From Moniliella sp. 'wahieum' (Eukaryota; Basidiomycota; Moniliellomycetes; Moniliellales; Moniliellaceae), in NCBI GenBank assembly GCA_003971905.1, contig RSEE01000090.1, positions 1 to 64,000 on the forward strand: a stretch of DNA of 64,000 bases, read 5' to 3'. Numbering within the stretch: position 1 is the stretch's first letter; each line of letters opens with the position of its first letter. Positions 1 through 64,000 of the stretch are shown piece by piece. The notes beneath the pieces are model-generated. The model was not told where the DNA came from and ran no database searches. It saw nothing but the letters and a program-made list of their open reading frames with translations. A program made the position numbers and the translations under genes.

Positions 1-2152
1 GGGGCGGATTGTGCTGACCGCGTGACCGCGACGTGCGCCCGGTGCCGGTGCCCGGGCGGCGCGGGGAGAGCCCACGTATCCGATCCATAATGTTATGCTG
101 CTGGTTCAGGCTGAACGCTGAACCTGAACGCTGAACCGTTGAACCGCAGCCTAAGGGCCGAGCCGCTGAATATGCATATTGAGGTCATTGAGGGAAGAAA
201 TCTAGCAGAAAAGTGGCCAGTGGATGTGCTAGCCTCTGCGCTCGCTAGTCACTAGTCACTAGTCACTTGAACGTGAGACCTTGGGATCTTGAGATCGATC
301 AAGCTTGTCGCGGGTCGCTTGTCGCCGTCCCTCCCAGCTTGAAGCTTGAAGCTATTCCGCTGTTCTTAGTACTAGGTGTCGGAAACGCTGATGCGCTTTC
401 GCTTTAGGGGCGGGAAGGTGGAACACCGACGAAAGTCTCCGTCACCGTCAACCGTCATCGTCATCGTCATCAATCGCACGCAGTCTGTCCTCTGTCATAC
501 TGCACAACGCTCTTTCTCGCTGTGGTCGTGTAGCCGTTCTATCTGTCGTCGGCTCCACGGTTCCTATGGGACGGACCAAGCTGCATGGGTATGCGCGGGG
601 CATGCCCATGGACATGTGCTTGCGTGCTAACCCGAACGTTGACTGAGTACTAGGACTGAGGTATGAGGTATTACTAGTATCTAGTTATACTGAGCGCTAA
701 AGCCCAAGGCGCTGAGGAAGAGCATCCTATATCGTGCGGACCGAGTCGTACATACGTATTCGCCGCTGGCCTCAATTAAGTTCCAACGTAAGGTTCAACG
801 GACCGGTACGCGTACCGCGTACCGCGTACCGTTCAACGCCGGAACGTCTAAACCGTGAAGCGAACTCGGGAGCCGCAACGCTGAAGCGCGGAGCTGGTAT
901 AGCATTGGTGTCCGCTCAAACGTTGCACATATGGAGCGCTGGGGTATCGAGAGTATCGAGTATCGAGGACCGAAGATCGGAAGCGTCAGCGGCATCGGAT
1001 GCGGGTGGGTGCAGCCGGCAGCAGGGGCCGAAGCGTGCTATCGTAGTACCAGCGCGAGTGAGCGACACGGGGGGACACAGCGAGAAAGGGGGAGAGGAGC
1101 GGTGAGGGGTGAGGGGTGCGGCCTAAGCCTGAGGCGTGAGCAGAGGAAAAGCAGAGCAGCTGGTGCGGGTGGGATAGGGGGCTGAGCTGGGCTAAGTACT
1201 AAGTGCTGGGCTCAAGTCTGGGCTGGGGAGCGCGGCGCCCGGAGCAGATTCGGCCGAGATGGGATCGGGGCGGCGGGGGGCAGGCAGTGGCAGTGGCAGT
1301 GGCCCAGCACCAGCACCAGCACCAGCGCCCGAGGCGGACCAGGCAGGGCGCGATGGGTTGGGAAGGTTTGGGACAATGAATGAGCCACTGGCCCTGGCGA
1401 GCGCCGAGCCCCAGCCCGGCATCCCCAACACACCCGGAGCGCCTAGGCGTCACGCGTCACGCGTCACGAGTCACGCGTGCTCAGCCCTTGGCCTGAGCCC
1501 ACACCGGCGCAGCAGGCGCTCCCAACCCTAGTGCCTCCTGCTGCGCTGGGAAGCAAGGAGGGGGCGGCGGCGCCGCGCTGACATGGACAAGGCAGGCGCA
1601 CGCCGTGGCAGAGCAGGGGAGGCACTCGGCAGGCAGCGAGGGGATCGGGTATCCAGCACCCAGCAGCTAGTATCCCATGGTCGATGGTCCAGGATCCAGG
1701 ATCCAGTACCCACGTCCCCACGGCCCACTGTCCAGACCCACTCCCGCCCACGGCCCAGAGCAGGACAGTGGCCGGACGCTGCGGCCCTTAATTCGGCGGC
1801 CGAGCAGCCCGCCGCGCCGAACCAGACACTGGCGCCGTGCACGCGTGCTGGGCGGCCGTTCCTGAAGCGCAGGGGCAGTCACTGGTCACCGCTGGGGGCG
1901 GGCGCCCGGGGGCGGTGTTGTGCACGGGCACGGCAGCGCACTGCTCCGTCAGCGGCGCCACGCCCCCTCCGCCACTTGGAAGGCCGACGCGTGACGCGTG
2001 AGCCTTCCGTGACGCTTGACGCTTGACGCCCCGCGCCCCCTTCGCTTCTCCCGCCGCCGCCGCCCTTGTTTCGCCCGAGCGCTGTGCCTGCTGCTCCCTC
2101 CGCCTCCTGCCGCCACACCACCTCCACCTCCGCCCTCGGAGCGCCTGCCGCC
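1..2152. other. gene-free 5' stretch rich in short palindromic words
   Basis: I see no convincing gene. The open frames here are short, overlap on both strands and have the composition of translated noncoding DNA. The stretch is full of tandem short words with palindromic cores: CTGAACG-type words at about 109-145, CACTAGT repeats at 244-268, AAGCTTGAAGCT at 340-353, and CACGCGT repeats at 1449-1478. The last kilobase is GC-rich and CT-rich and probably holds the promoter and 5' leader of the forkhead gene. Confidence 0.7.
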
Positions 2153-4602
2153 ATGAACACCCAGGCCCCCTTCCTGCCGCTCCAGCTGCCCGTCCCCACC
2201 CTCGAGCAGAGCGCCCATGGCTTCCCTGCCGCTCCTGCCAGCGGCCCACCGGCCCCGCCCCCACCTTCTCCGCCCCCCTTCCTCCCTGTCCCCGGCCTCG
2301 CTCCGCCGCCGCCCGGCACCGCCTCCGCCCCGCCTCCCTCCCCTTCCCTCCGCACCCCTTCTTTGCCGCGCCCCACCAGGCCCCTCCGTCCCAGATGCGC
2401 ACCAACCCCGGCCTCCTCCACCCGGCCCCCAGCATGGCCGCTACCGCCACCACCAATGCCTCTCTCGCCTACCTCAACGACCAGCTCGCCCGCTTCGCCG
2501 CCACCGGTGGCATGCCTTTGCTTCCCGCCCATGGTCTCCACCAGTGCCACGCCCTTGCTCCCTCTGCTCCCGCTTCGGGCGCCAGCAGCCCCGGAGGAGC
2601 AGCGCACGAGGCCTCGTCCGCACCGGCTACTCCACCCCGGCCTTGGCCTTGGATCGTTTGACCCCGCCGCTGCTTTTTCCCAACTCGGCGCCGCCGGCTT
2701 GCCTGCCGGCTTGCCTCCCGCTGGTCTGCCTCCTGCTGGCCTTACCGGCGCTGCCGGCCTCCGCACCCTTCCCATGGCCACGGACCCCGCTCCTCCCCCT
2801 TTTACGTCAATGGCAAGCGCTTGGTTTGGTCCGACATGATCTGCGCTACCATTGCCGAGTCCCCGCAGCGCCGGTTGGTGATCCAGGATCTGTTCCATGC
2901 ATGTGCCAAAAATTCCCCGAGATTCACGAATGGCCAATGGCAAGGATTGGGAGGTGAGTTTTCCCTTTTCCTTTCCCTTTTCCTTTTCCTTTCCCTTTTC
3001 CTTTTCCTTTTTGTTTCTTTTTGTTTTTTGTTGTTTTTCTCCCACTTTGGCTTGGAAAAAGGTAGCTAACCGGATCGGACTGAACGCATAGGCCCGCGTT
3101 AAGAATCGGATCAAGTCGACCTTGTCAATCAAGAGCAACTTTTTATCAAGGTGCCTCGGCCTGCCTCGGCCGCTGGCAAAGGATCCTGGTGGACGCTGAG
3201 CGAGGAAGCTCAAGACATGTACCGTTCTGGTCGTCTGTCAACGAGCACAAGCAACAGGGTGTGCTTCAATCGGCTACGCACCACGTAGGACATGCTCACC
3301 ACCACCACGGTGCCCACGCACACCATTCCACTCACTCCTCCCGTTCCTCCAGCTCGGTAGGACAGCGCGCTAAGGACCGCACCCCACATGCCCATCCTGC
3401 CTCGGGCCATCAAGTCGGTGGCACATCCACCCTGTCCCGTCCTACCTCTCGCCCGGCCAGTCGGCCTAGTCGGACTGGTTCCCCCTCCCTCTCTCGTCGC
3501 TCCCCCGTCCCTTGGTCCCATGAGTATGACCGCGCTTCGACCCGAGGAGGCTCCCCCGTACAGGCTCACCAACAATACCCGCCCCCTGCACCACAGCCCA
3601 ATGCCACTGCCAATGGGAATCCTAATGGGAATCCTAATGGGAATCCTAATGGAACGGGAATGGATACCCTCTACCCTTACCGCCCGGGATGTTTTTTGAC
3701 TTGAGCGGGCTCAACCCTCTTGCTCTGGCCCAAGTTCATGCCGATGGTGCCTCGTCTCCGTTCCCCCACCTGCCCCACCTGCCCCACTTACCAGGAAGCG
3801 GGACGATGACGCCATCGCAAGGCTTAAAGGTGGACAGTCTGTCGCTGTCGCTTACCCCTCGTCCGCCTTCGGACCAAGAAGTGGCACAGTGGCGCGCACT
3901 CTTCGATGCTGCCGGACCGTTCCCAGGATCGGTCCCAACTTCCGGATCGGTTTCGGTTGCCGGATCAGTTTCGGCGTCGGGATCGGGATCAGGCTCGGCT
4001 TCTGCATCGGCTACAGCTTCCGCTTCCCCAGTCACTAGCTCACCACAACAACCCGGCGCACAGGCTCCTAAACCGGACGATAGCCCCCTTTCTTCCGGTC
4101 CGTCCGTTGATTCCACCAGCTCGGCCGCATCTCACTCCCAATCCCACATCTAACTCCCAATCCCAATCCAACTCCCAATCCCAATCCAACTCCCAATCCC
4201 AATCCAACTCCCAATCCCAATCCAACTCCCAATTCCAGTCCCTCCCGGTCCCAGTCCCAGTCCCAGTCCCAGTCCCAACCCTCGGTCACGGCCGAGGACA
4301 CAGAGACGGACGCGCTCCTGCGCTCCTTGGTCGGCGGGTCAATGTTTGATTCCAAAGTGCCTTCTGCCTCTGCACCTGCACCTGCATCTGCACCTTCACC
4401 AACCTCTGGACCGGCCTCTGGACCTGCACCGACGTCGGGACCGACGTCAGGACCGGCACCCACGTCCACATCTACCCCTACCTCCTCCCACCCGACCCCG
4501 GCGGACCCACAGCCTTTTTCACTAGACCTCGCGTTCCTTGGCGCAGCGCACGACGGCCAAGCCAAGCCCGTGCCCGTACCTGTGGCTACGACGTCGACCT
4601 AA
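2153..4602 (+). CDS. forkhead (winged-helix) transcription factor, frame-broken
   Basis: Probable DNA-binding transcription factor of the forkhead family, acting in the nucleus. A Pro/Ala-rich N-terminus is followed at about 2802-3235 by a winged-helix core: GKRLVWSDMICATIAESPQR (helix 1), a TNGQWQ segment, then NRIKSTLSIKSNF (recognition helix region) and KVPRPA...GKGSWWTL, the typical forkhead end. The core is split by an intron (GTGAGT at 2954 to AG at 3091) with a long pyrimidine tract. Downstream are His-rich, Ser/Pro-rich, Asn-Pro-Asn-Gly and Ser-Gln repeat segments, ending at the TAA at 4602. The frame changes at about 2802, 3140, 3225, 3685 and 4140; at 2802 and 3140 one extra T restores the forkhead domain. 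The start at 2153 is the first ATG in a good context and is not certain. The subfamily cannot be named from what I see. Confidence 0.8.
3612..3655 (+). repeat. AATGGGAATCCT tandem repeat in forkhead gene
   Basis: A 12-bp unit is repeated about three and a half times and encodes Asn-Gly-Asn-Pro repeats in the low-complexity tail of the forkhead protein. Confidence 0.85.
4140..4245 (+). repeat. 18-bp AACTCCCAATCCCAATCC minisatellite
   Basis: About five near-perfect 18-bp copies, encoding Asn-Ser-Gln-Ser-Gln-Ser in the forkhead protein's C-terminal region. The reading frame breaks at the start of the array, which may be a collapsed or mis-sized repeat. Confidence 0.85.
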
Positions 4603-7600
4603 CTAGCACTAGCTACCTACCTAGCTACCGACCTAGCTTCTTGCTTCTTACTTGTTACTTGTTACTTGTTACTTCTAGCTACCAGCTTCTCGCTTCAAGC
4701 TTGCGAGATCGCCTCGATCACCTCTCTGGATCACCTCTCTGGATCACCTCTCTGGATCACGATACTTCCGGGGGGACTTTTTTCCTCCCCCTTTCCCCCC
4801 CTCGTCTCTCGTCCTTCCTCTCCCCTCTCTCCTCTCTCGTCTCTGGTCTCTCGTGCCTCGTGCCTCGTCTCTTTCATACATCACTTTCCACCCCGTGGGC
4901 CTCGCCTGTCTCCCTCCGGTCGGATCGTAATGGCTCTGGTATGGTGCTGGTATGGTGCTAGGATGGTGATGCTAAGGTGATGCTGTGCTGCTGGTATGGG
5001 ACTGTTGGGTGCGGGGTGCTGGGTACTGGGTACTGGGGTACTGGGAACTGGGTTCGCTTGGCAGAAGGCCGGCGGCGGCATACGACGGTGCCGACGAGCA
5101 GACTTGCGGGGGGGGCTGGTATGCGTACGAAGTCCTACGTCCTAAGGATGGAGCCAAGCGGCGTGCAGCTTGATGTGGCAACCAGCGTGGCATGTGGCAG
5201 CCCGTCGTCCACAGGGCCGTACGATGCAAGCACTACGACTTACTACTTACTACTACTACTACTACTAAAGCAAAAACCTGGGTGGGTGGCAGTGGGTTGC
5301 CGTGGGTTGCCGTGTCTTGCACTAGGCTGTAGGATGGTAGTAGCACACGTATTGTGGCAGGCGAGCAAGGCAGAACCAGAGTTAGGTCTGGGAATGGTGC
5401 ACATCCAATCTACCAGAGCCCACCCAGAGGCACAAACAAATAGGGGGCGGAACACAGGCGGAACGCGGCTGCTGCGCACAAGGTTTCCAGTATGCCCGAT
5501 AGCGCTGACCGGTGACGCGTGACGTGTGACGCGCCGACTGAGGTATCACATGTGCGGGTCCGATCATATAGGGATGGGTTCCTATGGGGGGTTTTGCTAC
5601 GAACCGGTTTCCTATAGGTTGCTACGATATAGTTTCCTATGGGTTCCGGCTATACGGTTTCCTAAGGGGCCTCAAGCCTCAGGACCGTCGTTGAAGGTTG
5701 AAAGTTCAGTTGAACTGCAACGGTGAGGAGACAGAACGCAAGCACCAAGCGCTATAGCCAGCTGCCCAGCTGCCAGCTGCACCTCGATGAGGCCTCCTCA
5801 GGCCTCAGGCTGGAATATACGTTCACCATGGTTCTGTGATCGCAACAAAAGCCGATCCAGAGATCAACACACTCCGACCAAGCACAGTCATTAACCATTC
5901 ATCGACGCCGAGTGTTGTACATTCACGTGCATGGGCATGAACATGATCCATTCACTCGCACCATTTCACCTCGGGCCTGGGCCTCAGGAATCAACCATCA
6001 ACGTTCAACGTTCAACGCCTCAAGCCGTGGCGCGCCGTGTGGATCTCTCGGGTACTACGCTCTCGCCCCAGCAGGCCACATGCGTCTTGCCTCTTCAAGC
6101 TTCAAGCTTCAGTGGTGCCTGTGACCTCTGTGACCATATTCTCACGCGGCAGCTTGAAGCTTGAAGCTTGAATCTAAGCACAGCCGCGGGGTTAAGTGAC
6201 GCGCGTGACGGATGTATTGGGCTGCATGGATAAAGGATGCATGATGCAGGATGGTCGATCACATGTCTAGGGGCTAGTTGTTGGGTCCATGGGACCGCAA
6301 TGGGGGCTATAGATGCCACTCTGCTGCAGCTGTGTGGGTGGGAAGAGTATACGGAGAAGGGCAATGTGCCGGCGGTTTGGGAGCCGGGCGGTGCTTCCAG
6401 GTACTTTTAGTAGTTTTGTTGATGCCGGCGGAGTATGTGAGGTCAGAGGTGTGTTCAAGATACTTGTTACGACCCGTCAGCTCAAGCGAGAGATGAAGTC
6501 TCGTTCACGTCGTTCCAGAGGGATAAACGTCCTGTGGGCACATGTTCCTTTCAATGCACAAAATACTGATGATCTCATTCGTCTTCTGTGGGGTGTCGTT
6601 CAAGGTAAAAGAGGCTCCATCTCCATAGTTCATTATGTATCTATCCAACGGAGTGCTGGGCCGAGTTTACCTGGTACACTATCAAAGGGTAGTTACCCCA
6701 CCGCTGTGTTTCGATCTTCTTGTTGTTGTTGTTGTCACAGACCGGTTCATTCACAGTTGCACTTGCGGCCAAAACTCATCTGTAAAACAACACTTGGCTC
6801 ATTATCATTGGGGTGCATTGCCCACTCTTATAAGGTAACGCAAAAGGCAATACCCCGCGTTTCGTTGCGTCCCTTTCATCTCACAGTGCGGATATACTTA
6901 TTTACTGGTCTCGTCGCGCGAAAAGTAATATACGGCCAATGCTTTTTTCTGTGAATTTGGTCGCCCTCTACCGGTCGAGCAAGACGAGGTGGGGGGGGCA
7001 CAGTTGGATACTCAAACGAGAGACCATGTCGCTCATAACAATTTATCGACACGTTAATCACACGTGCTTGAATCCTTTTTGTGCATTCCCCCGCTTTTCG
7101 CCGAGAGCTTTACCCGCATTATATTCACGCCTTGTCTTAATTCATCAAGGCGCGGTGCACCGAAGTGGATCGCGTAATATAGGATCCCTGTTAGATGCCT
7201 GTTCCCAATGGAAGGGCACTCGAACATCAGACTCCTCAGACCCTCAAGCCTCAGGGTGCTAGGCTTGCAGAAGATCTCTCAGGCATCTCAGATCTCACAG
7301 AGGCCTCAGAACCTTAACGCTGTTATCCCGTACTTCAGAGAAGCTCCTTCTAGAGCTTTAAGCTTGGTGAATGATTCAAGGTATGTGCTCACAACCGTGC
7401 TCATAACGTATACCAACTAGGTTCAACCCAATCGTGGGTCCCTTCCTGATGTTGCTCTGGGATATGATCTTGCATGGGCTGGGGGAAGGCGCCAAGGGCT
7501 GGCAAGGTAACCAGTAATTGTAAAGGCAAGGCAACAGAGGACAAGGCCTGGGTGCTAGTTAGTTACTAGGTTACTACGTGCGGCAGTGGTTACTGCTTCC

Positions 7601-8449
7601 TGGTTATAGACTTTTAGACGTTACGCGTTAGGCCTTACATGCTTACACCAGAGGGTACAGCACTGTGACACGTCGTGACGTGCAATGTGACGCGTGACGT
7701 CCAGGTGCTCGGGGGGGCGGCACGGGCGGCAGCGGCAGCGGCAGTGGTGGCAGCCGAAGTGTGAGTGGAGAGCTTGAAGAGAAGAGCAGTGACTAGTGAG
7801 CTAGTGAGCTAGTGAGTACGAGTAGCGGCTACTCAGTTGAAGAGTACTCAAAATCTCTGCCATTTTGCGCCGCCACACTGCCGCCACACTGCCGCCACCC
7901 TTTTCCCACCGATGGACCCGTGCGGACGGGGGCCTGGACATCAGCGATGGTCGATGGCCATGAACGTTGAACTCTTTTCATCGGATCATCCATTCGGCCC
8001 GCCGGACGTATCCACGGCAGCAGACGTCTGATGGTTGCGGCCGCCAGCCACACGCGTGGCCACCTACCCTGTCCTATGCCTGCCCTAGATCCCCTAGATC
8101 CCACCGGCTTGCCATCGCTGTCACCCAGCCTCGCGCGCTTTGCGCTGTCGGACAATAGATCCGCGGTGGTACCTACTGTTTGTACTTATGCTTCGTCTGC
8201 TCCCGTACCCTGCGTCGGCAGGGGTCAGTGATCTGGTGATCTTCGAACGCATGTGCTGCCTGATCGGACGGTCACCGGTCACCGGTGTCACGTGTGCACG
8301 TCACCTGTCACAGACCCCGTGTCACCTGTCACCTGTCACCGGTCACCATGCCAACGCATCTTGCACTCATTCTTTCATCCATCCATCCCTCCATCCACCC
8401 ATCCATCATTCCAGTGGGCCATCCGTCCATCCATCCATATATCGGGGAC
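4603..8449. other. long gene-free region between forkhead gene and retrotransposon
   Basis: No gene supported. It contains palindromic-word clusters (AAGCTTCAAGCTT at about 6100 and 6150, TTCAACG repeats at about 6000-6016, GAGCTAGT repeats at 7796-7815, AGGCCT words at about 5790). An AT-richer island lies at about 6280-7420, including a 213-codon open frame at 6313-6954 without any recognisable domain. A CATC/CATCC microsatellite lies at about 8375-8440, just before the retrotransposon insertion point. Confidence 0.65.
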
Positions 8450-8454
8450 ACATC
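8450..8454. repeat. target site duplication, left copy (ACATC)
   Basis: ACATC directly precedes the 5' LTR and is repeated directly after the 3' LTR at 13501-13505. Confidence 0.92.
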
Positions 8455-8614
8455 TGTTGACATCCGTCCTAGGACCGCGCGGACCCTGAGTCACGTGAGT
8501 CAGCTTTCATTCCTTCCGAGCTCGCACCAGTCTTCTGGACGAGTCAGTCGCAGAAGCTTCTTAGTCAAATACGACGTTCAGTGCTCACATTCTTTGGTAG
8601 TAGCGAGGCCGACA
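8455..8614 (+). repeat. 5' LTR of copia element
   Basis: 160 bp, TG...CA termini. It matches the 3' LTR except for A/C in the TTAGTC(A/C)AATACG segment, T/G in ACATTCT(T/G)TGG and one extra C near the end. It should carry the element promoter. Confidence 0.95.
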
Positions 8615-8667
8615 GAGTTACATCCTTATCTGCTCATCCCTGAGCTGGCCAAACTACACCCACAACC

Positions 8668-9911
8668 ATGGGCGCCAACGCTAACACCGATCTCTCGGTC
8701 AGCGACACCACAATGGTGAACAAGCGCGATTACTGGACACCAACCGGTCGCGATCCGCCACCGATTGGCACCGACAACGAGGAACTCATGATGCTTTGCG
8801 CCGAAGCGCACCTGTGGTTCAAGAAGACGAACGACATCGATGTCGTTAAAGAGAAGATCAACAGAACTATACACGACAGAGCCGAGTGGCTTGGATGGAA
8901 GGACGAACCTACGTCTATCACGACAAACTGGGTTCGACGGGCTACGAATTTTGTGGTGCAAAACATCCACCAAATGGAAACTCAACCCAACGCAACTTTG
9001 GGGGCACCTACAGGCGCAGCCTCGCGACCCGAGTACGACCTTTACAGATCACTACGCGAGTCTCCCACCAAGAATATCAAGTGGCCTGATCTGAACAAAG
9101 ACCCGTCCGCCTACAGCGCTTGGGAAGACGAATTTCTCTTCGCGATAACAGATGCCCACCCCCACGCAAGCGACGTCGTCCAGAATGGTCGCAGCTCCCG
9201 CTACTTCACCGAGGACCTCGACAGACGCTTGCACAACCTTCTTAGGGAAGCCATGCCGTCAACCCTCTTCCGGACGATCCGCACCCACACGAAATATGCA
9301 CCCAGGACACGCTGAACATGCTGCGTCAGCGGTATGGATATACGCCTACCGCAAACAGAGGGCCTCTACTCATTCGCTACTTTTCGGCCGACCAAGGAAA
9401 CCGATCGGGTCGAGACTACCTCGACTACATGGAAGAGATCAGTGCAAGCCTGACGCGAGCGGGCATCCCACTTACGGAAGAGCAGGAACGCACTGGGATC
9501 CTACTCGGCTTACGCGACATGAGCATTCGCCAGCGTGAAGAGCGCTCGAGTCTAGACAAGTTACGGCAGGCCGTGATGACATACCAGCCGCCACGTATCC
9601 CGGTGGAGAAAGGAAGAGAAACGGAGGCAAGCCGGTCAACGGAGGAACGCCTTGGACTCGACCCGACAGCGGGGGACGACCCACCAGCGGGGGAAAAAAA
9701 CTCCAGCGGGGGCAAAGCCGGCGACGACAACCTCGCGGACACAAAGACCAAGGGGCAAGACCGCACCAACCAACCCTGGCGCAGCGCGACGTCTAATAAA
9801 CCTGTTGTCCCTCCGCGCAACCCAGGCCGAGCCAACGCTCACGTCGCTCAGAGAGCGAGCTCTCCCGAGTCTGAAGTGATTGACGTTGATGCGGGCACAG
9901 CTGACTACTAG
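8668..9911 (+). CDS. gag: copia gag (capsid) region
   Basis: Structural polyprotein of the retrotransposon, beginning at ATG 8668 after the 5' LTR and ending at TAG 9911. It has a helical capsid-like region and a basic, Pro- and Gln-rich C-terminus; I see no CCHC zinc knuckle. The frame shifts once near 9302: family-like sequence continues from ...THTKYAP into DTLNMLRQRYGY if one C is added to a CCC run. The following pro-pol frame is in phase with the second part of gag and is separated only by the TAG at 9909-9911. Confidence 0.85.
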
Positions 9912-12900
9912 GAACTCGGGGGCGAAATGCGAATCATCCGGGCATTATATGACAGTGGGGCATTCCCATCCATTTGGAAAGACAAATCCGTCTTCACATC
10001 CATGACCCCTTGCGACGACGAGATAGAGGTTGCTAACGGGACACATGTAAAGGCGGAAGGACGAGGCACGGCCACAATCCGTATCCGATGCTTAGGAGGA
10101 CACCAAATGGAGATAAAACTCCCCAACAGCCTATACATGCCCCGTTTCAGCCGAAATCTCGTCAGTGTAGCACACCTGTCGAACACCGGAATCGCATCAT
10201 ACTTCGCCCCACACCAGAAGGGTATCTGGCTTGGTAACCCAGGATCCACCCTACGAAAAGTAACCGGCAGTGACTATCAATTCACGATCTTACACAACCC
10301 GCGAACGCCACCCACCCCTGCGGGCCATGGCGACCAAACCGATCAAACCGGCCGACCCCCCCAACCCCAAACTCCCTCGCAGCATCCCTGGCCCTGGACC
10401 ACGTCTCTAAAGCCCCAAACGCTGGAACCACGCATCGACCTCCTCCCCTGGCTTACACGATCGGAAACCGCAGGCCTCCGCGTCACAGCCAAGCATATCT
10501 CCCTCTGTCGTTCAGAGTGGGATTGCCCAACATGCGCGGTGGCACTAGCGACAGCATCGCCCCATCCGAGCCGGGACCGCCTCCGATCCAAAAGACCTTT
10601 CGAGGTCCTCCACGTCGACGTAGTAGACCTCCCCCGGGTAACCGGCATGGGGCACGGATACGCCCTCGTCGCCGTTGATGACTTCACGCGGTACGTCTTC
10701 ACCACAGCGATCCCGACAAAGGGCGCTGCAACAAGAAGGAACTGCGGACCTCATATTGCGGGAGCAACGCTACGGCCCGGACAGACTGCTGCGGACTTTG
10801 CGCACGGACAACGCCCCCGAATTGACAAGCGCACTGCAACCTTTTCGGACGAGCAAGGCATCAATCATCAGAACGGACAATCCCGGGGCAGAGTGCAGCA
10901 ACGGTGTGGCTGAGCGTGCCATCCGAACCATAACGACTCGTGCAAGGCAGTTGCTCTTGGGTACAGGTCTTCCGACGTCGGACTGGTGGGAACACAGCCT
11001 CCACGCTGCGTGCTTCACCCAAAACCAAATGCCACTCAAAACATCCGGGGAAGACAACAAATCGCGATTTGAGCGATACAAAGGCCACGCATACTCGTTA
11101 CCGATGCAACCCTTTGGCCGCGTTGCATACCTCCATCTGCCCGAGTCACGCCGCGAGCACAAGCTCAGCGCGCGGGCAGAGGAAGGTATGCTGGTAGGAT
11201 ACCACCATCAGCGCGGATCAAAGGGATGGCTCTTCGCCACATACCAACCATCCCTGGGTACCTTCACCTACCGCTGGTCGAAACCGTACAAATGGGGCAA
11301 CGCCATCTACCCCCATCTCCACCCCGACCACTTCCCACCCGACATCTCCAAATCACCTCAAATTAAAATCGACAGTGAAAAAGACGCTAACCCTACTCCG
11401 CCAGCCGCGGCAGCACCCATGCCCCGAACCGCCGCCACACCCCAGACACCCGCTCCCACCACCACCCCCCCTCCGCGCCGCTACCCCCTCCGCCAGCGCA
11501 CCACCCGCACCTCCCTCGACCTGCACACACTCCCAATCGCTGACGACCCCACCGACACGACCTACCATGCTCGTGCTGCAGCCGCCACGCCCCACTGCGC
11601 CGCACCAGAGATCGGCATCGCCCGCCCCCTACCTGACACATCCGCCCCCCCGTTTGCCGACACAGTTCAACCTCCCGAATACGCCGCCATGACTGCTCTC
11701 AGCGCACCCATCCACCCGGACACGGTTCAGCTCACCAAGGATGGCGTACCCCTCGCTCCCAAGACGCTCAAGGGTCTCGAGACTCACCCCTCCTTTGCCA
11801 TGGTCAAGCAGGCTATGGCCGACGAGGTGGCCACACTCGCGCGATACGGCACCTACGAGGCTACGTACCCACCACCGGGTGCACAAATCCTCATAGGACT
11901 ATGGCGCATCACCACAAAGACGGACGCCGAGGGCCGGTTCCTGCGCCACCGCGCGCGCTTTGTCGCGGGCGGACACCAACAATCGGCCGAGACTTGGGGC
12001 CAGACGTTCGCACCATCGGTGCGCACACCTGCCATCCTGACCCTCGTCGTGCTGGCCGAGAAGTATAAGTTTGGCCTCTTCTCGGCGGACGTCAATGCAG
12101 CGTACCTGAACGCCCCCCTCGAAGAAGCAGTCTACATCCGCCCACCCCCCTACTTCCCCGAAGCGGGTGGTCGCGTGTGGCGTCTCAAGAAGAGTCTATA
12201 CGGGCTACATCAGAGCGGAGCAAACTGGGCACGATACATCCGGAACCTGCTGCGTGACAAGCTCGGCTTCACGCAAAGCTTGACCGAGCCCTGCTTGTTC
12301 GTGCGCGCTGCACCACCGGGTGAGCAGATCCTCCTGGCGGTCCACACCGACGATCTGCTCCTCGCATGCAAGTCACACCAAAAGTACGAGGAGTTTATGG
12401 CCGAGATAAACACACACATTGATGTTCGTGGTAACGGTCCCCTTCACTACCACCTGGGATGCCAATACGATCGGATCGGTGGGGAGCTGTACCTGAGCCA
12501 ACCAAAGTTCATCGAGGAAGTGGTGGCAAAGCACCACATCAAAGCCCCGTGGATCCGGACTCTCCCACATCCCGTACGGATGATACCGCCCCGTGCCGAC
12601 CCTGAACCCCCATCCCTCCCAGCCTTGCGCAAGGCATATCAGGGGAAGATCGGATCGGGACTGTGGGCTGCACGAATGGGCCGGCCTGACTCCCTCTTCG
12701 CTATCACGGCCCTCAGCAGAGCCGCTGCCGACCCATCGCAGCAGCATCATCAAGCAGTCGATGACTTCCTTCGCTACCTGTACCATACTCGAGGAAAGGG
12801 CCTGAGGTTGACCCCAACATCAGATGCACCGGCCATTGCGCTGTATACAGATTCCGACTTGGCGGGAGATCCCATCCAGGCACGCTCCACATCTGGATGC

Positions 12901-13347
12901 CTACTGATGGTGTACGGTGTGCCGGTGTCGTGGCGATCCATTCTTCAGCCGAAGAGCGTTACCAGTACCGCCGCCGCCGAATATACGGCAGGATATGATG
13001 GACTGGTTGACGCCAACTATGTCAAGAACATCATGATCGAGCTTGGGGCCATCGGCGAGGGTACACCCATTCATTGGTATTGCGACAATAAGTCTGTCGT
13101 CGATCTCGCCCACAAATTTGGCAGCACCGGCAAGCTCCGAGAGCTGAAGATCCGGTACCACAATGTACGGCAACACGTGGACTCGGGCGAGGCCATACTT
13201 GTACACATCCCCGGCGAAAGGAACCCAGCGGACGTCCTCACCAAGCCTCTCGGCCGTCCCGCCCTGACAAGCCATCTTGCTCAACTCCGCGTCGAGGAGA
13301 TGGATCCAGTCCACATGACTGGGCCCTCCGGTCAGCGGGGGTGTTGA
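9912..13347 (+). CDS. pol: copia pol: protease, integrase, reverse transcriptase, RNase H
   Basis: Enzymatic polyprotein needed for copying and inserting the element. Protease: active-site-like ALYDSGA at about 9945. Integrase: a CPTC zinc-binding half at about 10528, then catalytic D in HVDVVD (about 10611), D in TLRTDNAPE and E in GVAERAI. Reverse transcriptase: DVNAAYLNAPLEEAVYIRPP at about 12089, SLYGLHQSG and the catalytic VHTDDLLLA at about 12340. RNase H: ALYTDSDLAGD at about 12840, AAAEYTAG and the C-terminal ADVLTKPL. The frame changes once at about 10735, inside the integrase. The stop TGA at 13345-13347 lies in the 3' LTR. No own start codon is needed if gag is read through. Confidence 0.93.
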
Positions 13348-13500
13348 CATCCGTCCTAGGACCGCGCGGACCCTGAGTCACGTGAGTCAGCTTTCATTCC
13401 TTCCGAGCTCGCACCAGTCTTCTGGACGAGTCAGTCGCAGAAGCTTCTTAGTCCAATACGACGTTCAGTGCTCACATTCTGTGGTAGTAGCGAGGCGACA
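13342..13500 (+). repeat. 3' LTR of copia element
   Basis: 159 bp copy of the LTR, ending GCGAGGCGACA and followed by the right target duplication ACATC at 13501-13505. Confidence 0.95.
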
Positions 13501-13505
13501 ACATC

Positions 13506-15641
13506 AGGGTATGTACGTACTCGGCATTCAATCCATCGCCATCTCCGATTCCTCTTCTGTCGGGTCTCGGTCCAGGCCTGGCCGGCGCACGCGCTCATCG
13601 CCCATGCATCGCCCATACATTGCCCATGCATCGTGCGTCGCCCATCGACGATGGGTGTTTCTTTTCTCGGCTAATGCTCTGCTATAGCTCTGATGATCCC
13701 CCTCCTCCTACTTTTCTTTTTTTTCATCATCATCCCCTGCTCCTCCACCTTCTCTAGCCACCACTCCGTTTCCATTCTTCCTGCTCCCCCTCAACGCGTC
13801 CCCATTCCACACCCTGTTGGCTGCCGTTCGGGGCTTCCACTCTGCAGGCGTCAGCGTCAACATCAACATCAACATCAACATCAACATCAACATCAACATC
13901 AACATCAACATCAACATCAACATCAACATCACACTACATCAACATCAATTCATATCGGCACGTGCTACGGGGGGTGACACAGTGACGTGTCCCGTGGTAC
14001 GCGCCGTCTCAAAACATCACCCAACGTCTGTCTTTCAGGTGCGTGTGACATTCCAGCAGTAGAGCTGCTTTTGCATCCTTCCCCCATTCCATTCCATTCC
14101 ATCCCATCCCATCCCCTTCGTCCCCTACCCAGGCCCATCCCACCCGCTGCCGTCCGCGGCCGCTTTCGCCTCTTCCCTGCGCCAATTCCTTATTGCCAGC
14201 TGCAATGCCCAAAGCTTGTTCGGCCCGTGCGCTGGGTCTCTGTGGTTCCCGCCCGTGCCTCGCTCTTCCGCGTCCACTTCTGCGTATCGGTGCGTAGCGC
14301 GTATCCCACAACGCACACAGCACAAAGCACACCGAACACAAGTGACAAGCCATCGAGTCACTAGTCACTAGACATCGATCATCTAGCCGCTAGTCATTTG
14401 GTCCAGTCGCTTGACGACCTTGTCCTGCGCCATGCACAACAACCATTCCGCAGAGCCCTCATCGTATGTGAATGTGACCGGTGATGTCTGGATCAATGAT
14501 CGATGATCGAGGTGGAGGGGCGGGTTGAATTTTACGCTCGCAGTTCCCAACGTCCAACCAGCTCCGATCGCTTCCCATTCACTCTCCAAGCTTCACGCCC
14601 CTCCCACTCCTCCAAGCCTTCAAGCTTTATCGATCATCTACCATTACCATCACCTTGGCATGCACCTGGGATGAATGCATCCCGCTTGGGCTGGGTTAGG
14701 TTGCCTTCTTTTGGCCCCTCATCGTCCTGTCGCGTGCCCCCATCCGTCCCCGTCATGGTCACGGTCACGCCGTCACAGGCATGGTCACGATCACAGCCAC
14801 GGTCACGCGGGCACGAGAGCCCATCGTTCCTGGACGAACGGCCTGCTGGCAATGAACGCCGAATGTTGAAGAGCCTGAGGCCTGAAGGTTGAACCGTTTG
14901 AAGCTGGACATGATGCATGACCCACGGTATGCGTGGTGCATGGTGCATGGCATACATGGCAACGCGGACAAGCATTTCAATCCCCCGTCGATCGCATCGT
15001 TCGAAGGTGTCACAGACGTGCTCCGCGTGATATGAGCCAGGTCCCATGTGACAGGCGGTGAGCATCTGGCTTTTGTGCTTCTATTTGTCGTCCCGTGGTC
15101 CCGAAAACGGTGACCTGCGCTGGTGAAGTTGGCGTCGCGCAGCCAAGGCGTTCGGATGCAAACATACTCCTTCACGGACGGAGGTGTGCTGTGGAGAGCG
15201 TCGATCAGCCCCCAGGCCTCAGGGCCTCAACTGAGCTGAGTGCCAGGCTGGCTGGACGATGCAAGGGTGGGAGGCGTCAGGCACGTGGGGCCTTCAGGCC
15301 TCAGGGTAGAGGACTCCGGTCGGTCACACCATTATGGCCGTTGCAAACACCTAATTGCTTGTGATGACTTGACGTGGAGCGTGAATACGAATGTTGGATG
15401 CTGACATACTCTCTTGTTTTGTTTGCTGCTCTTTGCCCGTCTATCGGCTATATCACTGGCCGTCTACCGTGACATGCCATTCATGCTCTCTTGGATATCG
15501 TCTGAACTATGCGGACCCTGTCTGCGCTTCTTCTGATCTGGTCCTGCTGACCTGCTTGATGGACGACTGTTTTGTCACATTTTCGCCTTCGCAGCTGCTA
15601 GGATCTTTCAGTCCAGAACTGCTTCCACCACCCCACCCTGC
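13506..15641. other. gene-free region between retrotransposon and NRG1-like gene
   Basis: No gene supported. It holds a hexamer microsatellite (13858-13931), a cluster of CACTAGT and ATCGAT words at 14355-14395, and AAGCTT words around 14590-14630. The last 250 bp, with pyrimidine-rich stretches, probably form the leader of the downstream zinc-finger gene. Confidence 0.65.
13858..13931 (+). repeat. (CATCAA)n microsatellite
   Basis: About twelve perfect copies of a 6-bp unit with no apparent coding role; it lies about 360 bp after the retrotransposon. Confidence 0.95.
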
Positions 15642-17739
15642 ATGTCTCGTCCCGATCTTGGTGCCAGGGAACGCGTCGAACGGGATGTTAAATTCCCTCT
15701 CGCACTTCCTCTCCCGCCCAACCCAGGCCCCGTTCCTGCATCGGGTCCAAGCCCCTACCCTGAACCGAGCAGCAACGATGAATTTCAGGGCTTTACCGAC
15801 TCCTTTGGTAGGACCCTGCCGCGGCGGAGTTGGGAGCGATCTTCCCTAGTCCCCCCTGGCCCGACCCATCCGTACCCGGTTACCAACCGTGCGTACTTCC
15901 CTAGTGGGTCATACCAAATTCGATCCGCTGCAGAAGCACCAGAAGCCATGCCTGCGCCAGCCATACCACCCATGGTGCATCCCGACGAGCACAACATGAA
16001 GCCACGCGTTTTGGGACGCCCTACACCTTTCCCTTTGCCCCCAATGGCGAACCTTCCACATTCAACCACCCACATTAACTCTTGGCCAGCAGAGACACAA
16101 AGCTACGCACTCCCTGCAGACCCACCAACTTCCCGCCCGCTCATGTCCTCCCTTCCTACACTCGAACTTCATCCGGCACACCCTGTACCAAGTGTGCCGG
16201 CCCATCCAGCCGCCATGTTGAGTGTGCAGGATGAGCGGGCGCTGGCTCCGTTCCTAAAGGCAAGATCCAAGCGCCGGCGCCACACAGACCCGGCGAAACT
16301 GCCCTTGCACCACTTGAGTTATACTCCTCCCCCTCCTTCGCTCTCACCGGCCAACGCTGCGCTCGTCGTACCGGACTCGTCCACCAGTCGACGCAACACC
16401 ACAACCCGCAGCCGCAGCCGCCCTGCCCCTATCATGGTTGATGGAAAAAAGAGGTATCCATGTGGTGTGTGTAGCGAGACGTTCAGCACAAGTGGACATG
16501 CCGCTCGTCACAGCCGCATCCACCGTGGTACGTGTGGGAACCAGGGCCTGAGTCTATTTTTGCTTTGCTTTTTGCTTGTTTCTGACCGTGCCTGTATCTG
16601 TACAGATGCGCGACCGTACCTGTGCACCTTTCCTAAATGTGGTGCCCGTTTTTCGCGTCAAGACAATAGTCTGCAGCACTACAAGACGCATGTTGCACCC
16701 CGCAGCGCGGGACAAGGATCTCGGGTTCCTCTTCAAGTCGGCGGCCGAGATTGCGAGAGAGGATGAGCTGGTGGCAGTGGGGAAAAAGGCCTTGTTGGAT
16801 GGCACGGCGATTGCGGTGATGCAAGAGGTGTTTGCCCCCGATGGCACGCGGACGGGTGAGAGGTTGGTCCGTTCGGTCGGAGCCGACTTGGCAACGCGTC
16901 TGCCCCGCCCTAGGCATGAGCCGCGTCGCAGTTCCTCCGCATATTTCCTTGCACAGCCTGCTTCTGCCTTTGCCTCTGCCTCCATTTCTGCCTCGGCCCC
17001 TCCTGCTGCCTCGGCGTCTGCCTCGGCTTCTACGGCTGCCTCTACCTCTGCCTCTGTCTCTGCCTCTGCTTCTGCCTCTGCCTCTGCCTCTGCCTCTGCG
17101 CCGGCGTCGGCGTCGGCCTCCCCCTCTTCCATCTCTGCACCATCGTACCCTGTTGCCTCCCACCACCGGCATATGTTCGACCTCAATACCACGCAAGGCC
17201 CGGCCGAGCAGCGGGTACACTCAGGTGGGCCCGTGTACTCTCTCTCGGCAGACGTCGCCGGACACGGACACCACATTGGAGCTGGCAACAAACCCACCCG
17301 ATTGGTTACCGGTCTCGTTTCTGCTCCTTTCCAGTCCTCTTCCTCTTCTTCCGGGGGAAAATACCTGCCTGAGGGCTGGGATGGCAGTGCGACGAAGTAC
17401 GATTCGTACGCCGTGTCTGGCACTGGCGCTTGGCGCCCCTCGCCTTCCTCTCCGCCTCAAGTATCTTCTTCTGTTCAGCCTCCTGCGCGGGCCCAGCAGT
17501 GGCACAACTATTACTCCCCCGCCATGGCTCCTCCGAGCACACAGGGCACTTTTAGCCAAGCGCCATCGTCCTCTGTCCCTTACCTTCCTGCCAGTCAGGC
17601 TAATCAGGCCAATCAAGCAACTCAAGTCAACCAGGTCAACCAGGCGAATCAGGCCAATCAGGCGAATCAGGCCAATCAGGGGCATGGCGCCGGAACGATT
17701 ATGGATACTGAGCATGATTCGGCCCTGAACATTGGTTAG
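15642..17739 (+). CDS. NRG1-like C2H2 zinc-finger transcription factor
   Basis: Probable nuclear DNA-binding regulator. Two adjacent C2H2 fingers lie at about 16455-16685: YPCGVCSETFSTSGHAARH with SRIH (C-x2-C-x12-H-x3-H), then YLCTFPKCGARFSRQDN with LQHYKTH (C-x4-C-x12-H-x3-H). The words TSGHxARHxRIH and RFSRxDNxLQHYxTH are characteristic of the Nrg1/Nrg2 repressor family; repression of glucose-controlled or filamentation genes would be by analogy only. A 78-bp intron (16528-16605, GTACGT...CAG) separates the fingers. Upstream is a Pro-rich region with a basic KARSKRRRH patch. Downstream come Ser-Ala tracts and a Gln-Ala-Asn repeat tail to TAG 17739. The frame shifts once soon after finger 2 (about 16708). 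The start at 15642 is the first in-frame ATG of the finger frame. Confidence 0.85.
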
Positions 17740-18709
17740 GATCAACGATCAACGTTCTGATCTCAGCGTTCTGCAAGGAACTGCTTACGAGTGTATCCTA
17801 TCCATCGTCCACCCTTCTTTCCCCCGGATACACTCCAGTTGTTGTCCCGGCCCGGCCTCCTTGGGTTGGCTTTTCCTCCCCCACCTCCCCCACTTCAAAG
17901 GCAAAGACGGTGGCCTTCCACACTGCCTTTTGCGCTTTCCTTTTCTTCTTCTTCTCTCAACACCTGTGCTTTGTTGTCATTGAGCCTCGCCGTTGATGCT
18001 CTCTGACGCATGGCCTCGCTTCCCCTCTCTTCACGGCCTCGCTGTCCCCCTGCCGTATTATTGCCTTTCTTCTTTTGCCTTATGGCCTCGCTCTCCTGCC
18101 TTCCTACTAATGGCCTCGCTCTCTTCCCTGGTGCGGTCGTATGGATTTGCTCTCCTTCGGCTGTTTCCTTATAGTTTCGTTCTCCCGTTTCCATCTATTC
18201 CAGTTCACCAACCTGGCGCCTACTATTCAACGTCAACCGGCCCTTTAGTAGCTGAACCATGAACTCCTATAACATTTTTAGAGAGAATCAACTAAGCAGG
18301 GACATATATGAGGCACACTGTTGGCGTACCGGGCTCTCGCTCATCGGGCGTTTAGTGGTATCCTGTCCGTCAGCTCGTTATACCAGTGTCCCCACCCGCG
18401 ATCACATCACAGACTTCCCCTCGCGTGCCCAAACGTCTGGCAGGAGCCTATGATGCATGGATGCCGCTATTCGTGTTCAATCGGAAAGCACAGTGTATGC
18501 GGCTGCGCCATTACTTATTGACTGCCCCACACCCACCCATTTTCAATTGCAAGTTGATCGCGACGCCCCACCGTTCCTCTGCCTGGCTGGAGTAATTAAT
18601 GATTGCGGGGCGCAGTGCAGTCGCAGTTACTCCTGTGCTCGTTGCTGCCATCAGCAGACCTCCGCTCAGCTGAGCGCAACGCCCAGCCACCATCCCGTCC
18701 TGGCCACCA
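17740..18709. other. gene-free spacer
   Basis: No gene supported. The first half is pyrimidine-rich with repeated GGCCTCGCT words (about 18010-18120). An AT-richer patch lies at about 18240-18600 without a long open frame. Confidence 0.6.
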
Positions 18710-20200
18710 TGCTCTCACCCGCCAGCACACGCCCTCGCCCTCCCTCCGCAGCAACACCTTCGCCAACACTCCCCGTGCCCTCTTCCGGAGGCTCCTCCGC
18801 CCGCTCCTACTCCCGTGCCCGCTCCCTCGCCCTCGACACAGTCAGCACAGCCGCACGGCAGGCGCAGGCGTCCCGCGTCACAGTCGACCCCCTTCCCTCC
18901 CCGTCTCCTCCATAGCGTCCATCAGCACCAAGCGCACTGTCGGCAAACCTATCCGCCCCCGCCGGCACCAGCTGCTGCCCTCCCGTGTCCCAACTAGCCA
19001 CTCGTCCCACCCTTTCGACCTCCCTCGGCGCTTGGGGGGGCGATTCAGCTTGGCCCCCATAACCCCCATGCGAGCAAGGGAGACCGACACCACAATCGGC
19101 TGGCTCGCGTCTTGGCAGGGGAGAGACGTGCTACTTAGTTTGGGCCAGCATGCTGCTCGGATCTTGGCTCTGCTTTTGTCTGTTTCGCCTTACCCCGCCT
19201 GCCACCACCACGCGTGTCGTCTCCGTTCCTGGGCCGAGTTTTGCTCTGATACGCGCTCCCTCTTTCGCGTTAGCAGCCTACTGGCTCTCGTCCGCTCGGT
19301 ACGTCCTGGTGTCTTTCTTCCTTGCAGTGGTTGGTTCGGATGGGCATCTGATCGATGCATGATACATGGTGCGTGGTGCGTGGTGCGTGGTGCGTGGTGC
19401 GTGGTGCGTGGTGCGTGGTGCGTGGTGCGTGGTGCGTGGTGCGCGGTGCAGATGATTCGATTGGAGTCCTGCTCAGGACCAGGTGGGGCACTCACCAGCT
19501 CGCTCGGTTCCAAGGATGGGTCCTACTGGTCCTGCTCCCTCTTGAGTTGGTAGCCCATTTTTCTAGGCATTCCCTCCTTACTCTCTCTCCCCAGCTCCGT
19601 CATGCCCTCTCCCAAGCGATCCGGCGTTCGTGGCTCCTCTATCTCGCCGTACGATTCGTTCACTTGCTTCGGGGGCGTGGGCGTCCACCAACACCACCCC
19701 GATCACCAACAACATACCCCGCCCCTTATTCATTTCGTGCCCCCAGATCTGCATCTGCCGCCACCAACATCGTTTCCACCGTTCCTCTTACCACGGGGCC
19801 AGGTCACTTTACTCTGTCTGGTATCCAACCCCTGACGAAACAGACATCCCACCGCGGAAGTGGAAACCAGGCCTCGCCTTCGCTCGATCCAATCAACCCA
19901 TCGATGGAACGGGGCCGGTTGCCGCTCACCGGCACCCCACGCAGGGACAAGCGCCAATCTTCCTTCCCATTGAGTCTGATCATGTGCTTTGGTCAGTTGG
20001 TCAGTGTCTGGGCTGGTCCGGGCCCTATCTCGCTCTCGTTCCCTGCAGGCTATGCGCAGTCCAGCTGGGGCTGGGAAACACTCCAGGCCGTGACCTCCTT
20101 TCTTCTGTTACGACAGGGATGCTTGAGCAACCGTGATCTCGCCGCGTACAGTTACTGTGGTGATTCACCTGTTCTCTCCATTCCTGCCTTGGCGCCTTGA
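18710..20200 (+). CDS. doubtful Ser/Pro-rich hypothetical protein
   Basis: I do not recognise this gene. An ATG in a GCCACCATG context at about 18709 opens a Ser/Pro/Arg-rich frame that continues in a second frame (ISTKRTVGKPIRP). After a possible intron that contains a heptamer repeat array, a further stretch at about 19580-19990 has coding-like composition (SLDPINPSMERGRLPLTG, GTPRRDKRQSS). The longest frame ends at 20200 inside a CGCCTTGA octamer array. Each segment alone is weak; the case rests on consecutive coding-like stretches on one strand. It could be two unrelated chance frames. Confidence 0.35.
19368..19445 (+). repeat. (GTGCGTG)n heptamer array
   Basis: About eleven nearly perfect 7-bp copies. 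Because the unit is not a multiple of three, all frames read as a Val-Arg-Gly-Ala-Trp-Cys-type repeat. It probably lies in an intron or spacer. Confidence 0.9.
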
Positions 20201-20233
20201 CGCCTTGACGCCTTGACGCCTTGACGCCTTGAC
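20193..20233 (+). repeat. CGCCTTGA octamer array
   Basis: About five copies of an 8-bp unit, followed directly by CGACGTGA repeats. Confidence 0.85.
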
Positions 20234-20734
20234 GACGTGACGACGTGACGACACAACGACGCAATGACTCGCCTTCATATTTGGATGTCTCCTTCCACGA
20301 CCCACAGGTTCCAACCGCGATTGCGCATTCCTGACGAGGTCTCTCAATTCTGTGACTCGGTCTTTTCTAGCTAGCTGTCACATCTTTTTCCACCGGAAAC
20401 AAAGTAACAGTTTGCAACCGTGACGATCTCCCCCCCCCCTTCCCCTTGACGCCTACCCACGACCAGCAAGGCATAGGCATGCCTTTGGATCTTTGCCTGG
20501 CGGTCGACCGTGGTCTGGGATCCGTAGCGCCTGCTGCCCGACTTCTCAGCTTCATTCTGGCCTTACCCGGGGCATTACTTACGCATTACGCATTACGCAG
20601 CCGAGCGGTTAGTCACTGTAGTGCCGAGCAGGTCTACTCTCTGGTGCCTCCCTCAGAGAGGCAATTAGTCCCTTGTGCTCACGCATTGTTGGTCATTGTA
20701 CAGCCGAGCCAGCCTGCGCTGTGGTGCCTCTGCT

Positions 20735-20985
20735 GGCCATGCCCATGTATGCGCTCGCCTTGTCCAATTAAGCCTGTGCTTGCCATCAGCTTGTTCCCAT
20801 CGTCTTTAACCTTGCGCCGGCCATCTCCAATCACATGTGCCCACCGCCTTCAAGCCTGTTCGCCATCCCCAAGCCGATGCTCGCCATCATGGCTGTCCGC
20901 GCCATCTCTAAGCTTAGGTTCGCCATCTTCAAGCCCGGGCTCGCCATCAAGTCTGTGTGCTCCTCATCTTCAAACCTGCTGTGAG
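20735..20985 (+). repeat. degenerate CGCCATC..TCAAGCC minisatellite
   Basis: A unit of roughly 24-27 bp around CTCGCCATCTTCAAGCCTGT recurs about eight to ten times with substitutions and length changes. A further partial copy (GCTCGCCGTCTTCAA) lies at about 21133, beyond the tRNA-like gene. Confidence 0.7.
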
Positions 20986-21021
20986 AAGGCACAGCCCGGG
21001 GGAAATAGTGAGGAAAAGAAG

Positions 21022-21093
21022 AGACTCGAATGGGATTCGAACCCATGTCATCGCCTATTGGCCAGGGATGCGTTACCACTACGCTATCGAGCC
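21022..21093 (-). tRNA. tRNA-like gene with unusual anticodon arm (formal anticodon CCA)
   Basis: On the minus strand GGCTCGA pairs with TCGAGTC as a 7-bp acceptor stem. The D arm is GCGT-AGTGGTA-ACGC and the T arm is ATGGG-TTCGAAT-CCCAT, all canonical, and a T-rich terminator follows. The 17-nt anticodon arm reads TCCCT-GGCCAAT-AGGCG: the stem has a C-C mismatch and the loop has G where the near-universal U33 should be, giving formal anticodon CCA (Trp). It is either a decayed tRNA-Trp or a gene with a local sequence error. Confidence 0.6.
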
Positions 21094-23140
21094 GGGATAA
21101 GAGCAGCTGCAGGATCACAGTCTAACACCTGCGCTCGCCGTCTTCAACACCACGCATGTGTAGTAGGAACATAATAATGCGTATCATTCAGCTTACCTCT
21201 CCGTCCGTTATCGTCTTGTGAGAACATGCTGCACAGAAGCATCCGAGCACCTATCATAGATGTTGAAGCGGACAATGACTGCGACGGTCGTGGGTCTTTG
21301 AGGCGAACATAACTACCACTACCACCGTTTGTCAAGCGCACCACGGTATGCACTTTGAGAGATGATAAAGAAAAAACTATACCACGTGGGACATCATCTT
21401 CACGAGTAGACCAATTGACGTTAATGACGGATGCAGACGTTTCACGCAAGCGCAAGACAATAAGCATCGGGATGAATTTCCGTTTGTGCATTACCCTGTA
21501 CCAAAACATGAACCCCGCTTGTCGTCTCGCCCCAAAGACAGCCTAAGCAGCAGCAGATAGAGCAAGCAAGTGTTGACGTGCCTTGGCCGGCCAGACCGAC
21601 GAATACCATCTCTACTAAGGCCACATGGCTTGTCGACAATGTATCTGACCTTGACCTTCAAGGGGGTGACGTCGACGACGTTTCTTTCCTGCAGCGCGTG
21701 CACTGTTTTGTAGGTCGCAAGGGATGGGCTACTCACTAGAGTCACTGCAGTTAGGCCTGAGATCAATGAGAGGCCTGAGGGCCTGAGGCCTGATCGGCAC
21801 GCCGCCTGGGAGTCATATTGGAGTCACTTGACGCTCTTGTAGCGTGTAGCTTGAGGCTTTAAGTTTGGTTAGTCAGACTGACTTCTCAGAGTCACAGGAT
21901 GCATGACCCCACACAGCATGGACAGTGGTCTTACATTCTGAGATCTGCCAACGTCGAGCCTGCTCCAAGGGAGGGGCCAAGTCAAGCGAGTAGTACTACA
22001 CGCAGGCCTCAGGCGCTCAGGCTTGGTCACTAGTCACTAGTCACGCGACACGCGTCACGCGTCACGGCGACTACGTAGCCAGTAACCGGTAACGTGCAAC
22101 GTGTAACACCAAAGGGAACCAACCGGCTGGGGCTTGGGCGTGCCACTCTATGTACCGGAACAGCATGGCCCTGGTGTGTGGCACCACAGCCGCCCTGCCG
22201 CTTCCGTGTGGCGTGTGGGCTTGAGTACTTGAGTGCTTGAAGCTAGATTGGTTACCGAGTACTGATGAATGATTAATGATTGCCAGGAGTACTGATTGTC
22301 TGGAGCCCATCCATATTTGGCAAACTGCGACGCGTCGACTGTACACCGAAAGCCCTCGAGGCACCACATGACATGTTGCATCGACATTGGGATGGAGTTC
22401 GAAGCTGTACGTAGGCTGCACATCTCTGCGTAACCCAACGGGCAGTCCACCAGCTGCTGCACACTAATGGGATCAGAGTGCCTGACAACTGAGAACTTGA
22501 GCAGCGTGAGAAGCAGCCTGGGCATCGCGTGTGGACAGCGTGTGGACGCGCGGGGGACGGCGGAGGCCGGGGGCAAGGCGTGTGTGTGTGCGTATATGGT
22601 TGTGCGTGCGACAGGCCGCCACCTGCGGCCTCCGGTGTTAATGTTATCGCCGAGTCGGTTTCCACTGGTTATCTCGCTGACGGGGATTCCGCCTGTGCCG
22701 ATGCGGATTACGAGGATGCAGCGGATGGACCACGTGTTGTGTTTGTCAGGCAGCGAACCAGGCACGCAGCGGCTGGCACAGTGGAGGATGCGCCTCGGAC
22801 GGAGCGTCGGTCGACCAGGCTGCTGGGCTGCTACTGCTACGCCGGGCGTGTGGATGTGGTCCTATCACAATCAACCACCAAATTCCGCGGGGGTGCAAGG
22901 AGTGCAAGGGTGCAAGGGGGACGTGGACATTGGTGGACATGGCATGCATCGTTTATCACCCGCAGCATCACACATCGCCACTCGCCCTCACCATCCCCGC
23001 CGCCACCCCGTCCGGATGGGCAGCATCAGCGATCACTCAATCACCTTAATCACCACCCGCCGCCTGCATCCCGTCTTCTCGCCCGGTCGTCTGCCCCCCC
23101 CCACCACCTCCCCTCCCCCGCCCCCCCCTCGCTTGGCCGC

Positions 23141-26100
23141 ATGGAGTCTGCCATGCCCATCTCGCCTCTCGAGGCGCGGTGGCTCATGCGCTCCTTCGCC
23201 CTCCCCCTCGCCAGCCCTGCCGCGGCCAACCCACCCTGCCCGCCGCCCTCGCCGCCGCGCCCCGCCTTCGTCCCACTGGACTGAACGCACCCTCCTCGCC
23301 GTCCTGTCCAACGTCGTCCCCGCCTCCTCGTCCTCCTCTACGCCCTGGTCCTACGCCCCCGTCCAGCACGTTGTCCTGCCTGCCTGGCATCGCCTTTCTC
23401 CGCCGCTCTTTCCAGCCCTTTGTTTCCGTCGACGACATTGCCATTTCCCTCGACGCCGAGAAACGCAGTCGGGGCCAGTCCGACTCGGACGACGAAGGCA
23501 CCGACCTAGTAGACGCCCCCGCTACCGAACACACCCGCTTCTCCTGCCTCCGCTAGTGCTGCGTCCCCGCGCTGGCCTGCACCTAGCGTCACCATTGGCC
23601 TCAGCGTCGTCAGTCTCATCCACCTGGGTGTACTCTTGGCCCGCTTTGCTATGTGGCCGCAGGCCAGATGTGGGATGCGGGCGAGGAGCCATGGTCGCAA
23701 GTCGTTACCGACCTTGTTCTCGACTCGGCCGGATGGGCCTATGTGCTGGTGCGCACCCTCTTTTGCCCCCAGCCCACGCCGTCGTACGATACGCTAGCAT
23801 TGCTCTTGGTCCTCCTGGCCAGCTCGGTGGTACGCCTGCACTTGGTTTCCTTACGTGGTACGATGGGTCGGGGCTGTATGCCTCACCGGCCTGGTACGCC
23901 TCTGCGGCAACGGGCAGCATCGTGTTGTCTCTATGCTCTCTACCTCGTTTTTCCCCCGCTCTCGGTGCTTACACCACAGTTGCAAGCCGTGCTGGGATAC
24001 CGCAGCGCCCAACTCGCCCTTACCGCGCCGGCCAACCCGAACATGGACGCTTCGAAAATCACCCGCCCGAAGCATTTGCTCGTTGTGGCAGTGGTGCACG
24101 TTCCGCTGGATCGACTCGCTGCTCCAGGCGTCCAAGAAGGGCAAGATTGCCGAGGAGGATGTGTGGCGCTTGGGCGCCGACTTGAAAGCGCGCGTGTGGA
24201 TCGCAAGTGGGGTCAGCTGCAGGGCATGGGGATTGTAAGCGGATCTGGACGATGAACTCGCGCGATCTGTTGCTCGACTTGTTTGACTGTACGTTGTGCT
24301 TTCGTTTGTTTGCTTTTGTCTTTTTCTTCTGTCGGGATGCATGGAAGAGGGAAGGAAACGACTCTATTACTTCCCCCCTCTCCCTAGGTGGTAAGCACTG
24401 TGCTTTCGTATTCCAAGCCACTTGTGCTCAAACGCGTACTGGAGGGCATCGAATCCGGCAAGCGCAACTCGGATACCAACTTGGGCGTTCACGAGGTATG
24501 GATGGCGCTCGTCAAAGGTGGTTCGTACACCAGTCACGAAACGGCGTATGCGATTGCTGCGCTGGGGCTGTTGCTCGTTGCATGTGGGGCCGAGGCCGAC
24601 TTGCTGCACCTGTATGCCGGTCGTCGTGTGCGGTGCGCACGCGCGGCGAGCTGATCAGCGCCATGTTCTCCAAGGGCATGCGCTGCAAGGACATTTCGGG
24701 CGCTGTGGAGGACGCATCCAAAGATAAGGAAAAGGAGAACAAGGACAAGGATGCCACGTCGGAGACGTCATCGGACACCGACTCGACCCAGGCCGCCTCG
24801 TCGGAAGGGAAGAATGCCGAGGCCAAGGAAGACGACAAGAAGGCGTCCAAGGAGGCTGTGGAGATGAAAAAGGCAGAGCAGAACCAGAATGGTCAAGGGG
24901 TCGGGCGGGCGGTAAGCCTCATGTCGGTGGATGCGAATGGGGTGGGAATGTTCCTGTCGATGCTGTACCTGTTGTATGGCGCGCCGCTCGACTTGACCAT
25001 CTGTCTCATCATGCTCTACACGCAGTTGGGCTGGTCGGCGTTTGTAGGCTTTGCCATTGTGCCCATTGTGATTCCGATCCAGTCGGTGGTGATGGGCCAG
25101 ATGATCAAACTGTACAAGCGCACGAGCAACGTACGCGACTCGCGGATGGCGGCACTGTCCGAGCTGGTCAACAACTTGCGCTTGATCAAGCTGATCAACT
25201 GGGAGGGCAAGTTTAGTGAGCGCGTGATCAAGCTGCGCAACCAAGAACTTCGTTTGCAATTCTTGCGCTACATTGTCGGCTCCATCACAGGTCTCATTTG
25301 GGCCCTCGCACCTGCCTCCATCTCGGTGATTGGCTTTGCCTCCTACACACTCTGGTTCAAGCAACCGTTGACTGTCCCCGTCGCGTTCACCGCGCTCAAC
25401 CTGTACCAGCAACTTAACAAGCCCTTGGGCGTACTGCCCATGATGATCAACCATTCAGTCAGCATGTTTGTCTCGGCGCGTCGGATTGAACGCTTCCTCG
25501 AGTACCCCGAGGTGCCCGAAGGGGTCAGTACACTTCACCGACCAGTTACCTTGGCCAGCATGCCGTTGCGCGACAATGTCATCGCATCCAACGCGACCTT
25601 CCGCTGGCACAACACCCAGCCCCTCGACGATCCTACCCCCAAGGCCAAAGCGTCGCGCTTTGCTTCGGTCCGTAAGGTGGTTGCCAAAGCGGCCTTTTGG
25701 CGCAAATCCGCCCCGGCTCAAGAGACGGTGGCTCCGGACGCGGCCAGCAGCTCGGCTGTCAGCTCTTCCGACCTGGCTCAGACCCAGTTCACCTTGCACA
25801 ACATTACGCTTACCGTGGATGAAGGTTTGACTTTGGTGTGTGGACCGACGGGCGCGGGCAAGAGCAGTTTGCTGTCGGGTCTGTTAGGCGAGATGGATGT
25901 GGTGTCAGGCAAGTTGGTATTGGACAAGCAACCTGGCATTGTCGATCCCGTCACCGGTTTGCATGGTGGCATCTCATTTTGTGCGCAACAACCCTGGCTG
26001 CAACAAAAGAGCGTGCGGGACAACATTTTGTTCGGGGAGAAGATGGACATGGACCGGTACAAGGCCGTGTTGGAGGCGTGTGCGTTGATGCCGGACATTG

Positions 26101-28869
26101 AACTGTTTGACGATGGCGATCTGCAAGAGATTGGTGAGGGTGGCATCTCCCTCTCGGGCGGACAAAAGGCTCGGGTGGCCTTGGCACGCGCCGTGTACTC
26201 CAAAGCACGCACCGTTTTGCTCGACGATGTCTTGTCGGCCGTCGATGCGCATACGGCACAAAAGCTCGTCACCGAGTGCCTGACCGGCCCGCTGATGCGC
26301 AACCGTAGTATCTTACTCGTCACGCACCACATTGATCTCGTCCTGCCCCATGTCAAGCGGGTGATCAAGTTGGAGCGCGGTACCGTGGCTGCCATGGGCT
26401 CGGCCAGCGAGCTGGTCGCCTCGGGCGCGATCGAGGTGCATTCCAACCACGATGCCAAAGGAAAGGGAAATCGTCCGGGTCACCGCAAGGCAAGGAGAAG
26501 GATCAGGAATTGGAATCGGAGAAGGACCAGGACCAGGAACAGACCATGGGAAGGACAAAGCTCCCCAAGGCGACAAGCCGAGCAAGATCGGGCCCCTGGA
26601 TGGAAGTAAGGCGACCCACAATATTGTGGAGAAGGAGAAGGTGCGGGTGGGACGAGTCAAGAGCCACGTGTACGGCATCTACCTCCGTGCGCTGGGGTGG
26701 TGGATGATTGCCCTGGTTGGACTGGCCCTGGTTGTCACCAATGCGACGGACCGTCTTCGTCGGTTTGGCTCTCTTACTGGGCTTCCGGCGGCAGCGACTG
26801 TGGTCAGACAGGCGACTTGGCCGGCCCGATTGTCCCCCTGACAACGTCCGGGATGGTGTACCACTCGCGCTGGACCCCCCTGCTCGTCAAGGTGCTGTTG
26901 CGTTTCCACCTTCAGGTGCGGGCGATGGCGTTGGGGTGGCGGAGAAACGGTGTTGGTTGCCGCCGGCCCAGACGGCCCCCTACCCTACATGCTCATTTTT
27001 GCCCTGATTGAATTCTTTTCGTGCATCGCCTCGGTCATGGCCAACGTGCTGATGTGCATTGCGTCGCTCCGAGCTTCGCGTGCACTGTTTGTGCGGATGC
27101 TCAACTCGGTCAGCCACTCGACCACACGCTGGTTGGACAAGACCCCTTCAGGTCAGATCCTCAATCGGTTCGGAAAGGACATTGAGTCGCTCGACTCGGG
27201 TTTGCTCCAATCGGCCTCTACTGTGCTGTTCCAAGTCTTTTCCCTCATCACTGCGTTTGCCACGCTTTCGGTCTTGGTCCCGGCCTTTATGATCCCAGCA
27301 CTGGGAGTCATGTGGCTCTACTACTCACGTACGTACCATCCGCTTTGGTTTTGGTTTGCGACTGTCGACTGCCTCGGTGCCGGAACCGGAACCAGTGTCA
27401 CTGACCTTGTCTCTCTGTCTCTCTGTTTGTCTGTCCAGTCGCCAAGGTGTACGTTGCTTGCTCGCGCGACCTCCGTCGGCTCGAGTCGGCCCACCGTTCT
27501 CCATCTTTAGTGGGTATTCCGAAGCGCTCAAGGGCATTGCGACCATCCGTGCCTTCTCGGCCGAGACGCGGTTGCTGCATGAGGTGTACCACAAGGTCGA
27601 CTCGTTCTCCTCGGCGCACTTCTTTTGGTGGATGACCAACCGCTGGCTCATGTTCCGTGTAGACTTTGTCGGAGGCCTATGCGTGTTTGCTACGCAAATC
27701 CTTGCCTTGTCCGGAGCCATGTCAGCTGGCATGGCGGCAGTTGCTATCACGCAAGCTGCTAACTTCACCTTGTCGTGCTACTGGCTGTCGCGCGGCTGGG
27801 CCAACTTGGAACAGGAGTTGACGTCCATTGAGCGCGTGGTGGATTACCTCCCGCCGAAACTGCCTCAAGAACCACCGCAGGTAATTGAGGGCCACGAACC
27901 CCGGCTGCCTGGCCAAGCAGCAAGGCGACGATCCGGTTTGACGACGTGTGGTTGCGGTACGACCCGTCCTTCGACCCGGTCCTCAAGGGCGTCTCCTTTG
28001 AAATTCGACCAGGGGAGAAGGTAGGTATCGTAGGTCGCACAGGCAGTGGCAAATCGACCTGTGCTAGCAGTTTGCTCCGCTTTGTGGATCCGGACAAGGG
28101 CACCATCTCAATTGAAGGTATTGATATTCGCACGATCGGACTACGTGACCTCCGTTCTCGCATCTCATTTATCCCTCAAGACCCCGTCCTCTTCCAAGGT
28201 ACCGTCCGCGATAACCTCGATCCCTTTGATGAACATACCGATGAAGAGTGCCGCACCGTCTTGGCCCAGGTCCGACTCAGTCGCTCCCCCCTGCCAGCCA
28301 AGCTGTCTCCCGCGCGCCTACGCGCCCACCGTCCCCATCGGCAGATGGCCCGTCTGACGCAACAGCAGCAGCCGATGCGGGTGCTGCTGCGCCCACGTCG
28401 CCAGCCACGTCAGCGGTGGCAAACGTGGGTGAAGTAACGGAACTGACGCTCGAATCGGCGGTGGCCGATTCAGGGGCAACTTATCGCAAGGTCAACGGCA
28501 GTTACTCGCTATGGCCCGTGCGCTCTTATCCCACAACCAATCGTGATTGCGGACGAAGCCACTGCGAGCGTGGACTTTGGTTCGGACCGGGCCATCCAGC
28601 AGGTGATCCGTGACCGGTTCAAAGAGAACATTATGCTGGTCATTGCGCATCGCTTAACTACCATTGCGGAGTTTTCCCGTGTCATGGTCCTGGATGCTGG
28701 CAAGGTCGTCGAATTCGATACGCCCGCTCGGTTGTTGGCTAATCCGGACGGTCACTTTTATCGCATGGCTGAGCACTCGGGCGTGTTTGATACCCTGGTC
28801 CGGATGGCCCAGGCGAGCGCCATCTCGAATGAAAATGAAAATGAAAATGCCACTGCGAGCAGCAGTTGA
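23141..28869 (+). CDS. ABCC/MRP-type full ABC transporter (Ybt1/Yor1-like)
   Basis: ATP-driven exporter of the ABCC family, expected in the vacuolar or plasma membrane. An N-terminal membrane segment region (about 23560-24010) is followed by the linker motif WIDSLLQASKKGKIAEEDVW, TMD1 and a Lys/Glu/Asp-rich insert (about 24715-24890). NBD1 has GPTGAGKSS, LSGGQKAR and VLLDDVLSAVD (25842-26240). TMD2 spans about 26630-27830. NBD2 has GRTGSGKST (28033), a frame-broken LSQGQRQ signature (28483), ADEATASVD and AHRLTT. Introns with GTACGT donors lie at 24289-24387 and 27329-27438. The start at 23141 is the first ATG of the N-terminal frame. Frame breaks at 27501, 28473 and 28537 are each mended by one extra base in a short C or G run. 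The family call is secure; the substrate and the exact subfamily are not. Confidence 0.93.
24289..24387 (+). other. intron 1 of ABC transporter
   Basis: GTACGT donor and CCCTAG acceptor; 99 bp. Removing it joins the N-terminal part to STVLSYSKPLVLKRVLEG, the first helix of TMD1. Confidence 0.8.
27329..27438 (+). other. intron 2 of ABC transporter
   Basis: GTACGT donor and TGTCCAG acceptor; 110 bp. Splicing joins MWLYYS to LAKVYVACSRDLRRLES, the usual MRP sequence after a TMD2 helix. Confidence 0.88.
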
Positions 28870-29391
28870 GACCAAAACTCGGTTGCGGCGGCTGGTTTGC
28901 TTCTCGCTCGCGTTCCACCATGCATCATCTATGTCCTACTTTCCTTTTTTTTTCCCCTTTCTTCTCTTGCCCCTCGATCTCCCTTTCTCTCCTTTCTCTC
29001 CTTTCCTTTTCTCGTCTTTCTCCTTTTTTTCCTTTTCTTGACCCCCCCCTCTTCCCCCCTCTCCCCTCTCCCCTCGCCCCTCGCCCCTCGCCCTCCCCCG
29101 GTTTGCCAGGATGCACGTCCCGTTTTGTCCCCGGTTGGCTCCAAACTGAATTGCTGTTCTGTTCTGTTCTGTTATGCTCTGTTCTATGGTGTGCTGTGCT
29201 CTGCTCTGCGCGATGGGAGCGCCAGAGTGGTAAGGAGGATAGGACAGGAAGCAGTTCGTGCGTGGGTCGCTGCTTGGCGGCGGGTGGTACTACCCTCCAC
29301 CTCGATCCCTTGTACTCACCCAGTGTACGTCGACAAAGCCAACACGCCAACGCGGGTGTGGGTACGGGGGAGTGAGGACTCAACTAACAAA
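28870..29391. other. spacer between ABC transporter and tRNA-Ala
   Basis: Strongly pyrimidine-rich for the first 230 bp, then a TCTGT/TTCTG repeat patch (about 29155-29205). No gene seen. Confidence 0.7.
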
Positions 29392-29463
29392 GGGCGGATA
29401 GCTCAGGGGTAGAGCGCTTGCTTAGCATGCATGAGGTCCGGGGTTCAATTCCCTGTTCGTCCA
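29392..29463 (+). tRNA. tRNA-Ala (AGC)
   Basis: 72-nt cloverleaf: acceptor GGGCGGA/TTCGTCC with G-T wobbles, a D arm with the A box TAGCTCAGGGG, anticodon loop TTAGCAT (AGC), and T arm CCGGG-TTCAATT-CCCTG with the B box. A T-run terminator follows directly. No intron. Confidence 0.96.
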
Positions 29464-29702
29464 TTCTTTTTTGTCTGCGGTGACCGATGACCGATGATCG
29501 GTGACCGAGATAGGAGTGGTAGTAACTAGTAATCACCGACAAGGACCGAGCAATTAGTAGTGGTACCTAAGTAACCCACACATCCAACCTGCCTGACGCG
29601 CGTGCGTCGGCTATTGGGGACTCGAACGAACAGCAACCGTACCCGGCACGCAACAACCATACCCGGCAACCATACCCGGCACATATCCGGTAAGCGGCAA
29701 CC

Positions 29703-30852
29703 ATGTCTGCGCCCAACGCTGTTGCAGCAGAGGCGATCGACATTCGTCCGCGTCCTGTCCCGACCGAGTACACGCAGTTGGCTTCGCTTGTCCTGGCTGC
29801 CGGCCAGCTCGTCGCGCACGCCCGCGCCTCCTGGCCGCCCGCCAAGCCGCGCCCCATCCAAGTCCAGTGCGCTAACCTCCCCTCGCAAGACCGCGCTCCC
29901 CTCGCTATTCGTACCCTCCGCGCACCCCATCACGTTTCCACTTCTGCCTCTGCTTCTGCTTCCGCTTCTGCTTCGGCTTCGGCTTCCGACCCCGACCTGG
30001 CTCGCTTCGATTGGTTTGGCAGACAAAGTGTGCGTCGCCCCCTTCCGTATGCCTTCGTTCCCGCCCTGCCCATACGCGAGCGACTGACACACCGACGACT
30101 CATGGGTGCACGGACGGACGAACGAACGAACGATCTAACCATCTGACCATCTGACTGCTGACGATCTACCCGCGTCGCCTGCATCTGTTGACAGGTCCAT
30201 TCGCGCGAAGCGTACGACACGTTACTACCGCGGTCTGCTCGTCGACCACACGCTGATGAACAGGCTACATCCACGTCCTCGAGGCGGCCATAAGCTGCTT
30301 CCTGTCCATCAGGGCACCCTCCAAGCCGACGTGTGGGGACTGACTTACCACCTTCCTTGGCCTCTCAAGCGACGCTTCTTTCTCGAACTCGTCATGACCA
30401 TTGCCCTGCCCCCACACGCCAGCCTCTAGGACCAGCACATTGGGAGCAAGTTCGTGCCTGGCTCGCGGCCGGGGCACGCGGAGGAGCCAGCAATGAGCCA
30501 GCAAATGAGCCAGCAAATGAGCCAGCAAAGGAACTGGAGCAGTCGACGGGGGAGCGCGAGGAGGCCCCGGTAAACCCCAGCTCGCTCCTTCCTCGTGATC
30601 GCTTGCCCGTATCGCTGCCGGAGGAGGCGCAGGCGCAGGCGCAGGGGGGCGGGCGAAGCAGGGTGCGCGGTCGGTACGCGAGTGTGGAGGCAGTGGTGGA
30701 GGGGCAGAGGGGACCGAGTGGTGCATGGTGACCCAATCGGATGCGGGGGGCGCGGTCAAGCCGTGGCTCGCGCACCTCTCCATGGCACGACGATTGCAGC
30801 GGACGTGCCGAGCTTTTTGCAACTGCGGCGCGGAGGCGGTAGGGCCGAGTAG
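29703..30852 (+). CDS. unrecognised protein with a Ser-Ala tract
   Basis: I do not recognise this gene. A clean frame starts at ATG 29703 (MSAPNAVAAEAIDIRPRP), continues through TEYTQLASLVLAAGQLVAHA and then a Ser-Ala hexanucleotide-coded tract (29940-29990). A donor near 30026 (GTGTGCGT) and an acceptor TTGACAG at about 30195 would remove an intron. Downstream frames (ADVWGLTYHLPWPLKRRFF, HWEQVRAWLA, NEPANEPANEPA) look coding but sit in different phases, so base errors or further introns are likely. The end at 30852 is the last stop of the coding-like stretch. The long minus-strand frame here is an antisense shadow. Confidence 0.5.
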
Positions 30853-31276
30853 TGGATGTGGAGGAGGGAGGGGGAGGAGTAGGAGAGCAGGAGGGCAGGA
30901 GCGCGCGGCTGGGCCGAATGCATGGCGACTGCGTCCCCCGCGCCCCCGCATCCCCGCGCCCGAACACCGCGGCGGAGGTTTGGCGCCGGTCGGCCTGCAC
31001 GGAGGCAGCCAGCATAGTCCTTAGCGCGGCATGGCGCCATGTGTGGAGCGGTGTCGCGTCGGCCTCGCTTGTATTGGTTGGCTTGGGCTCGGGTAGGGCA
31101 AGAGGGCCAGTGCCGCAGCACCCGCACTGGCATTCTCCTCGCCGCCTCCTTCTCGCTCTCCTTCTTCTCTTCCTTCTCCTCCTTCTCATCCTCCTCCTCC
31201 ATCCATGCGCTCCGCTCGCGCCCCCATCGACAAGCACCCTCCTTTGCTTCGCTTCGTTTCCTCCACCGCCTCCGCC
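30853..31276. other. spacer with pyrimidine-rich leader
   Basis: No gene seen. The CTCCTTCTC-rich segment at 31135-31205 probably belongs to the 5' leader of the next gene. Confidence 0.6.
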
Positions 31277-33583
31277 ATGCCCCGTCCTGCTGCGCTGCGT
31301 CTTGTAACCCCCAAGTGAGTCTCTCTCTCCCCCTCATACACCCTCCTGGGTCGTCTCCCCCTCCATCGATGTATCTATCATGCACTGCGTGTCCTAACGG
31401 CGCCTTCTCTGCCACACAGCTGCCATCACATACACGCCCATCTGCCTTGCCCGGGCCCATACTAACCCCTCGCCAACAGTAATAGTCCCACAGACCCGCG
31501 TCCGACCTCATCGCAAGCCCCCTTGGCGGCCAGCACCCAGCAGCCCTCCCTCCCCCCTCCCTCCCCTCGCCCCACAGAAACCGGCCACCTCCTCCATCAT
31601 CACACCACGTCCCCCACCCATTCCCCGTCTTTCTTCCGCAACCATCCTGCCGTCATTGGCACCTTTGTCGCCGTCGCTGTCGTGGCCATTCTCTTGGTTG
31701 CCATCAGCATCACACTATGTATCTGGCACTGCCGCAGACGCGCCCTCCATCCACACCACCCCAACACGCATCCCTTCGCTACTACCCCCCCCTGCGTCCC
31801 TCATCCAAGCGCCGCCCCTTTTACGATTCGATTTCCGACACACCGCCCCTGCCCTCACCTGCCATGCAGTCCCCCTATTCATATGCTCCCCCAGGTCTGG
31901 CCTCCGCACCGAACTATTTAGCGACACCCGATATGCCCCCCCCACCCCAGCTGCACCTGTTCCACCCCCCCCTCCCGCAATGCACCGGTCAACGCTGCAC
32001 TCGTCGCCATGGCCTTCGCACTGGACGACGCCCAACGCATTAGAGCGGCACTTCCCCCTTTCCCCTTCCACGATCGGGATGGGCTTGACCAGTCCGCTCA
32101 ACTGGCCCTGGCCTCTTCCACCCTCCTCGTCTCGACCTAGCAGCTCCCTTTCCCCGTTACCCCCCGACGACCGACCCGTGATCCTATTCTCCTCCATGGC
32201 AGCGAATGAGCTTGGTAATGAGAGTAGAGGCGGGTCCACCACAAGGAGCAGCTTCCCTCCCGTGGCTTATTCGCGGGGGAGCAGACGCCGCTCTGCCGCC
32301 CTCGCCTTGCGCCGCGGCAAAAGACTTTCTGCCTTGGTAGGCACGATTGTCAACCCGCCCGTTTGGGCTAACTCCAAGTACCAAGGGGGAAGGCAGTGCA
32401 TCCTGGCCAGCTCAAGATGCCCCGCCTCTCTCAGCAAGATCGGCAGATACACATCGGACGACCAGCAAGTCGGATACAACTCGCTCAGGTGCCAGTGCCC
32501 TGAACGTAGCCCCAGCCCACGACATCAATCCGTCGTCACGATCCAAATCGTCCCTCGGCACACCACCTTGCACCCCGCCAAGATCGAGGCCTTCACCGGC
32601 CTATATCTCTCCGACGACGAACCTCCACGGGGCCCAGATATACCCCCAACGAGAACGAGCCTGCTGGCCACCGAACCGCGCTTGCCTTGTCCCAAATATG
32701 TGCCGACGCTGCGGGGGGAAACGAAGAGGGACCCAGGGATGCAGATGGGACCTCTTCGGGTCGCTCTGTTGCCATGTATCCTACCACCCAACCGTTCGCA
32801 TTCGACATTCCTTTAAGCTCTATCGCGTACCCTGATCTGCCCCCTTCGCCACCCCCCGCGCGCGACCGGACTAAGTGTGCCATTTCGACCCACTCACCAG
32901 CTAAGAAGGCATCAGCGGTCACGGTACCTCCACCCAAGTGGGACGACGAGACGGGCGGGGGGATGGAATGGGACCGGAGCGCTCAGCCTCCTAGTGCGCT
33001 TGCGACGGGGGACAGCGATAGCCGATTTGGTCCGAGTACCCTCGGTTCGGTCCCGTCGTCCATGCCAGCCACACCGCCCACTACCACCAGCTCCGTGGGC
33101 ATGTCTTCGCGTATCGACCCGTTCCAGCACACGCCTGGCCTCCGCTTGGCCAAGCTCAGCCCTGATACCCAGGCCCATCTCACCCACTCGGCTGGGGCAT
33201 GCCACGGACATGTGCCTGGCTGATACCCAGGAAACTTTGGACGACAACGACAATGACAATGACGACAACGATGGTGGTGGTGTTGGCGTTTGCGTGACGG
33301 TGGTGTTGACGTTGACAAGGCCGATAATCGGTTTCCCGTCTCGGTTACTGCTGCTGGGAGTTCAGAGGTGGTACAGGCCCCGTCGGCATCACCGTCACCG
33401 TCGGCATCACCGTCACCGTCGTTCACATGGTACACGCGTCCACCTAACCCTTTGCCACTACGTCCGACCACGGGAGGATCTCCTACCGCCTGCCTCCTCC
33501 CCGCCTCGGCTCGCACGGGCACCCCAGAGTATACCAATGCAACCCCGTACGCGCCTTGTTCGTCACCAATACGTAATACCTAA
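31277..33583 (+). CDS. single-pass membrane protein, Ser/Pro-rich
   Basis: Probable type I membrane protein of the basidiomycete class with a Ser/Thr/Pro-rich ectodomain, one helix and a long cytoplasmic tail. The helix is clear at about 31655-31735: VIGTFVAVAVVAILLVAISI followed by a basic stop-transfer CRRRALHPHH, preceded by SPSFFRNHPA, a layout I know from many fungal membrane proteins of unknown role. Upstream, ATG 31277 opens a short exon, and a GTGAGT donor at about 31314 with a CACACAG acceptor at about 31420 is likely. The tail (KRRPFYDSISDTPPLPS, KWDDETGGGMEWDRS, an Asp-Asn repeat, TPEYTNATPY) is spread over several frames up to TAA 33583, so single-base errors are probable. Function unknown. 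Confidence 0.6.
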
Positions 33584-35269
33584 TACCTAGCAACCTTACT
33601 CGGCTGTGCGAAGTGGGTGTGGGGTTCTGGGTACCCTTGCGTTGGAGGGTGGGGTGGGTGGGTGAGGGTGAGGGCGTTACCCCAACCCCCATTGATTAAC
33701 GGTCAACGACCGGTAACCGACGACGGACGACCCTTCGCACCCCGACTAAGGACCATCGCCCAACGCCACACAATACATTAAATTCCAGTTATTGTGCGAT
33801 GGGGATCGCGCTGTGCTTCCCGCTTGACTTATATGTTTTCTGTTGAGGTCGGTTGCTGCTCCTCACTCCTCCCTCTGATCCCTTGCCCCTACTTCTCCTT
33901 CTTTTTGACCTTGTCCACCCGCACTATCCGCACTCTTTTGTTTCTCTTTCTTTCTTTTGTTCTTCTCCTTCTCCTTGTCCGCACGATACGATCTGTTCTA
34001 CTAGCATCAAGCGTAAGAGCAAGAGCAAGAGCAGGTTCCAAAGAGCAAGGTCTTTCCCGCGTCAAGGAATGCGATACGGTACACTGTGTACTTGGTACAC
34101 TTTGTACTTGATACACTTTGTATTTGGTACACTCCTCCGTACGGGAACCTCGTCACACTCTCCGCTAGTTCGTCCCAAGCTCTTAGTATTGCGCGGTGCT
34201 GCGGGTGGTCAAAATCCTCCCCCGAAGAGACACTCTTCAGAGATCCTGAAAGGTCCTCCGACCCCCTTTTTTGCGGACTCAAAACACGCTCTCCTATTGT
34301 GCTCACAAGCGCTCTCAGCGCTGAAAGCTGAGAACTGAGAGATGTGGGGTGAGAGGTGAGAGCTTAGAGCTGCGAGCTGCCGGCCCCAAGATCCACTAAA
34401 AGTCGGGACCACACCGTGGCCAAATACTTTGCGCGCGGCGCCAGCGGTCGTCTTTGGTCTCCTCCTCTCATCTCCTCCTCTTCTGTTCTCCTCTCCCGTC
34501 TCCCCGTCTCCCCGTCTCCTCCTTTCCTCTCCCCTCTCCCCCTCTTCCCTCCTCTCCCCCTCCTCCTCTTCCATCCTAGACTCATTTCGTCGTTTTGTCC
34601 ACTCTCTCCAATCCCTGTCGCCACTTTATCCGCTTCTCGACCGCTTTGTCCACTCCTTCCACTTCATTTCCAACATGGGTACGTGCCGTCGTGCGCGTCA
34701 TGATTCAGGTACAGTCTAGTTTGGCACGTGGGCACCGCACTGCAAGGCGCGGTGTGGTATCGTGGCCGCACTCTCTATCGATGTGCGACCTGGAGGATAG
34801 AGACGGTACGCGGTACGGTAGGTACTGATTGGTAGGTAAGTAAAAGTACTTGTAGGTAGAGAAAAAACTCCCTCGGCTTTTTGGCCCGGTTGCACCACGT
34901 GCATTAGTTTTGGACACTGTACTGGCCACGTTAGGTTTCCCCGGGTCTATAAAGAATGCTGCGGACGATGCATAGTGCATTGCGCATAGTATGTGACGCA
35001 TGGGGTTAGTAGAAGCGGGTTGCGCACGGACATCTATGTGCTAATGTGCGAGGGTGCGCTTTACGCTACGTGCCAGTCCACCGTACTTCTTTCTGAGCCT
35101 GGGCCCAGCCACAGCGAGCAGTGCCAAGAGGGATAGGATGGCATGCGTTTCGTGTTTTTTTGCGAGGGGAGGTGCGGGGGGTGAGGTGAAGTCATCATCA
35201 AGATGAGCAGCGTACGAGCACGAGTCACGAATCCACAGCACGACCCACCGGCAAACCACCAGCCTCTGC
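33584..35269. other. gene-free region with strong CT-rich leader-like segment
   Basis: No gene is supported. 33830-34000 and 34450-34660 are pyrimidine-rich like leaders of highly expressed genes. The second ends in CCAACATGG followed at once by GTACGT (34674-34685), which could be a first exon and donor with no second exon visible. GTACACTTTGTACTTG-type repeats lie at 34078-34135. Confidence 0.55.
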
Positions 35270-35859
35270 CTAGTCCGACGTGGCGCGCGTGTAGACCAAC
35301 TGGGCATGGTGGTGCACCACGCGCTTAATCTGGCCTTCCTGTTCCAAGTGGCGAATGGCGCGACGGGCAAGGGAGCCATTGATCTTCAACCGGTCAATCA
35401 ACGTCGACTGCGAAATAAACTTAAACGTCGGCACCTCCTTGATGATCCGGTCGTACGTCGCCTTGTCCAGCACCACATTGTTCTGCCTTGTCCTTCACCT
35501 TGCCCTTGCTCCACTTCTTTTTCTTCGCGCTCTTGGTGGCCGAGGCCAGGATCGCCGATTTCTTCGGAGGCACTGCACAAAAAGAACCTAACGTTAGCCA
35601 ACTTGGTCCCAATTCCCATCTCCCATCTCCCATCTCCCATCTCCCATCTCCCATCTCCCATCTCCTGTCCCTTGTCTCCCATCCCCCATATCCATCTCTC
35701 ACGGCGCACGTCGCCCGCGTCGGTGCGCGTCCGGCCCGCGCGCCATCACATGGGTGCACGACACGGGGGGGGGGGGGGGGAAGAGGTAGTAGACATGGGA
35801 GGGGAGGCACGCGCCGCGTTGAGCGACGCGTAAGATTCGGATTCAGGAAGGTACTCACT
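35270..35859 (-). CDS. RPS25: 40S ribosomal protein eS25 (Rps25)
   Basis: Small-subunit ribosomal protein. The coding exon on the minus strand (35572 down to TAG 35270) gives PPKKSAILASATKSAKKKKW, then YDRIIKEVPTFKFISQSTLI, DRLKINGSLARRAIRHLEQE and HHHAQLVYTRA: the whole winged-helix eS25 fold, about 100 residues, as usual for the family. The codon before PPKK is TG only. The intron (35573-35858, GTGAGT donor, GTGCAG acceptor) leaves an A at 35859, so A|TG is split across the splice junction. One apparent extra base at about 35485 breaks the frame between KVKDKA and NNVVLDK. No other gene is visible between it and the minus-strand gene upstream. Confidence 0.93.
35573..35858 (-). other. intron splitting the eS25 start codon
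   Basis: 286 bp, the longest well-defined intron here. It carries the heptamer array (CCCATCT)n at 35616-35664 on the plus strand and a G run at about 35766-35780 (a C run on the sense strand). Confidence 0.82.
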
Positions 35860-36483
35860 TGGGACCACTCCAGGCGGGCGTTGGCTTGGTAGAGCAGAGC
35901 CGGCGGGAAGACAAGGCACGGCAAGGCCAGCCTGGGCCAGCGCCCGCCCAGTCGCACGCGCCGTGGGAGACAGCGCCTGTGCCCCCGCCAGCTCCCCACC
36001 CCCCGCTGCGGCCCCCTTTTCATTGCGCCCGAGCATGGTGCAACCCTACGCCCGTCTGCCCCCCCGCTGCCTGGGTAACCCTATCGCCCGATGCTCACGC
36101 GCTCACGGCATGCTGCCCGACGTGATGTATGTGTGATTGTGATGCCTCAAGTCTCGGGGACAGATTGAAATGTGAAATGGCACGCGTCTCGAAATGATGG
36201 AAGCGTCACGTGCAGGACATGCGACACGTGAGGATCGCACGTGACCGCGTGACCCACTTCCCACTGGCCTGTCACTGTGACGCGACCACTCCTACCACAG
36301 TCACATGTCACATGTCACATGCGACCGCCATCCGACCGACGCCGACGTCTAACTATTCCTCAACACATCCTCTCGCACGGGAATGGATTGGATCGCGTAT
36401 GGATCGACAGAGTGTTGCTGGCACCCATCGCCACACGTCCAGCACGCATGCACCCGCATGCACCCAGCGCGTCCCTCGGCAGC
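35860..36483. other. spacer between eS25 and TMEM223-like gene
   Basis: No gene seen. It includes eS25 upstream sequence and repeated GTCACATGTCACATG words at about 36298-36320. Confidence 0.6.
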
Positions 36484-37873
36484 TCACATGGCTTCGGGGA
36501 ACAAGTCATCAAAGTCCTTGCGGTTGCGGAACCACACTTGCCGCTCAGCCAAGCCGTCGGGCATGATCTTGCTGTGTAGCTGCGCTGGATCCATTCTGGA
36601 TTGCTTGGCCTGCAGCTCGATCAGCCGGTTGAGGTAGGCGTCGCCCTCAGCGCGAATCGCCTTGGCCTCCGCCGCAGACACGTCGGCCCAGTCGCAACGG
36701 GGCAGCATCAGTTCCCGCCACGCGCGGGTCAACCAGTACCCGGTGTTGGCTTCGGGCCGACCGCCACTGGCACGCAAACCAAACAGCACCTTGTACGGAC
36801 GCACAAGCATGAAGGTCATATCTTCTCGGTCGGCAGATTCTTTCGAGGTGTACTTGCCGTTCTTGAGTTGACGTGTCTGCGGCTTGGGAAGTACCGTGAA
36901 CAGGTGCGCGACTTCCATCGGCATCAAGTCGTTGCGCAGATGGTACTGGATGGACGAACGATTGATGTGCATAAACACCCTTTCGAGGGAGAAGACGCGC
37001 ACGTGTTTGTCCACTGGGCTTCCGATACGACCATCGGTCGTGCACAACGGATGGCGTACACCGTGCTTGGCCGAATCACACCACCGGCTCGGAACGTACC
37101 ACCACAGTGTCGGTTTGACCGTGCGGACCGCGACCAAGCCCGACTTGAGGTGGAGCGTCATGCGCGTGATCGCCCGAGCTTGGAGTCCAATAAATCAAGT
37201 ACCCCCCACCCCGACAGCGCTACAAACACCGATGCCATCACCCGCAGCCAAAGCGGAGCAGGTTGCGACTTTTCCGGATCCGACGCATCAAACCCAAAAA
37301 AGGGTAACGGCCAGGGCAAGTAGTTCAAAATATATACGAAAACGTACCGCCCACAAGCAGAAACAGTAGGCCCACCACATCATTGAACGGCGTCGCAGAC
37401 GCTGCCCCGCCACGGTAGATCACCACGGGGTCATCGGACAATTTCGCGCCCACCACCGACTCGGTGATGGTGGAGCGGTCCGCAGAGGAGTGGGGAGCAT
37501 GCGTGGAGGTAGGCGTAGGCGTAGGCGTAGCCGAAGGAGCCGGGGTCCGTTTGGTAGGTGCCGCCGCGGCAGGAGGGGCGCGCTTGGCAGGGCCAGGAGG
37601 GGCAGGGCGGGGTTTGACTGTCCGAGACGTTTTGGCGGGCGAAATGGGCGAAGGGGTCCAGGCGGCGCGGGCGGTGGAAGAGAAGGCGTGGTGGAACAGC
37701 GGCGACAGGCCGCAGCTCAGCGCGGGAGACAGGCCCACGCCCAGGCCAGGCCGCAGAACGCGCGAAGCACCGGCCACGCCGGCCCGAGCGACCGGAGCAG
37801 CCACCGCCATGCGCCCGGCGCATAACAGCGGACGCAAGCCGACGCCCAGAGACAGGCCACCCAACTGCGCCAT
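36484..37873 (-). CDS. TMEM223-like mitochondrial two-helix membrane protein
   Basis: Probable mitochondrial inner-membrane protein. The N-terminus from ATG 37873 is Ala/Arg/Leu-rich without acids (a matrix-targeting type). A Pro/Thr linker follows, then DDPVVIYRG and helix 1 (FNDVVGLLFLLVGGTF), NYLPWPLPFFGFD, helix 2 (VMASVFVALSGWGVLDLL) and a C-terminal domain with MTLHLKSGLVAVRT and MHINRSSIQYHL, ending at TGA 36484. Two close helices followed by a beta-type tail beginning with a basic loop resemble the TMEM223/TMEM186 group; I am not certain of the family. Frame breaks: 37327-37330 (an AAAA run, TTTT on the coding strand, needs one more base) and near 37165. An upstream in-frame ATG exists at 38068, but the shorter start gives the better targeting sequence. 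Confidence 0.6.
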
Positions 37874-38855
37874 GGAAGAAGGGGAGCCACGGAGGGAGCG
37901 CAAAGAGGGACGAGTTGGCGTTGGTGGATCGGCGGCTCTCGACTGGATTATTGTACCAGTGGCCTGCCTCGCCCGTTCTTCGCGCCTCGGTGCGGAGTCC
38001 CCAACCGGGCGGAATGCGTGCTTCGCCCCTCGGCTGCGCATTCTCGCACGGTGCAATTTCAATTTCAACGTGGGTGGTCCAACTTTTGTATGTCGGCGGG
38101 TTAATAGGGTCGATCTTGGAATGGGCGGCCGAACAGCCTTTTCTGAGATCTTGCAGACCTGTCAACATGTCAACGGTTCAACCCTCCCTCCCTCACCTCA
38201 TGGTCACCGGACCGCCCCGCTGGCATACATACACATCGACCTGCAACGCTGCTATTGTTGGTTCTTCCATCTGGCAGTAACTAGTAAAAGTTCTTGGTTC
38301 TTGCGGATTGGACCCCATCCGTCGAGTCTTGTTTGGGCAAAACGAGCCGTGCTTTGCGGGTTTTGGCGGCTTGCCACAAGCAGGCCAACTAAGGCCGCCA
38401 AGACCATCCGATACGATACACCATGGCATATGTATCCCTCATCATACCTGCATCATGCATCCCTCCTAATAGCATCACTGGCATAGATCCGCATCGTGCC
38501 CAAGAGCCCCAAGAGCCCCCAATATGGATCAACGGGCCGATGGTGTTGATGTTGCAGTGGATTTGGGCACAACATCCTGTTTGTTGGTCTTTGGAGTATA
38601 CCCTTTTCCCCCCAGACCACCCTCTTCCTCCTCGATTGGTAGTACGACGTCCAGATACGGACTCAACCACCTTCGCCATCGCATCGACCCACAGCGGATT
38701 TCAACAAGGGCCATCAGACCTACTGAACCTAAGGCCTCACGCCGCAAAGTGAAGTCTCTGGCAGGTTCGGAGACCTAAAGCAAACACACTGCATACGTTG
38801 AAAGCATCTATATCTCTTCGGTTGAGAACCCTGCTATAGGTTCACGAGGAGGACC

Positions 38856-38899
38856 ACCGGGCCTACGGCCCGGTCGGCTGGGGCTTCGCCCCAGCTTGG
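38856..38899 (+). other. GC-rich double hairpin
   Basis: CCGGGCCTACGGCCCGG forms a 7-bp stem with a 3-nt loop. Five bases on, GCTGGGGCTTCGCCCCAGC forms a 7-8-bp stem with a TTC/CTTCG loop. Two adjacent perfect hairpins look like the double-hairpin elements described in fungal and algal mitochondrial DNA. Confidence 0.75.
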
Positions 38900-38918
38900 T
38901 GCTGCGTCGCTACCTTAG

Positions 38919-39100
38919 CCACCGTTCCACCGTCGCCACCTTAGCCACCGTAGCCACCGTTCCCCCCATCGCCACCTTAGCCACCGTTCCACCGGCCACC
39001 GTTCCACGCTGGAACCCTTCCACGCTGGAAAGACAAAATAATATCACCGATTGTTGCTGGTGGCTGGGACGGTGGCTGCGCCACCCGGTGGCTGACGTGA
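38919..39100. repeat. CCACCGT/CGGTGGC foldback repeat region
   Basis: Seven or more copies of TTAGCCACCGTTCCACC-like words are followed by GGTGGCTGGGACGGTGGC and CCCGGTGGCTGACG on the same strand, so the two halves can pair into a long imperfect stem. Confidence 0.65.
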
Positions 39101-41344
39101 GGCTTATGTAAAAAGTGCACAGGCGTTTCCCATCGCTATATTCTCTAGGGATGTACGTTCTCATCGTCACACTAGAAGCACTAATCGATAATCATCGTAG
39201 GATGATCGATGACAGACGGCGCTTTAATAAAGTGAACTTCACTGCCGAGGTTAATGTTGCGATGCGGGAGAAGCACCACTAGTGCGCCGGTGAGAAACCG
39301 CGATGGATCATGGATCATGGATCATGGATCGCCATCGAGTCTGTTGTATGTCTGTCGCCCAAGTGACAAGAAAAGTGGGGTTTGTGACATGGATTCGCGT
39401 ACGCTCGAAGAGAACCACATTTTGGCCGCGGGTTTCGGTTTCGTGTTTGGATGTGTGTGCGACTCTATTAAATGATTGGCATCGATGAAGTTCTTCGGGG
39501 GTGTACGTCGATTAATACTAAGCCTTAGTAGTAACCATGCATGGACGATGAGTACCTCAGTACTGAGTCTCAGTACTCAGACTGAGTGAGATGCAGGTAG
39601 GTGTCTCTGGTGCGGCAAGCTGAGACCCTAGATGGTCTTCATCCACTGACCTTCCTGTTGAAGACATTGAAGCTTGAAGCTTGAAGCTTTGACGCGTTGA
39701 CGCTTGACTTCAAGGCCCTCTCACACGCTTCATCCCATGCATCATGCTCCAACTAGTAAGCATCCACGCCAAAACACGGCCTAACTTCGCAACCACGCAT
39801 GGATAACCAGGAAGAGGCAGCCAGGACCGTAATGCATGGCAGCAGCGGCAAGGATGAGAGAGAATGGGCCATTTCAGCAAGACGGAGGGATAGATTTGGG
39901 GCTTTTTCTTGTTGAGATAGAACCGATGCCGATGAACATATGTGAGCGCTGAGCGCCGGTGAAGACCATGCTTGTGTCGCCACCGCCTTGTTCGTCGATC
40001 GGAGTAGGACGTCCAAAGACAGGTACATTGGGCCTCGACAGAGACTTTCATCCTGGCATTATCGACATCATGCATCATCGATCATGATGACGAGATGCCT
40101 TTAGGCGTTTAGACGTTCAGGTTCAGTTCAGCGCTCAGCCTGAGCAGCTTCTAGAGCACCAGCAGGACCATCACCGATACACTCAACACATCAAACTCAG
40201 GACAATCGATCAGCGCTCAGCTGAGCGGCCTGAGCGGCCTGAGCGCTCAGGTAGTGCTCAGTGTCAGCCCGAGAGTGCTGAGGCTGAGCATCGAGATCAT
40301 CCTCCAACATGATCTAGTTTGGCAGACAGGAGGAAACAGGACGCGTCCGCAAAGTAATAGAATACACCGGGTGCCGAGGGTGCCCATTTTGTGCCACCAT
40401 TTGCCCAATGTGTATAGCACGCCCGCCTCAGATCACATGCACACACAGGCTCAGCGCCCTCAGCATCTCAGGCTTCAGGGCCCCAACATCATCTGCCAGT
40501 CTTCTTCTGACCGCCACACGCAGAACTGCCTGGTGCAGAGAGGAGATAATATGTGGATGATAGAAACGGGCCGAGCTGCTGAGGCTCAGCGGTCGCTGAC
40601 CGCCACCCTCCCCACGAGACGCAAACGGCGCCCAATCCTCACTGCCTTTACACCTGCCCTGTGCCAGCGATCGGCCAAAAGATGGGGTTGTGAGGCCTGA
40701 GCCTGAGGCCTGTGTGAGGGCGGTGGGAGCATGTGACATGTGATGGGCACACGGCGGCGTCGGTGCGATCTACACCGATCTGTGATTTCTGATCGCACTG
40801 GCCGATCTAGCTGCTATCTCACCGGCCCACTGTACACTGCCGGTCTCGCTGGGTTGATCCGCACCACCTGCTTGTGGGCCAGGCGTGGGTAGCTTCAAGC
40901 GTCATGCATCATGAGTCGCCTTGTGGGTCCGCCTACTAGGTCGCCTAGGTTCGTCCGCGGGCACGCCCTAGCAGTCCTATACCAGGTCGGAGCACACTGC
41001 ACTGTCGCTGTCGGAGCCCAGGCCAGGCCAGCCGCTTGCGGTGTGCGGCTGGATGGCCACCAACAGCACGTGTGACATGGGCTCGTTCACTTGCACGCTG
41101 AACGTGACCGCGTGACCGCGGTGCCATGGTCATGGACATGGGACAAGTGGTCGATGATCGATGGTGATTATCTCGATCATCCCAGTAGGCCTGCGACTCT
41201 CGTACCAGTCCCTAGTCACTTGACGAGCTGACGAGCACGGCGCCAGCCTCGGGCGCGTGCTGGTGTCATGACATACATGGTACATGCTGCCCACTGGGAC
41301 GCCCTCTGCTGCGGGCGGCTATCCGTTGCTGTCCACGGACGGGG

Positions 41345-41350
41345 TATAAA
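41345..41350 (+). promoter_or_regulatory. TATA box of MAG1-like gene
   Basis: TATAAA in GGGGTATAAAGGG, about 90 bp before the ATG at 41436, a normal distance for a strongly expressed fungal gene. Confidence 0.6.
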
Positions 41351-41435
41351 GGGAGATGGCCACCCCCAACCCCCACCGCCGACCACCAGCAACAGCCACC
41401 CTCTTCGTCCCTCTTTCCTTGCATCCAGACCACCG

Positions 41436-42872
41436 ATGCACGTCGTGGGATCGTCTCTTGTTGCTGCTGCTGTGCTGCGGCCAGCAGCGTGTCCGCACGC
41501 GCCATCCTCTACCGTCCCGAGGCCCGCATCCCTGCCCCAACCAACGCAATGGTCGACAAGCGGGCAGTGACCAAACGTCGTCCGTGTCGGTGGTCACCAC
41601 CATGCCAATTACCACGACGCTTGCTACTGATGTGGCATCTGGTCCGTTGCCAGCCCTGCCCCCTTCTCGTACGGCTCCCCCAGCCCTACCTACTGGGGCG
41701 TCACGGGCCGCGGCAAGAATGGTCCCACCAACCACCGACGAACCCGAACTCAACACGGCCATCAACCAGACTTCGGACTCCCGCTTGGCCAGTGTCACTC
41801 CATCGATGACTGGTGCACGTTTGCCCCTTCTCCCCTTACCAATACCGACACCCTAGGAGATTTGGAGCAGACGACAGTCGCTTACTGTACCAAGCCTCGC
41901 AACATGCCCGTGTCATCGTACGTTCTCTGGCCGTCCTGCCCTCTGTGCTTGTTGTCCTTTTCTTTGCTGGATCCGCCGAGCCCATGGCTGACGTCTGCTT
42001 TCTCTGTTTTTTCTCACCTGTAGCCCGATGGTACCGTCACTGCGGTCCAGTTCGTCAAGACGCCGCTGTACCTCCAGCTCTACGCCATCGGCGACTTTAC
42101 CAACATCAATGTCGCTCCCGGTGACTCGGGGGAGAGTTGGATCCTCACGGTGCGACCAACATGGGCAATCCTGTGGGCGGCAACGTCACCTCCAACATCC
42201 AAGATGGCAAGACGGATGTGTTTTACGAAGAGTGGATGAACTACATCTCTTCGTCCGAAATGTGTTTCCGTGTGTGCATTGCCGGTCGGACGAGGCAACG
42301 CCAACGACCGAATGCAGCACACCCTACGAAATGGGATGCCAGTTCGTCATGGCCCAACTTCCCCTTACCAACGGGACATTTGAATCGTGTGAGGCCGACT
42401 CGGCTTACCCGCCTGGCCTGTACCCGCAACCCGACGGCTCCACCTCCACTTTCCAACAGTACTTTTCGGGCTACACTGTCGGCGCCACCGCCTACTCGTA
42501 CCAGAACGCACAGGAGGACCAGGTGACCCCGTCCGCTGCGTACTCGTACCCGACTCCAAGCTCTTGCTCGGCCGTGTCGACAATTAGCAATGGCTTGCTC
42601 GGATTGGGTATGTAGACAGTAACAGTGTACTCCCTGTGCCTTCGTCCACAGAGCCTGCGGCCCTTTCTTCTCTCCCTACCACCGCCGCCATTGCCACCAC
42701 CGACCTCTCTGCCTCACCCTCGGCTTCCCCGCGCCCAGGCCACCTCGGCCAGTGCCGCAAGCAGCCTGATTGGCTCGTCGGCACAACCGAAAAAGTCCGG
42801 AGCCGTCAAGACGGTCGTAGGGGCCGCAGTGGCTGTGGTCGCTGCGCTAGGAGCGGGGCTGGTTTGCTCTAA
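41436..42872 (+). CDS. macrophage-activating-glycoprotein (MAG1)-like secreted protein
   Basis: Secreted, probably glycosylated surface protein of the basidiomycete MAG1 family. An N-terminal signal peptide (MHVVGSSLVAAAVL then AASSVSARA) is followed by a Ser/Thr/Pro-rich region. The conserved core has DDWCTFAPS, VAYCTKPRN, PDGTVTAVQFVKTPLYLQLY, ELDPHGATNMGNPVGG, EMCFRVC and FESCEAD, then a Ser/Thr tail and a C-terminal hydrophobic segment (TVVGAAVAVVAALGAG) that could be a membrane or GPI signal. Introns: 41918-42023 (GTACGT...TAG) and perhaps 42608-42651. Frame breaks at about 41477, 41573, 41903, 42128 and 42280 are all mended by one extra base. The MAG1 match comes from memory of the Cryptococcus protein. 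Biological role in this fungus is unknown. Confidence 0.88.
41918..42023 (+). other. intron 1 of MAG1-like gene
   Basis: GTACGT donor, CCTGTAG acceptor, 106 bp. Splicing joins HARVI to PDGTVTAVQF, as expected for the family. Confidence 0.88.
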
Positions 42873-43354
42873 ACTTGAGAAGTGCACCATGTGCCACAGC
42901 CTCCCCCCCCCCTCCCCCTCCTCCCTTTCCCCCTCCCCACCAAACCTACTACGCTGCCCATCGGAAAGTAAGCACATCTGCTCCCACAGATATAACAGCC
43001 CCTCCCCCTCTCCGCTCCTACACTGGGATCATCTACCCCTTTTGTCTTTTGTCATCCCTTGCTCAAGTTCCCTTTGCGAGGGTTTTCCTTTACCTGCATG
43101 TCTTTCCCCTGTCCCCCACGCGGCGGCATGCTGGATTCGGACCTTTTCTCACCCCATCTCTATCACCCCACCCTCTGAATTCTGTACCCCTCTCCCTGGC
43201 GCACCCTGCGTTGGATCTGTTGGATCGATAGGATACAAAGACGATACAACTCCACTGTTCTGGCCGCTGAGACGCTGAGACTACCCCCATGCGATGCGGA
43301 AACGCGCCTTGCCCCGGCGCACGCCCTCGTAGGTTTAGATTAGAGGTACACCAA
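42873..43354. other. convergent 3' spacer
   Basis: Pyrimidine-rich tail region between the convergent MAG1-like and INO80F-domain genes. No gene seen. Confidence 0.7.
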
Positions 43355-44271
43355 CTAGAACTCTTCTTCGGACGACGAGTAGTCCCGCACAGTTCGCCGG
43401 GCCGGAGAGGGATCCAAGGCTTCCTCCCCTGCCCATCGGCATCGACATCGGCATCGGGGGAGAGTAGTCGCACCATTGCGGTGCCGGTACGCAGAAGAGA
43501 ACGACTGATGTCGCGCCCGTGACGTCGGTCCGACTCAGGGGAAGAAGAGTAGCTTCGGCCTCGTGGCAGGTCCGGTCCTCGCGTTCACGTTCGCGTTCGC
43601 GCCGTGAAGAACGAGGGGAACGCGAAGTGCCCGCTTGTTCTGCCTGCAGGGCCGGGTTGGATGTGGCAGTGGCAGTGGCAGTGGCAGTAGTATGACCACC
43701 CGCTTCATCGGGGTGGGCAGTGCTCGCGCCATTTCCAGTGGTCAAGCCCTTGTCCAGACCCGTGTCGGCAGGGTGCGTGGTCGGGTCGAGCTCCATCTCG
43801 AGCTGTTCCATGGCCAGAACCTCCGCCTCCATCTTCTCATACAGCAAGCTGTGGGCCACATGCGGCATGGGCGTGGGTAAGGCAGTGGGTCAGTTGGTGT
43901 GAAATGCGGGGATAGGGGTTGTGGCTCGCCGTCGACGTTGACATGGACGTTGACGTTGACGCGGAGCAGGGAGGCAAGGAAAGGTACGTACGCACGTTCC
44001 AGACGCATACGCTGGATGTTGCGCTTGAGCTGCAACGTTGTGGTGTGCATCTGGTCGTTCTGGCTTTCGATGAGGAGGACTTGGCGCTTGAGGTCCTTGT
44101 ACTTGGCGCGGTACTTGGCTGCGTCGGAGCGGAGGGCAAGGGTGGTGTTGTAGGCTTTGCTCTTGTGCTTGCCGGCGCCGACGCCGCCGCCACCGAGATT
44201 GGCCTTGTCCTTGTCCTTGTCCTTTCCTTGTCCTTGTCGGGCGCGGGGGGGGCAGGCGCAGAGGAGCCCAT
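43355..44271 (-). CDS. INO80 complex subunit F (TFPT-like) domain protein
   Basis: Probable chromatin-remodelling accessory protein in the nucleus. From ATG 44271 a Pro/Lys/Asp-rich leader precedes a basic coiled-coil segment: KYRAKYKDLKRQVLLIESQN then LQLKRNIQRMRLER. This matches the INO80F domain, in which a KYK/KYR-x-LKRKV helix leads into RxIQRLRLER. An intron (43849-43991, GTACGT donor, CCACAG acceptor) then joins to LLYEKMEAEVLAMEQLEMEL. The C-terminus is Ser/Arg-rich (RREREREREDR) and appears to end RDYSSSEEEF at TAG 43355, though another frame stays open to 43335. The frame shifts in the repeated GACAAG leader (about 44230). Divergent from the DHHC gene, with 271 bp between the two start codons. 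Confidence 0.75.
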
Positions 44272-44410
44272 GGCGGGCGGCAGATGGGGTTCGGGGGACA
44301 AGGTGCTGTGAGATGGCGCGGGCAAGAGCCAAGCTCGAGTGAGATGTCGGAAGTGGGTCGCGTTCGTTGCGCTGGCTTTCCACCCTAACCCTACGGAGCA
44401 GCGCGTCGGT

Positions 44411-44457
44411 GGAATTAAATTGAATTGAATTGAATTGAATTAATGGAATTGAATTGG
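44411..44457 (+). repeat. (TGAAT)n microsatellite in bidirectional promoter
   Basis: About eight copies of a 5-bp unit lie between the divergent starts of the INO80F-domain and DHHC genes. It is an AT-rich tract likely to exclude nucleosomes. Confidence 0.9.
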
Positions 44458-44542
44458 ATTGGTGTGCCGCTTACCGCTTACATCTCGCCTCCTCGTCTCG
44501 CCTCGCCGCCGCTTCTCCTCGCCGCCCCGCATCCCAGGCGCC

Positions 44543-47237
44543 ATGCTGGGCCGCCTGCTGCGCTTCAGCGCCACCTTCGTCCACCGCGCCTTCCGCCGCT
44601 TCGAGGCGTTTGCCGACTGGCTCACCGGCGCCGCCGGCCCGTCTTCATCGTGCTCTGCTGGGCCCTGGTCGCCATGGGCGCCTGGTCCTACTGTGCGTCT
44701 TGCCTTGCCCTCCTCCGTGACCAGCGCCGCGACCCTGCTGACCCGTTGATTCCCAGTCACGACCATGTTCGCCGTCTTGACTCCCTTCCCGGCGTCCTAT
44801 GCCCCGCTCTGGGACGCCCACGCATCCATCCTCGCCCTCCCGCGGCTCACCTGCCACGCTCTCGTCGCTGAACCACTGCTGCTGGCGCGCTTTTGGGCAA
44901 CCCTGGCGGCGTGTATGTTTATCGGCTACAGCGTCTTTTTCCACTACTACATGGCCACCACCGAGCCTCCCGGGGGCGTGATGACAGGCCTCGCTCCTTC
45001 CCTCCACGAACACCGCATCGGACCAGGCAGCACGCACTGGTGGCTCACCATGCGCAAACGTGTTGCTCGCGCTTCGCCCGTCTCGCTCCGCGCCCATTCC
45101 GACTTGGTCGTCGTGCCTTCCAAGCCGATCAAGTTACTCAAAGCCAGCGAATCCAGCGAGCGGCTCGCACGCGCACGCGCACGACAAGAACACAGTGCCA
45201 AGGCCAGTGTCAATGTCAATGCCAATGCCAAGCCACGAACCACCCCTCTCGTCTCTCCCTTGGCCCTGCCGGCGGAGGGAATGCGAGGACGGCCGGATCG
45301 GGATCCCACACCGCTCCGGACCCGGCTTGGTTGGCCCGCCACGCACGTGCCGGCGCCGGTACCGGTACCAGTAGCGGAAAGTAGCAGCCCGGCGCCTCCT
45401 TCCTCTTCCCTGGTGCGTCGCACTATAACCCCGTGGCCGCACGCGCTCGCCTCCCCCCCGTTCCCCCGAACCTCGCCGCGCCCACACGCCCGATGCTGCG
45501 CTGGAACAGGACCTGTATGCTCCCCACACCTGCGCGACATCCGCGACATCCGCCGCACCCACTGCACCCACCCCAGGTCGCCCAGACGATCTCATTGGTC
45601 TCAGCAGCCGTGCAGGCCACCGCACCGGCGCCAGCCTTGGTTCCTTACCGCTCGCAACGCCGACGTTTTGATTGCCCCCACGCCGCGCGCTGGTGCTATC
45701 CACCACATGCCCACAATGCCGATGACCCAAGGCTTCCAGTTCCCCCCCGGTGGTTCGATGGGACCGATGGGACCGATGGGTCAGAACGCATCGTCTTCCT
45801 ATCCCTTGCCGGGGGGAGTGGCGCTGGCTTCGCCTCGAGCTCACGCAGCTCGCTCGACATGCCGAGCGCGGCGTTGGTGGCTGGCACAAGTGGCGCACGG
45901 GGCGCAGTAGGTGCCGACCCAGTGCTGGAAGACATTGATTCGGACGATCTGTTCCCCGTGACAAAGATGTGCCACAAGTGTCCCAAGGTACCGCTGTTCA
46001 AAGCGTTGGCCGCGTTGCCGCCTGAGATTCGCTCGATGGAACGGGCAATGCGGAGCAAACATGCGTGGCCACCACGATCGGCTGGCTTGGCCCACCACAG
46101 CAGCGCTAGTGATGAAGATACGTCTCTCCGCTGGCGCCCCTGACGACACAGGCGTAGCATTAGCACAGGACGAAACGGAGGACGATATTCGTGCTTGGTT
46201 GGAGAGGAGGAGGCTTGGTACTTGTACCCCCTCCCAAACCGGAACGTACGCACACTGCTCAGTGTGCAAGACGTGCATCTTGAAATACGTACGTGCCCCC
46301 CCCCCGCCCCTGCTTGTCCCTTTGGCTGCGCTTGCTTCGCCTGCATCCGCTTCGTCCCCCCTTTCAAGGGAGAATGCAGCACGAGATGGAACTGACCGTT
46401 TTCGTTTTCGTTTTCGTTTTCGTTGGGCGTAGGACCACCACTGTCCCTGGCTGAACCAATGTGTTGGCCTGGGCAACGAGCGGTACTTTGTCTTGTTCAT
46501 GGCGTGGCTAGGCGTAGCCTGTATCATCATGTGCCACGGGCTTCCCCGTGGCACGACAAGCTTTTACTGCGCCTCACACTTGGACGCACACTTACACGCC
46601 CCGCGTGTGCGTACTGCTCACGTGGACCTTAGCCTTGGTCATTGGCTTGGGCGTCGCCGTCATGGCTGCATGGCAAATCTTGCTCGTCGCGCGGGGGAAA
46701 CCTCCGTCGAGTCACACGATAACAACCACTACGATATGCTCGCACGCCGCCGCGGTCAACGCTTCGTCAACGTCTACGATCTCGGCGCGGTACAGAATTT
46801 GCGCCTGTTCTTCCATGTCGGCCTTGCCGACTCGGCTGGACAGGGTCGTCAGGCGGAATGCCCAGTGCATGTGCACCCAGTGGCTCGAGTGGACTGGAGA
46901 GGTCAACGAGAGCTTCGAGGGGGGACCGAGGCTTTGCTACTGCGCCTGGTCTGGGTCTGGGTCTGGGCTAAGCTCCCTCTCCCGCAGCACCTTCGTTCTT
47001 CTCTTCTTCTGCCTCTGCCTCTGCCTCTGCCTCTTCCACTTCCACTTCCACTTCCGCGTTGGCCTCGGCGTGCCGGCCCCACCGAGACGCAAGGGGATGG
47101 GCATCGATCTTGCTCCCTATCCGCGTTGCTCCCTATTCCGACGGATGGCACTGGGCCAAACGCCGCGGACTGGGCGGTCGTCATGGCGGGATCGAGGCCG
47201 TGGAGAATTGACGGACGAAGAGGAAGATTACTCGTGA
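44543..47237 (+). CDS. DHHC-type protein S-palmitoyltransferase
   Basis: Membrane enzyme that attaches palmitate to cysteines of proteins. From ATG 44543, helix 1 (PVFIVLCWALVAMGAWSY), an intron (44693-44756), MFAVLTPFPASYAPLW and helix 2 (ACMFIGYSVFFHYY) are followed by a long Ser/Pro-rich loop. The Cys-rich domain starts with MCHKCPKVPLFKALAALPPE and resumes about 90 codons later as HCSVCKTCILKY, then after an intron (46289-46432) DHHCPWLNQCVGLGNERYF. A later helix is VCVLLTWTLALVIGLGVAVM, and then SVESHDNNHYDMLARRRGQR and NVYDLG follow, the usual ending motif of this class. It ends with an acidic LTDEEEDYS at TGA 47237; one base is missing at 47205. Internal frames change several times. 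The exact PFA/ZDHHC subfamily is not assigned. Confidence 0.93.
46398..46427 (+). repeat. (GTTTTC)n in DHHC intron
   Basis: Four to five hexamer copies just before the acceptor GGCGTAG; they may serve as the polypyrimidine tract. Confidence 0.85.
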
Positions 47238-48387
47238 TTTGGGATCGGGATTGGGATCGGGATCGTCCTGATGCTCTCTCTCTATCCCCTCTATCATCTC
47301 TGTTATCTCCCTCACCAATCATCTTCGCTACCCCTTCGGTTCCTTTGTGTCCCTATCCCTACCAGCATCACCCAGCAGCTCTGCGCCCCGCTCTGCGCCA
47401 CCTGCGTCTGCGCTTCCCGGACGTTCCCTTGTCCGGCCCCTACTACCCCGGCACGTCGTACCCTGCCACTATTTCCCTCTCTTTCCTCTCCTCTCTCTCG
47501 AGCTCAGGCGATTCGATCCGAGGCGATTCGATTTGATGGTTGGTCGCTTCAGCCTCTGCCTGTAACTTGTAACCCACAAAGAGGCAATAGGCAATAGGCA
47601 ATAGGCAATAGGCAATAGGGGGCGGGGCGATAGGTGATAGCCGATAGGCGATAGGTAATGCAACGAGAACGCGCTTGTGTGATTTATTCTACTCCTCCGC
47701 TGAGCTGTCTTTTCTTTTCTTCTTTTCTTTCTCTTGTTCTCTCTCTTTTTTTTCTCTCTCTTCTGACTGATCTGACTTGGGTTGGTTTCTCCGCTTGCGT
47801 ATCGCGCATACCGAGCGTAGCGAGCATATCGAACCGATCGAGCATATCGAGCAATTCCCTCCCCCTCCCCCCCCCCTTCCCGCCTACTCTTGATTACTTC
47901 CTGGCTTGATTGTTTCCCCGCCATTCCCACGCGTCTCTGCTGCACTGCTGTATTGCCTCCCCTTCCTCCGTCTCCCCTCTCCTAGGGAGGGCAGGATGGG
48001 AGGATGGCATGGGCGGGGGTTCTTCTCGTTTCTCGTTTCTCGTTCTCGTTTCTCGCTTCTCGGGGGCACAGCGTGGCTGGGCCTAGGGAAGAAGTTGATT
48101 GTTGATTGACTACGTCCTTTATTTCCTAGGTAGAGAAGTTGATTGAGGGGGAAATGAGGAAATGAGCAAAGGGCAAAAACAAAGGGCAGGAAATGCATGT
48201 GCAGGAAGTCAAGTGGAACGCGAATGGCAGGAACCGGAAGGGGAACATGGAGCTTGGAGCTTGAGCGTAAAGATACGGCGTAACGCGTAAGGGTCAATGG
48301 TCAAGGTGAAGGGTGAAGGGTGAAGGGTGAAGGATAAAGCTTAAAGCGTAAAGGTGAAGGCGAAAACGGCACGCGTTTGAGTTTTTT
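47238..48387. other. convergent spacer between DHHC and sugar transporter genes
   Basis: No gene supported. It contains an AGGCAAT/AGGCGAT 7-bp array (47582-47660), a TTTTCTTTTC tract (about 47708-47765), GAGCATATCGA repeats (about 47818-47850) and TTCTCGTTTCTCG repeats (about 48018-48062). Confidence 0.7.
47582..47660 (+). repeat. AGGCAAT/AGGCGAT heptamer array
   Basis: Five perfect GGCAATA copies followed by diverged GATAGGC and GATAGGT copies. Confidence 0.85.
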
Positions 48388-50311
48388 TTACTCGGGTCCA
48401 CGGTAGACATAGTACTTGCGAACGAGGTGGAAAGTGAGCAAGTTGAATCGCAGCAAACACGCAGTAGACCAACCCGCCTTTCCCGCCATCGAGGTACGAC
48501 AGCGCACGACGAAGGGGCAAAACGTCGAGGCAAGCGTAATGTTGCTGACCAATTGATGCTCAGCCACGGAACCAGCCAACGACGCCGCTTGCGGCGGTAC
48601 AAGTTCGGGCAAAATCAAAAATGGTACGGTCCCAGACCTACCGCGAACCCGTCACAAATACTAAGATCATCAGTGCCGCCAGCCAGCCAGCAGGGTCAGC
48701 TCCAAACTCAAGCCCAGCACTGATGTCGCGATCACAGAGACCATCGTCGAGAGTAGCAGCAGCCGTTTCCGTCCAACACTTCTCCGACACGAGCAGAATC
48801 GGCGGGAACCTGGTTCGAAGGGAAATACCACCCAAGAGAGCAAGGTGAGGCGGCGGGGGGGGAGGAGGTCAGGATTCGGGCACTCGGGATACACCCAGAA
48901 GTCGACCCTACTCAGCGTAGGTCGTTTGCACGGAAAGGAAGGGGACAGGGGGGGGGGGGGGGGAAGACGTACGTCATCAGCGCATTGACCACCGTGATGG
49001 TGACCGACAAGGTCCGAACAATCTCATCCTTGTTGGCATGATCGGCAAACAGGTGCGCTCAAGATGCCCGACGAGTAGTACAGAATCGCATTCAGCCCCG
49101 ACAATTGTTGGCCCACTTGGGTCACTACGATCATCCACATTCCCGGATGCAAGGCCGGGTCGGTAAACAGCGCTTTGACCGTGATGGGCCGGCGGGGCAT
49201 GGTCATCGGCAAGCGCGGCAGGCGTCGAAGACGGCGCGGACGGGCGGGCGGAAAGGCGGCTGACGTTCGTCGGTCGTGTCGGGGCCGAGGGGCTGGCTGC
49301 GGCGGCGGTGGCAGTAGCATGGCAGTGGCAGTGGCAGTGGCAGTAGCCGTGGTTCGCGGTGGGTGGACTGGTGGTGCCGGGGAAGCTTCCACAGCACCGA
49401 CCGAGACGGACGTAGGCTCGGCCACCCACAACAAGTCCCGAATGCGATCGGCTTGCGCCTTGGCCTGTGCGCCGCCGCTGGTTTCCGTCGACACGGGTCC
49501 ATCGACAGCCAGCACCACGCCCCAGATCAATTGGGCCAAGGACATGGCTGTACTCATCAGGGGGACCAACCGCCAGGCACTGCTCCTCTGCTCGCCTCCG
49601 CTGGGCTGGTCGCGTACGACGCCAGGGCAACGCCAATACTTTGGGCGACCACGATGCCCACCACGTTGCCCACTTGGTTCAGCACGCCGATCGAGCCCTT
49701 GATCGAGGGCGGGGAGATGTCGCTGTGGAAGGAAGCGAAAGGAAAGGGAGGGAAATCACAGAAAAGAAAAGAAATGCGGGTTAGGGCTAGGGCGCATGCG
49801 GGCATCTGAGCAGAGAGAGAGGTAGGGAAGCCAAGGCAGGCAAACCGTACTTGAGGTAGACGGGCACGGCGACCAAGGAAAAGCCCGAGCCGAGACCAGT
49901 GACCAGGCGCCGAGCCCGCCACGGCGCCCGACTGGGCCACGGCAATCAGCACGTTGCCCAGCTCATTGAGCGTGAGGGCAGCAAAGAGGGAGCCGCGCAA
50001 GCCGAGGCGGAGGGCGCGCTGGACCAGGGGCAGGGTGGCGGAGCCGACCAGGCCCGACGGTGAAGAGGGCGGTGACGAGGCCGAACTGGGTGTCGGTCAG
50101 GCCGAGGCAGTCGAGCGGGGGGGCTGAGGAGGAGGCAGGGAGGAGGCTGTGGGTAGCAGGTCAGTGCGCCCTGGAGGGCATTGAGCTCGGCAATGCCGTA
50201 GCCGTAGGAGAAGGAGCTGAGCGTGACAAAGAGCACGACGAGGTAGAAGAAGGGCCGTGGGCGGAGGAGGGTGGCCGCGGGCGCAGTGTCGGGGGGGGGT
50301 TGGTTGGTCAT
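48388..50311 (-). CDS. MFS sugar porter, Vps73/GLUT-like
   Basis: Twelve-helix sugar transporter family member, in the plasma or vacuolar membrane. From ATG 50311: FFYLVVLFVTLSSFSYGYGI with AELNALQG (helix 1), TDTQFGLVTALFTVGGLVGS (helix 2), LNELGNVLIAVAQSGAVAG, an intron (49723-49850), then DISPPSIKGSIGVLNQVGNV (family signature PPxxRGxxGxxNQ) and VVTQVGQQLSGLNAILYYSS (the QQLSGxNxxxYY signature). A second intron (48810-48972, GTACGT donor) precedes FPPILLVSEK, GRKRLLLLSTMVSVIATSVL and ILPELVPPQA (the PE-SER-like loop), ending at TAA 48388. The central loop carries a long Ala/Thr/Pro-rich insert. Several frame breaks. The pattern SFSYGYGIAELNA plus VGGLVGS is that of the fungal Vps73/GLUT branch; substrate unknown. 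Confidence 0.88.
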
Positions 50312-51050
50312 GGCGGGGGGGGGGGAAGGGGGTGGGGGGGAGGGGGGGGAGGGGATGGGATGGGGATGGGGATGGGATGCGATGGGGAGGGGATGGGGAT
50401 GGGGGAGGGGGATGCGGATGCGATGCGGATGGGGATGGGAGGCTATGTGCATTGCGGTCTTTATCGACTTGTGCGTGTGGGATGCGGCGCAGAGACGCGA
50501 GGGCGGCGGTGCAGGACACTGCCCCCCCGCGCGGGCAGGCGGCGGGTGGGCCAAGGGCGGCGTGTTTGGCCAGCGGCGAGCCCCGGCATGACGCGTGAGT
50601 GCATTCCCCACGCGCCACAGAGCGTCCACGCGCCCTGCTCGGCCATCACCGTCACCCTCCACACGATGCCCTCCACGCGCTTGGGCGTGCTCGGGAGTGG
50701 ATAGTGCTTGCTATGCTGATCCTGATATGATATTGATGATTGCCCGCGGACCATTCAGGCAGCGCCGCAGCCAGTTCGATGCGCGTTCCGCCCCCGCGCG
50801 GAACACCCGATGAGTCGCCGGCACCAATCACGCGACGGCGCCTGCGCGACGCACACTGGCGCCGTGCGGGCGCCGGCAGCGTGCTGGGGTTGGTGGTTTG
50901 TGGCTCTGCGGTTGCGCTTCGACGCGTTGGGACGCTTTGGGCCGACGCATTCCCCGCCGCATTCAGCCGCCGCCGCCTCCCGCCTCCCGCACCACCACCA
51001 CCCCCCCACCGCCCCCCCCGCCCCCACCGCCCCCACCGCCCCCACCACCC
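50312..51050. other. shared upstream region of divergent sugar porter and acyl-CoA synthetase genes
   Basis: 739 bp with no gene. 50311-50460 is a run of GGGGATGGGG repeats (CCCCATCCC leader on the transporter strand); the last 70 bp before 51051 are nearly pure C with ACC. Confidence 0.7.
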
Positions 51051-53286
51051 ATGGCCCGCTCTGCCACCGTCCCCGTCGGCGGCCCTGCCCGCCCCGGCGA
51101 GACCCGCGTCCACCGCGCCTTCCTCAGCCCCGACCACCTCGTCGAGCGCCCCGCCGACGCATCAACACCATGGCCGACCTCCTGCCCGCCGCCGCCAAAA
51201 GTGCGTCTCCTCTCGTCTCTCCTCCCCGCTTGCCTCGGACTCCTGACCCCCCCCCCCCCCCCCCCCCGCAGAGTTTGGCTCCAAGCATGCCGCCGGGTGG
51301 CGCGACGTGATCAAGTGCACAACGAAGCCAAGGAGGTCACCAAGACTGTCGGCGGCAAGGAGATCAAGGAGACCAAGAACTGGCAGTTCTACGAACTGTC
51401 CCACTACCACGTATGTTCTCCTCCCCTCCCCTTTCTTGTTTCTTTTCTTCTGACCCCGCCCCCCCCCCCCCCGCAGTACATCTCCTACACGGAAATGCTG
51501 GAGCAGGTCAAGATCATCTCCAACGGTCTCTTGGCCCTCGGCCTCAACAAGGACACCCACTTCAACATCTACTCCCAGACCTGGTATGTGTTGCTCGCTA
51601 TCTCACCGCTCTGATTTTCGAGTGGGTGGACTGACTTGCTGCTTGCTTTCCAACCTCCCACAGCCTCAACTGGCAGCTTGTCGCCCACGCCTGCTTCCGC
51701 CAGAGCATCGTCTTTTGCACGGCGTACGACCGCTGGGCGAAGATGGTCTGACCTTTTCCCTCGACGAACCCGAAGTGGTCGGCATGTTTACCAATGCCAA
51801 TCTGCTGTCCATGTTGGCCAAGGTGGTGGCCAACACGCCCCACCTCAAGTATGTCATTTACGATGGCAAGGACGAGGCCGGCAAGGCTGCCGCGCTCGAT
51901 GCCGTGCTGACCGAACGCGGCGGCAAAACCTTGACGCTCGACGAGCTCATTGAGCTGGGTAAGACGGTGGACCAGGAACCCACCTTGCCCTCACCCGATT
52001 CGTTGGCCTGCATCATGTACACCTCGGGCAGCACGGGCCAGCCCAAGGGTGTGTTGCTGTTGCACAGGAATGTCGTGTCATCGGTGGGTACGGTGACCTT
52101 GCTCCTCGGCCCGTACTTTGCTGCGGACGATACCTTGTTGGCCTACCTGCCCCTGGCGCACATTCTTGAATTTGTGGCGGAATGTTCGTTGATCCACCTG
52201 GGCTTGACGTTGGGCTATGGCCGGGTCAAGACGTTGACCAATGCCAGCGTGCGCAACTGCAAGGGCGATCTGCAAGAGTTCCGACCGACCTTGTTGGTGG
52301 GCGTGCCGACGGTGTTTGAGACGATCCGCAAGGGCATTTTGGCCAAGGTGAACCAAGGTGGTGCGCTGAAAAAGACAGTGTTCAACACGGCGCTCGCACT
52401 CAAATCGAGCGGTTTGCCCCTGGTTAAGAATGTGGCCGATTTGGTGTTTGGCCAAGTGCGGGCGCAGACGGGCGGCCGACTGCGCTTGTCCTTGTCGGGC
52501 GGCGCACCCATTTCGCATGCCACCCAATCCTTTATCGATACCACCCTGGTCCAGATCCTGCAGGGGTACGGTATGACCGAGTCGTCGGCCATGTGCGCCA
52601 TTTGCACCCCGGAGTTCAACTCCTTGTCGAGCGTCGGCGTCATCTCGCCTGCGATCGAAGTCAAGTTGGTGGATGTGCCTGAGGCTGGGTACAAGGCGAC
52701 CAACAACCCACCGCAGGGCGAGGTGTGGATCCGTGGTCCGGCCGTGTGTGCCGGGTACTATAAGCAGCCCGAGTTGACCAAGGAAACGATCAACGACGAG
52801 GGCTGGCTCATGACGGGCGACGTGGGCCAATTCAACAAGGACGGCACACTGTCGTTGATTGACCGTAAGAAGAATTTGGTCAAGTTGGCGGGCGGGGAGT
52901 ACATTGGTCTAGAAGCGTTGGAGAGCACGTACAAGAGCAACGTTTTGGTCGGTAACATTTGTGTTGTTGCCAACTCGGACGCTAACAAGGCAATGGGCGT
53001 CGTCTTCCCCAACGAAGCCAACTTGCGCGCCCGCATTGAAGCGGGTGACGTGCCTGGCGTCCAACCGGACTGGGACTTGCACAAGTTGTGCGACTCGAAA
53101 CCGGTTGCTCAATACGTCTTGGCTTCCCTCACTGCCACGGGTAAGGCCGCTCGCTTTGCCCCGCTCCAGTTGCTCCAAACTGTCTTGCTTGTCCCGGACG
53201 AACTGGACATGACTGCCGCTCAGAAAATCGAACGTAAGAAGGTCGAGGCCAAGTATAAGAAGGACATTGATCGCATTTACCCGTAA
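51051..53286 (+). CDS. long-chain fatty-acid-CoA ligase (Faa1/Faa4-like)
   Basis: Activates long-chain fatty acids to acyl-CoA with ATP, at lipid droplets, ER or plasma membrane. Start at ATG 51051; exons at 51051-51200, 51272-51410, 51477-51583 and 51664-53286, with donors GTGCGT, GTATGT and GTATGT. Motifs: RDVIKVHNEAKEV, YISYTEMLEQVKIISNGLLA, LNWQLVAHACFRQS, the AMP-binding YTSGSTGQPKGV (about 52018), YLPLAHILEFVAE, LSGGAPIS, LQGYGMTESSA, DEGWLMTGDVGQFN, DRKKNLVKLAGGEYIGLEAL and the C-terminal KIERKKVEAKYKKDIDRIYP. Length and order fit the family. Two frame breaks (51159, 51734) are each mended by one added base. From 51750 to 53286 the frame is intact. Confidence 0.96.
51201..51271 (+). 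other. intron 1 of acyl-CoA synthetase gene, poly-C acceptor
   Basis: GTGCGT donor. A CTGAC branch-like motif is followed directly by about 23 C and GCAG. Confidence 0.88.
51411..51476 (+). other. intron 2 of acyl-CoA synthetase gene, poly-C acceptor
   Basis: GTATGT donor. CTGAC, then CCCCG and a C run of 14-15, then GCAG; the same layout as intron 1. Confidence 0.88.
51584..51663 (+). other. intron 3 of acyl-CoA synthetase gene
   Basis: GTATGT donor and CTCCCACAG acceptor; splicing joins YSQTC to LNWQLVAHACF. Confidence 0.85.
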
Positions 53287-54507
53287 GCGTCTCCATGCCC
53301 GTTTCGGTAACGTGCACGTCAAGATGAAGGTGAAAGGGCGGGCTACGCTGCCCCCCCTTTCCCCCCCGCCTCCTCGGACCTCTCAGATCTCAATCCCTCA
53401 ACCCTCAATATTAAACCCCTCAATATTCACCCATCAACACTCAACCCTTTACCTCCCTTGCCTCCCCTTCCCCCTATGCGCAGCACCTTAGCTCCTCGCT
53501 TTCCGCGCTCTGGCCCTTTATGTTCTGTTTTTTTTTGTGGCCTGGTGGCCGTGGTGGTTCTGGTGGCCAGGCTCGGGCTCGGCCAATGGCCGTTCCATGT
53601 TCCATGACCGGCATGACCACTGGATTCACTTGGACGTTTCACGTCAGTCAAGCTAGTCATTAACTTCAAGCTTCATTAGCTTCACTAGCTTTCACTAGCT
53701 TCCCTAGTTTCACTACTGTTCACGTCACCGTTTCACTGTTCAAAGATTAATCTTTAAATGATCGATGATCTCTTTCTTTCTTTCTTTTTTTCTTTCGTTT
53801 TGGCTTCGTGTTTTCGTTGGTGGGAGATTGTGCGTGGGATTGGTTGTGCGTGGGTGGTGGCGTTTCTTGGTGCGGTTATCGATTACCGGCAACGCGTTGT
53901 TTAACGTTTAGCTGCGCTTCATCGACGATCGAGAATCGATCGATAAATCCTGTTGGTGCGCTCGATCCACGCACTCCTGTTGGTCAGTCGGTCGGTCGGG
54001 CTCAGGCTCGGTCGGGCTCAGGCTCGGTCGGGCTCGGTCGGGCTCAGGCTCGGTCGGGCTCGGTTGGGCTTGGCTTGCGACTGCAAAAGTTTTCCAGGAC
54101 ACGCGTCAGTTTGTCTCCTCCTGCCATGTCGCAATGTCACATCTCATATGCCTCGCATGCCACACCTCGCATGCTACATGTCACAATATATGTGTTTCCG
54201 TTCGCCTCGTTGTTCGGCCCCTGTTTCGCTTGCCTCTCGGTTTTGCTTTCGCTTTCGCTTTCGCTTTCGCTTTCGCTTTCCTCAGTCTCTTCCTCTCTGT
54301 TTCCCTGCACCGTTCCCCTTCTTTCCCCTTGCCTTGTAACCTGTAACATGGTAACCCTGCTGGATCCCTCGCCTTTCCCTCGCCGTTCCCTCGCCTTTCC
54401 TCCGTGGTGGTCCTCGACTCTCGACCATTGAGAGTACTTGCCGTTGACCACGCTACACTCCCCTCCCGTCCCCTCCTCATCTCTCCTCTCTACTCCACCC
54501 CCATATT

Positions 54508-54568
54508 AGTTCAGTTCAGTTCAGTTCAGTTCAGTTCAGTTCAGTTCAGTTCAGTTCAGTTGTTCAGT
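54508..54568 (+). repeat. (TTCAG)n microsatellite
   Basis: About twelve perfect copies of a 5-bp unit. Confidence 0.95.
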
Positions 54569-55092
54569 TCCCTTCCCTTCCCTTTTCACGTCACGTCCCC
54601 CCTGTTCTACTTGTCTTTTTTCTCTTTTCGCTTTTCGCTTTTCGCTTTGTTTCTCCTTTGTCTTTGTCCCTTTTCTCGTTTGACTTGGTTCACTTTGGTC
54701 TTTTCTTTCTCAGGGCGCTTTGGGTCTATGAACCGCCCCACCCTCTTCGTATCGGTTCCTCCTTCTCCTCCTTCTCCTTCTCTTTCTCCTTCGCTCCCTC
54801 ATCGCCCCATTCCACTGCTCTCGACCATTCGTGATCCGCCGGTCCGTCGAATCCGCGATCCTGAATCCGCGATCCTGAATCTGCGATCCTGAATCCGCGA
54901 CCCGTTGAACCATTGAATTGAATCGACCCATTTCGAGCGCGGGGGCAGGAGGGGTATGGGTACCTAGTACCGAGTCGAGGAGCATCGCAGTGCGTACACC
55001 CGACCAGTCGGGCTGGCGTTATGATGTCCGTATGCATGGTGTGCATCGTGTGCATGGTGAGCATGGTGAGCATGGTGGGCATGTTGGTGAGC

Positions 55093-55243
55093 ATGGTGGG
55101 GATATACTGGCGTATGGTGGGGATATACTGGCGTATGGTGGGGATATACTGGCGTATGGTGGGGATATACTGGCGTATGGTGGGGATATACTGGCGTATG
55201 GTGGGGATATACTGGCGTATGGTGGGGATATACTGGCGTATGG
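55093..55243 (+). repeat. 21-bp minisatellite
   Basis: Seven perfect copies of a 21-bp unit (ATGGTGGGGATATACTGGCG plus T). It is open in several frames on both strands simply because the unit is a multiple of three. Confidence 0.95.
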
Positions 55244-55301
55244 TGGGCATGCATGGTGGGAATATACTGGCGACAGTAGGTGCAAGAGAGAGCATCGATG
55301 C

Positions 55302-57548
55302 CTAGCATGCAGGATAGACATGGAACATGGACCGCAACCCACTCCAGATCCAACCGATCCCCCGACGCTGGCCGCCTGGCCCCCTATCCCCGCCGCCGCA
55401 TTTCTCCTTCGATGCATTACAATCGACTTGCCCTTGGACCACCCATTTGCCCACTCGCACCATCCACCGCATCCGCCGCACCCCCGCCATCCACCGCATC
55501 CCCCGACCCACACATAAATCCTTCCTGCCACGCACGTTGGTCCGTCGAATTGCCACCGGCACAAACCCCGCCACCGTGGGCCTCACATAAATCCGATGCA
55601 CACTCGGCCCCGTGCTCGACGGCGCAGCATCGCGCCCGCATTCGGGATTGGCGTACGTCCCATCCGTCGATTCAGGAGCGGCGTACGTCCCACCTGTCCG
55701 CACCGCCCCAACGAGGGTGGAACGCGCAAGAGCGGCCTTGGGATCTTGCGCCGCAAGACCGTACCCATCGTCTTGCCCCAGTAACATCACCCCCATCACG
55801 GCAGGGGGGGCAGGGGGGGTAGGGGCACTGGTGCGGATACCATTGGCATCGGCATCGCTACCAGATATGGTGGTGGTGGTGGTGCTGGTGCTGCTGGTGG
55901 ATTGAACGAGGGGGACAAATGGGACGGGATGGATCGAGAGAGGAAGACCTCCTTTTCTCCCCTTGCTCCCCTTTCACCATTTAGTGCTTCTCCAACAGCA
56001 GCAGCAGAAGAAGAAGTAGTAGCAGCAGCGTCGTCTTGCCACTGCGCAAGCTCAGAAAGAATGTACAACTGAGGAGGGTAGAGCGTCTTGTGGCCTGCCA
56101 ACGCACCGGCTACCGTTTCCCCGCCCGACAGAGCTCTAGCGCCGTAAGTTCCGCCCCGTCCGGACGCGCGATGGGAATGCCCTTGGGCCAGGGGTTGGGT
56201 GAGGTGGTGCGCGCGGCACTGGGTGCGCCACTGGGTGAGGTACTGGGTGAGGAAGTGGGTGAGGGGGCGACGTAAGCGGGACCCGTACCGATGGGCCTAT
56301 CGAGGCAGAGCAAGTAAAACGATGTGTCGAATTTATGTTTGGGGGACGCTTGGCCCGCCAGGCCAATGGGCGCGCACCAGCGCATTACTGCGGCCAGCCG
56401 TCCAGCAGGGCTGTCACCAGCCGACTCGCGTACTTGGCGTTCAGCGGCGCAGAGTAAGACGTTGAACCAGGCGACGAAGAAGAAGGAGAAAGTGAAGTGG
56501 AAGGGGAAGTGGAAGTGGAAGTGGAAGTGGAAGTGGAAGTGGAAGTGGAAGAAGTAGTAGATGATGGCGGTGATGATGATGATGCAGCTACCACGGTCGC
56601 GGCATGGCGGAAAAGCAACGCGCCGAATGCTTCGGGGTTCGTGTGCACATGATCAATCAGCTCGTGCCACTCGGCCTCGCTGTAACCCCAATCTGACGGT
56701 AGCAGCGGAGAAAACAGGGGCGGGACCATCACTCCCGTTGGGTGCCCACCTAAGTGCCCCACTGGGTGCCCCGTTGGGTCTCCTCCTTCTCCTCCTTTTT
56801 CTCCTCTTACTTCTCCTCCTTCCTCGTGCGTTTCCCCCCGTGGGCGTCAAGCTGGTATCCACGACTGCCGTTGGAACCAGTAGCAAACCTGTCTCTTCCA
56901 ACGTCTCCCGCAGCGCCGCCACGCGTACCCCCAGCTCTTGCACTGCCACAGCATCCGCTCGGCTAGAGCTACAGTCCAACGATCCGCAGCCGGAGGGGCA
57001 AGGGGCGGAATGGTGCTCTGGATCTTGACGTTGACCTTGCTGTTGTTGTTGACCTTGCTGTTGATGGGGATGGATGTGGGGATGGGCTAGGTGAAGGAGA
57101 TGCTGAGCGGTGGCCAAATCGGCCGGGTCGACTTTACCACCAGGAAAGACGAGCGCGTTGCGGAACCTGCCGCGGGCAGAACGTTGCAGGAGCAGAAGGT
57201 TGTATTCGCTTATCGTCGTGCCCGACGCAGAGACAGTGGCCGAAGCAGAGGCAGAGTCTGATGCAGAGTCTGAGGCAGAGTCCGAGGCAGAGGCAGAGAC
57301 AGGGGGACGAGGACGATGGCCGAGGCGGCGCGGCGGTGACCCGGTGCGGCGGCCGGGACGAGAGGCGCGGGCGAGGCGGGCGAGGTGTGGGAGGTGTGGG
57401 AGGTGTGGGGTGACATGGCGGTACGGTGGTGTGCGGGCGAGGCGGGTTGGTGGGAGGAACGGTAGGCACCCGTCCGGCTGGGGCCGAGGGAGAAGCAAGC
57501 TGCGGCGCGTCGGGTGCTGCGGGCGACAGGGAGCCGCGGGAACATCAT
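55302..57548 (-). CDS. NUDT19-like Nudix hydrolase
   Basis: Probable nucleotide- or coenzyme-A-diphosphatase of the NUDT19/NUDT8 type, in mitochondria or peroxisomes. From ATG 57548 an Arg/Ala/Ser-rich presequence (MMFPRLPVARSTRRAAACFS) leads to YNLLLLQRSARGRF and the split Nudix box: NALVFPGGKVDPADLA, a long His/Gln insert, then AALRETLEETGLLL with the catalytic RExxEE. Later parts are DWGYSEAEWHELIDHVHTNP, a Ser-Thr repeat tract, RWCAPIG..KHKFDTSFYLL (the family W-TP...RFDT motif), HKTLYPPQLYILSELAQW and a C-terminal RIYVRPTVAGFVPVAIRR. Five frames are used in succession. The last one stays open to 55302, but the natural stop may be near 55520. Confidence 0.82.
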
Positions 57549-57627
57549 TCGTCGCTGCTCAGCCAGTCGCGATCAGCACCGTCAGTACTCAGTCCCGTCG
57601 CGCGTCCGCTCGAGCCACGCGGCAAGT

Positions 57628-57712
57628 GAACGGGAACGGGAATGGGAACGGGAACGGGAATGGGAACGGGAACGAGAATGGGAACGGGAACGGGAACGGG
57701 AACGGGAACGGT
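57628..57712 (+). repeat. (GGGAAC/GGGAAT)n hexamer array
   Basis: About fourteen hexamer copies with a few variants. Confidence 0.9.
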
Positions 57713-58025
57713 GCTCAGGTTGAGCGTCAGCGTCGCCCAAGCCAAGATGGAATCCCCCCCATAATAACCCCAACCCGGCTGCCGGACAGAACCAAGCCGT
57801 GGGCCGGGCGGTCTGTGCTTGGATCTCGGATCGTCTATCTAGCCATCACGATTCAATATTCAGTTGCCACATCCATGACGTGGATGACGTCCACGATGAT
57901 CGATGAGGCTCAGCAGGGTGATGCTGATGCATGATGCAGGTGATGTGCGCGCCTTGCCTCGCTCGCCCTGTGCCGATCACAACAAACATCAACATTCCCA
58001 CTGCGAATGCAATTTAACTTGTCCG

Positions 58026-58142
58026 TCCTCCATCCCCCATCCTCCATCCCCCATCCTCCATCCTCCATCCTCCATCCCCCATCTTCCATCCTCCATCCTC
58101 CATCCTCCATCCCCCATCCCCCTATCCCTCCATCCCCCATCC
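58026..58142 (+). repeat. (CATCCTC/CATCCCC)n heptamer array
   Basis: About fifteen heptamer copies ending right at the ATG of the BRCT gene; probably 5' leader or promoter. Confidence 0.9.
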
Positions 58143-58143
58143 C

Positions 58144-59720
58144 ATGCCACCACCGCCCCCACGCGCCCAACAAACCCTCGAGGCAGCCGGATTCCTCTCG
58201 GCCCGCCCCGCCCCACCGCCGTCTTCCCAGCCGCCCCGCGGCAAGTGGAAACGCATTGCAAAGAGCGTCGCCATCCTCAGCAACCTCGACCGCGCCCAGC
58301 ACGAAGCCTACCACCGCCACTGCCAGCAGACCTCCTCTGCCTCAGCCCCAGCCCCAGCCTCATCCTCAGTCTCTGCCTCTGCATCTACCCGCAGACCAGA
58401 TCCGCCCGCCGAGTCGTTCCCCCACAGGCCAGGCGGCTCTTACCGCCTCCGCTGGCGCACCCCATGAACCTGCCCCCTTCCCGCGTTCTGCTGCTCAATG
58501 TGGCTCCGCGCACGCAACGATCCCATCCCATCGTGCCCATCGCCCACCCATCCTCCTCCATCTCTTCTTCTTCTTCTTCTGGTCCTTGTGGTCCTTGTGG
58601 TCCTTGTGGTTCTGATCCCGCTACGGCGCAGCATCGGACCAAACGCGCCGACTCGACCCCGACCCCGACCCATCAGCATCAGGTACATCCACTCGGCCTT
58701 GTTGCCCGCAGCACTGACCCCACCTACTGCAACCGGCTTCTCGCCCCGTGCGCGCACCCACCTCCGTAGACTCACCTCCGCACGGCTTTGGCCGCCGAGC
58801 ACAAGCCATCACGCATTCCGACATTGTCCACCGCTCCCAGCTCTACACTACCGCCAGTCGTGGGCACCAGGAAAGTTCGGGATGGGGTCGGGGGCCGAGG
58901 CTGTGCCGCCGCTTCGTCTGGATCGGCGTCTGCCTCGGCGTCTGGATCTGCGTCTGGATCTGCGTCTCGCACGTCTTGGATGCAAGCACGCTCGACCAAG
59001 TTGCGTGGCTCAGGCGGATCGTGCGGTACGTGTGCATCCGACTGGAGTTTGAGTGAGGTGGAGTTTGAGGGGAGCGGAGGGGGCTTGGGTTGGGTGCAAG
59101 TAAGGGACGAGAGAGAGGGGGGCACTGGGTGTGGACGGACGGACGGGATTTGTGGGGTTGGTGGGGTTGTGGGATTTGTGGATGCAGACATCAGATGTGT
59201 TCAAGGGCGTGCGCGCGTACATTACAGGCTACACTGCCAACACGACGCACCGGGAACTGGCGCGGTGCTGCACCTGCATGGCGGACAGATGGAGCTGCAC
59301 GCCAACAAGCACGTCACCCACACCGTGTCATCGATGGGCTTGGCAGGGAGCAAGATGCACGCGCTGCGCTCGGGCCGCGGACGAGGCGCACAGTGTGTGG
59401 GCCAGCTGGTACGGCCGGCGTGGGTGCTGGACTCGGCGGCGCGCGCTACCGCTTGCCCGAGGCGGACTATCCGGTGGAGGAGGGCGCGCTGAGGGGCGTG
59501 GGGTGGGGGAAGACCCCCGCAGGCACAAGGGACAGACGAGTGTCCTGGCCTGGTTGGCTGCCCCACCGCCCAGCCAAGCAAGCAGCGAGTGATTGGTCCA
59601 TCACACCCCACATCCCATCCCATCCCATACCATCACGTGATAGACAGCAATGTGGAGGATGAGCTCATTGGCTTTGCTCATCGATCGCCCATGGATGACC
59701 ATCCAGTCGATAAGAGGTAG
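58144..59720 (+). CDS. REV1-type BRCT-domain protein lacking polymerase domain
   Basis: Resembles the N-terminus of the translesion polymerase Rev1. ATG 58144 opens a Pro/Ala/Ser-rich region (GKWKRIAKSVAILSNLDRAQ). Further on, TSWMQARSTKLRGSGG resembles the Rev1 word before its BRCT. After an intron (59100-59187, GTAAGG...GCAG) comes the BRCT core: TSDVFKGVRAYITGYTANTT, a frame change, LHLHGGQMELHANKHVTHTV, LVRPAWVLDSA and LPEADYPVEEG. Next come a QTSVLAWL stretch, which might be a clamp-binding motif, and DELIGFAHRSPMDDHPVDKR, with TAG at 59720 in the context AG-GTAGGG, which could also be a splice donor. No Rev1 catalytic (UmuC-type) domain follows; ATG26 begins about 465 bp on. Several frame breaks. 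The two halves before and after about 58750 might be separate genes. Confidence 0.6.
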
Positions 59721-60185
59721 GGTTGGCCACCCCTGTTCGCCGTGGCTTGGTGGGAGGGGATCGAGCAGGGGAGGGGCGATGGTGGGATGGGATCATGGGG
59801 GTGATACGGAATGGGATGGGAGGGGAGGGGAGGAGAGAGGGGAGCGGAGGGAGCGGAGGGGAGCGGAGGGGAGCGGAGGGGAGCGGAGGGGAGCGGAGCG
59901 GATGGATGGAATGGAATGGGATGATGTAATGGGATAGGATGGATGGATGGATGGATGGATGACGATGATACGAAGGGTGCGTAGATATGGATTGCTGATT
60001 GGGGGACTGGATCGGCCGACACACAATACTTCTGCCCTCCAACCACCAGTGTGGCTACACTCGACAGGCCAGTCCTGGCTGGCTTTGCTTGCTGCGCTCC
60101 TCGTCTGCCCCCCCTGCCGCTGCCTCCGCCGGCGATGCCCCCGCGTGCGACGCTGTGAACGACGACCACCACCACCGCCGCCAGC
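59721..60185. other. purine-rich spacer before ATG26
   Basis: No gene seen. GGAGCGGAGG repeats at 59840-59912 and GGATGGATGGAT at about 59936-59962. Confidence 0.65.
59840..59912 (+). repeat. (GGGAGCGGAG)n array
   Basis: About seven copies of a 9-10-bp purine-rich unit. Confidence 0.9.
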
Positions 60186-63100
60186 ATGCCCGCCTCCCCC
60201 CCTTCGCCCCGGCCTTCGCCCCGGCCTTCTCCCCCGCCCCCGTCTCCACGCCCCCCCCCCTCCCTCCCCCCCACCCACACCCCCCCGCCACACAGAGCAC
60301 GACGACGGCCTGGACCCCTTCATCACCACCCCCGCACCCCGCCCACCCCCACGCCCACGCCCACGCCCACGCCCACGCCCACGCCCACGCCCCGCCCCCT
60401 GCCCTACGATGTCGATCCCTTCTCGGGCGCCGTGCCCGACTACCAGTCCCTCGACGACCCCCGGCCCAGGCGCCCACCCAGACCCTCGTCCAGGTCCTCG
60501 CCATGGTCGGCTCCACCCTCCTCACTGCCGACCGCAACGGCCTGCTGCCGCTCCCGCCTCCCTCTCCCGCTCTCCGCCCCCTTCGCCCCCTTCGCCCCCT
60601 TCGCCCCCTTCGCCCCCCTCCCCCCTCGCCGCGCTCCCTGCCCCCCCCGCCTCAGCCCCGCTGCCCCCCTGCCCCCTGTCCCGCTGCTCCTAGCCTGTCC
60701 CCCGCACCATCCATCTCCCCCCCGCGCGCCGTCCCCGACCTCGATCCAGAGCAGGAGCCAGACCTCGACGAAGCCCAGAGAAGGAGGTCCTCGATGCACT
60801 CGCTTATCTCCCGCCGAGCCGGCCACCAACCCATCCGCTTGGCCCCAAACGCCACACCGGCGACTCGGTATGTCTGCCCCCCCCCGTCCCATTTTGCACT
60901 GTTGGCGTGATCCCTGGATGGACTGGACTGACTCACTTCCCGCTTGATGCTTCCCGCTTCCCGCTTCCGCCTCCTTAGGTTCACCGACCTTGTTTCCCGT
61001 TTGAGCTCGTCCCAGCTCAGTGATCTTCCCACCAGCAGCATGTCCATCGGCAGCGGTACCACGCTCGAGCCCAAGATCGCCCTCGAACCAGCACGGGAAG
61101 AGTCCCAACTGCTGCCTAGGACCGAGCCCTCGTCGCCGCCCCTGCCTCCCCTGCCTCCCCTGCTTCCCCTGCCTCCCCCTGCGCCGGCGGCTGCCTCGTC
61201 GCTGTCGGAGGATGTGCGTGGCGGGACAACAGAGGACGTGCTATCGTCCAGTGGCGACGTACAAGACAGTGCGCAACCTTTGCGCGACAAGTTGGCCCAA
61301 AAGGTCCGCCGCGTCTTCAACTTGCCCGCGTCGGAACAACTACAGTCGTACCATGGTTGCTGGATGTACCGCGCCACGCTGTTCCTCAAAGGGTACGCCT
61401 ACCTCACCTCTTCCTACCTCTGCTTCTACGCGCCATTACCCAAGACCCCTGTCCTCGCCACCGGCGCCTCGGCAACACAACCGGCGCCATTGCAGATACC
61501 GCCCAACCCGCCACGCTGGCTCGTTGCTCAACGCACCCGTCACACTCATCGCTGGACCCGGCATTGGGTTGTGCTGCATGACACTCCTTGGCCTGGTTCG
61601 AGTCGGCCCAGGACCCTTACTTTCCACAAAACCATCTCGACCTCCGCCTCGTCAGCTACGTTGGCCCCGTCACACCCACATCCCGCAGCAGCCAGCCACC
61701 ACCGAACAAACCACCAGGTCCGAGCCAGAGCCGAGCCAAGGCCAGAGCCAGAGCCAGAGCCAGGGCCAGAGCCAGGGCCAGAGCCAGAGCCAACCGCCGG
61801 CCCCGAAACCAGCGAGTTCATTATCGATGTCCCGGTCGCACCCTACTTGTTTTGTGCCCCAGCCCCGTTTCGCGCGATGCCTGGGTCGACGCGCCTTAAC
61901 CAAAGCCGTCTTCCGTGCCAAGACGGGCGAGAGCGTGCGGATCACCCATACCGCTCGAAACGATTTTGGATGTCGAGGCCAACACGCTCCTCCCGGGAAC
62001 GGAGACGGTGGTGCCAGTGCCCCCTCGTGGTCCCCGTGCTCGCTCCACCACCTCTCCCCTCGACATGGGCTTATCTGACGTACTAGCATTCAAGTGGCCG
62101 AAGCGAGAATGAGTATGCGCTGGACGAGTTTTACTTTCTCCATTTTGCTCCCAACGTGACCACCTTGTCGATCGGCTGCTCCAGGCACTTGACGAGTATG
62201 CCCAGCCACCCAAGCCTGCGCCGGTGCCGTTGCCGTTGCCGTTGGGCTTGGTGGAGCAGGAAGAGGTCAGCTCCGACCCAGCTCACGTGTCGGATCCCCT
62301 CCTGCTCCCCGGCACTCAGCCCATCAACATCCCCCGCGCAGTCGCCGCTGCTACCTCGGAACCTCTTGACGGAAGTGGCGGTAGCCACCTATCCTACTCG
62401 GTCACCCCTCGCCAGTCTACCATCTTCCGCCCACCTCCTTCCCTCCTATCGGCACCTTCCAGCCCATGGGGCGCTGGAACCCCACCCGCGGGCATGGGCA
62501 CGGCCACAGGCACGACCACGACCACGGGCAGCAGCATGGCCAGCACCCAATGGTCCACCGCGGGCAAAGTGTCCCGCTGGGTCTCTCGTTCTTCCTCCAG
62601 CGCCAAGCGGTTGCTCCGCCGTGCCCCCTCGGCGGCCCAGGCAGCGATGCAGGGCCCACGCACTCGCTTGAGCGCCTTGGTCCTCGGCACCTTATCCGAA
62701 ACCGAACGGCAAGCACGCAAGGTGCACGAAGTGTGGGACCACCCGGGCCCGTGGGCTGCGCCTCACCTGTCTCTCCCCTCCGACCAGATCGGCCCGGCGT
62801 TAGCTTCGCTCCAGGGGGGGGAAGGTACACAGCAGGACCTGTCTGATGCATGGTCCGATTCGTCAAGCGAAATGTACTCCGTCATGAGCCCGCCAGCTCC
62901 CGGTCAAGCCCACGACCCCGTCCCGGCCGACAAGGCCGATGCGTTCCGTCGCGCTTTCCCCTTTGCAAGGAAAGAGTCCATCCAATTGACCGTACGGTGC
63001 TACCTCTACCGCGTCATTCCTACCCGTGGCCGACTGTGGATCACCAATCGTCACCTCTGTTTCCAGTCTTCGGCCCTCGCCACGTCCACCCTCGGACGTA

Positions 63101-64000
63101 CCTTGATGCAGTTGCCCCTGGCTGACGTGATCAGCGTTACCCGCCACCACGCCTTGCAGCCCAACACCCACGGCCTCATCGTCGTCGTCCGCGGTCACGA
63201 AGAGATCTTCCTCGAGTTTGCCACCGTCGGCGCGCGCGAAGCCGCCGTACAGACCATCCAACCGTTGTTGGAGGCCGTGCAGGACGAGCAACTGGCCGCG
63301 GTGCAAGCCCAAACCCAAGCTCAAGCTCAAACCCAAGCGCGGAAAGGAGGACGCGGTGATACGGATGCCTCTTCCACCACGACGGGGGAGACGTTGCAAC
63401 TGGATGCTTTGACTGCCGAATTCGCCGCTGCCACCCAACCGGAATACGAATCGTCGTCGCTCGCCAACTCTCGCGTGTCCCTCGCTGCTTCCGAGGCAGA
63501 CCCTTCGGCGCGATCGGGATCGGGATCGGGCTCAGGATCCGGATCCCGCTCCAACTCCCGCTCCCACTCCCGTTCGGGATCGGGATCGGGATCGGGACTC
63601 GACTCGGCTGCCAGCAGCGGTATGCTCAGTGGCATCTCCTTTCACTCCTCGGCCATGCTCCAGTTTCAACCTCCGGTGCCGCTGCACTTTACCCTGCTCA
63701 CCATTGGCTCGCGCGGCGACGTGCAGCCGTACATTTCGCTGGCCAAGGCGTTGCAGCAGGACGGACACCAGGTCCGGATCGCTACCCATGCCGAGTTTGG
63801 ACCCTGGATCGAAAGCTTGGACATTGGCTTTTATGCCGTCGGTGGCGACCCGGCCGAACTGATGCGCGTCTGCGTCGATAACGGGACTTTTTCCCTTGGC
63901 TTTTTGCGCGAAGGCGTCACCAAGTTCCGCGGATGGCTCGACGACCTCCTCGTCTCGGCTTGGCAAGCTTGCCAAGGTACCGACGTGATCATCGAGGCTC
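60186..64000 (+). CDS. ATG26: sterol 3-beta-glucosyltransferase Atg26 (partial, runs off the window)
   Basis: Transfers glucose from UDP-glucose to ergosterol at membranes; in some fungi it is needed for autophagy of peroxisomes. From ATG 60186 a Pro-rich leader precedes an intron (60868-60978, GTATGT...CTTAG) and FTDLVSRLSSSQLSDL. Next is GRAM 1 (KVRRVFNLPASEQL, CWMYRATLFLKGYAYLTSSY and LCFYAPLP). A PH domain follows (HRWTRHWVVLHD, AWFESAQDPYFPQNHLDLRL, a repeat insert, YRCPGRTLLVLCPSPVSRDAWVDA and PLETILDVEANTLLP), then ALDEFYFLHF. After a Ser-rich linker comes GRAM 2 (AFPFARKESIQLTVRCYLYR, GRLWITNRHLCFQSS). After a Ser-Gly tract, the GT28-like N-lobe begins: LLTIGSRGDVQPYISLAKAL at about 63695. 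The catalytic C-lobe lies beyond the window. Frame breaks occur throughout 60400-62150; from about 62150 the frame is open to the end. Confidence 0.94.
60868..60978 (+). other. intron of ATG26
   Basis: GTATGT donor, TCCTTAG acceptor, 111 bp; joins NATPATR to FTDLVSRL. Confidence 0.8.
61735..61800 (+). repeat. (CCAGAG/CCAGGG)n hexamer array in ATG26 PH domain
   Basis: About ten hexamer copies, encoding Gln-Ser or Pro-Glu repeats depending on frame, lie in a loop of the PH domain. Confidence 0.9.

Follow-up and report, generated by a model that had tools for sequence, protein, structure and literature searches.

Genome-wide programmed ribosomal frameshifting is known in Euplotes ciliates. In long-read draft assemblies, indels are reported to make up most of the errors, to be mostly false deletions and to fragment genes (PMC12007338). 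The window analyzed here, a stretch of 64,000 nt (positions 1-64000 of contig C90) from an assembly whose 223 contigs total 69,493,810 bases (~69.5 Mb), likewise contains conserved genes that do not read through in one frame. By comparing the window with a second copy on another contig, and gene families across the assembly, we find that the breaks are very probably consensus deletion errors of the assembly.

The window and its second copy

A second copy of the window, collinear with it, lies on contig C64. Five aligned blocks (summed by hand) cover 57,451 of the 64,000 window bases and comprise 52,854 matches, 2,338 mismatches and 1,167 gap events, with one-base gaps numbering 306 in the window vs. 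314 in C64. The parts of the window outside these blocks are one retroelement and three shorter stretches. C90 and C64 most likely represent two haplotypes of one genome region. Gaps of 1-2 bases are denser outside the acyl-CoA synthetase and ABC transporter genes (781 in 50.3 kb) than inside them (21 in 4.9 kb), suggesting that many of the non-coding gaps between C90 and C64 are probably true differences. The features to which we refer below are as follows.

2780..3160, forkhead sites (family name from the original prediction): one base short at 3140; at 2802 each copy is short by one base, at different places
8455..13500, plus strand, Ty1/copia-type LTR retroelement containing the gag site: present in C90, absent from C64
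16690..16730, NRG1-like site (name from the original prediction): one base short vs. C64; the ORF at 15642-16766 has a C2H2 zinc finger
24388..27333, plus strand, ABC transporter, first half: window frame changes at ~24627, 26753, 26929 and 26970; about ten breaks in C64, with 26929 common to both
27946..28437, plus strand, ABC transporter second nucleotide-binding domain piece (PF00005): the sites around it at 27501, 28473 and 28537 are each one base short vs. C64
35271..35583, minus strand, eS25-like gene (name from the original prediction): two bases short vs. C64
37300..37350, TMEM223-like site (name from the original prediction): one base short vs. C64
41460..42140, MAG1-like sites (name from the original prediction): a single base is missing from the window at three of the four; at the fourth, 41477, the window has no loss and C64 lacks two
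47180..47230, DHHC site (name from the original prediction): one base short vs. C64
51056..53283, plus strand, long-chain acyl-CoA synthetase: window breaks at ~51160, 51317 and 51732; C64 breaks at two others; three intron-like skips

The LTR element has 155-base terminal repeats that are 99% alike and an open pol frame (10675-13347). The aligned C64 flanks overlap by five bases at the element, which, together with its absence from C64, suggests a five-base target duplication and a young insertion in one copy only. The window also contains a tRNA-Trp gene (21021-21093, minus strand) and a tRNA-Ala gene (29392-29463, plus strand).

We compared 16 sites with C64, namely 14 listed in the original prediction plus eS25 and the NRG1-like gene, scoring length differences within 12 alignment columns. 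A C64 counterpart aligned for 15 of them; the missing one is the gag site, inside the retroelement that C64 lacks. At 12 of the 15, exactly one base is missing from the window and C64 shows no loss (binomial p ~6e-11), a shortfall found at 8.6% of window positions at random and at 153 of 4,885 positions (3.1%) in the coding parts of the two genes. The central claim of the prediction, that missing single bases break the frames, is largely upheld by this result. The three remaining sites are eS25, with two bases missing, forkhead 2802, with one loss per copy, and MAG1 41477, with a loss of two in C64 only.

The missing base had also been placed in a short run of identical bases, which the alignments do not bear out. 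In the fuller copy, it lies inside a run of at least two at only 5 of the 12 confirmed sites, about the background, as 46% of all bases lie in runs (run status was read by eye from the alignments). At the other seven, including DHHC, which is ambiguous and was scored as outside a run, the lost base is a single base, and at five of these seven it is flanked on both sides by identical bases. Losing such a base creates a doublet or lengthens a run of the kind seen at the listed sites, so the doublet or run visible there is often the scar of a deletion, not its cause.

Two genes had been thought to need the opposite change. The NRG1-like gene does not, being one base short vs. C64 like most sites. 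For eS25 the frame does shift in the direction claimed, but the event is not opposite in kind: losing two bases gives the same frame change as gaining one. A Pfam scan of 20 ORFs, mostly at the listed sites, assigned a family to three; the forkhead, TMEM223, MAG1 and DHHC pieces gave no family, so those four names rest on the original prediction.

Breaks and selection in the acyl-CoA synthetase and ABC transporter genes

We mapped the breaks in these two genes by aligning proteins of relatives to both the C90 and C64 copies. In the acyl-CoA synthetase, the window copy breaks near residues 37, 66 and 156, and the C64 copy near 68 and 621. C64 is clean at residues 37 and 156, and the window frame is open over 51733-53283, where C64 breaks at residue 621. 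The breaks near residues 66 and 68 are two distinct one-base gaps, one per copy, seven bases apart. Among the best 120 of 4,441 matches to the acyl-CoA synthetase ORF at 51586-53286, the best named relative is Tilletiaria anomala, at 63% amino acid identity; Tilletia, Violaceomyces and Thecaphora come next among those named, which places the source fungus in the Ustilaginomycotina.

In both genes, each copy reads through the breaks of the other, and the gap events assign the breaks to one copy. The sole exception is the ABC transporter break at ~26929, which is common to C90 and C64 relative to two relatives (region 26915-26990). No classical slippery heptamer was seen in the letters around this site. 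We consider it very unlikely that the shared break is real, with this single gene using a frame change or an unusual junction and the other breaks being errors. An extra one-base gap in the ABC transporter at ~26467 lies in a variable linker (near 26470-26540) to which the relatives assign no frame. One frame change in C64 is ambiguous, as its "2 extra" bases might just as well combine a true in-frame insertion with the loss of one base.

We set the coding stretches of the two genes by hand from the protein alignments, leaving out introns and 26468-26539. Where the window frame is continuous, 56 of the 71 substitutions between C90 and C64 fall at third codon positions (p ~5e-15), with counts at positions 1/2/3 of 5/2/17 in the acyl-CoA synthetase and 6/2/39 in the ABC transporter. 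From this excess, we conclude that both genes are under purifying selection. The coding gaps comprise 21 of 1-2 bases, one that is a multiple of three and one other, which is the reverse of the expectation for real coding polymorphism.

Frame changes across the genome

In a profile search of the genome, matches to four Pfam families, PF00118 and PF00012 among them, change frame on many contigs. The statement that nearly every conserved gene is broken held in part: frame changes occur in the families examined here, but a few chaperonin and HSP70 matches cover almost the full length of the model without a change of frame.

Between consecutive matches, 48 junctions are short by 1-2 bases vs. 6 that are long by 1-2 bases, counts that take the smaller change literally, as a junction lacking two bases and one with an extra base shift the frame alike. 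The remainder of the 85 close junctions are in register or off by more than 1-2 bases. The bias is 33 vs. 2 for chaperonins and weaker, 15 vs. 4, for HSP70 (p 0.02 alone). We used 103 of 105 chaperonin matches, omitting two that lie inside other matches, and all but six of the 86 HSP70 matches (80), and skipped junctions whose neighbors are more than 600 bases apart or overlap by more than 40 model positions. Of the rest, 50 chaperonin and 35 HSP70 junctions are no more than 20 bases out of register; 12 and 1, respectively, are further out.

Alignment of chaperonin copies with each other allowed losses to be assigned to single copies. The set consists of five groups of three to five copies, drawn from 19 of the 30 fetched loci and amounting to 38,481 bases (summed by hand). 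It contains 47 deletions of 1-2 bases that occur in a single copy (41 of one base, 6 of two) and 5 such insertions (3 of one base, 2 of two). Longer events comprise 2 deletions of three bases and 2 insertions, of four and five bases. The 52 events of 1-2 bases correspond to ~1.35 per kb of copy, a rate that leans low because only gaps with clean flanks were counted. The three groups with four or five copies contained no clean gap common to several of them. In the two three-copy groups a shared loss would score as an insertion (four such events), and a loss in all copies is invisible.

Pairs of closely similar loci differ in how gaps and substitutions are balanced. The loci on C28 and C11 are 99.1% identical over 3,579 columns, with 28 gap bases in 20 openings and ~4 substitutions, and those on C1 and C55 are 98.6% identical, with ~27 gap bases vs. 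~26 substitutions. Phosphoglucose isomerase has two loci, with frame changes in both, at different model positions. The eS25 protein is nearly invariant, and of its 11 long matches in the genome we fetched 8; in four of these a private gap, two bases long twice and one base long twice, changes the frame. Two of the four gaps fall no more than three columns apart, the window copy having lost two bases and the C22 copy one, which hints at a possible sequence-dependent weak spot.

Several housekeeping families are more numerous than two haplotypes alone would explain, with eS25 in 11 places and pyruvate kinase on ten contigs. The chaperonin groups hold three to five copies at ~80-99% identity, and phosphoglucose isomerase only two loci. 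We had considered about four haplotypes and dropped this idea once phosphoglucose isomerase showed two loci.

Origin of the breaks

The sequence context of lost bases was examined in 281 isolated one-base gaps between C90 and C64, a set that mixes errors with true indels. Runs of at least two contain 170 of the 281 vs. 45.9% expected, and 111 lie outside any run. Over-representation is limited to runs of three or more: doublets are at background (75/281 vs. 28.8%), and runs of at least four are enriched ~2.9-fold (54/281 vs. 6.7%). In the chaperonin set, 22 of the 41 lost bases are in runs and 19 are not, with doublets again at background. The pattern is a mild homopolymer bias atop near-random deletion.

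Single bases between identical flanks go missing at roughly twice the rate of other single bases (56/111, p 0.0005; 10/19 of the chaperonin losses outside runs, p 0.06). An association of lost bases with haplotype SNPs was too weak to claim, as 13 of 54 private-gap columns are polymorphic in other copies vs. 14.8% of gap-free columns.

A purely homopolymer process, such as flow-based or run-length error, would be a special case of an assembly artefact, and its odds overlap those of the explanation we prefer. The enrichment of long runs speaks for it, but the doublets at background and the many losses outside runs, in the chaperonins as well as between C90 and C64, make it unlikely that such a process acted alone. 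The homopolymer and doublet signature described in the original prediction is thus borne out for runs of at least four and not for doublets. For the same reasons, the pattern agrees better with near-random deletion in a long-read consensus than with a flow-based or purely homopolymer process.

Two further explanations accept the DNA as it stands. Under genome-wide programmed ribosomal frameshifting, ribosomes would shift at each site in a correct sequence; selection on the coding sequence around the breaks and the shared ABC break agree with this, but a site in use should be conserved between gene copies, and apart from that one break the sites are private, the allelic or paralogous copy reading straight through. 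The lack of shared clean gaps in the three chaperonin groups where they would be visible weighs in the same direction. Under true pseudogenisation, many genes would carry real frameshift mutations in one or both copies, and the C64 ABC gene with its roughly ten breaks could resemble a decayed allele. Against this stand the third-position substitutions, the near absence of coding gaps in multiples of three and the great excess of deletions; decay would moreover have to strike chaperonins, HSP70, eS25 and both loci of phosphoglucose isomerase. Private breaks and the third-position pattern together contradict both explanations, and we regard genuine decay as extremely unlikely and programmed frameshifting, which had already been judged the less likely cause, as scarcely credible.

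Consensus deletion error is the explanation that we retain. The breaks are private to single copies in the ABC, acyl-CoA synthetase, chaperonin and eS25 genes with one exception, deletions exceed insertions in both chaperonin events and family junctions, two genes are under selection, and the breaks are spread over many contigs. Both the assembly error and the one-sided loss that had been proposed agree with these observations, less strongly for HSP70. Weighing against an artefact are the shared ABC break, the closely placed eS25 gaps, the weaker HSP70 bias, the near equality of substitutions and gap bases between C1 and C55, the scoring of shared losses in the three-copy chaperonin groups and the denser 1-2 base gaps outside the two genes.

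We propose that the assembly of this genome region rests on error-prone long reads and received scarcely any polishing, or none, a platform and a history that we infer from the pattern of errors. The consensus would lose one base, occasionally two, at almost random positions that mildly favor longer homopolymers, and would do so independently in C90 and C64. At the rate estimated from the chaperonins, most genes of a few kilobases would be struck. On the evidence of these comparisons, the broken genes do not appear to be a real feature of the genome. Until it is polished, the assembly is unreliable for gene models, protein counts and claims of pseudogenes or frameshifting. Comparing breaks between allelic or paralogous copies offers a test for such errors that needs no reads.

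As in Euplotes-type frameshifting, many genes here appear to need a change of frame. Unlike in that system, the breaks here are confined to single copies, and the allelic counterpart reads through. The closer likeness is to the long-read draft assemblies, in which false deletions are reported to dominate as well and conserved genes to look frameshifted (PMC12007338). The deletions described there mostly follow runs of four to five bases, whereas the association with runs is weaker here, and our errors are deduced from allelic and paralogous copies in place of reads or a reference set.
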